Assembly (NCBI GenBank): GCA_016617855.1
Contig: JAECUM010012861.1
Location: 1-64,000, forward strand
Reading direction: 5' to 3'
Source: Megalonaias nervosa
Lineage: Eukaryota > Mollusca > Bivalvia > Unionida > Unionidae
DNA: 64,000 nucleotides
The position numbers and the translations under genes are program-made. Below, in pieces: positions 1 to 64,000 of the stretch. Numbering within the stretch: position 1 is the stretch's first letter; each line of letters begins with the position of its first letter. Below the pieces are notes generated by a model. It had not been told where the DNA came from, made no database searches, and worked only from the letters and a program-made list of their open reading frames with translations.

Positions 1-709
1 TGCACTCAAAATGAAATAAACATTAAATTCCATAGCGTCTTCTCGATAATTGCAACTGAAAGACTTCATATTTTTCCCACATTATGATTTGAAACATTCA
101 ATTACAGAACAGAAACACACTTGCAGATGTCAACACGCTTCTTCCTCGCAGCTTCAATCCGATGTATATTTCATGTAGAACTGACACAGACGCTGCTATA
201 ATCCGATGTGCTTCATGTAGATAAATCCAGTCCATAATCACGAAATTTCGTCGAATCGACAAAAATACCAAAATCTATTCATTCCAGCTCAAATGGAAAA
301 GTTGTTGTAATGCGCATTCATTCACAATATGGCTCCAAATTTCAATTTTAAAGTAGCCCAAAACGCCATTTTCTTTCGAAGCTTGTGTCTAGCGCGTGAC
401 CAAGTTCAAATTTATCTGGGCGGAGTTACGTGCGCATTAATAATGTTGTTGTGTAATGATGAATCTACGCTTGTTTATTTAGTTTGGAATACGGCATACA
501 TTCAGTTACTTTGTTTCTTGTAGTGTATTTTTGTTTATATATTTAAGCCTTGGATAGAATAAGAAAATGAGCATACAATAAAAGGGTTACTGCATTTGTA
601 TGGGAAAATATGAACTAATTTTGTCGGATGGATATACTGCACTCCCAAGGTCGTGCAGTATAGCCATCCGAAAAACTCGTTCATATTTTCCCATACAAAT
701 GCAGTAACC
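1..709 (+). mobile_element. Repeat element copy 1 (left part cut by window), ending in a 125-bp palindrome
   Basis: Bases 1-709 match 30251-30929 closely, starting TGCACTCAAAATGAAATAAA in both. The element has no usable ORF and ends in the fold-back at 585-709. The left end lies outside the window. Its right end abuts the 43-bp minisatellite that starts about 720. Confidence 0.8.
585..709. repeat. 125-bp near-perfect palindrome (copy 1)
   Basis: GGTTACTGCATTTGTATGGG at the left is the reverse complement of the right end, and arms of about 60 bases meet near CTCCCAAGGTCG. Same structure as 30805-30929. Confidence 0.9.
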
Positions 710-719
710 TATAATTATT

Positions 720-1905
720 GCATCACCCAAATAACCTTATTGCATAATACTGCCTCATTACTGCATCACCCATGTTACCGTATTGCATCAAACTCCCTCA
801 TCATTGCGTCATTCATATGACCGTATTGCATCATACTACTTCATTATTACATCACCCACGTTACCGTATTGCATCAAACTGCCTCATTATTGCATCACCC
901 ACGTTACCCTATTGGATAATACTGCCTCATTTTTGCATCACCCGTATCACCGTATTACATCAAACTCCCTCATCATCGGGTCATCCATATGACTGTATTG
1001 TATCATACTACTTAATTATTACATCACCCATGTTACCGTATTGCATCATACTCTCATTATTGCATTACCCATTATACCGTACTGCCTCATACTGTCTCAT
1101 TATTGCATCACCCATATCACCGTATTGCATTATACTGTCTCACTATTGCATCACCTCTGTACCGTATTGCATCATACTGTCTCATTATTGCATCACCCAT
1201 ATCACCATATTGCATCATACTCTCTCATTATTTTATCACTCATATCACCGTATTGCATCAGACTGTCTCATTATTGCATCACCCATATTACCGTAATGGA
1301 TCATATCGCCTAATTTTTGCATCACCCATGCTACTGTATTGCATCATACTGTCTCATTATTCCACAACCCATTATACCGTATTGCATCATATTCTGTCAT
1401 TATTTTATCACCCATGTTACCGTATTGCATCATACTACCTCATTACTGCATCACCCATGTTACCGTATTGCATCTTACTGTCTCAATATTGTATCACCCA
1501 TGTTACCGTATTGCATCATACTATCTCATAATTGTATCTCCCATATCACCGTATTGCATCATACTCTCATTATTGCATCACCCATGTTACCGTACTGCAT
1601 CATACTGACTCATTTTTGAATCACCCATATGACCGTATTGCATCATACTGTCTCATTATTGCATCACCCATGTTACCGTATTGCATCATCCTGACTCATT
1701 TTTGCATCACCCATATGACTGTATTGCATCATACTGTCTCATTATTGTATCACCCATTTTACCATATTGCATCATACTGCCTCATTTTTGCATCACCCCT
1801 ATGACTGTATTGCATCAAAGTGTCTCATTATTGCATCACCCATGTTACCATATTGCATCATACTGCCTCATTTTTGCATCATCCATATGACCGTATTGCA
1901 TCAGC
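720..1905 (+). repeat. Minisatellite, 43-bp unit, about 27 copies
   Basis: Unit ATTGCATCATACTGTCTCAT followed by TATTGCATCACCCATGTTACCGT, with variants (CATATCACCGT, CATATGACCGT). Each unit contains two TTGCATCA half-repeats. Because 43 is not a multiple of three, the frame changes each unit; the several overlapping open frames here are repeat artefacts. Confidence 0.95.
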
Positions 1906-2160
1906 ATTAAACCGGTTGAATAGCGTCTGATTAATGCAATGGTACAAAATAAATGGAAACTAGAAGTCAGACAGATTTATGGATTCATGGTCTCCAGTGT
2001 AAAGATATTACTAGCCAGCGATTGCCTTCTAAGACGCAACTACCGCAGCGTTTGTTTTTACCACAGTAAGAAAAATACTCACCGAGAAAGTGGCCTTTTT
2101 ACTGATCAAATATTTGATTTTCGGAATAGAACTAGGATTCAACCAAACAACCTTATCATA

Positions 2161-2879
2161 TAATTGCACATGTTGAGAAACGCTGCGAAAAATACAGCAC
2201 GCTGAAAAAGAATAGAAAAGAAAATCTCAAATACAGACAAACAATGAAGGTAAATTTGCCGAAAACATTGAAGAGAATTCTGACATGGCTCATGACGACT
2301 GTATTGCATTAATCGCCAATAATAATGACAAGAATTTTTGAGGGATTTGAGAGGTGTGTGACAAAAGGTGCTGAGCAAGAAAGACGAATATCGGACCGAA
2401 AGGAAGACGCCGGAAGGCGAATGGTCAGATAACTCAAAATGTAAGTAGCAAAAAAACCTGCAACTGCAGAATATCTTTCTTCATTTAATGAGCTTATATC
2501 TCCTGCAGCTGATGCGATAAAAGGAATACCTTAACTTTAAATTAAAAAAAATATTAAGTTACAGAAGTAAATGATACAAAAGAAGGCAATTTCTCCATCA
2601 GTTTGTTCTGCTTTTGATCGGCCTAAGATTCCTATTCATTCAGCCTTCCTTCCATTGTATACTGTCCCGTGGGTTGGATGCTGAATAGTGCTCTACATGC
2701 AACAAATCTCTCCGTCGACCTCGTATTGAAAAAAGAGAGAAAAAACGTAATTACAAAGATAATGGAAAACTTTGCTTCCTGGGTACTGTTCACTGCGTAC
2801 TGGGATGGGAAATTACTTTCAGATTTGTGACAGGATATCGAATCAGGAAATGAAGTTGAAAAGCTGTTGGGGGCACCAA
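2161..2879. other. No gene seen
   Basis: AT-rich sequence with only short open frames; nothing supportable. Confidence 0.5.
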
Positions 2880-4031
2880 AACTGGACAGTAAAACAGAAC
2901 AGAGGAACAAATCTCTTGTGCTACAACAAAAGTTCTGGTGGAATTTAATATTCCATCTAGCAACACTTGTATCCATTCAGAAGCTTGCACATTACTGGAA
3001 CAACAGATGAGGAAGTCATTGCTAAACACAGAATTCTGACACCATATCCATGAAGTGATTCTGCCCCATGTGTACAAAACATGTATTGTAGCATCCTTCA
3101 TATGAACATAGATTCAAATGCTCCAAAACGCTTCCGTGATCATTGGAGCAAATTTCAGCATTATTTTCGTCGGTGTTGATTGAATATATATCGACTCCAT
3201 AGTCTATTGAGAATAAATAACTGCCGCCATTTTCTTTGTTCAAAAGTTAAAAAAAAAGCCACGAGACAACAAGAAATTTCGTCAACATGCCCTTATCTTT
3301 CTTGGATCAGTGCCACCTAGAGGTGTCACATTTCGTGCTCCATGAGCACTCAGAGAAATGCACTTTATGTTATAAAACTCTACATGTTTCTCAATCAGTC
3401 TGAATTGACCCCACATGAGCAGAAGAACCTTTTACATATTGCAATCTTTGCAGTTTTGATTCACATGGAACACTCTCACCATGTTCTTCATCTTTACCTC
3501 ATACTGATTTGGATTTAATCAAGAAGCTTCAAACGTTCCTAAAAGTTGTCGACAAAAATGCTGATTCTGCTGAAAAGGCCATTGCAGGGCACCAGTGGTA
3601 CCTCATGGAAGACATCGACATTAATATCTTTTTTTTAACAGTGATGTGCCACCCGACATAAAGCAATCCATTCAAAATGCACCTCAAAGACAAGCCAAGC
3701 AGAAGACATTGATGACACTTAAACGAAGATTAATCATGGGACATATTGTTAAGACAGAGCTTGATGAGTTCGTGACTGAGAGGTGGAAGGGGTTTTCAGA
3801 ATGCTTCAAATGCGTGTAAGTTTTATGCAGGATCGTGCAGTACAGGAACGGCATCTGCTTTGAGTATTGTAAATGAGGCAGATAAAAAGAGAAGTTAAAC
3901 TTGTCCCAGACTACTCACAGATATTCAAAACAGATGAGACTCAGCTTCAGTTTATGTTGTAAATTGTAGAGGATCATCGCAGAACATTTCATGATATGCG
4001 GAAAAGCACTATTGTTAAAGGACTTCTGTGA
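2880..4031 (+). pseudogene. Decayed coding relic, possibly transposon-derived
   Basis: Several plus-frame pieces read like protein but are broken by stops and shifts. At 3288-3660 one frame gives HSEKCTLCYKTLH and, after two stops, YCNLCSFDSHG, both CxxC-like zinc-binding patterns, then DLIKKLQTFLKVVDKNADSAE. At 3643-3819 a second frame reads PPDIKQSIQNAPQRQAKQK and VKTELDEFVTERWKGFSEC. At 3875-4031 a third gives VKLVPDYSQIFKTDETQLQF. A splice-like CTTTTTTTTAACAG precedes the second piece and GTGTAAGT closes it, so a degraded intron-containing gene is possible. The family is not recognised. Confidence 0.35.
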
Positions 4032-4399
4032 GTTCGTTCTCGAGAATAACAGTTGTCGGTCGTCTGGTTAGTGCTAACAATTTTTAATTATTTTTTCTTC
4101 ATTAGACAGCTTTAAGCCTAGCAAACAGCATTAACCTTTAACAATACATATCGTTTATCTACATTTATAAACTTTGGAGTTCATTTAGCAACCGATAAAT
4201 CCTGAACAATCTTGACAAAACGTGCTGTGCTTTAAAAAAAAAAAAAAAAGGAGTGCAACAAGAGACTGAGAGTATGACTCTCAGATCTTTTCTTTTTTGT
4301 GTCACCCTGGTATATATAACTTAGGACCGGAAAGTCAGCGAATTCCCGATACGTATTAATATTATGATAATAATGTAACTGATGACAAATTTTGAAAGT

Positions 4400-4940
4400 A
4401 TGGGCTTTGATATCATTAAAATCTCGAGAGAGAGTTTAATAATGAGTGAAATTCACACATATTAATGAGGTTATCTTGCATTTGACTGGCTGAGCTTGTT
4501 ACCATTCTGGAGTCCATTTTTGGATTTTGCTCAAACTTGAAATAGTTTCTTATATCGTCAAGACATTAGACGAGTTTGATAACAAGTGAGATTCACGTAT
4601 ATTAATTATACGATATTGCACTCTGATTCTCTGAGCTTGTTACCAATCTGGAATTAGCTTTAATTCTATCCCGATTTTGATCACACTTCAATATGGGCGT
4701 ATATCTTCAAGATGATGGATGTGTTCGATGCTAAGCAAGATCAGCGAATATTACTGGAATGATTTTGCATCTAACTGGCAGAGGTTGTTTCCACTCTTGA
4801 AGTCACACTTTGACCTGATTTTGAACAAGCTTCAAATATACGCTCGAATGATCAAGACTTCGCATGAGTTCAATAATGCGAGGGCTGCACGCATATTAAT
4901 GAGGTGATCTTGCATGTGATTGGATGATATTGTTACCACT
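4400..4940 (+). repeat. Degenerate tandem repeat, about 150-bp unit, 3-4 copies
   Basis: Recurring blocks GAGCTTGTTACCA.TCTGGA, TTTTGATCACACTTCAA and CGTATATTAATGAGGT repeat with heavy drift. A 62-codon open frame at 4719-4907 lies wholly inside the repeat. Confidence 0.6.
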
Positions 4941-7093
4941 CTTAAGACCACTAATCCACCGCAGTTCCTTTGGGTGGCGATCCTAATAGTTTCCAAGTTA
5001 TGACAACACAGGAGTTAGGACAGACCCAGGAATCCACGCTGACTGTACAGATTAACTCCCCTTGTAATATCAAATAATTGTGTTCTTGCACAGTTGGGCT
5101 ATGAACAATTTCTAAGTTATGGACCGGAGGCTAACTCGCTGAGAAGGTATAAATCCCGGGAAAGTGCCTGCTGTATTGTTGCACCTTCGCTGAGGTACTT
5201 TCGATCCCCTATAAGGATCAAGAAATGGATTTCTTCAATTTAGGGGGACACTGTGAGTCTGGGGTGGGAAAAGGTCCCATCAGCTTGCTCAAGGTGCAAC
5301 ACTGGTCGCAAAACTGTCAGCAATGTGCTCAAAGATTTTTTACGCTCGACACTTTCATTACGTGTGTGAATTTGCGTTTACAAGCTAACATATGTCAACT
5401 ACCCATTTGAGAGATATCAGGTCTAGTTGGGATTCTTTTTATATGAAGTTATATATCGAGGAAAACTTTTCATATAGATTAGATAATTTTTTTATTCATC
5501 AGTTACTGAGATTTAAACCCGCGTCCAAGGATTACGGCATCAATTTTCTTGATGGTTAGTGATTGCAAAGATGCCCATATCCACGACTATATCCCATCTT
5601 TTTCTTGCAAATATGCGCTCGCTCTAGCGGGTAAATGGGTACGTGCCAGTGGTGCCTTAACCTGGGGACTCAGGTTAGAACCTCAGAATGGGGCCAATTA
5701 AAAATTTGCTCTCACGTCTGTGATGATTGTCTTTCTCCATTTGGTAATATGATCTCTTTGTTTGCGTCTCCGTGTCTGTATTTGTTAGATTTTATTGAAT
5801 ATTTGTTTGATTATCGGCAATCGGTGTTGAGAAGATATTTCTCAAATCGAATAAGTAGATGAAAGAATCGTTCATACTGAACCGTATTCGCGCGACGTTT
5901 GGTAGCATCAATTATTTTTCTGAAATGTCCCCTGAAATTTCTTATCCACCGAATACTTAATTTTCGAGCAGCAAGCGGGGTAGGTGTAGAAATGTTTCTT
6001 TTTTAAAATTTTGGGGTCCCAGCAATATTTTTCTTTGAAATTTCCATCCCACGAATAGCTTGCAAATATTCTCGCTCTGATTTGCTGAAAACAAGAAAAA
6101 AATATCTTGAGGCGAAATAAGAAATATATCCAAGCTAGAAAGAAAATCGTAGCGTGCCCCCTCCCACGCGGAAAAATTAAACGGTCGGTCTCCTTGAACA
6201 CTTTCAAACAGATTTCTGTTCAAGGTGGTACTTTTGTTGCAACAATTCTTGAATCTTTCAATTTTGCTTTAACTTGTTGAATTAGTGATGGACTTTTTCA
6301 TTTTCAATGGAGGCGGGATATGATATTTCTTTCTTTTATGTCAGATATTTTGTTTTTGGTTAATATGATGGATATAACAAATTCTTTTGTTCTACATATC
6401 AGAGTAGAGGAATTTTTCGGGGGGTGGGTTGATTCTCGTCAAAAAATTCCCCACCCCTAAAATGAAAGGATCCAGCCATTTACTGACGGTCAACTGCATA
6501 ATCACAAAATTTACACGAGTTAAATTGGTATTAATAATCCAATAAAGAATAAAATGAGTGTTATAACAGCGTAGCTAGACCAATTTTCGTCATATGCAAG
6601 TATAGAATGACGAAGGAATTCCCCTCGTCGCGGGGAAGGGTGTAGGAGGGAGTTGCGTATATTCAATGTAAACACTGGGCATGAAATCATGGAGTGATTT
6701 TTCTCATGTCAAGGTTGATTGGAATACTAACAAACCATTAAAATAATTGGTTTGAAATGCATATTTGTCTTGTCAAAATTTTCGTTCGCAGCTGATTATC
6801 TGTGTACAGGAAGCTACGGGCCTGAACAGCATAATACTTACATCTTAAAGTTTACTTCTCTGTTGCGCACATGTATAGATTTCATCTTTCAATCAAGAGT
6901 GGGTTCTTAACTTCTTAATGAAACACCTGATCATGGAGACATCTCAGAAATGACGAGGAAAACTATTAGACTGAGCAAAACAATGGGGTCTTTTGATCGA
7001 ATGGTATTGAAATCAAATGGTAAAATGATCTCACTTACAACTGCCGCATCTAATCATAGACCATTTGAATTCAGTCGTAGAATAAGAAACTAC

Positions 7094-7096
<3 letters not shown>
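4941..7096. other. Non-coding stretch, no gene recognised
   Basis: Only short, domain-free open frames. A GC-richer patch at about 5600-6200 has two overlapping minus frames with no recognisable motif. A small hairpin-like G run/C run lies near 6416-6466. Confidence 0.5.

Positions 7097-7148
<52 letters not shown>
7097..7148. repeat. (TA)n microsatellite
   Basis: About 26 TA units; the open frame with poly-YI across it is an artefact. Confidence 0.97.
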
Positions 7149-7149
<1 letters not shown>

Positions 7150-9110
7150 AATACATATTGGTCTGACTCGGCGTGACAATACTAGCACTACATCTTCAGG
7201 TTCAGTGTCTACCATAGTTCAGTTGAAAGTGCGTTGCATAATGGCCATGGGCAACTAGCCTAGTTGGAGGCACAACTTTTCAATATAATGTACGGAAAGG
7301 GTCATAATTAGAAAAAAGTGATTAACCGCTTGAATTGTCAACACCGTAACACTCACATTTTGCTTTAGTTTAAATTCCACCAAATTTGTGCATTTCTCGA
7401 GATTTGCTACCTCTGAAGAGAATTCAAAATGTTTTAAACCCCATAAAAGATTACTTTTTTACCTTTTTGTTTTGAAAACCAATTCTCTCTGTATGTTTCT
7501 TGAGGTTTCAAGAGTATTTTAGGTGTTAAATGACACAGCATTAACATGGATACTATTATAAGCCCGAAACAAAATAACTATTTTGTAATAACAGCCATGG
7601 GAGTTTCTGCTACATAAAAACTCATGTGTCTTTTAGGGCACCACGTTCCAGCAAACTTTAGAGTAAGAAACAGATGTATTTGTTTTTGTTTTGCCTGTGA
7701 CAAATCTCACAGAAGGTGATTTATCGCAGTCATATTGTCAAGATGTAAAGTTATTTTAAGGGAAATATCTCCTATTTTTATCAGGGGATCATCAGCATAC
7801 ACTTTTCCACAAATAGACTGGAGGGACGGAATATTCCTAGAGATTGACGGTCAAAGAGTTCAGAGGTCAAAGACAGAGTGAGCTATTATTCTAATTTGAG
7901 GTGGGCAGACAATGGTTTAAGTTATTGGATATGGCAGTACTACCGTATCTATTGTTGCCATAAATGAATTAACAACAGCAAAGGTAATGATGTTTACCAT
8001 GATACGTAAATATTGCTACTAGTGTGTAGGTCGAATATCATGGTCACAGTGGTCAGTTTCTTCCATTTTTGGTTGAAAAACTTGTAGCATTATGTATATG
8101 GATATGCATTAGACTTCTAACCAGATTCACCAGTGTATATAGCCCATCCTTGGGGATGATGAATCGATAATCAAATGTCAAGGTCTTATGATGAACGAAT
8201 TATTGTTAAGCGGTAGACTGTTAAAAGCAGCATGAAGGAGATATAACTTCTGTTTCCGTACCTGCATCGTTATCAGATATGCCACATATTATCAAGAGAA
8301 CCGCGTGGTTAAAAGGTCAGGTCAAGGTCACATGGGTTGTTTATTTAAGTGTTACTAGGGCTGCAGACAAACTGATAAGTTTATGGATTTTATTTTACAT
8401 GTGTTGGATTATTAATCCATTTGATAACAACCCTATCTGTCTTACAGCAATTTTAAACTGTCTTCATATGTCAAGATTTTCTTTTTTGCCCAGGACTGTT
8501 GTTTCCTTAATGAATTTGGACAACACTTAGTATATCGGTTAATTGATATAAACTGAGAGGATACTGATTCTTAATATTGTACGTTTTTAACAGTGTGTGA
8601 TTAGTTTTAAGTTTTACTTGAATGATGTTCTGCAATCTCTTATTGCCAGAGGCAATCTGGTATTACTTCAGCCTCATTTTTCTTGTGGATAAAAGGGAAT
8701 CATTATATAGCAGAAGGCATTTATTAAAACTGTGTTATGTCAGTGGCATGGACACCATGAAAATATTACTTCATGCATAGATTTGATGCAATTGGGTTAG
8801 TCAATCGGTTATGACCTCCATTATAAAGATACCTTAGTGTTACTGAATGAAATGCATCGTGTTGTCCTTTGCCTGCAATAATATAATTGTTTCTGACATA
8901 TTAACTGTATAAAAAGATAATTCTGACTTATCAAAACTGTTATGAAAACTTTATCCAGACTGAGTTAAAATGTATTTGCAGAAAATATTATGCCAAGCTT
9001 GTGTTAAGGCAGCTTATCTACCAAAATGTTAAAAATTCACCTTAATTTGAGTTACAACAACAAGAATACCTACACACAACTTTATAGTTGGTACAATTTA
9101 CAAGCTATGC
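7149..9110. other. Non-coding stretch, nothing recognised
   Basis: AT-rich unique-looking sequence without long open frames or clear splice-bounded exons. Confidence 0.5.
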
Positions 9111-9119
9111 ACATGATTA

Positions 9120-11312
9120 TTTGGATCATTACCACCAATCTACTGACACCTTCATTGTCTACCTTCATTTGCATCATTACCACCAATCTACAGACACCTT
9201 CTTCATTTGCATCATTAAAACCAATCTACTGACACCTCCATTGTCTACCTTCATTTGCATCATTGCCACCAATCTACTGACGCCTTCATTGTCTACCTTT
9301 ATTTGCATCATTAACACCAATCTACTGACACCTTCTTTGTTTACGTTCATTTGCATCATTACCACTTACCTACTGACACCTTCATTGTCTACCTTCATTA
9401 CACCTTCCTTGTCTACCTTCATTTGCATCACTGCCACTTATCTACTGACACCTTCATTGTCCATCTTCATTTGCATCATTACTGCTAATCTACTAACACC
9501 TTCATTGTCTACCTCCATTTGCATCATTACCACTAATCTACTGATACCTTCATTGTCTACCTCCATTTGCATCATTACCACTAATCTACTGATACCTTCA
9601 TTGTCAACCTTCATTGCCTAACTTCATTTGCATCATTACCACTAATATACTGATACCTTCATTTGCATCATTACCACTTATCAACTGACACATTCATTGT
9701 CTATCTTCATTTGCATCATTACCACTAATCTACTGACACCTTCATTGTCTACCTTCATTTGCATCATTATCACTAATCTATGGACACCTTCATTGTCACC
9801 CTTTATTGCCTAACTTCATTTGCATCATTACCACTAATCTACTGACACCTTCATTGTCTACCTTCATTTGCATCATTACCACTTATCGACTGACACCTTT
9901 ATTGTCTATCTTCATTTGCATCATTACCACTAATCTACTGACACCTTTATTGTCTACCTTCATTTGCATCATTACCACTAATCTATGGACACCTTTATTG
10001 TCTACCTTCAATTGCAGCATTACCACTTATTGACTGACACCTTCATTGTCTATCTTCATTTGCATCATTACCACTAATCTACTGACACCTTTATTGTCTA
10101 CCTTCATTTGCATCATTACCACTAATCTACAGACACCTTTATTGTCTACCTTCAATTGCATCATTACCACTAATCTACTAACACCTTCATTGTCTACCTT
10201 CATTTGCATCATTACCACTAATCTACTGACACCTTTATTGTCTACTTTCATTGCACCATTACCACTAATCTACAGACACCTTTATTGTCTACCACCATTT
10301 GCATCATTACCACCAATCTACTGATACCTTCATTGTCTACCTTCATTTGCATCATTACCACCAATCTACTGATACCTTCATTGTCTACCTTCATTTGCAT
10401 CATTACCACTAATCTACTGACACCTTTATTGTCTACCTTCATTTGCATCATTACCACTAATCTATGGACACCTTCATTGTCTACCTTCATTTCCATCATT
10501 ACCACTAATCTACTGACATCTTCATTGTCTTCCTTCATTACCACTCATCTACTGTCACCTTCATTGTCTACCTTCAATTGCATCATTACCACTAATCTAC
10601 TGACACCTTCATTGTCTACCTTCAATTGCATCATTACCACTAATCTACTGACATCTTCATTGTCTACTTTCATTTCCATCATTACCACTAGTCTACTGAC
10701 ACCTTCATTGTCTACCTTCATTTGCATCATTACCACTAATCTACGGACACCTTTATTGTCTACCTTCATTTGCATCATTACCACTAATCTACTGACACCT
10801 TCATTGTCTACCTTCATTTCCATCATTACCACTAATCTACTGACATCTTCATTGTCTACTTTCATTTCCATCATTACCACTAGTCTACTGACACCTTCAT
10901 TGTCTACCTTCATTTGCATCATTACCACTAATCTACGGACACCTTCATTGTCTACCTTCATTTGCATCATTACCACTAATCTATGGACACCTTCACTGTC
11001 TACCTTCATTTCCATCATTACCACTAATCTACTGACATCTTCATTGTCTTCCTTCATTACCACTCATCTACTGTCACCTTCATTGTCTACCTTCAATTGC
11101 ATCATTACCACTAATCTACTGACACCTTCATTGTCTACCTTCATTACACCTTCCTTGCCTACCTTCATCTGCATCATTACCACTTATCTACTGTCACCTT
11201 CATTGTCTATCTTCATCTGCATCATTACCACTAATCTACTGACACTTTCATTGTCTACTTTCCTTTGCATCATTGCCAACAATCTACTGAAACCTTCATT
11301 GTTAACCTACAT
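9120..11312 (+). repeat. Minisatellite, 48-bp unit, about 45 copies, open on both strands
   Basis: Unit ACCTTCATTGTCTACCTTCA then TTTGCATCATTACCACTAATCTACTGAC. At 48 bases (16 codons) it stays in frame, giving a 343-codon plus frame (repeat TPSLSTFICIITTNLL) at 10285-11316 and a 172-codon minus frame (repeat MKVDNEGVSRLVVMMQ) at 10545-11063. Some units have lost TTTGCATC. A block at 10490-10640 recurs near 11010-11130, so a higher-order duplication exists. Left part (9120-10280) is more diverged. Confidence 0.95.
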
Positions 11313-12527
11313 TTGAACATTATTTTTTGTTTTGCTTTGGTTATAACAGAGGGTCTTACTGGCAAGCATTTGCTAATTTATTATTCAGCTTTTACATGAA
11401 AAATACATCTCTGTATGCACAGTGCATAGCAAAGTGGTTGACTGATCAATTGATTGATTAATTCATCGGGTGGGTGGGTGATTGATTGATTGGAGTATAA
11501 TGACACATCAACACATGAAAGGTTAGTTTGTGCCAATTAAGACACTGAGAGTCAAGTATATTGCCCCAAGTCACAACACTGTGGCCAAACTAAATTGATC
11601 TTGGCAGGACTCAAACCTTGCACCCTTCTGTGCATGAATGTGGCAAGCTAACCCTGAGTTTCCCATAGCTCTGCATAAAGCAGAATGAAGTAGAAATATA
11701 AGTATTACTATTAGTACCAGTACTAGTATTAGCAATAGTATTTGTATTAATAATAGTAGGTTTAATAGCACATCAAAAGAACACTGGCAATCTGATGGTA
11801 ATAATAATAATAATAGTAATAGTTCCAAATACTTGCACAAAATAACTCTAGGAAATAAAGCCTTCCAAATAAAGGCAAATATGAAATCAAAGAAGATAAA
11901 AATTAGAAGCTAAGGATATACGAAAGCAAAATAAAATTATGCATGTGTGCATGAGCATTTAAAGGCACACCAGCACAATAATGGCTATACATTGCCAATG
12001 TAAAGTACAAGTTGTAAAGTTGTAAAAATGAAAAATTGCACAAAAACTTTATGATGGTAGACCCTACAAAGTAAAGGTAAATATGGAATTCCTACAAAAT
12101 ATAAAAGATAATGATGTTACAAATCTATAAAATGTAAATAAAATAAAACACAAAGGCAAAAAGTATAAAATCCCCAAAACATATGGTCCACATTTGTTGT
12201 ATAAACCACATTCCCTCAAAAAGTCCAGGATGTTATCTCAGTAAATGATTATAAAGATTTTTCATTGAGCTTACATAAAAAACTTTTAGTACCCATAATT
12301 CTAATGTGACCATGCACTTTTAGTACCCATAATTCCAGTGTGACAAGGCCGTCAACAGTACATTATACTTTTTCCAGATTCTATAAATCATGTAAATTTT
12401 GTAAGGTCATGATAGAAGTCTCTCACTTCACTGAATTTAATCTAAAATGAGCATTGGTTGATGTTATTTTAAACTCACAAAGATCAAATATTATTTCAAG
12501 GATTTTTGTTGTTGTTCTTGTTGTTGT
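11313..12527. other. Non-coding stretch with simple repeats
   Basis: Holds (TAATAA)-like and (TAGTAT)-like simple sequence at 11700-11825 and a 33-34-bp direct duplication (CTTTTAGTACCCATAATTC) at 12284-12345. No gene seen. Confidence 0.55.
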
Positions 12528-12763
12528 AGGGTTTAACGCCATTTTTCAGCACAAGATAGGCTATACATGGTGGCCAGTAAAACTGGTGGAGGAAGAACCC
12601 TGGAAAGCCCAGGAAGAACCACCAACCCACTAAAAGCTACTGGCATGCTTTCTCACATACCCATGTTAGCCAAGCCTGAGACTCGAACCAACACAGACAG
12701 AGGTGAGATGGCAGTGATCTGGAATGGTGAGCACTTTAGACCACTCGGCAACTCAGGGCCCCT
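12528..12763 (-). mobile_element. tRNA-derived SINE, family B, copy 1
   Basis: On the minus strand it begins GGGGCCCTGAGTTGCCGAGTGG, an A-box-like tRNA head (Leu/Ser style), with a B box GGTTCGAGTCTC about 50 bases on, then a body ending GCTGAAAAATGGCGTTAAACCC. The same body is present at 37645-37885 and 43225-43442. Confidence 0.8.
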
Positions 12764-13339
12764 CAAGGAGTTTTGATAACCAAAATAGTGGTTTTGGAAT
12801 GCAGAATTTTGCAGTATTTATATCAATGATAATAGCAGTTTCTTTGAGAGGATGCATTTGTATCCCAAAAGGTGGAATAAAATTTGATTTCAGAGTTAAC
12901 ATGGTTTGGTACTTTTGGGCCTAAAGACGCTATCATATGCTGTATTAGAAGATAATTTGGTAGTTTACGGAAGAGTTCATTTTGTTGGTCCAAAAATGAC
13001 AGAAAATGCTACAAACTGAAATATTTTATTCGGACAACACATTATGTAAAGTAGAACACAAAAAGTCTAGTGGCATTGCTACTGGTACAAATACAGGCAT
13101 GTGTGATGACATAGTGGTCAGTCAAATGTTAGAGTGAAACCCATAGAATACCTGTCTTAAATGATGTTATGAGAGATCACCTGTCTTGAGAAACCATAAT
13201 TTTTTGACAGGAGGGGTGGTCTTTCAAGACAGGTTCTATTGTATTTTTCATCATAATGTATGCCTAGTTTCTGTAAAATAGAATGAAGTAAAGGTCATGA
13301 TGACCTTTTGTCATACAAAAGGTTGTTACATATATTGTA
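12764..13339. other. Non-coding stretch, nothing recognised
   Basis: AT-rich sequence; no open frame or repeat family that I can name. Confidence 0.5.
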
Positions 13340-14110
13340 CTTATCAAAATGTCTTTTTTGTCCTGGATATTGTATTGTATTACTGGATTGTCCTTGATAT
13401 TACAGTATTGTATTGTCTTTGATATTGAATTTTCCTGAATGATGTATTGTAGTCTCCTTTATATTGTATAGCAGTTTCCTTCATATTGTATAGCAGTGTC
13501 TTTCATATTGTGTAGAGTGTCTTTCATATTGTATTGTCTTTGATATTAAATTGTCCTGAATAATGTATTGTAGTGTCCTTTATATTGTATAGCAGTTTCC
13601 TTCATATTGTATAGCAGTGTCTTTCATATTGTGTAGAGTGTCTTTCATATTGTATTGTCTTTGATATTAAATTGTCCTGAATAATGTATTGTAGTGTCCT
13701 TTATATTGTATAGCGGTTTCCTTCATATTGTATAGCAGTGTCTTTCATATTGTATAGCAGTGTAGCAGTGTCTTTCATATTATATTGTCTAAGATATTAA
13801 ATTATTCTGGATAATGTATTGCAGTGTCCTTTATATTGTATAGCAGTTTCCTTCATATTGCATAGCAGTGTCTTTCATATTGAATAGCAGTGTTTTTCAT
13901 ATTGTGTAGCAGTGTCTTTTATACTGTATTGTCTAAGATATTAAATTATTCTGGATAATGTATTGTAGTGTTCTTTATATTTTATTATATTATTCTTTAT
14001 ATTGTATAGCAGGTTCCTTCATATTGTAGTGTCCTTCATATTGTAGTGTCCTTCATATTGTAGTGTATTATCCTTCATATTGTTTTGTATTGTCCTGAAT
14101 ATTATCAATT
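13340..14110 (+). repeat. TATTGTCC-type satellite with about 120-bp higher-order unit
   Basis: Short modules such as TCCTTCATATTGTATAGCAG and TCTTTCATATTGT are arranged in a larger unit that begins near TCTTTGATATTAAATTGTCC and recurs about five times. Confidence 0.9.
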
Positions 14111-14769
14111 AAAATATATATTGCTACAAACATACTATATATCAGTAATATACCAAGGTTTTACAAATGTTCTAATGTTTTAATTGCCTGTTATAATTAA
14201 CAATAAATATAATATGCACAGTCTTTAATTACTTTATTATTGCACAAATACAATGTACATTTATAAAAGAAACAAAATGTGTACTTCAATAAAGCCCATT
14301 AATGGATATTGACTTTTTGAATTACTGTGCCCCCACTGACACCTTTTCACCATTATAAATTGAAAAATTGACAAACAGTTGCAAATTTTAAAATATTTAT
14401 GATAACCAATTCAGTATCTCAACAATTAGTTTGTTGAATGAAAATGGCAGACATAATGCCTTTAGGTGTGTCTAAATACAGTCACTGATTGGTTAATCAA
14501 TTAGCATGATTGACAAGTGGCAATAGGTCAACTGCATTACATATAATTATGTTCTTCATTTGCATATTTGCTTCTTGGTATTTTGCGAACTGTAAGACAG
14601 AAATGAACATAAATTTTTATTAAAAAAAAGAGACAAACTCACCATCTACTAGATATTTATACAATTTTAGGTCATAATGAATGTCTAACTTTTGTAATGG
14701 TATGAAATACTGGTTACAATGACCCTATTGTATACCCAAGGTCATTACTGTGCCCCTCATGCCACATAA
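14111..14769. other. Spacer between two satellite blocks; ancient duplicate of 15908-16060
   Basis: The first 180 bases (GCTACAAACATACTATATATCAGTAATAT... then AATACAATGTACATTTATAAAAGAAACAAA) resemble the flank after the second satellite block. No gene. Confidence 0.5.
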
Positions 14770-15475
14770 GATCTTTATACTGTCCTGTACATTGTACTTT
14801 ATTAGCATGGAAACTGTTTGATAGTATTCTTTATACTGTATTGTAGTTTATTATCCTTGATAATAAACAGTATTGTCCTGGAAGGTGTATTGTATTGTCC
14901 CTGTCCTTCATACTGTATTATATTGTGCAGGATGTTAAACTGTCTATCATGGAGTTTGTATTTTATTGTCCTTCATATTGTATTGTATTGTCCTGTATTA
15001 TAATGTATTGTCCAGTATATGGTACTGCATTGTCCTGGAAATTGTATTATATTGTTCTTTATATTGTTTGTATTTTATTATCCCGGTTAACAAACTGCAT
15101 TGTCCTGGAAATAGTACTATATTGTCATGTATACTGTACTGTATTGTCTTGTATACTGTACTGTATTGTCTTGTATATCATACTGTATTGTCTTGTATAC
15201 TGTACTGTATTGTCTTGTATACTGTACTGTATTGTCCTTTATAGTGCTCTACATTGTCCTGGAAATTGTATTTTATTGACCTTCATATTGTATTGTATTT
15301 TCTTTTATGTTCCATTTCATTGTCCTTCTTATTCTACTGTATTGTCCTGGAAACTGTATTATATTGTACTGTATTATCCTAGATAATATACTGTAGTGTC
15401 CTGGAAATTGTATTTGTATTCTCCTTCATACTGTATTATACTGTATATTGTACTGTATTGTCTTCATACTGTATT
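14770..15475 (+). repeat. Second TATTGTCC-type satellite block, about 20-21-bp modules
   Basis: Modules like TCTTGTATACTGTACTGTAT repeat many times. Overlapping open frames with poly-ILYCIVLY are artefacts. The array resumes at 15807-15920 after the SINE insertion. Confidence 0.9.
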
Positions 15476-15806
15476 GTGTGTGTGTGTATGTATGTGTGAT
15501 TTGGATTTATAATGTAGCTTTAACAATTTTTTCAGTCATATCGCTACGATGTCTGCAGTGTGGCAGTTCATAGTGATGTCTAGAGGTGAGGCATCATGCC
15601 GCAGACACACAGCATGATGTCCCACCCAATCACATTATCCTGAAACCAGGCTGACCAGTCCTAACACTAACATCTTAAAGCTGAGCGCCTAGCGATACAG
15701 TTATTTGTACCATTTTTATAAGTCTTTGGTATGACTCGACCGGGGTTCGAACCCATGACCTCCCACATCCGAAGCGGAAGCTCTAACCACTAGACCACTG
15801 GAGCAG
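15476..15806 (-). mobile_element. tRNA-derived SINE, family A, inserted in the satellite
   Basis: On the minus strand: head CTCCAGTGGTCTAGTGGTTAGAG (A box) and GGGTTCGAACCCC (B box, 15741-15753), then a body with GGACTGGTCAGCCTGG and a tail ATTATAAATCCAAATCACAC followed by a short (CA)/(CATA) run. The acceptor-stem halves do not pair, so this is a SINE head rather than a tRNA gene. Confidence 0.85.
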
Positions 15807-15920
15807 TGCATTGTATTGTCCTTCAGACTGTAGTGCATGATATTGTTTTGTATACCATTCTGTATTGTCTGTTATATTGTATTTTATTGTCCTTCATTCT
15901 GAATTGTATTGTCCTGGTTA
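15807..15920 (+). repeat. Continuation of the TATTGTCC-type satellite
   Basis: Resumes directly after the SINE with TTGTATTGTCCTTCAGACTG. Confidence 0.8.
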
Positions 15921-16067
15921 TTATACATTATATCACTGCAAACATACCAGGCATCAGTAATATATTGAGATTTTCTACAAAATGCTGATGTCATGATTGC
16001 TACACTCTTAAATTACTGCAGTATTATACCAATACAGAATACATTTTTTAGAAAAACAAAAACAAAC

Positions 16068-16199
16068 AGGAACGTAAATAAATATAGACTGCTTTTCTAC
16101 AGGAATGTAAATAAAAATAGACTTCATTTTTACAGGAATGTAAATAAAAATAGACTGTTTTTTTACAGGAATGTAAATAAAAATAGACTGCTTTTTAAT
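16068..16199 (+). repeat. Minisatellite, 33-bp unit, 4 copies
   Basis: AGGAATGTAAATAAAAATAG recurs at 16068, 16101, 16134 and 16167. The 11-codon period keeps frames open on both strands (repeat RNVNKNRLLFY on plus). Confidence 0.95.
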
Positions 16200-16559
16200 G
16201 TGACGAAAATGTTGTACATACATCCATACATGAATTTCAACAAAGGACTCAAGATGACATCTGATAACATAAAATCTGGACAAATATACAGGAAAAATGG
16301 CAAAGGAAACATGATTTTGTTTCAAAGATAACAAATTAAACAGCTAAGTAGAAGACTTGATTGGAATTTGGATTTCTGATGAAACTGTTATACCATATTG
16401 GCATTCTGCAGACAAATGAAGTTAAACAACCAAAAAAAACCTTAAAATATTTATATATCACATAGAAATGAGTTGACGATAGACATGACTGTCTAAAATA
16501 GATCACAGAAAGAGTAGCTCATCACATGTATGCCATATTTTTAAAAGTCCTATAATGTA

Positions 16560-17120
16560 GATAACTGAAATTTTGAGTGCAGAAACCATTTTTCTTCTTT
16601 CAGTCAGTGACCTTTTGACCCTTAAATGAATAGGTTTCTTCCTTACTCTAAATGCAAGTTATCTAAAAACTTTCAGCAATGTATGCAATGCAGAACTGAT
16701 GTTAACAGTTTTCTTCTTTCAGTCAGTGGCCTTGACCTATTACCTTCCAACTCTAAATAACTTTCTTCCTTGCTCTAATTGCAGTTCATCCACAAAGTTT
16801 GGTTAAGATACGTACAACTAATGGTTAAGATACGTACAACTAATGTTATTGCACAGAAACCATTTCTTTTCTCTTTCAGTCAAAGTGATATTGATCTTTG
16901 AACTACTGACTCTAAAATCAATAGGGTTCTTCCTGACATTAAGTGCAAGCCATCTGCAATGTTTGATAACCACATATGACAAAGAACTCAAGTAATTGTG
17001 TAGACATTTTTCTTCTTTCAGCCAGAGTGACTTTGACTTTTGAAAATAAATTAGGACTACCCTATTACCAATGTGCGCATTGCCAAAAGCCTCACAAACT
17101 ATAGTTTGCTTCACAAAGTC
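16560..17120 (+). repeat. Degenerate tandem repeat, about 130-150-bp unit
   Basis: CATTTTTCTTCTTTCAGTCAG followed by TGACTTTGACC, then CTCTAAATGCAAGTTATC, recurs about four times with drift. The TTTCTTTCAG looks like a splice acceptor each time but no coding follows. Confidence 0.65.
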
Positions 17121-17129
17121 TCAAACTGA

Positions 17130-17950
17130 GGAACTTATTCTGGAAAGCAAAGTTCAGACAATGGCCATTCAGGGGCCATAACTCCTCTACATGATGACAT
17201 TGAATGATGGCAATCCAATAGATTTAGGGACTGATCAGTGTAATGGTGTATAAGAAATTTGGTTCAAATCCAACATTCCTTAATGACGATATGCAGTGGA
17301 AACAAAAATTATGAGGAATAAATCAGACACATAACTCCTTTAAATGATAATGTGGAAGACTGCAAATGAAACTCATTCAAAAGTCTTATCAAGCTGCATG
17401 CCAAACTCATGTAAATGAGACAATGGAATTCTGGTAAATGAACTATTTCAAGATATGATCAATATAAAGCCCCATGCCATTTTGGATTAAATCAAATCAA
17501 AATTAATGGTGGAGTTATACTTTGTAAACTAAGTATACCATCATGGGCACATAACTCCTTGAAATGATGTCATAACATGCTGAAAATCGAACTTGCTCAA
17601 TTAAGTACTCAATAATACAAAGCTGCATTCCAAATCTGGTTGAAAGCCAACAATCCAGGGCAAATTTTAGAGGCAGAAACAAAAGAGAGAAAGGCAATCA
17701 GGGACCATTACTTCTCTAAATGATGAAATAGGAGGCTGGAAATATAATTTCCAAGTCTCATTAATATAAACCTGCATTTCAGATTTTGTTAAAATCCAAC
17801 ACTTCACAGGAAAGGTATATTGTGGAAACCAAATTGTTGATGGACACAGAGATGGATGGGCTAACGAATAATGGACAGATGTGATTAATATAGGTGTACC
17901 ACTAACTTCATCCATTAGGGGCCATAATAATACTAATAGAATCATATGCT
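17130..17950 (+). repeat. Degenerate repeat family 'GGCCATAACTCC', about 180-bp unit
   Basis: Recurring GGGGCCATAACTCCT.TAAATGATG, CTCATTCAAAAGTCTTATCA and AAATCCAACA.TCCT blocks. The same family flanks the mobile element at 29.6 kb and continues at 30945-31500. Confidence 0.65.
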
Positions 17951-17953
17951 GGA

Positions 17954-18077
17954 GTTTGCACCAAGACAAGGAAATCCTAGTGAAGGGGTTACATTACTTG
18001 TCTCCACACAAGGCTTGCTGAGTGGTAAGAAATATAATGTAACCCCATGACTGGGATTTCCTTGTCTTGGTGCAAAC
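17954..18077. repeat. 124-bp imperfect palindrome (fold-back)
   Basis: GTTTGCACCAAGACAAGGAA at the left is matched by its reverse complement at the right end, with arms of about 43 bases around a CACAAGGCTTGCTGAG centre. Confidence 0.85.
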
Positions 18078-19640
18078 CCTAATGTAGATTGTTTTTCTTA
18101 CCCAATAATTTCCTTTAAAGTGAAAATAATTCATCACTTTTGCAATATAGTTCACATGGAAATGTTTACAAGTAGTGCATTAATACAAATATGTTAATGA
18201 GGGCTGTGGCATGATCATTCCATCCAAAGTACACAATTTTTAAGCGTGACCAAAACAACAACAATATAAAACGATTGATAGTATTTAATATATGGATGTT
18301 ATATGAAATTAACAATAAATAATTAATATTTATTAAAAGAAAATATTTCATTTTCATCAGTTCCAATTTAGAAAAGTTATACTGTAAATAATGAAATGAT
18401 AGCGGGTACACAGTTCTATATATGCCATAACAAAGAGTAACTTGTAGCATGAGTGGCCATGATTGGATTATGCACTGGTAATAAGAAAGTGAGTCACTAT
18501 CATATATAACTCTCCTTTTCTTTGGAGAAGTTTAAACTGTTTGTGACATACTGGTGTTGTAATTAATACTGACTGTAAAATTACCCGAGTGTATGAAACA
18601 CACTCCAAATACAGACCCTATTGGATAACACGGTTTCTTGGAAAAATTTATATTTTCTGTCTTGGAAATATGGCAAGTATTGCTATTAGTAGTGGAAGGA
18701 TATGCTACACGGAAATCTGCTTGTGGAATAAAGTGTGGACAGGTAAATGATTCCTTCTGACTGGTAAGAGCATTATTTGTAATTAATAGTTGCTGGTACA
18801 TGTTTGATTCAGCTGAGGCACAATGGAGTAAACATTTACAATTTTTGCTCTCCTACCTTTAAGAGTCAAGATGTTCCCTAGCTTGGAGTCCATTTTCTTT
18901 TTGTTTTATCTTTATTGTTTGTTTTTTAAATCTTCTGTTTTAAGTTTTATTTGGTTTCTCTCCTCCAAAAGCTATTTTAGTACATTTCCCTAAGTGTCAG
19001 CATTTGTTTGATTGGAAAACAACTCCATCAGGCCAAGCAGAAGACAACAAATTGCTTGCATCCCTTGATAAAATAGCCCCCAGCACATGAACATGACTGA
19101 GACGACTGGTCTGAGATAACCAGATTGAGATAGGAAAAGTAAGGTTATCAAAACAGGTAGATTTCTCTGTTGCATGGGTGAGAAAAAGATATCTATGTCA
19201 CCCATAAACTTAGTCAAGGGTGACTACTTAAATAAAGGGAGATAACTTTTAATGCCTGATTATGTTATCTGCAAAATGGTGGATTGCAAGGATAGGGAAT
19301 GGTAGGAGCAAGAAAGAGGCAAGTAGCTGTGGCAATCAAGTCAAATTTTGTTTATTTCTGTTCATAAGTTTTGGAATGACTAATTTTTCAAAACTTTAAA
19401 ATCGATCCGCCTCCTTTGAATGCAATAGAAATACAGTGAAATCTAACTTTAAATGACATCTGGCCACATGATTATTTTGTTGACTGATTTACTTTATACT
19501 ATGGAGTCTCCAAGAATCTTTCTTTGTATATCTGTATGCACCTGAATAAATTTATATTATCAATGTAAGAGACTTTCCAATTAAGACTGAAGAGCACAGT
19601 AAAACTGTATTGGCACTGATGCAAATAAAGCCATTTGTGC
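18078..19640. other. Non-coding stretch, nothing recognised
   Basis: AT-rich, short open frames only, no repeat family identified. Confidence 0.5.
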
Positions 19641-19641
19641 T

Positions 19642-19730
<89 letters not shown>

Positions 19731-19742
19731 CACACACACACA
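19641..19742. repeat. (GT)n(AT)n(AC)n compound microsatellite
   Basis: A GT run, about 37 AT units and an AC run form a self-complementary block able to fold into one long hairpin. Confidence 0.97.
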
Positions 19743-19865
19743 TCTATAAAACAAGCAAAATAACAAGAACAAATGATAGAGATTTTCCTGGCATCATAAA
19801 TGTCAGTTACTGTGAATTTATTGATTTCCCAAGTATTTGTGGTTTTGTGAAAAATGAAAATTTCC

Positions 19866-20345
19866 TGAGTACTGCCTGCCTATACTCATATATCAAGTCC
19901 TGAGTACTGCCTTTACTCACTTATATGTCAGGTCCTGAGCACTACCTATACTTATATGCCAAGTCCAACTGCAAACTGCACCAACTCAGATCTAGCATCA
20001 TATAATGCATACTTGCCATATTCCCAGACAATACTGAGTTTATTCTGACACTCAAAAAATGCACTTTGAGGTCCCAAGAGGGGTCAGTGCTCCTGATCCG
20101 AAAAATGAGGTCGTCCAATTGAGAATAAGCTATCTTTTCATATGAACCTATAGAAAATGCTTGGAATATCATGTTTTTCATTTGCCACATTCTGTTATGG
20201 CAGGTATGGTAAATGCACCAGCAGATCTGGATCTATGCAGTTTGCTAGCAGTAATCAGTAGAACAAACAACACAGACCCTGATCTGCCAGTGCATTATGC
20301 AATGGCATATTAGTCTATGTTGTTTGCTGTTGGACTTGACTTATA
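19866..20345. repeat. Dispersed repeat family D, copy 1
   Basis: Shares GACCCTGATCTGCCAGTGCA, TCTATGTTGTTTGC and GGACTTGACTTATA with 22020-22325, 40505-40640 and 44880-45000. Contains internal inverted parts (GCACCAGCAGATCTGGATCT against AGACCCTGATCTGCCAGTGC). Confidence 0.75.
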
Positions 20346-20644
20346 TGTGGAAAATGACATCTTCAGTGGTACCTGACTTTGACTGGATTGGGTAAATATA
20401 TATTACTGGTAACTAGGTTAACTGCCTGTCCTAGAACAGGAATTAAAAAAAAAAAGTTAAAAAAAAATAAAAAAATTGGGATGAGCAAGTTTAAAAGAAA
20501 GTTCAAGATAAAAATACAAAAAGTATAAAAAATTTGGGATGCCACCGCAAGTTTCAAAATCACAAACTCTTGTTTGGCAAGCATTACACGCAGAAAGGAA
20601 GACAAATGTTGGTATTTATATATAAGACTAGGTATAAATTATCT

Positions 20645-21096
20645 TCATGGAGAAGATTTTAGGTATTTTTTCCTTCCATTCTCTAGTGTTTTCATCAAAG
20701 AGTTTTGAGCAAATTCCTTCCAGACATGAATTGGAGTCATTACTTTTATCCATGAGGGTGAACATTTGAAATCTTCCTCCATCAGATAAACGGGAATGAC
20801 TCTAGGGCCTTCGTTTATCTGAAAACTGTTATACTTAACTACTTCTGCTTGAAATTTAGATAGACTGTTCTGCATAAAGGCTTTTGTACAAAGGATGAAC
20901 ACCAATCTGCAATCTTCAAGCACATAGTCTAATGCCGATACTTGACTGGTACCTGATACCACGTACTCATCATACAAGATCGTCTTTGCTTGGGGTTTGA
21001 GATCTTTAAGAACGTCAAGCTTATGTTGTCGAAAGCTGATTGCTTCATTCCTGTCAGCTTCACAGTGTAAAATGAGGACATCATATACAATTGCAG
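20645..21096 (-). CDS. Exon 9: C-terminal TIR domain (TICAM-like), last exon
   Basis: Acceptor ATCTTACTTTTCAG|CT. It has 2 bases, 149 codons and a stop. Box 1 is YDVLILHCEADRNEA (residues 548-562). The BB-loop region is EYVVSGTSQ (587-595), lacking the RxxPG of most Toll-like receptors. LVFILCTKAFM and RVIPVYL (642-648) form the later core strands, and HVWKE (667-671) sits at the box-3 position. The DxxILHxExDxxEA opening and missing Pro-Gly suggest the TICAM (TRIF/TRAM) branch more than MyD88 or TLR. A glutamate in KFQAEVVKY (Glu628) falls about where SARM1-type enzymes have their catalytic Glu, but signalling TIRs also often have an acid there, so this does not show NADase activity. Confidence 0.9.
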
Positions 21097-23616
21097 CTGA
21101 AAAGTAAGATAAAGAAGCTAGTGATAAAAAGATCTTAGATTTTAACATAATTTCTTTTTAACTACCATAATATACTGTCTGAAAGTCATGACAATTTCTT
21201 TCATATAACTGAATTTTTACAGGAATAAACATGGGTGTGCTAAACATTTCAAATAAATGTATATCCATTCAAATTAAAATTTTAACAAAATAATAACATG
21301 GACATGAACAGTAATAAATATATTATTATGATTATTATTATTACTGAAGTAATTCAATCTTGATTGATCGATCACATTAAGTTGTATGGATCATGACCAT
21401 CTGAAGCATCAAGTCATAATCACTATTTCCTGATACCAACAACATAATGTACCAAAATCAAGATCAAATTACTATGATAATGATATTTTTGTATACCTAT
21501 TCATTTTTAGATAATTTAATTAAAAGAAATTGCTTCACATTTTATCCTTCTTAATACAAACTGCATCTTAGACTAGAAACCAAATTAATTTTTTATCCGC
21601 TAGTATGTACATGAATGTCAGACCAAATTAATTTTTTATCTGCTAGTACTGTATGTACATGAATGTCAGTTTTATAAGTGATTCACTTATAGTTTCAGCC
21701 TTGTTTTTGAGAGTATCGTGACAGAATCAGAAAATATATTGTTTTCCTATTTTTAGAAAATAATAAATTCTGTCTCTTTCTTGAGAAAAGTATTTATAGG
21801 TATATAACATACAAGAACTTTTGACATGGATTGTAAATGGACTTTGTTTTAAAGTGGATATGGGGATTCTATTAACGTACAGTACAATGCTATTGTTTGT
21901 TATAATATGTGCCAACTGCAGTTATCTTAGCGCCAGATCTGCAACTGAATAATAAGTCAGAAGAGCAGTGTCTATTATGCTTACTTAAAAATATTAGATA
22001 AATAAACATGCATAGACCTTCATCTGCCAGCATTTTGTGTGCCTGAAGATCAGGGTCTATAATATAACCAACTGGATGACAATCATATATGTTAAACTGC
22101 AATCCCTTCTGAATGAATACCATATTTACTTTCGCATGAGTTAGATCTAACTTCAAACTGCATAGACCCAGTCTGTGATGTATAATGCACCAGCAGATTT
22201 GGGTCTGTGCAGTTTGTTGGGAATAATCATTAGAACAACCAACACAGACCCTAATCTGCTGGCACATTATGTGATGGCAAATCAGGGTTTGTGTTGCTTG
22301 TAGCTGGGCCTAACTAATAAGTGAGTATGCACAGTATATGTTTAACAAGTATAATCATTTTTCACCAATTGTTTATGTAAAATTCCATAAATATAGTCCT
22401 ACATGCTATGGCAGATGTCCTCTCCAAGCTTTTCTTCCTTTCCATTATTATTGTCTTGATGCGTCTGAAGTCTTTTTCCATTTGTAATGGCTCAATGAGT
22501 TGCAGAAGGGCATCCAAGTTTTCTGCCTGGAACATTTGCTTTTCTTCTAAAGCTGCTAGAAGGAACTGAACATCGTCAGGTTTTGCTTCAATTATGAAGG
22601 ACTGCAAAGCCTCTTGGTTTTGAAGCCTCTCTTTAAAGTCCTTGCTGCGATTTTTGTATAAATCATTTAAAAAATTGAAAATCCTTCTAGTTTCATATCG
22701 TAACTGAACCTGAAGAAAAGAGAGACTTTTGTTGTAGCCAGAATCTAATACATTTTGAATCCTACCACCACCCATTCCTTGATCTTGGAAGAAAAATGCC
22801 CCTCAAAGTGAAAAAATTATATCAAAATTTACATAATAAAGTACAGCGAATTGATGGGGACTCATGCAGATAAAAAAGTCAGTATATATACAGTGTATAC
22901 AACAAATCCTGCAAAAAGACTGATATTTCGAGAAATGACAATCTCAAAACTTGTTGTTTTCATTTTTATATTTTTCTGTCATTCAATATGTTAATAGATC
23001 AAGCGAGAGATATAATTACAGTAGAATGTAAAAAAAGATAAAATTCACAAAGGTTAATCAAACATAAAACATGAATTTAATGGGTATAAAAATTTTAAAA
23101 ACCCAAAACCAATGAGAACATGTTAATATCTGCAGTTTGTGACATACTTTACAAATATCACTTCATATTTCACTGCCTGATTTGCTGAACATATCTCTCC
23201 TGAAAACGAATTTTGTTTTATTCTATTTCGGCACTGGAATATTCAAAACCATCAATGGCCTGCCATTAAATCAGAGTCTTTTTGCCATTTTCTCTGCCTG
23301 AGATAGGAACACCATGCTGTGTGAACCAGGTGTACACAGCATCATGTAATTCCATATTGTTTGTAGTCCGTGCCCATTTTCATTTAAATTCATCATCAGA
23401 ATCGACATTGTGAGCAATCCTGAAATTTCTGCTCATCCCTGAGCCAACCTCTGACTGTCAACTCAACAATTCTAAGTTCACAAGAAACTTTTGATCTTGC
23501 TTCGACATTATGAACCCAGTATCAATGAATCAAAGCTTTTTATTCACAAAGTACACCTTCACTTGATTCCTTTACTCCCCACAATCACATTTACAAATGA
23601 TTAGGATACATTACTA

Positions 23617-23687
<71 letters not shown>

Positions 23688-23937
23688 AAACAACAATGAA
23701 ATAAATAGATTACAGTTTGTGTATGCCTCCTAACCAAGAAATGTACCATATGACCTTGATGGGCTTTTGCTACTTTGTATCTCTGGTATTGTGAACACTG
23801 TATTTGAATCCCATGGAAAGTGAACAAATACCTTTACAATCACCCAGGTTCATTTAGTCTACTTGGTGTGAGTTCAGTTTCAAGGTTTTTCTCTCTCACT
23901 CCACAGATTTCCATAGATGTTGTCCAGAGGCTCATGC

Positions 23938-24034
<97 letters not shown>

Positions 24035-24245
24035 TAAAGCAGAAAGGACTTTTGAAATTGTGTACCATGTTTGATTCATTTAGGAAATGGGGATTATTAA
24101 CATTTTTTTGTCATTATCTTATGCTACTAATGATTACTCAATGGAAATTCATCACTGATCTAGAGAATATAGAAGCAATAGTCTACTATTAAAACATATC
24201 CTACTGCTGAAACATATAAATGCACTATGGGCAGATCACAATTCG

Positions 24246-24308
<63 letters not shown>

Positions 24309-27300
24309 GTGCAAAATTTTGTAGAAGTTCTCACAGCACATTTAAAATGGTCAGTGCAATATGTAACAAATTAAATTTATGAATGGATCTAAGTACCATA
24401 CTAAATCACTACACTGTCGTGGTTTTAATGTCCTGGTTTGGGGCATGGTTGATTTTTAATTGGTGCCCATTTAATAGCAGTCACACAGAAGGATGAGGCA
24501 AGGTGAATTTGGGATCTAAATATCAGAAAATGACACAGTTGAAATGATGCAGAGACAACTTTGTACCCATTGAAATAAGTATCATAAGATGAAACTTTCC
24601 AGAAATCAGTTCATTAAGAAAGTGATACCTGGATAGGCACTTGTTAATTTTCAGTGGTTAGATAAATTTAATCCTTATTAGCTAAGCTAAATAATTGGTG
24701 TGTATTTCCCAGACAAAATTTGATGTTTTATGTATTCTCCATCACAAGATTAGTCAGTCTAAGTTTTGCAAGAAGGCGAAATCTTATCTCTGAGTAAGAA
24801 TAGCAAGTATTTTGTTCTAGTTAAATAAAAATCCAAGGGATGGGTGTCTGAAAGTATTTGAGAGACAAGGAACTAAATATAAAGACTGTTATGATAGAAG
24901 CAAGCGAGTCTTGAAAGCACAAGGGAAATAGCTCCATATATGCACCATCCTGAGTGGGCAGAGGGCAAACAACCAAATTATGGTTGATGACCCGAAAGAG
25001 GCTGGAGTGAAAAGAGCAAAAAGGAATACAGTGACTCTAACCTTTCACCAACATTGAATTTGTCAGACCAGCAAGCAACCAGGTTATGTTGGCATGCAAA
25101 ACAATTGAGTCTGATTGCTCACTCTGTCTCATGATAAAATTTGTCTTATCGGTATAAACAGAATCGCTAATTGCATTTTATGAACTTGATAATTAATTTC
25201 TAAGAAAGTGTATCATTCAAATGCTATGTTCAATTTAATTTTGTCTATATAACTGTTCTGTATACAGGGGTTTGTGTTGTTCTATTCTATTTCTCTGCTC
25301 TGATCTCTGTTTATTCCATCCATTTCATATTTTTACTATCCACTTGATCCGGGCAATAACGCCATGGGCGTTCATCTCCTAGATAATTTTAACCAACCCA
25401 AAAACCTCGTACAGGTACTCCCCAAGATATGTAAGGGTTACATTCCTGGGACATCTGCATATGTCGGTTTGTATAAGTTGAGTTTTACTAGGCAACATAT
25501 GGCTCTGACATCATGGCGAAGGGTAATGTTAACAAAACACAATAAAAATCCTTAAGATTATGAAAAATGTAACAGAAATGATTCACACATCTACATGAGA
25601 GGAGAAGCAGAACTATCGGTATATACTGTGGGTACACTCAATCTGAAGATCAAAAACCTGTATGCATGTTTGCAGTTCATTAAGTATCTCCGAATTTGCG
25701 TATGTCACAGTTTACACATCTCTGGGAGTACCTGTATATTCTTTCATTTGTTAAAGTAACAAAATACACCTGACCATTTGTAAAAAATACCATATCTACT
25801 TGCATACTAGCCAAATAATTTAGGGAAAAAAAAGGCCTGGAAGAAGGGGATTCAGCTTATCTGCAGGCCATGCAAGGTCTAAATTTTAAGGTTTTTAAGA
25901 TTTTTTTGTCGACTACCATAATGGCTGCAAATCTTGGGACACAAAGAAAAAAATTTGTTCCATGTCTTAGGATATATAAGCATGTGGGAAAACAAATACA
26001 TTCTCAGTGTCACAACTCTTACTAAACTGTTACAAACTACTATGACTGCTTTTGTTATTACTTTGCATGTGCATATTTTTTTATTTCTCCAACACAAAAT
26101 TAAATAAAGGTAAATAAAGATTTCATAATTCATAGGCCAGTTTGAGTTTACCTGGAAGACAAGGCTGTACTATAATGTACAGTACTTACACAGTGCAAAT
26201 CATGCCTAGCGTTAATTTAATCCTTGTTTATTACCAAACATATTAGATGCAGAGTTTGCGATATTCATTTTTTTTTACCAAATCACATTCTTCCAAATAA
26301 CACTTCAGCTAATCGGTAATAGCTGCTTCATTTATGTTGATCCACGTGCTCATCAGTGTTACTCTTTTTCAATGATATAAGTGATGCTACAAATTGAGGT
26401 AATCTTTATGAAAAGGTACACACATTCAATTGTGCAAAGCACAACCAGCATAACTGTTACGAGTTCATGAAAGAATGGTAAAAATAAAGGGTAAAATTCT
26501 GAATACAGATCAACTAAGATCATCATCAATCTATTTTACTTTTGTGTTTTGGCTGAACAAAATCATAATTTTCCACACAATGGAAAGCAGGATGTTTAGG
26601 CATCTCCTTTGTTTATAACTGGCGGATTTGTCTTTTGTTTTCCGACAGCAATACAGGCCAGTTAATCATTAAAACCTTGAAACTGGCTTGGGTTAAGAGG
26701 GTCTTTTGACTGGCAACTATACCAGTTCTTGGATATGTAATTGCCTTTCACTCCATAATATTAGCATGATTACCGTAGTTTTTTAAAATGGGGTGTAAGG
26801 TTGCTTACATCCAAGCAAACTACAACTCAGTTTTTACGGCATTAACATAATTTTTGAAGCATTATTTCTGAAACTTCCTTTTTGTAATTCGGATTTATCA
26901 TCAAAGTTCAGTACAGTGGTACCCATGATTCGAATCCAAGGGATGTACCTCATTTAGCAAAATGTACTTCATTCAGCACTTCTTCAAACCTACAATCTAC
27001 AATGTACATTCGGTAGTACCATTATGTACATACACTCACTAGCCTAGCAGCAAACATTGAATCAAACCCTATTGTTGTTCATTGTTGTCATACTGAGATA
27101 ATATTTTAATGAGTTAGGTACTTGCAATTTCAAGGCAAAATAAAAATGTAATAACTGGTGCACTGATATAAAAAGTCTGATGTGATAATGCATAAACAAA
27201 AAAAATAATTGAGTCAAAAGGTAGACATAGTGTTACAGCAACCTGCGAATGCTCAATTCTTGTCATCATCCGATTGAGTTATCCACAAATCTGAATTTGG

Positions 27301-30300
27301 CAGAAACAATAAGAAAACAGAAAATTAAATAAATTTCTTGACTTTTCAAACCATTTCTATGTAATAATCGTACATGCCAACCCCAACACAGTTATATGGG
27401 TAATTTTTACTAATGTAAGTTTGCCTAAATAAATGTGTTTAGAACTTACCACGTGCATCTTGTGATGTTGTCTCGGACCTTTGGGTTGGCTTATACACAG
27501 GTCATAAACTTTTTAGTATTTATACCTATTTAATTTGGAGGGGGTCGGATGATATGTCAATGGGTTGATATGTGAGTATATACAGTACTTCTTTTTCTAC
27601 TACTGACCTTTGCTATTTTTTTACGCTGAGTTTCATCGGATGATTCATATGCCCTTGATTTACATATATCCATAACAACAAGTTCTCTCATCACATCAAA
27701 ATCTGTGTCAGTCATGACCTGTAAAGACAAATGTAAAACTTGAAGTGACCATAGTGAATCACAATGTAACCATAGCTGTGTCAGTTCTGACCTGTTAAGA
27801 CAAATGTAAAACTCTTAAGTCACCACAGTATTACTAAAATATGGTCTTAAACTAAGTAACAGAAAAGAGTGAAAAGCAATAATAAGTTTTGTAAAATTCA
27901 ACAAATAATTTATTTCCATAGAATATAAAGTGAAAAATATATAAAGAACTTACAGTATTGATAATCCCAAATAATCCTAGAATTTCTAACACAAGTCATA
28001 ATGATTAATGTTCTAAATAAACTTTAGTGGTATTCCAAAATAAATCCAACACTGGAAGTGTTGATGTGCCTATGGTGGCTCGTGTCATGGTGATGCACCA
28101 ACAGCCTTTTGTTGGATCACAATAATACAATCTAGGAATATATCCTTATTTGGATTTCACTATAAATCCAAGTCTCTAATTCCAAGAATGTTATTTTTGA
28201 GTACCTTGTATTTCCAGAGACAAATCACTTGAATTAAATAATGTGAATAAAAAAATTCCAGCCCAGTGAAATACTGGACACAACAATAATACAACTGATT
28301 CTGCTCAGATCTTACAGCTCAAATGAATAATTTATAGATAATCAAGATTATATAGTCCTCTACTTGACCTCAGGTCACAATTAGCATTTTCTAAAAAACT
28401 ATTATCTAATGGAAAATTTCATTCTGGAAGGTCTCAAATGTTTACAAGATAAAATCTTAGTTATAATTAGAAGGTCTGTTACAAAAATTATAATATCAAA
28501 TATGGTAAATAATGTAGACCTGGCATTTTATGGGGAATTTCCAAAGTTCTGGACTCAGATTTAGATAAACATGTTCTTTGCAAAACTAAAATCAATGATT
28601 CAGGTCAGGTAGAAAATGAACTTGATTTTGGACAAGTCCAAAATAAATAATCCATAACATAATAATAATAAATTTTTTTACAAAGAACAAAACCAAACAA
28701 TGCAAATTAAATATATATAACAATAGTGAATCATATTGCAACTATAGCTGTGTCAGTACTGACCTGTAAAGACAAATGTAAAACTCAGTGTCCATAGTGA
28801 ACCATGATGTAACATAGCTGTTCCCAATGAGTGTGTTCTTGTGTGCATTTAATGCATGTACTCACTATGTCCATCCCAGCAGATGAAAAAATAACCATGT
28901 AAAATCTATATATGCATACAAACATGCCAATCAAATTTCATTTCTTTAGGTCAAGTGTTCTGCCATCAACTGAATAGGCAAACAGAGAGTAAAAAAACAT
29001 ATCCCTGCTGCAAGCAGTGCAGGTGTAAAAATAAAAGATAGATGTCTGTTGCAATCAAATGTTATAGTTTCATCCCACTGCAATGCCTCATTAAATAAAC
29101 TGCATTTACCCATGCATAACATGCTTTGAGTTCCACTGCACTGCATATTTAAACAGACAGAAGCTATAGAACAGTACCAGATTGCAGTTTCATTTAAAAT
29201 TTTAAATTCATTCCTTGATTTAAGATTTTTATATTGGTTGAAAATAATGAATTATTCACAGAACAGGCATCCAAGATTAAAATACTGCCATTGTAACTTG
29301 AATTCACCTTCAGAGAGTTTTGTTTCACCTTTAGGACATTTTAAGTCTTTTTCTTTCTCAAAGTTTAGGATCTTCTAAAGAATAGCAAGACTCCATTAAG
29401 TGTATGATTTAAATACTCCAAAGTCATTTTAAATCATTCTCATATCATATAAAATTACAATATTGTTGTATCAGTGGTAAAAATAAAACAAAAACACATG
29501 TGATCTTAAGAAGAAATTCTGAGAAAGTCAGTAAAACCAATTCATGTTCCGGTGTTACAAAATGTTAAATAACATGCCAACAGAAACAATGTCTATTCTG
29601 TTTTTTCTACCAATGACATTTACAGCCCAAATCTGATTGAAATCCAACAATCCTTGGAGAAGTAATGCTCAGACACCAGAGAGCAGAAGTGTTGTAAATG
29701 ATGTTATTATATGCTCATTTTTTTCTCCGTTAACTTTACATTGTCAGAATCGTGCAATATTATGCGATACTGCACTCCTCGTGCTCAATTCATACTTAAT
29801 GCACGTGAATAAAGGAACTACTTTCTATTGTAAACAAACAATTCTATTTTCTAATGTAAACAATTTTTTTATGAATGAACTAAAGCAGATATTTCATGGA
29901 CTGCCACATACCAGCAAATTTTTCTTAGACTGCCACATAGCAGCTGCTTTGGCACATTCCGCGTTAACTTTTTTGATACAATGTTTCAGATTTAGGCTAG
30001 CTATATACGCCAGACAGGGTCCTCACAATAACACGCAAGTTGTAAGACATAAACTGTCTTCTTTAGCTGGTAATAAAAATGGCAAAAATATACTTACAAT
30101 TTTACATCCTGAACTTCCTCAAAATATACTTTCGTAGTTCTGCAAATCCGAATTACATGAGCCATGTCATGGGTTCTCAAGGTTGATTACACATTTCGAA
30201 ATTGTACTGTAATTTCGAGCATATTCCAAGTGCAGTTACATCCTCCTTACTGCACTCAAAATGAAATAAACATTAAATTCCATAGCGTCTTTTCGATAAT

Positions 30301-33253
30301 TGCAATTGAAAGGCTTCATAATTTTCCCACATTATGATCTGAATCATTCAATGACAGAACAGAAACACGCATGCCGATGTCAACACACTTCAATGCGATT
30401 AAATTGGCAGATGCTGCTAAAATCCGATGTAAGTTACTTCATGTAGATAAATCCAGACCATAATCAAAAACTGCGTCGAATCGACAAAAATACCAAAACG
30501 TATTCATTCCAGATCAAATGGAAAAGTTGTTGCAATGCGTATTCATTAACAATATTACTCCAAATTTCAATTTTAAGTAGACCAAACGCCATTTTCTTTC
30601 GAAACTTATGTCTAGCGCGCAACCAACTTCAAATTTGTCTGGGCGGAGTTACGTGCGCATTAATAATGTTGTGTAATGATGCAGCTACGCTTGTATATTT
30701 AGTTTGGAAAACGGCATACATTCGGTTACTTTGTTTATTGTAGTGTATTATTGTTTATATATTTAAGCATTGGGAAGAATAAGAAAATGAGCATATAATA
30801 AAAAGGTTACTGCATTTGTATGGGAAAATATGAACTCATTTTGTTGGATGGATATACTGCCCTCCCAAGGTCGTGCAGTATAACCATCCGAAAAACTTGT
30901 TCATATTTTCCCATACAAATGCAGTAACCTATAATTGTGGAATGGTGGAAATCAAACTCTTTCAAGGTCTCATCAGTACATAGCTTCATACTAAATTCTG
31001 ATGAAATCCAATAATCAATGGTAAAATTGAACTGCAGAAACCAAAGACATGAGAGTGGGCAATCAGGGGCCATAACTCCAGTAATGCTATAAACTGATTT
31101 CATACAAGGTCTCATGAAATCCAACAAACCTTGGCAAAGATATGCCATGGAACCCAAAGTTGGATCTTCCAACAAAACTGGGGTGGGAGGAGGGAGTTAA
31201 AACTACTGCAAAGTGATATTGTGAAACACTGGCCAGAAATCAAACTCATTTAAGTTCTCCGTGACATAAGCCAAACATCTATTATGTTTGAATCCAACAA
31301 TCCTCTGTAAGGTTACGCTAAAGAAACCAATGTCAGCAGGGCATGCAACTGGGGACATAACTCCTGTAAATCATGTTACTAAATACTAGAAGTCCAAGTC
31401 ATTTAGGTTTCAATAATATAAAGCTACATGCCATATTTGGCTAAAATCCATTAATCTTTTGTAAACTTCAGCTACATGCCATATTTGGTTGAAATCCATT
31501 TATCCTGTGTAAAGCTGCAGAAATCAAAAGTAGGAGGATGGGCAGTTAGGAGCCATAAATCCTCTAAATGTACAATCAGGGGTAATAAATCCTCTAAATG
31601 GTCAATCAGGGGCAATAAATCCTCCAATTGTACAATCAGGGCAATAAATCCTCTAAATGGGCAATCTGGGGCCATAAATCCTCCAAATGTACAATCAGGG
31701 GCAATAAATCCTCTAAATGGGCAATCAAGGGCCATAAATCCTCTAAATGTACAATCAGGGGCAATAAATCCTCTAAATGGGCAATCAGGAGCCATAAATC
31801 CTCTAAATGGGCAATCAGGGGCCATAAATCAATTTACTTCTTTGGATATTAAAATATGTATGAGTTATTTCAAGTGACACAATTTACTTCTCTGGTTAGT
31901 AGATAATGTATGATATATGAAAGATAGTGAAGAACAAAACAAAAATACCATATGGATCAAACTATATATATGTTCAACTTTTTGAAATGTTCATAATAAT
32001 TTAAAATATCCAAAGTTTCAACCAGGATTTCTATCAGTTAAAGAATCTGCACAGTTTTATTTACTTTGATGAATGCTTATAAGGCTTTTGGTGCTAAATT
32101 TTGCTCAATATGGCTATATTATTATATTTTTGTAAAGAACATGTGAAATATGAACAGAAAACCAATTTTTCAATCACACTTAAAATCTATCAAAAAAGAA
32201 AAGAAAAAAAGTAACATAACTCTTCTTTGCCTGAAACTGGGTACAACCATTGTTCAGTACAGCCCATCAAAGCCTTGATATGTGCAACTGTCTTTCCTTG
32301 CTAACTGCATCTTTGTTTTTATGCCATCAGAGTAAGATACAGTAACACATGATAAATACCATTATAAAATACATGATGAACCTTAAAATCTAATAATTTA
32401 CCTTATCTACACTACATAATGCATTTTCCATCTTCTCCTCTGCTTTCTGATATATTCTTTTTTCATCTTCTGAAACATCCTCATCATCAGCAAAGCTTTC
32501 AAATTTCTGCTTCATATGCACCATAAGTATTTTGATCTGTTCAATGCCATTTTCCATTTCCTTCTCAGAGCAGCACAAGTTATGAGAATGTGCTACTAAA
32601 TTACGCACTTTCAAAACCTGTATATAAACAAACACATACATTTCTTACACATGTCAACTGAACACATCTGCTGTGTTACTCTACTGTTGTCAGGTTCTCA
32701 ACATGATGGAATAAAATCCAGAAAAAGATGAGGATGTACTGTTCCAACAGGGAAGTCACACTATTATGAGGTGCTGTTTTTACTAATTATTAAACCTGTC
32801 TGTATAAAATATTTCAATATTTTAGATAAAAAAGTAGAATATTTGATTTCAAATATTGCGGATGATTTCTTATATGAACAAACTGAAATTTTGGAATCGA
32901 CTATATAATTTTTTAAAATAAAAATGTAGTATATTTTATAACCAATAAAAACCAAACTCTTTCCTCCAAACCAAGGACTGCTCCCCTTCACTGCAATGCC
33001 ATCCAGTGCACCCTACACTGTATTGTACATTACACTAAGTTAACGTGATTATTTCCTTAAAACTTGCATTCAGTGTCATTTGTTTGTTTTGCCAATACAA
33101 TAATCCACTGTATACTGCCTAAAATTATTCTTCTCTCTGAAGACAAACAGAATCACCAATATGAGGATTTAACAATTAAATTCAGACCAAATCAGACTGA
33201 ACTGGACAAGATCACATCACGATAGTGTTTAAGAAAATGCTGAAATGGGTGCT

Positions 33254-33338
<85 letters not shown>

Positions 33339-35361
33339 GTGTTTATTTACCATCAAATTTTATGTGGCAATTTTAAAGAAAATCAAGTACTGCAAAACAT
33401 TTAGATTCTCCATAGGAATTTTCCTTTTTCTGTAGACAGAAATCATTGCCCGTAATAAATTTTTGACCAAAAATTGTGAATTTTGTATATTAAAAATTAT
33501 GCTGAAAGATTTAATATAAAATTTTTTAAATAGAAACTTCAAGAAAATTTTTTATATCATAAAATCTTTTTTTTATCATGGAATTCTATTTTTTTTATAT
33601 AAAATATGATTTTTTTTTTTATAGAAATATAATTTGAATACTGAATAAATAGTAAAGCAGTGCCTTGTAAAGCATAACAAGTTTAGGTAAAACATGAATT
33701 ACTGATATAATATGCACATGGCATGACTCGTAAAATTTTACAACCTCTTCACAAATTTCTCCCGACTGATATCTATGTCCCTCCATGATAGTGGATAAAG
33801 CATATATTAACGTTGTCCATCCATCTGTCTGTCCAGTACATAACATCATAATTAAGTTCTTTTTTTAAGGTCATTTTGTGTGTGTGCGTGTGTGACACAT
33901 CATTTATTTTCAGATAAAACAATAAACATCATGGCAATAAAGTCTCCTTGTAACTGCAGTCTTTATCCATGCAAATAATCCAGCAGGTGCAGAGTTAAAC
34001 AAGTGCAGAATTAAACAGGTGCAGCTTTATCAGAAACACATATAATTCGGTCTGATCTCTCAGACATTTTCTCATGGGGGAATTTGACCACTCCTAACAC
34101 CAAGAATTTTGGAATGTACTGAAGGTTCTAGTTTACAGAAAGTGGTTTAAGTAAAAGATCCCATACAGACGTTCTTTAATATCCTCTGGATTGGCACTAT
34201 TGGCTGCATCAACTCTGCTTAATGTTGAGCACTCCAACAAAACCATGAGGATCTGATCTTGAAAGATGTTTGGTAGTCATAGTAGCAGTTTCATTGTTCA
34301 AACTGTGCACAATTTTGATAGAATTCTCATTGATTTACTGTTAATGATGCAATGAAATTGGTTGGTAAGTATAAATACAAGTTAACTATTCAAGTCATTC
34401 AGTTATTGAGTTTTGTATTATTTATTGTGACCATACGACTACACATAAGCACAGCAGCAATTATACATTGTAATTCATTCTAATTGATAGGAGTATGCAG
34501 CAATTATACATTGTAATTCATTCTAATTGACAGTAGTATGCAGCAATTATACGTTGTAATTCATTCTAATTGATAGGAGTATGCAGCAATTATACATTGT
34601 AATTCATTCTAATTGATAGGAGTATTCAGATTACATCACTGTAATTGCAAAAAAAAAGGCATCAATTGATATTCAACTGCCACTAGAACTTGCATATATA
34701 CTGTATCGCTAGGCATCAATTGATATTCAACTTCCACTAGAACTTGCATATATACTGTATTGCATAGTTTTCAAAATTTCATAAAAAGTTTGACAAAGTC
34801 AAATAGGTTCAAATTTAGTTTGAATTAACCCCCAAAACAGGTACATGTAGTGGTAAAGATGAGGTTATTTATTAGTAACATGTGAAGTGAACTTGAATAT
34901 GATAATGCGAATATTAGAGGATGGGCAGAATATGAACAAGTTTGGCTTTACCAAAGCATTGAGAAAGAGGAATGAAGAAAAAATGAGAATGACATATAAA
35001 ATGTAAAATTATGCCGTTATAGTTTGCATGTGATTTATAATATTTAAGATCTATGTGAGTTCTAAACCTTCTACAAAAATACTGATTGATGAAATTGAAG
35101 TGGTATGATATTATCATGATGGTTGTACTAAAAGTTTGTTTTATTTCTGTTCACACAGTCATCTTCCATCTAGCTATCAATTTGAATGTAAATATCTCTC
35201 CATCCAAACATACACACTTTTGAGTACCAATACACTATATGAATATGATACAAATATATGTGTTTATAATATACATTAACACAGAGACTTTTCTACCTGA
35301 AGATAAAGTGTTGCTTAAAAACGTTAAATGTTTCATCAATAAAACTAAAAGCACACACATA

Positions 35362-35457
<96 letters not shown>

Positions 35458-38400
35458 TGTATGTATGTATGTATTGTTTTAATCTTTCCATTGGTCTCAT
35501 CTGGTGATAGCAGGAAACCATAGATTTTTCCCAGTGATTTGCTATGGATTTGAGCACAAGTTTTTATTTATAAGCCAAATATATTTACACAGTATTCCTG
35601 TCACTGATGATTTTGTTGTCACATTTGTACTATGCTAAATCCACTCACTTAAAATTCATTAGTTTGGTAAAAACTTTCTCTTTCTTTGCTTAATACAGAT
35701 GTGTGTTTCAATTTCAACTTCCTGACAGCTAGCATCAGATTAAAAAAAGTCCTTTATATCAACACCAACAAGATTTATTTTTTATAAATGCATCAAGAGT
35801 GTCAACACTGCAGCTTTATGTAGATAAACTCAGGTCTGAAAATCTGTGCTCACACTCCATCCTAAACACTAATCTTCTAATAGTGAATATGTCTGAAGCT
35901 AAGTCAAATATGTGAGGTCACTAATCATGCAGTTCAGCAAAATTTCTCTTCATTTACATATCTTTATATGAAATAACACTATAACTCTAAAATAAGAAAT
36001 TCTTATAAAATGGTTGTACCAAGGGTTTCATTGTCAACCTGAGTGGTAATACTCCCAGGGCTAAGAAAAACCATAACGATGGTTCAATAGTTTTTTTTTT
36101 TTAAATTATCACAACTACTACTAGTCATTAATTTCTCAGATACCTCATGATATTAATGGAATCTTTATTATCCAATATACAATTTAGCAGCTAATGGTCA
36201 TCAAGGAATAGGTTCAAAATGTGATTAACAAGCCAAATACAAAAAATGGTCCCTAGAAGGGACTGGTGTTCTACTGGCCAAAAAGAATTTCCATGACCTC
36301 AAGTTAAGACCGTTTTTTCATTTAACTACTGAGGATTACAACCATCTGATATTCATCAGTGATTACACGATTTTTAAATTAAATGTTGTGGTGAAGATAT
36401 TGTACATCAGACTGTCGCCATTTACATCATGTCTTGCAGTGAAAACCCCATGCTGATATGACCATCCATTTGGGAGGAGTCAAAGCAATAACAAGACTTT
36501 CCATGTGTGAGCAGGACCATTTTCATTTAGTACTGAGACAGTGCACGACGTCTTTTGGTGAAAGTCCCATGTCAATATGAATTTCCATTCAAAAGAAGTA
36601 GCAATAACAAGATTTTCAAAATGGCTACTGTGGTGGCCATATTAGACATCAAAACAGCACCATTTTCATGTTGGACCAACAAGATATCATAAAAATTATT
36701 TTAGTGAATTCATCCTTTCAGAAAGAGTAGTGATAACATGATTTTCAAGATAGCTCCTGTGTTAGATGTGTGAGTGGCACTATTTTCAATTAGCACAACT
36801 GGGCATGATTGAGGAGTTTTCTTGTGAAAACCTGATTTCAAAAAAGACCCTCAGAAGAAGTTGCAATAACAAGATTTTTAAAACGGCTGTCAAGGTGACC
36901 ATACAGGACATCTGACTGACACAGTTTTCAGTTAGACCAAAACAAGGCATCATGCATCAAAACCCTACACTAACACTACCATCCATTCAGGAGTAGCAAT
37001 AATAAAATTTACAAGATGACCTCTCTGGCAGACATACTGAAGTCCAGACTGCACCATTTTCATTTAAGACCAACTAGACCATGAGATGAATTCATGTGTA
37101 TGTATGCTATCATGACAGTCATCCAATTAGATCAGGAGAATTAGTAGTAATAAGAAATGAAAGACAATAGGATATCTGATAATTAGCTCTCCTGATCTAA
37201 CAACAATGATCACAAAAAAGGGAAGAATAAAGACAGGTTTTGAAAAAAGCATCAATATAAACTGATGGTGAACAAGGACAAGAAAATGCTAGTTGTAATA
37301 ATTTTCCAGATCGCTCAAAATATTCATAAATTTGTTGCTTTTATTCACTATAATTTATATTACTGGTACATGACATTCTCCTACTTTGCAATCTTTATTA
37401 TTATTATCAATACATGTATTATTATTATTATTATTATTATTATTACATGCTTTTGTTATCAAATAAATTACATTTTATGACAACTCAGTTTCCTCTTTCA
37501 AACTTTTGCATCACTATCAAAATAAATAAACTCGGCACACAAAATAATTTTTCTAGGATATAATTTCTGGAACTTAAAATACACACAATCATGGTCTAAT
37601 ATTGATTAGTATCCTCTCTTCACCTTGATATCCCTTCTTTGTTAGGGGCCCCAGGTGGACACCTGGTCAAAAGCACTAACCTTTACCAATCACTGTCATC
37701 TTACACCTGTCCATGTGGGTTCGAGTCTTGGGCCCAGCTGATGTGGGTATGTGAGAAAGCTGCCAGTAGCTTCCTGTGGGTAAGTGGTTCTTACTGTGGT
37801 TTACCCAAGGTTCATCCTCCAGTTAGACTGGCTGTCATATGTAACGTATCTAGTGCTGAAAAGTGGCATTTTAAACCACAAAAAAAACCATTTCTTTGCT
37901 ATCTTCTAATCCTATTTATCTGTACTCGATCTCAAATTTGTTATTTCAATTTTCAGATTTTGAAATCGTACTTGGTACTTGTAACAGTGCAAGTTATATT
38001 ATATGATTTAAATTTATTAAATATTGGTTTTCTCCTTGGATTCTTCTAAGATGTAAACTATATACAGTATAGAAAGCCATAATGCAGCAAGACCCTGGAC
38101 CACCTTCTGGTTTACAAATCTTTCTACAAGGAAATCTGCAATAATCTCTGTTTATAAGCAAATCATATATACATTTTTTTTGTTAATAAAATCAGACTGT
38201 GTTAAGAAATTTGTATTCATAATTGTATCAACTACTAAAAATTCAATTAAAATAATAAAAAATTAAAATATGTAAGCAAGTTGGAAATTACAAGAATTGT
38301 TTTAACAAGTTTTGCACTCACTCACAGAGTAAGGCTAGTTATGATACCTCTTGAATTTTTTCATGTCCAGACTTGTCATCTGCCCCAACTTTCAGCCAGC

Positions 38401-41400
38401 CATTAAACTGCTTGCAGCTAGAGATGAGTCTGAGAATGCCCATGATATCTGTGTCTTTAGGACAGCTGTTTTTCTCCATCTGCCCAGATGGCATAAAAGC
38501 TTTACCTGTTTCCCAAGGTTGGGACTCCCATTTCTCTATGTTTACATTCTTTATGTAAATTTTGTTGCTTTCATCAACTGCATTCAAACATTTGTTTTTG
38601 AGATAATCATTCAATATTTTTTCCTTATTACCTCCATTTTTGGTCTTTTGTTTTTTTTGTATCTCTTGTATCTCTACCCATAGCTTTTTATGTAATTTTT
38701 CTATTTCTGATTGCACAGGTTCATGTAACGGCTCCTTCAAATAAAGTAGCGCCCTCCCTAATCGAAGATATCTATGATGTCCTTCACGGTCTAACACATA
38801 CTTAGAATCCCTGAAAGAGAATGGTACAGCTAGATAACAACCAAACAAAAATACATAACACCATGAAATCATACAAAAAGTCACTGCACTCTATATGCTG
38901 TTGGCTTCTTTACTGCATGATAAAGGATATGAATGTACCAAGTAGTCACAAAAATATAAAACTGGTTCTCAGACTTAATTTTCAGATACTAGCTTGTCTC
39001 AAGATGAGACCACCCATCAAGTGTTTTTACTACTTTAATAAAAAAAACAATTGTGTAAATATTTATCCAGTCAGGCCTGAATTTCAGAGTTTTTTTGCTA
39101 GAGCTGGATATATTTTCATGAACCAGTCTCAAGAGACTTTACTTCTGACATGTCACTTTTGATTGGATGAGCATGGAAATTCATATTGAAGCCCATAGCT
39201 GTATGATCTCTATGCCTTGTACTTGGATTACAAGAAATATTCTCACATTCAAACTCTGACTAAACAAAAAAATCTGATGTCTGATTGGTTAGTGATTTGA
39301 CATTAGCCAATCAGAATTTAAAGTTAAGTTTGAATTTGATAATTTTCTTGAAAACCTGGAGCTTGCTCAAATCTGATCTGAGATTACAAACAACATTCTT
39401 AAACTGAAGACTCAATTCAAAATTCTGTTGTCTCATTGTTTATTGATTTCACTATAGCCAATCAGACATCAGAATTCTGAAAATGTGCATTTGACTGCAT
39501 GTTTAACAGTTACTGGAAACTTAACTCATGAATGCATTTTTAATGTTGAAATTTTACTTATGCAACAAAAGGAATACTTTATCACAATTGCAATGCAATT
39601 CCAGGTGTAGAAAACATACATTACCTCTGGCATCAAGTTTGAGCATGAGACCAACTGAAGACATCGCTAAGGACTTTGTTTTTGAAAAGTTAATTTTCAT
39701 TGGCTGTTAATTTTATAATTTAAAGTCAGTGCAGTAATGATTCACATAAAAACATGTAAAGCACATTCTAATATTCTAAACTCGAGATTCCTTCAAATTT
39801 TCTGAAGCCCTTCTGGCAACAAAAAAGAAATCTGGAGGAATTCATCAGAAGTTGTTTTGTTCCTTAATTTATCTTTATTAACTGCAGAGTATTTAAATCA
39901 TCTAAGATATTCTTGAGAAACTCCAACATACCAAATTTAGTAACAAAAATATTTCTTACACGAGTTAAAATGTTTGCAAGATAAGTGCAGTACAAAAATT
40001 TGTATCATAGTCTTTGACGTTGACTTCATTGTTACAAAAATCAATGAACTAGTCTCAGATACTGACATTAATTATACCAACAAATAAAAAAAATTCCTTT
40101 GTTTAATCCATAATTAATATTTGTTTTTAAAAAAGACATTACCCCTTTGACCTTGAAATCAACTTCAGAATTCCCCATTAGAAAATTGTTTTCAGGTAGA
40201 GTTTACAGTTCTGACTAGAATAATGAATGTTGAAAAATTTCAAGCAGGGATATGAAACTTGGAATACGCTAGAATAGAACACTCTGGCAAAAATCGGTTA
40301 CTGACTGAGATATGGTACTTTGATAAATGTCAAGCTGGTGTTTGAAACTTAGACAAAACAGTGGATAGTGGAAAATATTAAGAAAATATTCATATACAGA
40401 AATAAATGTAAAAAAAACAGAAAATATAGTTAGGTCTGGTGCCGCAACAATGTTTTCTAACTGAAATATATCAAAGCATTATCGCTTTACAAAATAGAAT
40501 TTTAACATGTGGTATGTATTTGGGTCTATGTAGCTTGTTAGGTGTAATCAATAGAACAAGCAGCATAGACCCTGATCTTCTGGCGCATATGTGATAGCAG
40601 ATCAGGGCCTATGTTTGCAGCTGGACATGACTTATAAATAACTACATATGGTATGTATGATCTTAAACGCTTCGATCAATTACCGTAGCTAATGAGTGTT
40701 GTTTTTTAGATACTTTTACATATTATAGTGTTTTAACTTTTCAAATTGTTGCTGATTATGAGTTATAAAGGTGCACAGTAATGGATGCTCTTTTAGTTTG
40801 ATATGAATGGTGGGATTTTTAGAAATTAATTAAACCTTTCTGTGACCAGTAATTATCTCCCCTATTAACTTCATGATATAAAACATTTAGCATTTAGGGG
40901 TAGATTTGTCAAAATTTATTGAGTTTTTTTTTTTTTCCTTTTAAGAATAGTGCAATGAAAACTTTTTCTGTTTCCAATTAAATTAAATTTCACATATTGG
41001 AAACTTGTTTGTTGTTAAACAGAATTTCTTGTGTAAATGTTTTGCCTTGACCATTAAAAAATTATTTAATCTGACAACTTGAACTATGGTATACAAATAT
41101 TTTCATTTTTAATTTATTTAAAAGAGCTTTTCTTCTTAGGATTTTAATGTGCTTCATATTAGTTATTAGTTACATTCTGCCTTTTGGCCAAACTTCACCC
41201 CATACATTAACAACCGCACGAATAAAGTAATCCCATTTCCACCCATTTTTTGAATACCCCGTTTTAAAAAATGTACAGCCAATTCAAAATTGTGTCTAGG
41301 GTGGCTCTTCTTCTAATGATGTGGCTTCCACAGCATCCATATGGAAAACTTATTTCTAACTTCCTCTCTAGAACAGCTGAGCCAGTTGTTACAGTCTCTG

Positions 41401-44400
41401 GAATAACTTACTTAGGTACTGCTGTACTGCTGTAAGCCCTATTTGATTTAAAGGTGTGGGTGCTACATTATGTGGAAATGAATGGGAATTTCAACAAAAC
41501 AAGAAACAGAAATACAACTGGAGGAATAGTGGACAGTTTGCAAACATAACCATTTTTACCTCATCCAACCTCTACCTCCATCATCGATATTACTTTTTAT
41601 TCAAACACTTCTAAAAATCGTGTCACTGGGCAACATGATCTTATTTTAATGACCAATATAAGAGATTCATAGCAATCCACCAAAAACTGAGAGTAAGATG
41701 GATTCACATAATTTGCATCCCACCATAATTAAAAAGGGGCAATAACTCCGACTAAAATTGTGGAAATATTCTCATTATATGCGTGTTTTGATGATTACCA
41801 ATATATACATGCATGCAAGAATAATTTTAGTCAAAAGGCCACATGTCAATGCCACCACCCATGCAAGTGATAACAAGATTTTCAGAATGGCCACTATAAT
41901 GCCAAGTTGGAGGTCAAGCTAGCACCATTTTCATTTAAAAAAACTACATAATGTTAAAGTGCTTAGTTGAAAACATCATGGTCATACAACCATCAATTTA
42001 GCCAATTTAGCATCATTTTAGGATAGGAACATATACTATACATTGCTGGAAAAAATTTAAATATAGTATTGTTATCCATTCTGGAGAAATAGCTGTACTG
42101 GTAACAAGATTTTTCAGTTTTTGGGAGGTCACATTAGCATCATGTTCATGTATAGGGTTTATTCATGACAGCAAAATCCAAGCTATAGAACTGACTCATG
42201 TTTAATTCCATTCAAGATAATCAGTGGCAAGAAAATTTTCAGGAGCAATTGCACAAGCATCAGTGAACACATAAAATATACAAAATTTCATTTTGTATTG
42301 TCTGTGAAATATATGTATATGCACTGAGAAGCAGGAGGTACTTATATTGTTTGATTAAGATCATGTAAAAAAGAAATACCAGAAGTCTGCCTTATATTTT
42401 GGGGAATGATGTTCTATACCAGTAAACTGAAAACTCTTCATAAACAATTCCTTCTTCGACTTTGGTATAATGTAACTTTGAATCCTAAGAGATCATCAAA
42501 TTGGAGTACCAGCAACATCTCCTTGGTTAAAAATATTCTTTAGTTAGATGGGAACGGTTTTTCTAGACACTTTTACATAAATTTGGCCTTTCTAAAAATA
42601 TACTTTTATACATTGGCATAGTTTATACACATTTCACTGAATCCCTAAAATTGTCTATAGATTGATCTATAATTAAATGGCATGCATGCCCTCCTTTGGA
42701 ATTTTAAAAGTATTGTTATGTTTGAATTACCCCAAATTACATTACAATATTTCAAATACATGTACAGCTGAATGCAACATTTATAAAAGATGACCCTACA
42801 CTTAAAAAGAATAAATGATTTGATTTGTTAGGTAGCCAAAGATAAAACAATAACCTTTTTCTGAAACCTGTCTAATGTGAATAAACCAAGTTTGATTGTT
42901 ATCTACAAATACACCAAAACTTTTACCATGAGAGGTCATACAGTAATTAAAGCCAACACTACCAAATTGAACTTGGAATTTATCACTGTCTAGTCTTCCT
43001 CATTTTTTTCTTGTAACTAGTAGGGATTTTGTCTTCTCAGTTTATATATTTATAATAATATTTTCTCTGCACCATACTAGTACTTTAAGTTTGTTAAGAG
43101 CATCTTATAAGTTATTTTCCAATTAATTTTAGTTTTACACAACTCAGAAAAATTAAATTTCCTCTCTTATGGGGTAAATGGTTAATAAAGCAAATGAATT
43201 ACAGAGGTCAGTCCAAGACAAAAGCTTTGTTGCTAAGTGGTCCATGGTCTTGACAGATCACTGACATCTCACCTCTGTTTGCTTGGGTCTGAATCTTCAG
43301 CTTGGTCAGTATCGGTATGTTAGAAAGTCTGCCAGCAGCTTCCCATGGGTCAGAGGTTCTTCCCAGGTCTTCTACCAGTTGTACTGGCCACCACTGATAG
43401 CTATCAATGTGCTCAAAATATGGTGTCAAACCCACAAAACCAACTCCACAATTAATATTTTTACTTTCAGAAAGGTGACTATTTAAAAAGACATTTTTAA
43501 ATTTATCAGTTAACTATGAAGTAAACTAGCTTAAGAACTTTTCATTGCACTGGTGAAATTTTAACATTCAAGACAACTTTTATGGTCTACAAAATCAAAA
43601 GCTTTATGAAAATCAACCAATAATAGTGCCAACATTTCTCCTTTCTGGTGCAGTTTGCAGTTGAATTCAACTTATAAGCTTGTATTTATGGTAATTCTCT
43701 TTTTAGAACTCAGTTCTGTCTGTAATGTATAGAAAAAATAAATGCTTATTTCCTACCAAAATTTTTCTCTCATAATAACTCCAAATTTATACTTAACAGA
43801 ATTCAACTCTGTGTTCAAAGTGTTTGAGCAAACTGATAACTTTAAAACAACCCAAAGGAATTTTACACAACATGCAACATAATGTTTAGGGATTGCAGAA
43901 CGCTCATCAAAGTGAATTCCATACACCTGAGGAAGGAATGGTGAGGCCAAATTCACCCTCTGATTTCAAAATATTTTGAGAGAACTAAATACTACATACT
44001 AATAGGTAGTCAGCTGACCTTCTACTCCCTTCATCAGTCCTTAGCCCCTTGGGACAGATGCTTAAGATAGGTAGGAAAGTATGTATGTATGTAACAGACA
44101 GACAGATGGACTTAAAACATCATAATACAACATGTTCTGCTATAAAAAGAATTTACTTCATGGTAACCAACGGTGAAGTGGGTAGGCTACTGCTGAAATT
44201 TGTTGGGGGCAAGACATTATATTACACTGGATCAATTGCTCTGAGCTTTCACTACCATCTATATTCAACAGTCAATGAATATGCCATTACTTACCCTTCC
44301 CCTATAATCAAGGGGTTCTCCTCTCCTGCTGTCAGAGAAACTGATGAATCAGAATGTAGACGTTCTGGAGGTATGGGAACCTCACCTTCTGGGGATGCAT

Positions 44401-47400
44401 TCTCTATGATCAGTTTGTTTGCCATGCCATTAAGTTCACTGCATTTGATCTAGATTCAGTTGCTACAAAGTAAAGTTGCAATCAGCAGCAGCAGACAAAA
44501 AATTATTTACTGTAAGATATTGATGGATTTATATTTTTGAAGTTAATGTTTTTTAATAGTACTGACTGGACCTTTCTTGGATTAAACTATTTTAAATGTC
44601 TATCTTAACTCCCATGTTCACTTATCAAAAGAGTAAAGTTCAACTAATTCAAATATTTTGATTCTAAATATTTTCTCAAAGTTCAGACCAATAACACTCG
44701 CATGAAACAGTAGAACTCTTTATTAAAATAGCACATTAAAACGATCTTCTTTGTATTTCCTACCTCCTCTCACTAATTATAATCAAGGCAAAACTGTTAC
44801 AATGGAACTCCCACAACCAAGCTCTGTTTCCATGGTAAAGATACAAAAAATTCTGAACACTTACAGTATACACTCACTTATAAGTTGTGTCCAACTGTAA
44901 GCAACATAGACCCTTGTCTAATTTGCATAATGTGCTGGCAGATCATGGCCATTATGCAGTTTGCAGTTGTATTTGATTTATACACAAGTCTATATGGTAT
45001 CTACAACCACATCCTAAAGTTCTGAAGGACTGATCTTAAATGATATTAACAAGTTGTGCAACATTCATGCATGCATGCAAATTCGAAAAAGTCCAAGATC
45101 ACAGAATACACTTTTTCTTCAAAAAGCACAAGGATATGAATAATTCTGCCTACCTTAAAATATGCATTATTATAAGTTAAAGTGGTTGCACACATAGAGC
45201 TATTACACTGTCACGTAAGATAGCCTGATTGTGAGATATTACACTGTCATGTAAGACTGCCATTACACTGTTATGTAAGATGGCCTGATTGTGAGATATT
45301 ACACTGTCATGTAAGACTGCCATTACACTGTTATGTAAGATGGCCTGATTGTGAGATATTATACTGTCATGTGAGACTGCTATTACACTGTTATGTAAGA
45401 TGGCCTGATTGTGAGATATTACACTGTAAGACTGCCATTACACTGTTATGTAAGATGGCCTGATTGTGAGATATTACATTGTCATGTGAGACTGCTATTA
45501 CACTGTTATGTGAGATGGCCTGATTGTGAGATATTACACTGTCATGTGAGACTGCTATTACACTGTTATGTGAGATGGCCTGATTGTGAGATATTACACT
45601 GTCATGTGAGACTGCTATTACACTGTTATGTGAGATGGCCTGATTGTGAGATATTAAGCAGACACTTTAATCCAGTGGAATTGCTCTGCCCAGAGTAAAT
45701 ACACATATAACTTTATCAAAAAGGACAAATTTTAAAATATATTCTCTCAAACTAAAGTTTTTAAAATATCAAAACAATGCATTGAGCTTACCATATTTAC
45801 TTTGTGGAAAGTATGTCCTTGTACTAAACATGTTGGAAACCCCTTTCCCCACACCAGAAACTCCAGTTTGAATTGAAAAAAAAAATAACGGCATGTATCT
45901 TAAAAATTCACACAGAAAGCTAGGTAGTAAAGTAATGGTATAACTCAAAATGATTTTATCAATTTATAAAATAATAACCTCTGCAGCTAATTGTTGTCCG
46001 TGCCACTGGTTAGATTAAGAATTAGTAGCTAATATCCATTCACAGCCAAATCTGCCTTTCTATTCACAAGAAAAGACCACTTAATGTATAAAAAAAACAC
46101 TAGTGACCTCAACTGTAGATAATGATATATTCAACTTCTCAACATTCTTCTCATTCCCTTCTTCTTCTCCAACATCTTCTCAACTATTACTTACTATTAC
46201 CTCCGTGTACTATAGTGTCCGGTTCAAACTTTCCACATTTAATATAACTAGCTCTTATAGCTCGCAAAGAAGTAGTATTAGTAGTGGAGGTAAGAACATT
46301 CACTAATAAGTTCACAATTACTGCCTTGCAATTAAGTTGTGTATTGACAGGAAATGGTGAATGAGATAATATTACACAAAGGATATCTCCATGATTACCT
46401 TGAAAACTCCTAGATCAAGAATAAAATTTGTAAAGAAACACAGAATGTCAAAACTGGTAATCTCCTTGAAGTTAATCAAGCCTCTGTCTGTGTGTGTCTG
46501 TGTCTGTGTGCTAATGCAGGATATATTTCATCATCTAGTGCAAAAAAATGGCCATTTCAACATGAGCAAAGCCATTAGTTCAAATATGTCATTTTTTTGT
46601 TTCACAAGATTAAATATACCTGCTATTATATAAGAAACTTACTCATAAATTGAAGCTTACAAGATTAAAGTTGCTCTTCAGCACACCACCCCTACACTTT
46701 TTCATAAATTTACCTCCCTTTCAACTATATTTATTGGCTGATCATATATAACAGTGATTAAAGAGAGCAGTATCATTGGAATAGCCTCATCTGTTGGAAG
46801 GGGAGATAACTTTACAGCAACCTGAAAAAACATCGAGTCAGATTTCTTCAGCAACAGATAATTTCCATGAGTAAAAGGTAACATATTTTCCATTTATTTC
46901 ATCTAGCTCACAAAGGGATGATTTTTCTTCCTGCAGGTATAACATCTTCTGGAACATATAATCAAGCTTAGAAAAATTTTTTCACACAAAAAAATATAGG
47001 AATTAAAAAAATTAAAATTGCCTCATTAATCATCATTTTATGATTCACTGATACAGATTCTATCTCTCTATCTCTCTAGTATGTGTGTGTGTGCATGCTT
47101 GACCTTAGTCCACAATTTGGGATTTAATTTTTATGTGTACCTGATTTTTCTGTCTTGATTGTAAGTTACAAATAAGTTTTTTACTGATATCTGAGTTCAT
47201 GGTCTAGCCTTACTTAAAAAGATTTAAATGTTCTGGAAGAGAACTTTTAACCCACATCCTGGTCACTTTAATGTGTCTTAGGTTTTTATATAATGTTGTT
47301 GAAAACAAAATTATTCATTTCTATTTTTAATATTAGTCTGTATAATTACTTTAAGCTGTGTTCAGATACATGCTGAGAAGAATTATTTATTTAAATTATT

Positions 47401-47706
47401 CATTGGAATTACAATTGTTGATTGACTCCTTTGACTAGAACACTACTTTGGAATTATTGAGGACTATCCAAATACAATATGGATTACAACATTATAGGAC
47501 ATTCAGGACTATTGGAATTCATTTGTAAGATTCCATACTCTTGGACTTTTAACAGAAAAGTTAGATTTATTTGGAATTTAATTCATAATACTGTCAGTTC
47601 CCCTATTTTCATTTTGTAATGCAGAGAATTAAATTGTATTGTTGAATGTTACTAAACTTGTGGATTTTGCTTCCTTCCATTACATAGTTTTAGACCATAA
47701 TACCAT

Positions 47707-47776
<70 letters not shown>

Positions 47777-49372
47777 CACCCAAAGATGAAGTATTCCCAT
47801 CAGTTCCAGATGTAATTGCATATAAAAGATATAAATATCTACATGCATGCAAAAATTCTGGTGATTTTTTTTGTATCAGAAAATGAAAAACGTTTTGAGC
47901 CATGCATGGTTGTTTATTTTTATTATTATCACTGAAAACGTTTTGAGCATTCACAATGGACTGTAACCAAATGGAAGGGTGCAGAGATACAGTATTTCTT
48001 CTTAGATGTAACCACCCCCACCCCCGTCCCTGGAAGGTGTGTGTATTGGGGGAGGCATTGAGAATCAGACTAAAATACCGGGGGGGGGGGGGAGGGGGCT
48101 TAAAATTAGATACATAAGTATTGAGGACTTGGGTACACACGTTCATTCCAATTTGGATTGAGTGTTTTGTTGTGTTTTGTCTTTTTTAATGATGTGCATG
48201 TTAGCATTTTACTTGCATCATCCATATTATGGATTTCTGCGGAAGGCTGAAAGACAAGAACACGAACATAAAAACTGCATATAGTAAAAAAAAAAGTTAC
48301 TTTCAGTTTCAAGTAGCCGCCATTGTGACCTTCTACTGTAGACTCACAGTGTAAGACGTCGACTCAATTGGCTACGATCTCCTAGGTATCTGGGTCGACG
48401 TCTTACATTCACAAGCACCAGTTTCCGTCAGTATGAAAAGGAAACTGTTCACAACATCCACTCCTCGTCTGCTGACACTGTAGTGCCAACTTTTACTGTA
48501 ACTTGACGTAGTTCCCATAACACATTAAAATTACTTATGCCACAACTACATCCTTTGCAAATGCTGAAAGCAAGACTTAGTTATTCATGCTGTCTTACCA
48601 GTAAAAACTTTGCCTTAATGCCTGCTTTCACGTTATTTTTCATGATTAAAAGCGAACGAATTGTTTCACGTTCTTCTTTGTTTGGTAATGAATACTGAAT
48701 GCGGTAAAATGTTGAGTGTAGTCACGTGATATATATTTTCACTATTTACCCGCGACACGTCTGAGCAAAGTAGTCGGAGTGGCAGAGTGTCATTCATTGC
48801 ACGGTAGAATCGTTAAGTCATTTTGACTTCATCCTATTTACGTTGGGTTTATTATTAAGCCCTTTCGGCTGCATAAGGATAATATTTAAAAACGGAAATA
48901 TCAATTTAATGCAGTCATATATTGGCAAACATTTGTGTCAGATAAATGAGCAAGGTACCCATTTCAGCAGGGCTGGATTAAGGGGGGGGGGTGCACGTGT
49001 CCCAACCTCTAGTCATGAGGGACCCCCTCGTTGCTGTGGAACAAAATTACATGTGTTTAAACAAACCATATACAGGTCTAATCCGCCCAATACGTAGCTT
49101 AATATAGCTATAATAATTATACACAAATCAAGGACAGTTTAAGGACTGCTTTCAGGGTGAATTTGTAGATCTACAAGGGCTTCTTATCTTAAGTGCCCCG
49201 CCCCCCCACCAAGCCCCAATGCGGCCATGCATTTCTGTCAGAGAAAATACTCTTTGAAGTAAAACGTTGTCATATTATAAAGTCCCTTCATTGTTATAGG
49301 TATACACAGATCTGATGACACATCCAAGTTCTGCCAAAATAAGATATAAATTTTTTATTCACACTGGTTAGT

Positions 49373-49449
<77 letters not shown>

Positions 49450-50081
49450 ACATTCATTAAAAATAACATGGCATTTAAAGTGTTGGTACAAAGCAAACTG
49501 AAACACCAATACTGTTGGTTTATCAAACTGTGATCCGCCCATGGCGCAATAATACGAATATATAAACATTCTTTCAACTGCAGTATTATAGATCAATGAT
49601 GAATTTTCACTAATTAATCAGTAACGACGACGTCATTGACGTATGAAAATAACGATAAAAAGTATTAATTGTCCCCGTTTTCTAAATGAATTTAACATGG
49701 TGCCCAATTTCATCGCAATCCTTTCTTTTTTCCGTTCCCCTCTCCCCTATCATCCATAATGGGCAACATACACCAAAATTCGGAAAGAGAGAGAAAAACA
49801 GTTTGAACTTGATTGAAACCTTAAAACTAAACTTACACCAAGTAACTTACAAGAATATGGTTCATCTTGAGATCTATCTACAGTGTTTATAATATCAATG
49901 ATACATAGTTGCAATAGCCTGTCGACACTATAAGTTAAATTTGTCGGTTACGAGGCACATATACTGTAACGTATTTTATGCTTTATTGTTGTTGTTGTTT
50001 CTTAAACCTATTACAATGTTCTAAAAATCGATTATTAATTAAATATGAAAATGTCCAAACGGTGGTGTCCCCCCCCCCCGG

Positions 50082-50117
<36 letters not shown>

Positions 50118-52515
50118 ACCATCGTAGCAAAAAAAGGGCGAAAGTCCATGAAAATACGAGCGTTGGGGATTTTCGCTTGTGTCAAACGACGATTTCTCTG
50201 GACCTATGAATGATGGTAAAGTTAAGTCAAACCGTCCAAAGGGGGGAGAGAGAGAGAGAGAGAGAGAGAGGGAGTAGTAATGTTAATTAAAGTAGAGTAA
50301 TGACTTAGATCAACTGAAAACATATTTAAATATTTTAGTTACCTCTTGTTGGTTCGTCATTTCACTTAGTTTCTATTACACGCTAATTTTCATTACTCAG
50401 TACGTGAATGCCTGAGAGTTCAGTGTGTACATACAGCTAATGTGTTTGTAGTGCTCTACTTTCTTCATAAAAACAATCTTTCATGTTTAAATCATAAGTT
50501 TGTCTTATACTGATTTAATTAATGTGAATAAAAATAGAAACTTACAAAGAAAACAATCAACTTATCAATTTGCAAATGTGATTGTGATTGTGAGCAACAA
50601 CAAAAAGCATAGAACTACATTTTGTACACACTCTCAGGGATGTGAGGAGTTTATTCTCTCGGTCAATACACAGTTGCCCGGAGCATACCTTAAATCCATT
50701 CAAAGGGCAGATATGTGAATTTGTATGTGATATAAATAAAATATATGTATAGCACATTCACTTAAGTTTATCCAAAAAGGAGCGCAATACATTGTGTAAC
50801 AATAAGATTTGAATAATCTAATTTTGATTTTCAAAGAACAATTTCTAAATTCACGTAAAAGCATGTTTATACGAGTACACAGAATCTGTAATGTCTCATT
50901 ATATCTTCATCATCTAACTGACTAGATTTTTAAAATATTACTAAAAGACATAACTATTGGCATATACAAGAGCATGGCCGTTAATATGTACAGAGGGAGT
51001 AGATGGAAATTTGAAAGATGTTGACTTAATGATCTTGCATTCGGATTTGAAAGTATTATAGATGATATTATTCTCAAATGCGTATCGTATATCTACAAAA
51101 ATTCCCTTAAACCTGTGACCGAAGGACTTATCAGTGACATATCATCAGAAAACAAGAACATGATTTAAATAGTTACTCGTTCTTACATCTGGCAGACCAA
51201 GGACGAGTTAAAATCGGTAAGAATAAGGGGTTTCCAAAAAGAATTTAAGTCTTAAAGACAGGAAGAAGTGTCTGGAAGTCCTCATTAAAGCATACAGTGC
51301 TTTTGTAGGTAATCAACCAAATCCTCCAGTCTTCTCTAAAATTATTCATGCTCGTATTCAGCTAGTTATACTTCATTATTGCGAATGTGGGAAGTGAACT
51401 ATTTAACAAATGTAGAAAACACAACACAGCAAAATGTTTGGGAACTGGCAGATAATGAAATGTGAGAAAAGTTTGCAAAATGAATAAGTCAGTAAAAACT
51501 AATATTGCCTGCCAGAGTAAGCTTGGACGTTTCTTCATTATCACTGGTATTACCAAGTAATATTAGTATCATATATATAATTTTCCCCCCTACCTAGCAC
51601 ACATACTTAGAAAGGAAACTCCGGAAGGACGATCTACTTTGTAGTATAAACCTAAGCAAAGATGGGAAGTCTTGCGAGATTGCTCATACGCTCTATAACA
51701 AAATGTCCCTTACAAGAATAGCCAAAGACACTTGCTATTCAATTAGCTAAGAAATATATACAAAGACTGTGATACATTAGATGATCTTGAAAGCATTTTT
51801 TTAATCGGCTTGCCAGACTGTATCGCACCATCTCTCGATGAAATGTGTGCGATTGGTATTACAAAGATTTGAACATTAGTGTGCTGTACAACAAAGTTCT
51901 TTAAGAGTGAACAGTACGTCAGTACATCCTCTCAATGTACTCTCCATGCACCTCTACAAGCTTTCTCAGTATAATTATAGCGGACAGTTGGTTAGGTATT
52001 GTTCAACTTTTTCCAACACTTTCGAGGCATAAAATGTCTGGTGATACTAGCAAAGTCAGGCACAGACACCTGGATGGCCAGGCCTTTTGGTTGAAAACTA
52101 ATGTATACAAACCTCTTGACAGTCCGACTACGTCGAGCGATTTATGTTCTCCAATTAAAATTTTATTTTTTGTTCTCTTCAATCGGTTCAGAAGAAGTAA
52201 ATCCACGTTTTATCACCTGTGACTATCTCATTTAACCTCTCTGACTACTCTTTTTGTGTCTGGTGAGTTGCTGTTGCTTTCTTTGATCATCAACAAAATG
52301 CGGGATCCAACTTGCACAAAATTGTCTGAATTCCAAATGATACTTCAATATATTTAAAACAAATGACGAATTAACTCACATGATAATAGAAATATTTTCC
52401 ATTATTAATCCAGCTTCTACATCAATTGTTGCCTTCACAGCAACAACTTCCCGTTTACCAATCGCAGACAACGGTTTTCCAGCACTTGGGTTATCTTCTA
52501 TCGACTCGCGACAGT
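20645..52515 (-). CDS. Nine-exon gene: C2-like / CXorf38-like HEPN / helical / TIR protein (5' end not found)
   Basis: Gene-level entry; the nine exons are listed separately. Joined exons give 693 residues plus a leading split codon, ending at a stop at 20645-20647. All junction phases agree and every intron is GT-AG. Domains: beta-rich and C2-like about 1-135, acidic/proline linker 136-178, CXorf38-like HEPN domain about 179-390, helical linker 391-441, DED-like helices about 450-535, TIR about 546-680. Known of the families: HEPN domains often cleave or bind RNA, and TIR domains signal by self-association or cleave NAD. Inferred: an intracellular innate-immune protein, since no signal peptide or membrane span is visible. 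The true start lies upstream of 52515. An ATG in exon 4 (residue 135, context ggcATGG) could start a 559-residue form lacking the C2-like part. A candidate AATAAA lies about 600 bases past the stop (20039-20044, minus). Exons 4-9 are more certain than 1-3. Confidence 0.75.
21130..22019. other. Intron between exons 8 and 9, unique part
   Basis: AT-rich intron sequence. A 42-47-bp direct duplication (CCAAATTAATTTTTTATC.GCTAGTA) lies at 21580-21668. Confidence 0.6.
22020..22325. repeat. Dispersed repeat family D, copy 2 (intron 8)
   Basis: AACACAGACCCTAATCTGCT, TTTGTGTTGCTTGTAGCTGG and an inverted partner GATTTGGGTCTGTGCAGTTT mark the family. Confidence 0.75.
22403..22709 (-). CDS. Exon 8: helical, death-fold/DED-like module
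   Basis: Acceptor TCTCTTTTCTTCAG|GTT with a strong pyrimidine tract. It has 102 codons plus 1 base. I chose the donor GCAT|GTAGGA because it gives the one-base overhang that exon 9 needs; a better-looking donor further on (TTG|GTGAAA) gives the wrong phase. The translation is almost all helix. KPDDVQFLLAALEEKQMF followed by AENLDALLQLIEPLQ resembles helices 4-6 of a death effector domain ('L..LL..Le..g.l..dnL..L..li'). The similarity is weak and a TRIF-like N-terminal helical bundle is an alternative. Its place directly before a TIR domain fits an adaptor. Confidence 0.78.
22770..23619. other. Intron 7 start, nothing else recognised
   Basis: AT-rich intron sequence upstream (minus sense) of exon 8; no additional exon with matching phase seen. 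Confidence 0.5.
23620..23683. repeat. (AT)n microsatellite
   Basis: About 32 AT units. Confidence 0.97.
23940..24031. repeat. (GA)n microsatellite, about 46 units
   Basis: Pure purine/pyrimidine mirror run; poly-ER and poly-SL frames are artefacts. Confidence 0.97.
24249..24305. repeat. (AT)n microsatellite
   Basis: About 28 AT units. Confidence 0.97.
24306..27607. other. Intron 7 interior, no gene seen
   Basis: AT-rich sequence with short domain-free frames (for example 25364-25555 plus and 25879-26133 minus) and no splice-bounded exon in the required phase. Confidence 0.5.
27608..27718 (-). CDS. Exon 7: short helical linker
   Basis: Acceptor TTGTCTTTACAG|GTC and donor AAG|GTCAGT. It has 37 codons, phase 0 at both ends, with no stop. 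The peptide runs VMTDTDFDVMRELVVMDICK and then a charged helix ending TQRKKIAK. I recognise no domain. The sharp splice sites and phase match to exons 6 and 8 support it. The intron just upstream carries two degenerate copies of this exon edge plus its acceptor (see 27776-27840 and 28730-28815). Confidence 0.75.
27776..27840. repeat. Partial duplicate of exon 7's acceptor region, copy 2
   Basis: GTGTCAGTTCTGACCTGTTA then AGACAAATGTAAAACT repeats the exon 7 edge and polypyrimidine tract at 27705-27740, with changes. Confidence 0.75.
28730..28815. repeat. Partial duplicate of exon 7's acceptor region, copy 3
   Basis: TGTGTCAGTACTGACCTGTA then AAGACAAATGTAAAACTC and CCATAGTGAACCATGATGTA match the sequence beside exon 7 about 1 kb away. 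Confidence 0.75.
28816..29704. other. Intron 6 stretch, no gene seen
   Basis: AT-rich. Its last 70 bases belong to the GGCCATAACTCC repeat family into which the 1.2-kb element inserted. Confidence 0.5.
29705..30930 (+). mobile_element. Repeat element copy 2, about 1.2 kb, nested in another repeat
   Basis: Full-length relative of the element at 1-709. The left end TTATTATATGCTCAT is repeated inverted at 30788-30802, just before the terminal palindrome. Flanks on both sides (AAATCCAACAATCCTTGG... and ...GGTGGAAATCAAACTC) belong to one dispersed repeat also seen at 17.1-17.9 kb, so the element inserted into an older repeat, with TA-rich sequence at the junction. A 166-codon open frame inside (29637-30137) shows no domain. 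It is probably a non-autonomous DNA element. It lies in the intron between exons 6 and 7. Confidence 0.7.
30805..30929. repeat. 125-bp near-perfect palindrome (copy 2)
   Basis: Arms of about 60 bases with a few mismatches, beginning GGTTACTGCATTTGTATGGG. Terminal part of the 1.2-kb element. Confidence 0.9.
30945..31500 (+). repeat. Degenerate GGCCATAACTCC repeat family (right of the insertion)
   Basis: GGGGCCATAACTCC, GAAATCCAACAAACCTTGGC and CTCATTTAAG motifs recur, as at 17.1-17.9 kb. Confidence 0.65.
31530..31830 (+). repeat. Minisatellite, 30-bp unit (60-bp dimer), about 10 copies
   Basis: Units alternate TCCTCTAAATGTACAATCAG and TCCTCTAAATGGGCAATCAG followed by GGGC(C)AATAAA/CATAAA. 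The 30-bp period keeps frames open on both strands (NPLNGQSGAI on plus, APDCPFRGFM on minus). The unit is clearly derived from the neighbouring GGCCATAACTCCTCTAAATG repeat. Confidence 0.93.
32402..32617 (-). CDS. Exon 6: HEPN motif exon (R-x4-H)
   Basis: Acceptor TTATATACAG|GTT and donor AAG|GTAAAT. It has 72 codons, phase 0 at both ends. It begins VLKVRNLVAHSHN: Arg337-Asn-x3-His342 of the assembled protein is a canonical HEPN R-(x4-6)-H motif with the usual polar residue after Arg. CXorf38 has the same layout (EV.KCRNEIMHSS). The rest is helical (GIEQIKILMVHMKQKFESFA) with an acidic loop (DDEDVSEDE), then another helix. Known of the family: R and H form the metal-independent ribonuclease site in active HEPN proteins. 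Activity here is inference. Confidence 0.88.
32618..33255. other. Intron 5, part next to exon 6
   Basis: AT-rich; no further exon recognised. Confidence 0.5.
33256..33336. repeat. (TA)n microsatellite, about 40 units
   Basis: Pure TA run. Confidence 0.97.
33337..34483. other. Intron 5 interior, no gene seen
   Basis: Very AT-rich (T-runs at 33560-33625), with no supported feature. Confidence 0.5.
34484..34625 (+). repeat. Minisatellite, 43-bp unit, 3-4 copies
   Basis: GCAGCAATTATACATTGTAA then TTCATTCTAATTGATAGGAGTAT, nearly identical between copies. Confidence 0.92.
34660..34766 (+). repeat. Direct duplication, about 54 bp, 2 copies
   Basis: GGCATCAATTGATATTCAAC followed by TGCCACTAGAACTTGCATATATACTGTAT occurs twice with one internal change. 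Confidence 0.9.
35364..35474. repeat. (CT)n(AT)n(GTAT)n compound microsatellite
   Basis: CT run to 35414, AT run to 35430, GTAT run to 35474. Confidence 0.97.
35475..36279. other. Intron 5 interior, no gene seen
   Basis: AT-rich sequence, nothing supportable. Confidence 0.5.
36280..37110 (-). repeat. Degenerate tandem repeat, about 130-bp unit, family E
   Basis: GCAATAACAAGATTTTCAAAATGGC recurs at about 36481, 36607, 36729, 36863 and 36995, with CACCATTTTCATTTAG.ACCAAC between. Copies at 62.6-63.2 kb read in the other direction. Confidence 0.7.
37417..37445. repeat. (ATT)n microsatellite
   Basis: About nine ATT units. Confidence 0.95.
37645..37885 (+). mobile_element. tRNA-derived SINE, family B, copy 2 (intron 5)
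   Basis: Starts GGGGCCCCAGGTGGACACC, B box GGGTTCGAGTCTTGGGC, body with GTATGTGAGAAAGCTGCCAG and TAGCTTCCTGTGGG. Aligns with 12528-12763 reversed. Confidence 0.8.
38348..38810 (-). CDS. Exon 5: CXorf38-like HEPN domain, N-terminal part
   Basis: Acceptor TCTCTTTCAG|G and donor GAG|GTATCA. The 463-bp exon is 1 base plus 154 codons. Near the start DREGHHRYLRLGRALLYLKE matches the 'YLRLGxALLxL' opening of animal DZIP3/CXorf38-like HEPN proteins. Further on, EKWESQPWETGKAFMPSGQ and DTDIMGILRLISSCKQF match the two best-conserved stretches I know from CXorf38 (Trp-x-(V)-x-A-W-E-V-A-K-A-F-M-P-x-G, and x-D-A-x-x-L-L-x-L-I-x-S-C-x-x-F). A lysine-rich insertion (KKQKTKNGGNKEK) replaces the Cys/His-rich segment of human CXorf38, so a zinc site present there is probably missing. 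It ends exactly before the catalytic-motif exon. Confidence 0.88.
38811..40504. other. Intron 4 start, no gene seen
   Basis: AT-rich. Two short related blocks (CTGATTGGTTAGTGATTTGACATTAGCC and TTGTTTATTGATTTCACTATAGCC) near 39275 and 39435 suggest an old duplication. Confidence 0.5.
40505..40640. repeat. Dispersed repeat family D, copy 3 (intron 4)
   Basis: GCATAGACCCTGATCTTCTG and GATCAGGGCCTATGTTTGCA, flanked by TGGTATGTAT on both sides (about 40509 and 40648), which may be a target-site duplication. Confidence 0.7.
40641..41779. other. Intron 4 interior, no gene seen
   Basis: AT-rich sequence without supported features. Confidence 0.5.
41780..42260 (-). repeat. Family E repeat, second locus
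   Basis: GTGATAACAAGATTTTCAGAATGGCC, CTAGCACCATTTTCATTTAA and later diverged copies. Confidence 0.6.
42261..43224. other. Intron 4 interior, no gene seen
   Basis: Nothing supportable; AT-rich. Confidence 0.5.
43225..43442 (+). mobile_element. tRNA-derived SINE, family B, copy 3 (diverged, intron 4)
   Basis: TTGCTAAGTGGTCCATGGTC head, TTGGGTCTGAATCTTCAGCTTGG around a decayed B box, then GTATGTTAGAAAGTCTGCCA and CTTCCCATGGGT, as in the other two copies. Confidence 0.7.
44295..44449 (-). CDS. Exon 4: acidic/proline-rich linker with possible alternative start ATG
   Basis: It has 51 codons plus 2 bases, with a perfect donor GG|GTAAGT at 44294. I placed the acceptor at CTAG|ATC (44450), because the more upstream TTTGTAG would run into a stop in the frame set by exon 3. 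The peptide begins IKCSELNGMANKLIIEN and continues with EGEVPIPPERLHSDSS and GEENPLIIGE, a low-complexity linker between the C2-like part and the HEPN domain. The internal ATG (residue 135) has G at +4 and an in-frame TAG just upstream of the acceptor. If transcription starts in the preceding intron this would be the initiator. Confidence 0.75.
44880..45000. repeat. Dispersed repeat family D, copy 4 (intron 3)
   Basis: AAGCAACATAGACCCTTGTC, GTGCTGGCAGATCATGGCC and GCAGTTTGCAGTTGTATTTG mark a diverged copy. Confidence 0.6.
45190..45655 (+). repeat. Minisatellite, 60-bp unit, about 8 copies (intron 3)
   Basis: ATTACACTGTCATGTAAGAC then TGCCATTACACTGTTATGTAAGATGGCCTGATTGTGAGAT. Each unit contains two related half-repeats. 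The 60-bp period gives an open frame of 95 codons that is not a gene. Confidence 0.95.
45656..46713. other. Intron 3 remainder, no gene seen
   Basis: AT-rich; a short (TG)n run lies at 46490-46512. Confidence 0.5.
46714..46821 (-). CDS. Exon 3: continuation of the C2-like domain
   Basis: Clear acceptor ATGTTTTTTCAG|GTT and donor GAG|GTAAAT. It holds 36 codons, phase 0 at both ends. It reads VAVKLSPLPTDEAIP then ILLSLITVIYDQPINIVERE. Joined to exon 2 this gives WNER-VAVKL...LITVIYDQ, the order expected in a C2 domain (WNE, strand, loop, 'L.i.VyD'). It is too short to be recognised alone. The splice sites and uninterrupted frame support it, and the match with the exon 2 motif raises confidence in both. 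Confidence 0.65.
46822..47710. other. Intron 2, part next to exon 3
   Basis: AT-rich; short (TCTA) and (GT) runs at 47060-47090. No exon recognised. Confidence 0.5.
47711..47772. repeat. (AT)n microsatellite
   Basis: About 31 AT units. Confidence 0.97.
48080..48097. repeat. Poly-G run
   Basis: A G-tract with one A; the minus frame through it (poly-P) is not coding. Confidence 0.9.
48139..48274 (-). CDS. Exon 2: C2-like half-domain with TLNPNWNE motif
   Basis: Acceptor TATATGCAG|T after a long T tract; donor CGT|GTGTAC. The exon is 1 base plus 45 codons. It reads FYVRVLVF (a typical first C2 strand), then A.I.NMDDASKM, then KKTKHNKTLNPNWNER. The last part matches the C2 signature 'kTk..kkTLNPxWNE' (as in NEDD4-type and PKC-type C2 domains). 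Calcium-binding aspartates are not obvious: the usual GxSDPYV is replaced by DDASKML, so the domain may not bind calcium. A neighbouring donor, AAC|GTGTGT, scores about as well but would break the frame with exon 3. Direct continuation into exon 3 restores the expected next C2 strands, which is why I chose CGT|GT. Confidence 0.55.
48351..48406. repeat. Perfect 13-bp inverted repeat, 30-bp loop
   Basis: GTAAGACGTCGAC at 48351-48363 and GTCGACGTCTTAC at 48394-48406. Lies in the intron about 80 bases before exon 2 (minus sense) and contains GACGTC, a CRE-like core, in both arms. Confidence 0.85.
48407..49374. other. Intron 1 stretch, no gene seen
   Basis: Contains G- and C-runs at 48984-48993 and 49197-49208 (GGCTGGATTAAGGGGGG ... 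CCCCGCCCCCCCACCAAGCCCC), which look like a small eroded repeat. Confidence 0.45.
49375..49447. repeat. (AT)n microsatellite
   Basis: About 36 AT units. Confidence 0.97.
49448..50060. other. Intron 1 stretch, no gene seen
   Basis: Short domain-free frames only. Confidence 0.5.
50070..50272. repeat. C-run/(CT)n and G-run/(GA)n pair in inverted arrangement
   Basis: A C-run followed by (CT)n at 50070-50116 is mirrored by a G-run followed by (GA)n at 50241-50271, so the two ends could pair around a 125-base loop. Confidence 0.75.
50273..52379. other. Intron 1 interior, no gene called
   Basis: Several short frames on both strands (for example 51935-52222 plus, 52003-52206 minus) resemble eroded transposon sequence but no motif is firm enough to name. 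Confidence 0.4.
52380..52515 (-). CDS. Exon 1 (first visible) of the HEPN-TIR gene
   Basis: On the minus strand the exon follows an acceptor-like TTTTAAAG at 52516 and ends at a strong donor, AT|GTGAGT. It has 44 full codons with 2 bases hanging at each end, so an earlier exon must supply one base. The translation opens CRESIEDNPSAGKP and carries a strand-like VVAVKATIDVEAGL. I recognise no domain; it may be the first strands of the C2-like fold or a separate beta segment. The 2-base overhang matches the 1-base start of exon 2 at 48274. The acceptor has a weak pyrimidine tract, so the upstream boundary is the least secure part. Confidence 0.5.
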
Positions 52516-52899
52516 CTTTAAAACAATGAAACAATTTTAGTATATATGGGTATGACAGAGATTTACTTCGTTTAAGTCGGCCCTGTTGTCGGTTTGAGAC
52601 TACCTAAGAATACCCGGATTTTACAAAATGCTTTTGCACAGTAACAGACTTATTCTTCTCCGATATTCTCACGTCACTGTTATTTGCATAAGTTACGTAA
52701 CACATATATCTGCAAATGTCTGCGTGTTGCAGATCATATTAAAGACTGTTATTTTGTATTAATCTGATCGGTTCAAAGAAACAAGAAAAGTTATAACCCA
52801 ATTTGTTTTTGTCAGAACTTTTCAGATACTCGTCGTATATGAAATGTTGTCTGCTAATGAGGCAGAAGCCAACTGATACACCTAGCATACATATAGCTG

Positions 52900-53118
52900 T
52901 TTACAATCAGTTTTCAGGAGGAAAACGTGCTTGTGAAAGAATTCTTGTATGCTTTGCTTATGACATTAAGAGGAAGCAGGTAAAAAAAAACTCTTTGCTA
53001 GAGGAACAGCTGTTCATTAATACCTCCAGCAATCTGTTCACAATCAATTTTCAGAAGGAAAACGTGCCTGTGAAAGAATACTATGTTTTTTTTTTTATGA
53101 TGCTGTGAGAAAGCAGGT
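52900..53118 (+). repeat. Direct duplication, about 135 bp, 2 copies
   Basis: ACAATCAGTTTTCAGGAGGA then AAACGTGCTTGTGAAAGAAT at 52904 recurs as ACAATCAATTTTCAGAAGGAAAACGTGCCTGTGAAAGAAT at 53040, each followed by a GA-rich AAGCAGGTA. Confidence 0.8.
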
Positions 53119-53137
53119 ATACAAACATGTTTCTAAG

Positions 53138-53138
<1 letters not shown>

Positions 53139-53174
<36 letters not shown>
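53139..53174. repeat. (AC)n microsatellite
   Basis: About 18 AC units. Confidence 0.97.
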
Positions 53175-53176
<2 letters not shown>

Positions 53177-54107
53177 ATTTAATTTAACGCCATGAAATTT
53201 TACGCACATCATCTTTTCCATATGTAGATTACCCGAGTAGATTTTTTAAGCCATCATGACGCTTTTTTTAAAAGTAATTTTGATATATTTTTGAAAACTT
53301 GTTTGGCTTAAATTTTGTTACAGATATAAAGAGGGAAAACATCATTTTTCGTGGTAAGGAGTTGGATAATTTTATCGGCCAGATAGTTGATTTTTCGCGA
53401 CAGAATGTATGAGCTGTTCTGTTTGATTTGTCAGATGTTTTAGAACATCAGCAAACATTATGGAGCAGTTATTCTACCAGCTACTGTTATAAAAACACAA
53501 AAGACACTCTCTTTTGTTCCAGACAAGCCAGTGACAACGATGACGTAGTTTTGGATTTATTAGATCGTGGCCACATCTTCATAAATTTGCACCTGTACCA
53601 ACAAAATAACGACACATTATTTGCTCAGAAAATAATTATGCATTTATGAATTAATTGGAACGCTTACGCATGTTCTTAATTTTTTTTCTACGTGTACTTA
53701 CTTTATTCACTGAGTATTTAATTTTATGATTATTATTTCAAGAAAGTTAGTAAAATAAAGTTAAACCTGAATATTTTGGCATCGTGTTTGGGGTTCACGG
53801 CATTAATTTACCCCCCCCCCCAGCAACGAATTAAGCCTTTGATTGTATTTGTTCTGCTGTTTTCTTATTATTTATTCCGTGTTTTCAGCGCACAAACCTT
53901 TCCTCATTTTTTGAACTGTAATCTTCTTTATTTCCATCAACATTTCCCATCTTTTACATTTTTCTGTCTTTTAATAACATTTTGTTTCATCGTCTTTCTT
54001 TGTTATGCCTTTAAGAACCGTTTTTGTTTTTCTTTGTTTCTCTGTTCTTTTTCTGTTTTTCCATCATATTGCCTTCTAATTTTGCTTTCCCTTCTAATAT
54101 GAACAGT
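53175..54107. other. Non-coding stretch, no gene seen
   Basis: A 108-codon plus frame at 53776-54102 is low-complexity Phe/Leu from a TTC/TTT-rich tract and is not called. Confidence 0.5.
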
Positions 54108-54108
54108 A

Positions 54109-54139
<31 letters not shown>

Positions 54140-54164
54140 CACACACACACACACACGCACACGT
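54108..54164. repeat. (AC)n microsatellite, interrupted
   Basis: AC run with three G substitutions. Confidence 0.97.
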
Positions 54165-55151
54165 GCAAAATAGTCAAATATATATTGAAACTTTTAAAAA
54201 TTAAATAAATCAAAGTCAGCTGCTCAGAGAAAGCTCATATATAAATCTGACCAAAAAGATTAAGAGCAAAGAAACAAAAAAAGCAAAAAACAAAACAAAA
54301 CAAACAAAACAAACTTATTGCAAACATAATAATACGAATAACGTATTTTTTTCTATGCTTTGGAATCATTTTTAAAAAGATCCCCAAAAATTTACACAGA
54401 TCATCGAAAACAGTTAGGAAAAATACAGTAAGTGGATTGCAAAATGGAGAATCAAGACTTAAAATGTAGAACCTTCGGTGTTCACAGTGAAAGACAAAGA
54501 CATTTTAAGTCAACACTATAGATGGTAAATCTGTGAGAAACATAACTGAAGCTCAAAATTGAGACTGATTTAACATTTACATAGAGAGACTCGGTACAAT
54601 GTTAATGGGATTTGAATTATAAATATCTACCGTATATATTATTGTTTATGCATAGCATGTCCGGTTATGGCAATCATTTATTCGTCAGGACAAAAGATTT
54701 GAAAGTATATGTATGGATATTCGGTGTGCATTTGAGCTCTTCTGGATGTGAAACAAGTTTGCAACTGAAACATACCTAAAATATATGTTGCTATTTAAAT
54801 GTTTTGAAGCTCTGCCTGAGCATAATTATACATTTTATGCGCATCTACACTCCATTTCTCTTATAAGCTTGCGGGTACCTTGCAGAACTTGAGCTAAATC
54901 ATTACCACTACCATGCAGTCTTTTATCATGTGCACTGCTCTTATCAAGCCAGGTGCTGTTAGGCCCTACTATCAATATAAAAACTGGTCACATTAAGGTT
55001 CGTAGTTACTATTTTCTCCTGTTGTTAATTAAGTAAACAAGGTTTGTGGCTTCTGCGAGATGTGACAATAACTGGATACATTGCAAATAAACCGTGTTTG
55101 GCAGGCCTTTCTTAGCCATTGAAATTTTTTTCAGTTGTTATGAAGTCATAC
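54165..55151. other. Non-coding stretch, no gene seen
   Basis: AT-rich; A-rich (CAAAA) tract at 54265-54315. Confidence 0.5.
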
Positions 55152-55157
55152 AAGAGA

Positions 55158-55252
55158 GCACAGGGGTTCGTTACAAATAAAAATAGGAGCCTAACCTGTA
55201 ATAATATAACACAGGTTAGGCTCCTATTTTTATTTGTAACGAACCCCTGTGC
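55158..55252. mobile_element. Perfect 42-bp inverted repeat (95-bp hairpin) flanked by AAGAGA
   Basis: Left arm 55158-55199 starts GCACAGGGGTTCGTTACAAA; right arm 55211-55252 is its exact reverse complement; loop is AATAATATAAC. AAGAGA is present on both sides (55152-55157, 55253-55258), consistent with a target-site duplication. Either a tiny fold-back/MITE or a hairpin RNA source. Confidence 0.85.
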
Positions 55253-55526
55253 AAGAGACCAATTCCAATTCTATACATGCCGTTAACGGACTGCGCAATA
55301 GATTCATAAGTAATCGCATCATACTATGAACAAATCATTTCTAGTCTTTATAGTCTTCATTACCACCCTCGATCACTTCAGATGCTTTTACAAGTATTTT
55401 ATTAAATGTAAAACCCTGAGAAAGAGCGTTACACTCCGGTGTTTTTCAAGAGCGATTACACAGCGGCGATGGTGCAGTGTGGATATTTAGGTATAACGGT
55501 TCTGATTGATGTAGGGCCTAATGACG

Positions 55527-55799
55527 TTACCAATTATCGACAGATATTGGGTGCACGAAATGATCCGATGTGAAAGTGATGAATATTGTTTTCCTGTTCT
55601 CATGTTTCATTTCGAAAGCTCTAAGTGTAAGATGTTTTTCCTTTAGCTTTCGTAACACCCGACTTTTACTTCCGTACAAAACTGGTAATAAATGAATGTT
55701 ATGTATTTTCGAGGGATAGGTAAATGCCGTAGGATATCTCCCGTTCAGGTTCATCATACTTTGGTTATTACACCAAGCATTATGGCCATATAACTTCAT
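55527..55799 (-). pseudogene. Fragment of LINE reverse transcriptase C-terminus
   Basis: On the minus strand an open stretch contains HLLPVLYGSKSRVLRKLKE and LRAFEMK. This matches the '..LLYGSETWxLRKxDxxxLxAFEMKxLR' block just after the reverse transcriptase domain of many RTE/Jockey-like LINEs. Only this block is visible and the flanks do not extend it, so it is a short 5'-truncated or eroded relic. It is unrelated in orientation and type to the larger LINE at 57.8 kb. Confidence 0.6.
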
Positions 55800-55829
55800 A
55801 TACGTACAACAAAAACGATATATCGTAAT

Positions 55830-55975
55830 GGTTCTAACTGCTGGTAGTACCTGTATAACATTATGTTAATGAACTGGTAGTACCTACATGACATGTTACT
55901 GAACTGGTAGTACCTGCATGACGTGTTAATGAACTGGTACTACCAATATAACATTATGTTAATGAATAGTGAACT
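55830..55975 (+). repeat. Short tandem repeat, about 37-bp unit, 4 copies
   Basis: AACTGGTAGTACCTGCATGACATGTTAATG with variants. Confidence 0.85.
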
Positions 55976-56806
55976 GATACCGTTATGTTAATTACAAATA
56001 GGTTAGGTTAAATTGTCATAAAATCCTATTAATACAACATAATTTTTGTTAGCTACTAAAACTTCGTTAAAAATTTTAAAAAGGCCAAAAACACCCATGG
56101 ACACTTTTGAATTAACCGAGGAGTTGTAAAGATAAAGTTAATCACCCATTACACTACTCAGTATGGCATGACACTACGTAACCAATAGGGTCATTGTAAC
56201 CAATATGGCCCACTCCATGTTAGATATTTCGATATACCCTAATATCATTGTCAGACTAACTGAGAATTTGGATAGGAATGGTCAGAGTAAACTCAGACCA
56301 GTATTCTGTGTACATTAATAGCAGTTTGACAAGAATTTTGAAATGTTTTTGACTTTGCAAATTTTTTTAGTAGAGTTTGAAAAATTAACAGATTGTTTGT
56401 TCTAAGGCCAAGTATATGTCATTCTGGTTAATGGGCTGACACTTGTTTTTGACTGTTGACTTGTCATTTAAAAAGTATAAATTATAAAAAATTTGGAATA
56501 AAAGACAAAAATGTGTTGGTAGAAAAAAACGGGGATCAAACTACAAAGTTAAATTAAGGATGCAAATGATACTTTTTTCTCATTTAAAGTTCATTCAAAT
56601 TTGACTGGACCAAAATTTTTTTTAAAAGTGTGTACCAACCTACCTTTCTGAATAAGTTCTCAAAGTATCCAGAACCCCACATTTTTGTTTGTTTGGTGTA
56701 ATGGATTTTTATGAAATATTTTACCAATTTGTAATAACTGTAATGTAACCTAGATACTACAGTGAATTAGAACTTATTACAAAATATAGCTATTGCTGTA
56801 TTTGTT
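55976..56806. other. Non-coding stretch, no gene seen
   Basis: AT-rich, no supported feature. Confidence 0.5.
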
Positions 56807-56962
56807 TGAAGTCATATGGTCAAAGTACAATGTGTAATGACCAAAGTCATATGGTCAAAGTACATGGCGTAATGACCAAAGTCCTATTGTCAAAGTACAT
56901 GGTGTAATGACCAAATTCATATGGTCAGAGTGCATGGTGTAATGACCAAAGTCATATGGTCA
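56807..56962 (+). repeat. Tandem repeat, about 35-bp unit, 4-5 copies
   Basis: AATGACCAAAGTCATATGGT then CAAAGTACATGGTGT recurs. The core TGACCAAAGTCATATGGTCA is itself nearly palindromic. Confidence 0.9.
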
Positions 56963-57784
56963 ACCTTCATCTAAATGAATGTGATGTTCTGTGTTTAAAA
57001 TGGGTCTTAAATTAAAAATGACCCTGATAAATCTCAGAATTCTGTATTTTATAGGGTTTTAGGCAATTATCAGAGTTTTAATACTAGTTTTAATTCTAGG
57101 TGCATTTTAAAGAATGGACTGTTAGATTTCTGTGGTTCATCTAATAATATGCATTTTTCAGATTCCTCAACAGCATCCAAATACTTTGAATAAGATTACT
57201 TGGGAAAATACAATTCTATATGACACTAGGAAAAGTTTTTTAAAACATTGGTGTCACTTAATTCAAAGTACAAGTTAGATTTAGTTTGTGGTGGTGTGTG
57301 TCTTCACTTGATTTTTCTGTTTTGAGTTTGCAATTTTTCGTATCTGCACACAGTACACTGGTTATAGAATTTTTTATGTGCATGATTAAAAATGTATTTT
57401 GCACTTGTGAACCTGTATGTTTCAAACACTTTTGTCAGATTTGTTAATTAGTAGTTAAATTGAATGAAATGAAAATGCTTTGTACCTTTCCATTAATCAT
57501 CACTCTTTACTAAAAGACTGTTTTCAGTCACTCCCTAAAATTTGCAGGCTGTTGACTCAATCCATGCTGCTAAAGATAGCCTGGTTTCAAAGTTACTGTT
57601 CACTTTTACTTTGTTCCTTTTATTTTAATTTTAAAATTCTCGTAGAAGAGACTTAATTTTGATTTAGGTTCTACTGTATTTATCTAAAAAATTTTTAAAC
57701 CAAGGTGTATGTGAGTGCTTTTTAGGTTGTGTAATGCATTGTTATTTATCTCTGTGTAACTAAAACTCAAAATTAGAACTAGTA
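56963..57784. other. Sequence before the LINE, possibly its 5' part
   Basis: No ORF1-like reading was found; could be LINE 5' UTR or unrelated. Confidence 0.4.
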
Positions 57785-60700
57785 ATGGAAACCCAGATTA
57801 AAATTTTATCCATGAATGTTAGGGGTCTACAAAGTTTCATTTTAAACAGAAGAGATATTTTCTGCAGGGTGAAACAAAAGAAAACATCCATTATATGTCT
57901 ATGGGACACACAATACAGCTGAGATTAAAAATACTGGGAGGCTGAATGAGATTATAGTGTACTTTTAGCCATAAATCTGCCAATAGTGCATGTGTTGCCA
58001 TCCTGTTTAGAAATAATTCTGAATTATGCTTAATAGAAACAGATGTGATGGTCAGGGCAGATACATTCTTTTGGATTTGTCAATCAGTGGACTGAGATTT
58101 ATGCTAGTAAATCTATACGGTCATAATGATGATCATACAGTTTTTTTTTTTTAAGGAATTTGAAAGAGGATATAAATTTTGACGATTCTTCTATTATTAT
58201 TTGTGGTGGCGGGAATGTTGTTCAGGACATGGAACTTGACTCTTATAATATCCTGCATGATAAACACTCCATGGCCTGAGCAGCAGTTCAGGACATCAAG
58301 AATCAACTTGACTTAGTGGATCCATGGAGAGCTGTCAATCCTAAGAGTAGAATATTTACCTGGCAACAGGCAAATCATATGAAACAGAGTAGACTGGACT
58401 ATTGTTGTAAGATCAGAATCAATTAGTTATTCTCAAGCAAAGGCAAAACAGGAGAAACAAAATTTAAAGAAAATTTAAGCTGAAATACAGACCTTACATG
58501 CTTTAGTGAATCAAAATAATAACCCACTATTATGAAATAATTGAACAAAACACAGGCATATTTAGAAGAAATGAGAAAAAAAGAGGTGGAAGGTGTAATG
58601 TTAAGATCAAAAGCAAGGTGGTACGAGTCTGGTGAAAAAGATTCTAAATATTTCCTTAACCTTGAAAAATGAAATTACATAACAAAACAATAAAATAGTT
58701 ACTTGAACAAGGGTAATAGGTCAAACAAGGGTAATAGGTCAAAAAGAGATATTAAATAACCAGAAAGTCTTTTTATAAAAATTATACAAAAGCCAAAACA
58801 ACAATAATGTACAAACTCGTAATCACTTTTTAAATCATGATAAAAAGCTTTCAGATTCTGAAGGATGCTCGTGTGCAGGTAAGCAAACTTTTGAGGAATG
58901 TGATTTAGCATACATAAATATGAAAAATGAAACTAGCCCTGGATCCAATGGATTTATTGTTGAATTCTACAAGTTCTTTTTGAAAGATCTAGGCAGCTTT
59001 CTCTTTAGGCATCTAGCTGCTGGGAATGATATGCAACGTTTTTCATAATTTCTGTCTTGGAATTATTACTTGCATTCCAAAGGAAGATAAAGACAGAAAT
59101 TTCATTAAAATATGGAGACCAATTTCACTACTTAATGTAAACTACAAGATTGGTTTGGCATCATTTGCTTCTAGAGTCAAGAAAGTCCTCCATTCTATTA
59201 TTAGTGTCAGTCAAAATGGTTTTATGAAAGTGAGATTCATTGGTGAAAATACAAGAATTTTGTATGACCTGATGCAGTATCTTGAGGGAAAAAATAAATC
59301 TGGTCTTTTATTGGTAGACTTTGAAAAAGCTTTAGACTCGGTTGAATGGGACTTTCTGGAAAATCAAAACATTGTGTCATTAAGAACATTTATCCACATT
59401 TTTCAGTTTGGAGATGGGTTGTCACTAGGGAGACCATTTAACGCCCTACTTATTTATAATAGGAATTGAACTTCTTGCAGTAGAACAAAAAAGAACACAA
59501 ATATTACCTGTCATGTTGTATAATGAAATGGAGTTGAAATTAGGGCACTATACTGATGATGTTTTTCTATTATTAGACGGGTCTCCTTTGTCCTTGAAGA
59601 CAACCTTGCAGACTTTAAACAACTTTACTGCAGCATCAGGTCTGCACTGCATTGTTTTATAATAAAAAACTATCTGTAGAGGAAATAAAAAAATTCTCAA
59701 AGGAAGAAATGTCTCGAAATTGATATTAACTGGTCAAAACTTTTTTCATCTTTTTGCTGCTCTGTCAAGACCTCTACCCCATATAGACAATGAACTGAAT
59801 ACATTATTTTTCAAGTGTATTTGGAGTGGCAAAACTGAGAGGGTAAAAAGAGATACTCTTATAGCTTCCTTTAATGAAGGTGGATTAAATATGATTCATT
59901 TGCTGTCAGTTAAACTTACGTGTTATATAAAATTTTTATGGATCAGGTGCAATGAAGGTGGTATGGCAAAAACTGGTTTCTGAAAAATATTTGGAAAGGA
60001 AAATTTGGAGGTATTCTGTTACTAAAATTAGGAAAAACCAAATTGAAAGAAATCTCTCAAACAATTAAAAATATCTTTTTGGTGTGATGTTATTTATGCT
60101 TTATCTCACTAAAAATGAACCATCAGTTGTTCAGGAATACTTGTCTCAAGACATTCTTAATTTAGTAACTAGAGACAATTTTAAATCATACTCAGGGTGG
60201 AGAACAAATGTTATTGTACTTACGAAACACCTTTTTGATGCACAAGGATCTCTATTAAGTTTTTATGAAATAAACGACACAAATTAATAATCCTATACTG
60301 GCACTTATCTCAAAAGATATCGGTGGAGTGGAAAAAGAAAATAAAAAATTTTTTGAAAGTGGAAATACTTTCCATGTAATACTCTACAAAACTTTGCTCC
60401 TTAGGGTAAGAGCAAAGAATAAATTTATTTATAAAGATCTGATAAGAACTAAGATAAAAAAGCCATAAGATAAATATGAAACTTTGTCCAGGCAGCTTAG
60501 GTGTGCAGTTGGTGTAAATGAATGGACCAACTCTTTTGTTTTGGCTAAACTTTGTACAAAAGAAACAAAACTTATTAGCTTTAAGTTTAGATTTTTACAT
60601 AGAAATATTGCCACAAACCAGTTTTTAAGTAAGTTTAATTTGTGTGATAATGATAAATTCACCTTCCGTAAGGAGAGAACAGAGCCAACTGAGCACTTAT

Positions 60701-60786
60701 TCTGTGACTGTTCAGTTACTGAACATTTGTGGAATGGATCTTACAACCCAGATTTTAAAGTTACACAAAAGATGTCTTTATCGTAA
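57785..60786 (+). pseudogene. Decayed non-LTR retrotransposon (L1/Tx1-like ORF2)
   Basis: A degenerate ORF2 runs about 3 kb with many frameshifts and stops. The start resembles an APE endonuclease (MNVRGL at about 57814) with an IICGGGN relic of the GGDFN box near 58193. The reverse transcriptase is clearest at 59026-59469: GIITCIPK.DKDRN..K.WRPISLLNV, SQNGF.K.R.IGENTRILYDL, and FEKALDSVEWDFL (the F..A.DS catalytic box). The YTDD active-site box follows at 59549-59560. A C-terminal Cys/His remnant, HLFCDCSVTEHLW, lies near 60690. A (GT)n run at 61096-61120 may mark its 3' tail. The style of WRPISLLNVxYKI points to the L1/Tx1 group. It is non-functional as read. Confidence 0.85.
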
Positions 60787-61095
60787 ATAAAAGCTTGATG
60801 ATCTTATCAACTTTCTAATTTTGCTTGCAAAATATGTTATATACATACCATGTGCATCAAAAATCCCAAATCTCACCTGTTGTACAAATAGTTTCATCAT
60901 ACAAAAGACTGTTGTCAAAGTGCATAACAGAAGTGATGAGATGAAGAAGAAGTGGACACTTTTTTCAACTTTGGTTTGATTTCTTAGTTTTTCTTTACTT
61001 TCACATCAAATAAACAAACAGGCAATGTAAAACATCTGGAGGTTTGCTAATGATTGGTCCTTTTCTGTACAATATATGTGAATGTATTTGTCTTC

Positions 61096-61120
61096 TGTGT
61101 GTGTGTGTGTGTGTGTGTGT
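61096..61120. repeat. (GT)n microsatellite
   Basis: About 12 GT units, possibly the LINE tail. Confidence 0.95.
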
Positions 61121-61629
61121 AAAGGAACATAAATGAAGATCAGCTTGAAAAATAATTTTAAGGTAATGCCCCATGCACCTAGTCAGGTGGTAATGTAGGG
61201 GAGCATGTAAAATCCTGACAACTTGTGTTCAAAAAAAAGAAAAAGAATTGAGCAATGTGGGACTCCATGCATAATTGTTCCAGGTTCAGATGGAACTTCA
61301 TTTATGGAAACATGTATTCTGCCTTATAAATATGAAGTAAATCATTTAATTATCACATTGGTAAATTTCATTTTGCACCAAAGGATTTCATGATCAACCA
61401 TGTTAGAGGCTTTCATTAAATCTACAAATAAACATCGTACAAAAACTAGAAGTACACTTGTAAGGAATGGTATCATGTTGGCATACTTTTATTTTATGTA
61501 GATTTAACAAAAGAATCATTCTAAGATTATTATTTATAATCTAATTCAGACTTTCAAAAATGACCTATTACATGTATTCTGATCTACAAAGATGGCAAAA
61601 TGATTAATGTTTCTGTCATTTCCTTGCAG
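61121..61629. other. Spacer before the plus-strand exon
   Basis: Includes a stretch reading like a LINE remnant (GACTCCATGCATAATTGTTC ... CACCAAAGGATTTCATGATC). It ends in the acceptor of the 61.6-kb exon. Confidence 0.4.
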
Positions 61630-62381
61630 CTTGCACTAGTGGCTTTAACAACTAGTGATGTGAACAGTTTAATTAAAATTCAGAAAGATGATGGCTTTTC
61701 ATTGCCAAAATGGAATTCCAACAATCACAAAGAACAATGGGATGCAAATGAAAGACTATCAACTCAAATGGAAAGGGAAGATAACCAAGTTATTCAAGTT
61801 AATATTCCATCCAACATAAAACATAAAATGGAGGACAGTGTCATGACAATTCCTGTTGCTGTGATAAACATGCTGAATAGTACTAAAGGAAATTCGTGGA
61901 ATGTTTATTTTAAAAAATTACATTTGTATTGCATATTAAATTATTTTAATGTTGCAGTATTAAGAAACTTGAAATGTATAAAACTTTGTGATGAATGGTC
62001 CAGAATAAAATTTCAGAGACACTTAGTTCAAAAAGCTAGATCTAAATGTAAACATTGCAATCCAAAATTGAAATACCACTATGCAAACTTGAATAGTCGA
62101 CGGAAGAGGAGTTTATCAAATTCTTTTACATCAGATGACAGCAACAGGTTGCCACATTCATCAAAGGAAGGGAAAGGAAGCACCAATTTTAGGAAACCAA
62201 GAAGTAGATTGGTTGCCAAAACATTTACGGATGACCTGGAGGCAATGGAAAACAAAGTGACAGTTGAAGAAACAAGTCATTCTAGAATACAGATAAAGAA
62301 TGTCTCTGCCCATCATCATACATCATCAGAATTTGATAACTCCAAGTACTGGCAGCTGAGGCATCAGCTAGAACTAGAAAG
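61630..62381 (+). CDS. Large internal exon of an unrecognised plus-strand gene
   Basis: The 752-bp open stretch lies between an acceptor TCATTTCCTTGCAG|CTT and a donor GAAAG|GTATGG; phase 0 in, 2 bases out (250 codons). It is long, hydrophilic and free of repeats. Notable parts are a Cys/basic patch WSRIKFQRHLVQKARSKCKH, a Ser/Arg-rich linker with NSRRKRSLSNS (possible nuclear signal), and a C-terminal helix KYWQLRHQLELER. I do not recognise the family. No neighbouring exon of this gene was found: upstream lies a decayed LINE, downstream repeats. It could also be the end of a TE-unrelated single-copy gene extending past 64 kb. Confidence 0.55.
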
Positions 62382-62559
62382 GTATGGAGAATACATGTAT
62401 TTTTGTGGGTATCAATATTTGTGGTTTTGCAAAACATGACATTTTTTTTGTTTTTACTAAAATTTGTGGATAGTGGTTTGTTGCAGCCAAGAAATTAATG
62501 AATGTTGGTAATCCATGAAAAATAGTGGATCATTGTTAAAAATTCATTTTTACGTCTAC

Positions 62560-63470
62560 TAGAAGAGTTTATGGGATGGTCTGTTGTCAGTCGTCTGTCC
62601 TCCATCATCCTAGTTTTTTATCGCCACTCCTCCTAAAAGTATTTGGAGGAATGCCATGAAACTTTACACACATGTTCATGCCATGGTCTGGTTGGTCCTG
62701 AATGAAACTGCTGCCACTCAGATAATCAATATGGCTGACTTAGTGGCCATCTTTAAAATCTTATTATTGCTACTCCTGAATGGATGGTCATATCAACATG
62801 GGTTTTTTCTGAAAGACTACTTAAGATGTTTTGTTAGCCTAAATGTAAATGGTGCCAAACTGATGTCCAGAATGGCTACCACAGCAGTCATCTTCATGTT
62901 ATCACAACTCCTCCTGAATTTGAAACACTTCTTGTCGTATTGGTAATAAATGGAAATGACGCTATCAGACTTCCAACAGGGCCATAACAATGGCCCTTCT
63001 TCAGAAACTTGTTATCACTATTTCTCCATGATGACTGGTCATATTGATATTGTGATTTCACCAAAGGACTTTTATGGTGTCTAGTTGGTCCTAAAAGGAA
63101 ATAGTTTCAATCTAATATCCAGTATGGCTGCCATGGCAACCATTTTTAAAAAATTGTTATCAATACATATCCAAAATAAAAGTCATGTTAACATGGGGTT
63201 TCCATCAGAAGTCTTCTTGTGATGTCTTGTTGGTCCTAAATGAGGTCTTGTTGGTTCTAACTGAAAATGGTGTCAGTCTAATATGCAGTATGCCCACCAA
63301 CTCGTCTAATTTGAGAGTCTTGTTATTGCTGAAGAATATCATTATCAGATATGGTTTTGGCACACAGCAGCTAAAAAGAAGAAATGATCTTATCTTGAAT
63401 TTCTGTAGATTCATTTTGGCATGTAGAGCAAAAGTCCCTTTGAGGGACTTTTCTTTATGTTAATATGGAA
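62560..63470 (+). repeat. Family E repeat, third locus, opposite orientation
   Basis: Units with ATGGCTGCCA..G..ACCATTTTTAAAA, TTGTTATCA, CATATTAACATGGGGTTT and GTCTTGTTGGTCCTAAATGA are the reverse complement of the array at 36.3-37.1 kb. Open frames here (62656-62946, 63185-63463) are repeat-derived. Confidence 0.7.
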
Positions 63471-63563
63471 AAAGCTTCATAAAAAATAGCAGATCTATTT
63501 TGGGGGAGGATAACTCTGTTTGACTGTCTCCCTGTGTCTTTCACTTTAAATAAGTGATTCAGC

Positions 63564-63904
63564 AGACTGAATTTACCCATGATTCTAAGCATGTATTCAG
63601 AGGTCTCAGTTGCACTTCCAGCACATTGTAGACCTGAATTTACCCATGATTCTAAATAGTTATGCAGAGGATCTCTGTTGCTCTTCCAGCACATTGTAGA
63701 GCTGAATTTACCCATGGTTCTAAATAGTTATTCAGAGGATCTCTGTTGCACTTCCAGCACATTGTAGACCTGAATTTACCCATGATTCTAAGTAGTTATT
63801 CAGAGGGTCTCTGTTGCACTTCCAGCACATTGTAGACCTGAATTTACCCATGATTCTAATCAGTTATTCAGAGGATCTCTGTTGCACTTCCAGCACATTG
63901 TAGA
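63564..63904 (+). repeat. Minisatellite, 67-68-bp unit, 5 copies
   Basis: GACCTGAATTTACCCATGAT then TCTAA..AGTTATTCAGAGGATCTCTGTTGCACTTCCAGCACATTGTA, well conserved. Confidence 0.95.
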
Positions 63905-64000
63905 CCTTCAAATGCTAGTCTTGGATTCCCAATGTTATCAGGTTGTGTGCATCCTGTGCACCCTAAGTAACCAGCCCCAAACCATCAGTTTTAACTGTTA

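Follow-up and report, generated by a model that had tools for sequence, protein, structure and literature searches.

A predicted six-exon gene of the mussel Megalonaias nervosa joins a CXorf38-type HEPN domain to an adaptor-like TIR domain

Structure of the HEPN-TIR gene

The window, i.e. the whole 64,000-nucleotide stretch of Megalonaias nervosa DNA analysed here, carries on its minus strand a predicted gene of six coding exons that extends from 44425 down to 20645 and encodes a 559-aa product (559 codons before the stop). All of its introns are GT-AG, the exon phases agree, and the intron lengths deduced from the exon coordinates range from 1.3 to 5.7 kb. Coding exon 1 (44295..44425) holds the start codon (MANKLIIENASPEGEV...) and ends with a GTAAGT donor in phase 2; it was placed there because the N-terminal stretch of P0001, a predicted protein of Potamilus streckersoni, was found at these positions. 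Exons 2 to 6 join in one frame to give a 515-aa product, to which exon 1 adds the start codon. Exon 2 (38348..38810) encodes the first part of a CXorf38-type HEPN domain (DUF4559) without zinc ribbon (its stop-to-stop frame matches Pfam DUF4559 at E 2.8e-14), and the DUF4559 profile runs on through exon 3 (32402..32617), which encodes the second part of this domain and its R-x4-H motif, RNLVAH. Exon 4 (27608..27718) is a short linker of 37 codons, delimited by its splice sites and kept both in P0001 and in P0002, a predicted protein of Sinanodonta woodiana. Exon 5 (22403..22709) encodes a helical segment, the first third of which lies inside the DUF4559 profile and the rest of which gives no more than a weak hint of a death-effector fold. 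Lastly, exon 6 (20645..21096) encodes the TIR domain, for which a three-species profile matches the TIRs of MyD88 and TICAM, and the stop codon. The CXorf38-type HEPN, the helical linker and the adaptor-type TIR are the only domains recognised in the 559-aa protein.

The two CXorf38 blocks, the R-x4-H motif, the helical exon and the TIR exon with its stop codon that a first-pass annotation of this DNA had described on the minus strand are all present, with GT-AG introns and agreeing phases. The nine exons, the 693 residues and the extension to 52515 that it also proposed give way to the six-exon model, which begins at the start exon at 44295-44425.

A C2-like piece (48109-48258, minus strand; tail motif LKKTKHNKTLNPNWNE), formerly counted as a part of the gene, is not an exon: its C2 match (E 0.016, 15.8 bits) is below the Pfam cut-off of 22, and it lies outside the gene, upstream of the start exon; the orthologues can be explained without it. 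When this piece was searched against the genome (a 2.19 Gb assembly of 54,709 contigs, used for all genome searches), it retrieved itself alone. The piece at 52.4-52.6 kb was likewise rejected as an exon, and no Pfam match was found in the frames scanned; the broken frames of this region (52003-52603, minus strand) resemble, by eye, a relic of a mariner transposase. The window also contains two long minisatellite arrays (714-1903 and 9119-11302, with units of 43 and 48 bases), broken LINE-like frames at 59017-59983 on the plus strand (RVT_1 at E 8.7e-9 for the first frame, nothing for the second) and, at 61564-62439 on the same strand, a 291-codon open frame with no Pfam match.

Homologues in other mussels and copies in the genome

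Two proteins were found at E 0.01 or better when the 515-aa product was searched against about 5.8 billion proteins: P0001 from Potamilus (557 aa, 86% identity over 100% of the query) and P0002 from Sinanodonta (523 aa, 64% identity over 98% of the query), the latter being named 'TIR domain-containing protein' in UniRef. Further protein searches gave the same pair. The candidates scored were those that have exact words in common with the query and a length of 0.55-1.75 times that of the query (in one search, the 7994 top word-sharers were scored), so that the recovery of the fusion from two mussels does not show that it is absent elsewhere. Judged from this one protein, the mussel of the window would stand nearer to Potamilus than to Sinanodonta, although P0002 may be a paralogue rather than an orthologue.

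The proposal that a CXorf38-like HEPN and a TIR lie in one gene is borne out by these homologues: CXorf38-like and TIR proteins are not always separate, both predicted proteins holding the two halves in the same order, and sequence conservation between the window, Potamilus and Sinanodonta spans the exon joints. A wrong joining of two adjacent genes, one CXorf38-like and the other encoding a TIR, could be imagined from introns of up to 5.7 kb and from the fact that the gene model and the homologues are all predictions. It is nevertheless very improbable, since the matches to the proteins of two separately annotated species run from end to end; the agreement of the phases also argues against it. 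Searches with the TIR and helical exons detected one intact copy of the fusion in the genome and two decayed partial ones, whose TIR exons are 65% and 55% identical to that of the intact gene. In both decayed copies, the helical and TIR exons adjoin in the same order, and this speaks for exons 5 and 6 belonging together; the two contigs that carry the copies (14.3 and 15.3 kb) yielded no HEPN exon. Both copies contain stops, which might suggest that the gene itself is a decaying pseudogene, but its 559 open codons, its intact splice sites and its conservation in two other mussels make this hardly credible. The expansion of the fusion in the lineage that had been anticipated is not seen among these copies: the many matches belong to the DUF4559 family as a whole.

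The HEPN half and its relatives

In the 559-aa product, DUF4559 (PF15112) matches residues 54-340 (E 2.2e-19, 70.5 bits for a cut-off of 27), and it also exceeds the cut-off in P0001 (73.4 bits) and P0002 (72.6 bits). The R-x4-H motif, which fits the pattern R-x4-6-H, reads RNLVAH in the window and in Potamilus and RHSIGH in Sinanodonta. A zinc ribbon inserted in the HEPN is described as a salient feature of CXorf38 in PMC3710099. No C-x2-C pair was seen at the expected place in any of the three species, and inspection by eye showed the paired cysteines of the ribbon in each of nine first-exon relatives (L001-L008, L045). The predicted HEPN of the fusion is classified here as a zinc-ribbon-less offshoot of the CXorf38/DUF4559 family, the Pfam model of which does not require the ribbon. 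A sub-threshold match to HEPN_Swt1 (E 0.00098) in the scan of the 559-aa product is given little weight because the unrelated Glyco_hydro_49 scores nearly as well (E 0.0035). Among the second-exon relatives, 14 of the 17 matches were fetched; all 14 loci read carry RN-x-x-M-H, and therefore R-x4-H, and have an AG before the same codon as the acceptor of exon 3.

DUF4559 gives 102 exon-level matches on 83 contigs of the genome; these are matches rather than genes, and several of them hold stops. At least 15 of the 83 contigs carry a NACHT match downstream of DUF4559, on the same strand and about 11 to 38 kb away. This arrangement holds for all 15 contigs with both matches, one of which (C369) has an additional NACHT match upstream; the NACHT search scored 104 of 7100 candidates, and the pairs are same-strand neighbours, not gene models. 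The nearest relative of exon 2 (51% over 65 residues) is located on contig C2013 (124800-144799, loci L045 and L046), where a HEPN with zinc ribbon and an R-x4-H exon are followed on the same strand by a frame resembling a coiled coil and then by a 1505-codon NACHT frame (NACHT, E 2.8e-12). By our own reading, not a Pfam call, the NACHT frame includes leucine-rich repeats. The Pfam scan of the 559-aa product found no NACHT match.

The TIR half and the helical exon

The Pfam gathering scores are not reached by the TIR exon, with 17.1-20.9 bits for TIR_2 (cut-off 28) and 12.5-13.4 bits for TIR (cut-off 21.3). Whole-protein Pfam scans of P0001 and of the 559-aa product gave no TIR match, and in one scan TIR_2 (E 0.0073) did no better than the unrelated Glyco_hydro_49 (E 0.003). 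The comparison of a three-sequence TIR profile with the PDB was more informative: 12 of the 13 distinct matches up to E 10 are TIRs, namely seven of MyD88 (best E 0.0008), three of TICAM2 (best E 0.04), one of TICAM1 (E 0.044) and one of TLR2, the thirteenth being an RNA polymerase III subunit, and a full-length profile retrieved TIR relatives only. As judged from sequence, the TIR of the fusion is akin to those of the MyD88/TICAM adaptors. An NCBIfam scan found nothing and a PADLOC scan one weak match (E 0.027). The structure models (pLDDT 43 for the full-length protein and 50 for the TIR exon alone) are too poor to use, even if strands and helices alternate in the latter; none of the hits of a fold search with it reached E 0.001 (best E 0.048, mainly kinases), and the two SPARTA chains among the top 24 were not counted as evidence.

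Within the genome, the TIR exon matched itself, its two decayed close copies and seven distant loci (26-32%). The hhalign comparison of its profile with these seven TIR-like loci gave a probability of 99.6%, the loci themselves being below the Pfam cut-off or unmatched. Four of them (C415, C1940, C6414 and C1182) share with it a phase-1 AG that precedes the first TIR strand by 1-3 codons; no such site was seen at C3734, C16337 and C45443. At one of the four, C1182 (104800-114799, L034), a DED-like exon (23.6 bits and E 6.2e-5, for a Pfam cut-off of 35.9 bits) precedes a TIR-like exon by about 5 kb on the same strand; this locus is possibly a DED-TIR adaptor gene. A genome search for DED listed 15 matches, C1182 not being one of them, and none of the contigs listed for DED is also listed for TIR. 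Another distant locus, on contig C16337 (8000-17999, L032), consists of a frame of 738 codons that matches TIR_2 below threshold (E 0.00042) and has a long tail rich in Q and N; it looks TICAM-like by eye.

None of the Pfam death-fold families matches helical exon 5, and its profile retrieved RPN1 alone from the PDB (E 0.38). When the exon was compared by hhalign with a set of 12 DED-like exons of this genome (L034 and 11 of the 15 genome DED matches), a probability of 3% was obtained, with a score attained by 1 of 200 column shuffles; leave-one-out controls within the set gave 42.2 to 99.65%. Of the 102-column segments slid along the protein, those beginning at columns 290-370 scored 15.3 to 17.5 against this set, and no other exceeded 14.81. 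The death-fold part that had been attributed to the gene is retained in a reduced form: the score peak at exon 5 is a weak hint that this exon is death-effector-like. Elsewhere in the genome, the helical exon was found only in the two decayed copies.

Proposed origin and function

We read the locus, with about an even chance of being right, as one six-exon gene whose product would join a HEPN to an adaptor TIR and work as an immune adaptor-effector. Its origin and activity can be pictured in this way. A gene of HEPN-NACHT type would have contributed its HEPN half, and a TIR adaptor gene its C-terminal exon, to the fusion. Several copies of the protein would be gathered by a receptor acting upstream or by a TIR assembly, the HEPN domains brought together would pair and cut or bind RNA, and TIR signalling and RNA attack would be carried out by one molecule. 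The boundary positions of both halves match their respective source families (AG of exon 3 in 14 of 14 loci, phase-1 AG of the TIR exon in 4 of 7); these kept positions constitute sequence evidence for the joining, the event itself being what we infer from them. The putative adaptor origin of the TIR exon leans on the DED of C1182, which is below the Pfam cut-off. The presence of one intact copy against many HEPN relatives, together with the adaptor type of the TIR, favours an adaptor-effector, and the fact that R-x4-H is kept speaks for an RNA-active HEPN. The immune adaptor or effector role suggested by the first-pass annotation fits the published CXorf38 fusions (PMC3710099) and the local relative with a HEPN followed by a NACHT; the RNA cleavage and TIR signalling that it added are kept here as presumed activities.

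The roles of the two halves could also be reversed, the TIR being an NAD-consuming enzyme and the HEPN an RNA-binding sensor or scaffold that gathers the TIRs, in the manner of bacterial TIR defence proteins or SARM1. Position 84 of the TIR exon (residue 494), which by eye we take to be the SARM1-type catalytic (NADase) position, is a glutamate in all three species; 8 of the 10 TIRs aligned have it, and MyD88, as aligned with the three-species profile, has a lysine there. However, the two other aligned TIRs have Q or N there, TLR TIRs likewise carry a glutamate at this position, the closest solved TIRs are those of signalling adaptors and the retained R-x4-H favours an active HEPN, all of which make an enzymatic TIR rather unlikely. 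It is also doubtful that the protein is purely an adaptor, in which the HEPN would dimerise with those of HEPN-NACHT receptors and the TIR would relay the signal, RNA remaining uncut. The 102 DUF4559 matches on 83 contigs for a single intact HEPN-TIR gene, and the NACHT downstream on the same strand in 15 of 15 cases, are in line with such partners, but these 15 pairs are neighbouring matches rather than gene models. Moreover, the HEPN of the fusion has diverged (51% over 65 residues with its best relative) and lost the zinc ribbon, while it retains R-x4-H. A more elaborate version, quite unlikely in our view, would make the HEPN-TIR protein the shared adaptor of an inflammasome-like mussel pathway: HEPN-NACHT receptors would recruit this single protein through HEPN-HEPN pairing and its TIR would seed signalling of the MyD88/TRIF type. 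If this were true, the HEPN, a known RNase effector, would serve as a homotypic adaptor domain in place of the CARD, PYD or death domains of vertebrates.

Under the adaptor-effector reading, which we prefer, the fusion would tie a CXorf38-type HEPN to Toll-type or NLR-type immunity within a small and testable protein and, if the HEPN is active, an animal would have RNA attack and TIR signalling coupled in a single molecule.

Comparison with known systems

CXorf38 is described as a HEPN family, listed from Nematostella to vertebrates, that is fused to dsRBD, NACHT, ankyrin, CARD and DEATH and for which a defence against RNA viruses was suggested; none of the five mentions of CXorf38 in this source gives TIR as a partner (PMC3710099). 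Related architectures appear in other reports: 45 of 99 NACHT proteins of Corbicula have DUF4559 (PMC8298618), immune fusions containing HEPN occur in oyster and cnidarians (PMC8195603), a NACHT protein of Aplysia has a DZIP3-like HEPN (PMC9334734) and a protein of Dictyostelium combines B-box and FNIP domains with DUF4559 (PMC4554924). Human CXorf38 was first studied as a lung tumour marker correlated with immune genes, in a paper that does not settle what the protein does biochemically and whose text contains none of the words HEPN, RNase and domain (PMC12196990). In a partial survey of the literature on CXorf38, DUF4559, bivalve HEPN/TIR and Unionida TIR, no report of a CXorf38-TIR fusion was found.

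A HEPN and a TIR are also found in one protein in Thiorhodococcus drewsii (Table 1 of PMC3710099), but this bacterial protein has a HEPN of another family (DUF4145-type) and an ATPase; the likeness is treated here as an analogy. With the CXorf38/DUF4559 family, the fusion shares a profile score above the cut-off, R-x4-H and the codon at which the acceptor of the motif exon lies, common to all 14 local relatives read; it differs by the missing zinc ribbon and by its TIR partner. It resembles the bivalve HEPN(DUF4559)-NACHT proteins in its DUF4559 HEPN, the local relatives of which lie upstream of NACHT matches, whereas it has a TIR instead of a NACHT and only 559 aa, as compared with the 1505-codon NACHT frame of C2013. 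Like MyD88 and the TICAM proteins (TRIF, TRAM), whose TIRs are the best solved relatives of its own, it has a C-terminal TIR, but it carries a HEPN instead of a clear death domain, and its helical exon gives only a weak death-effector hint.
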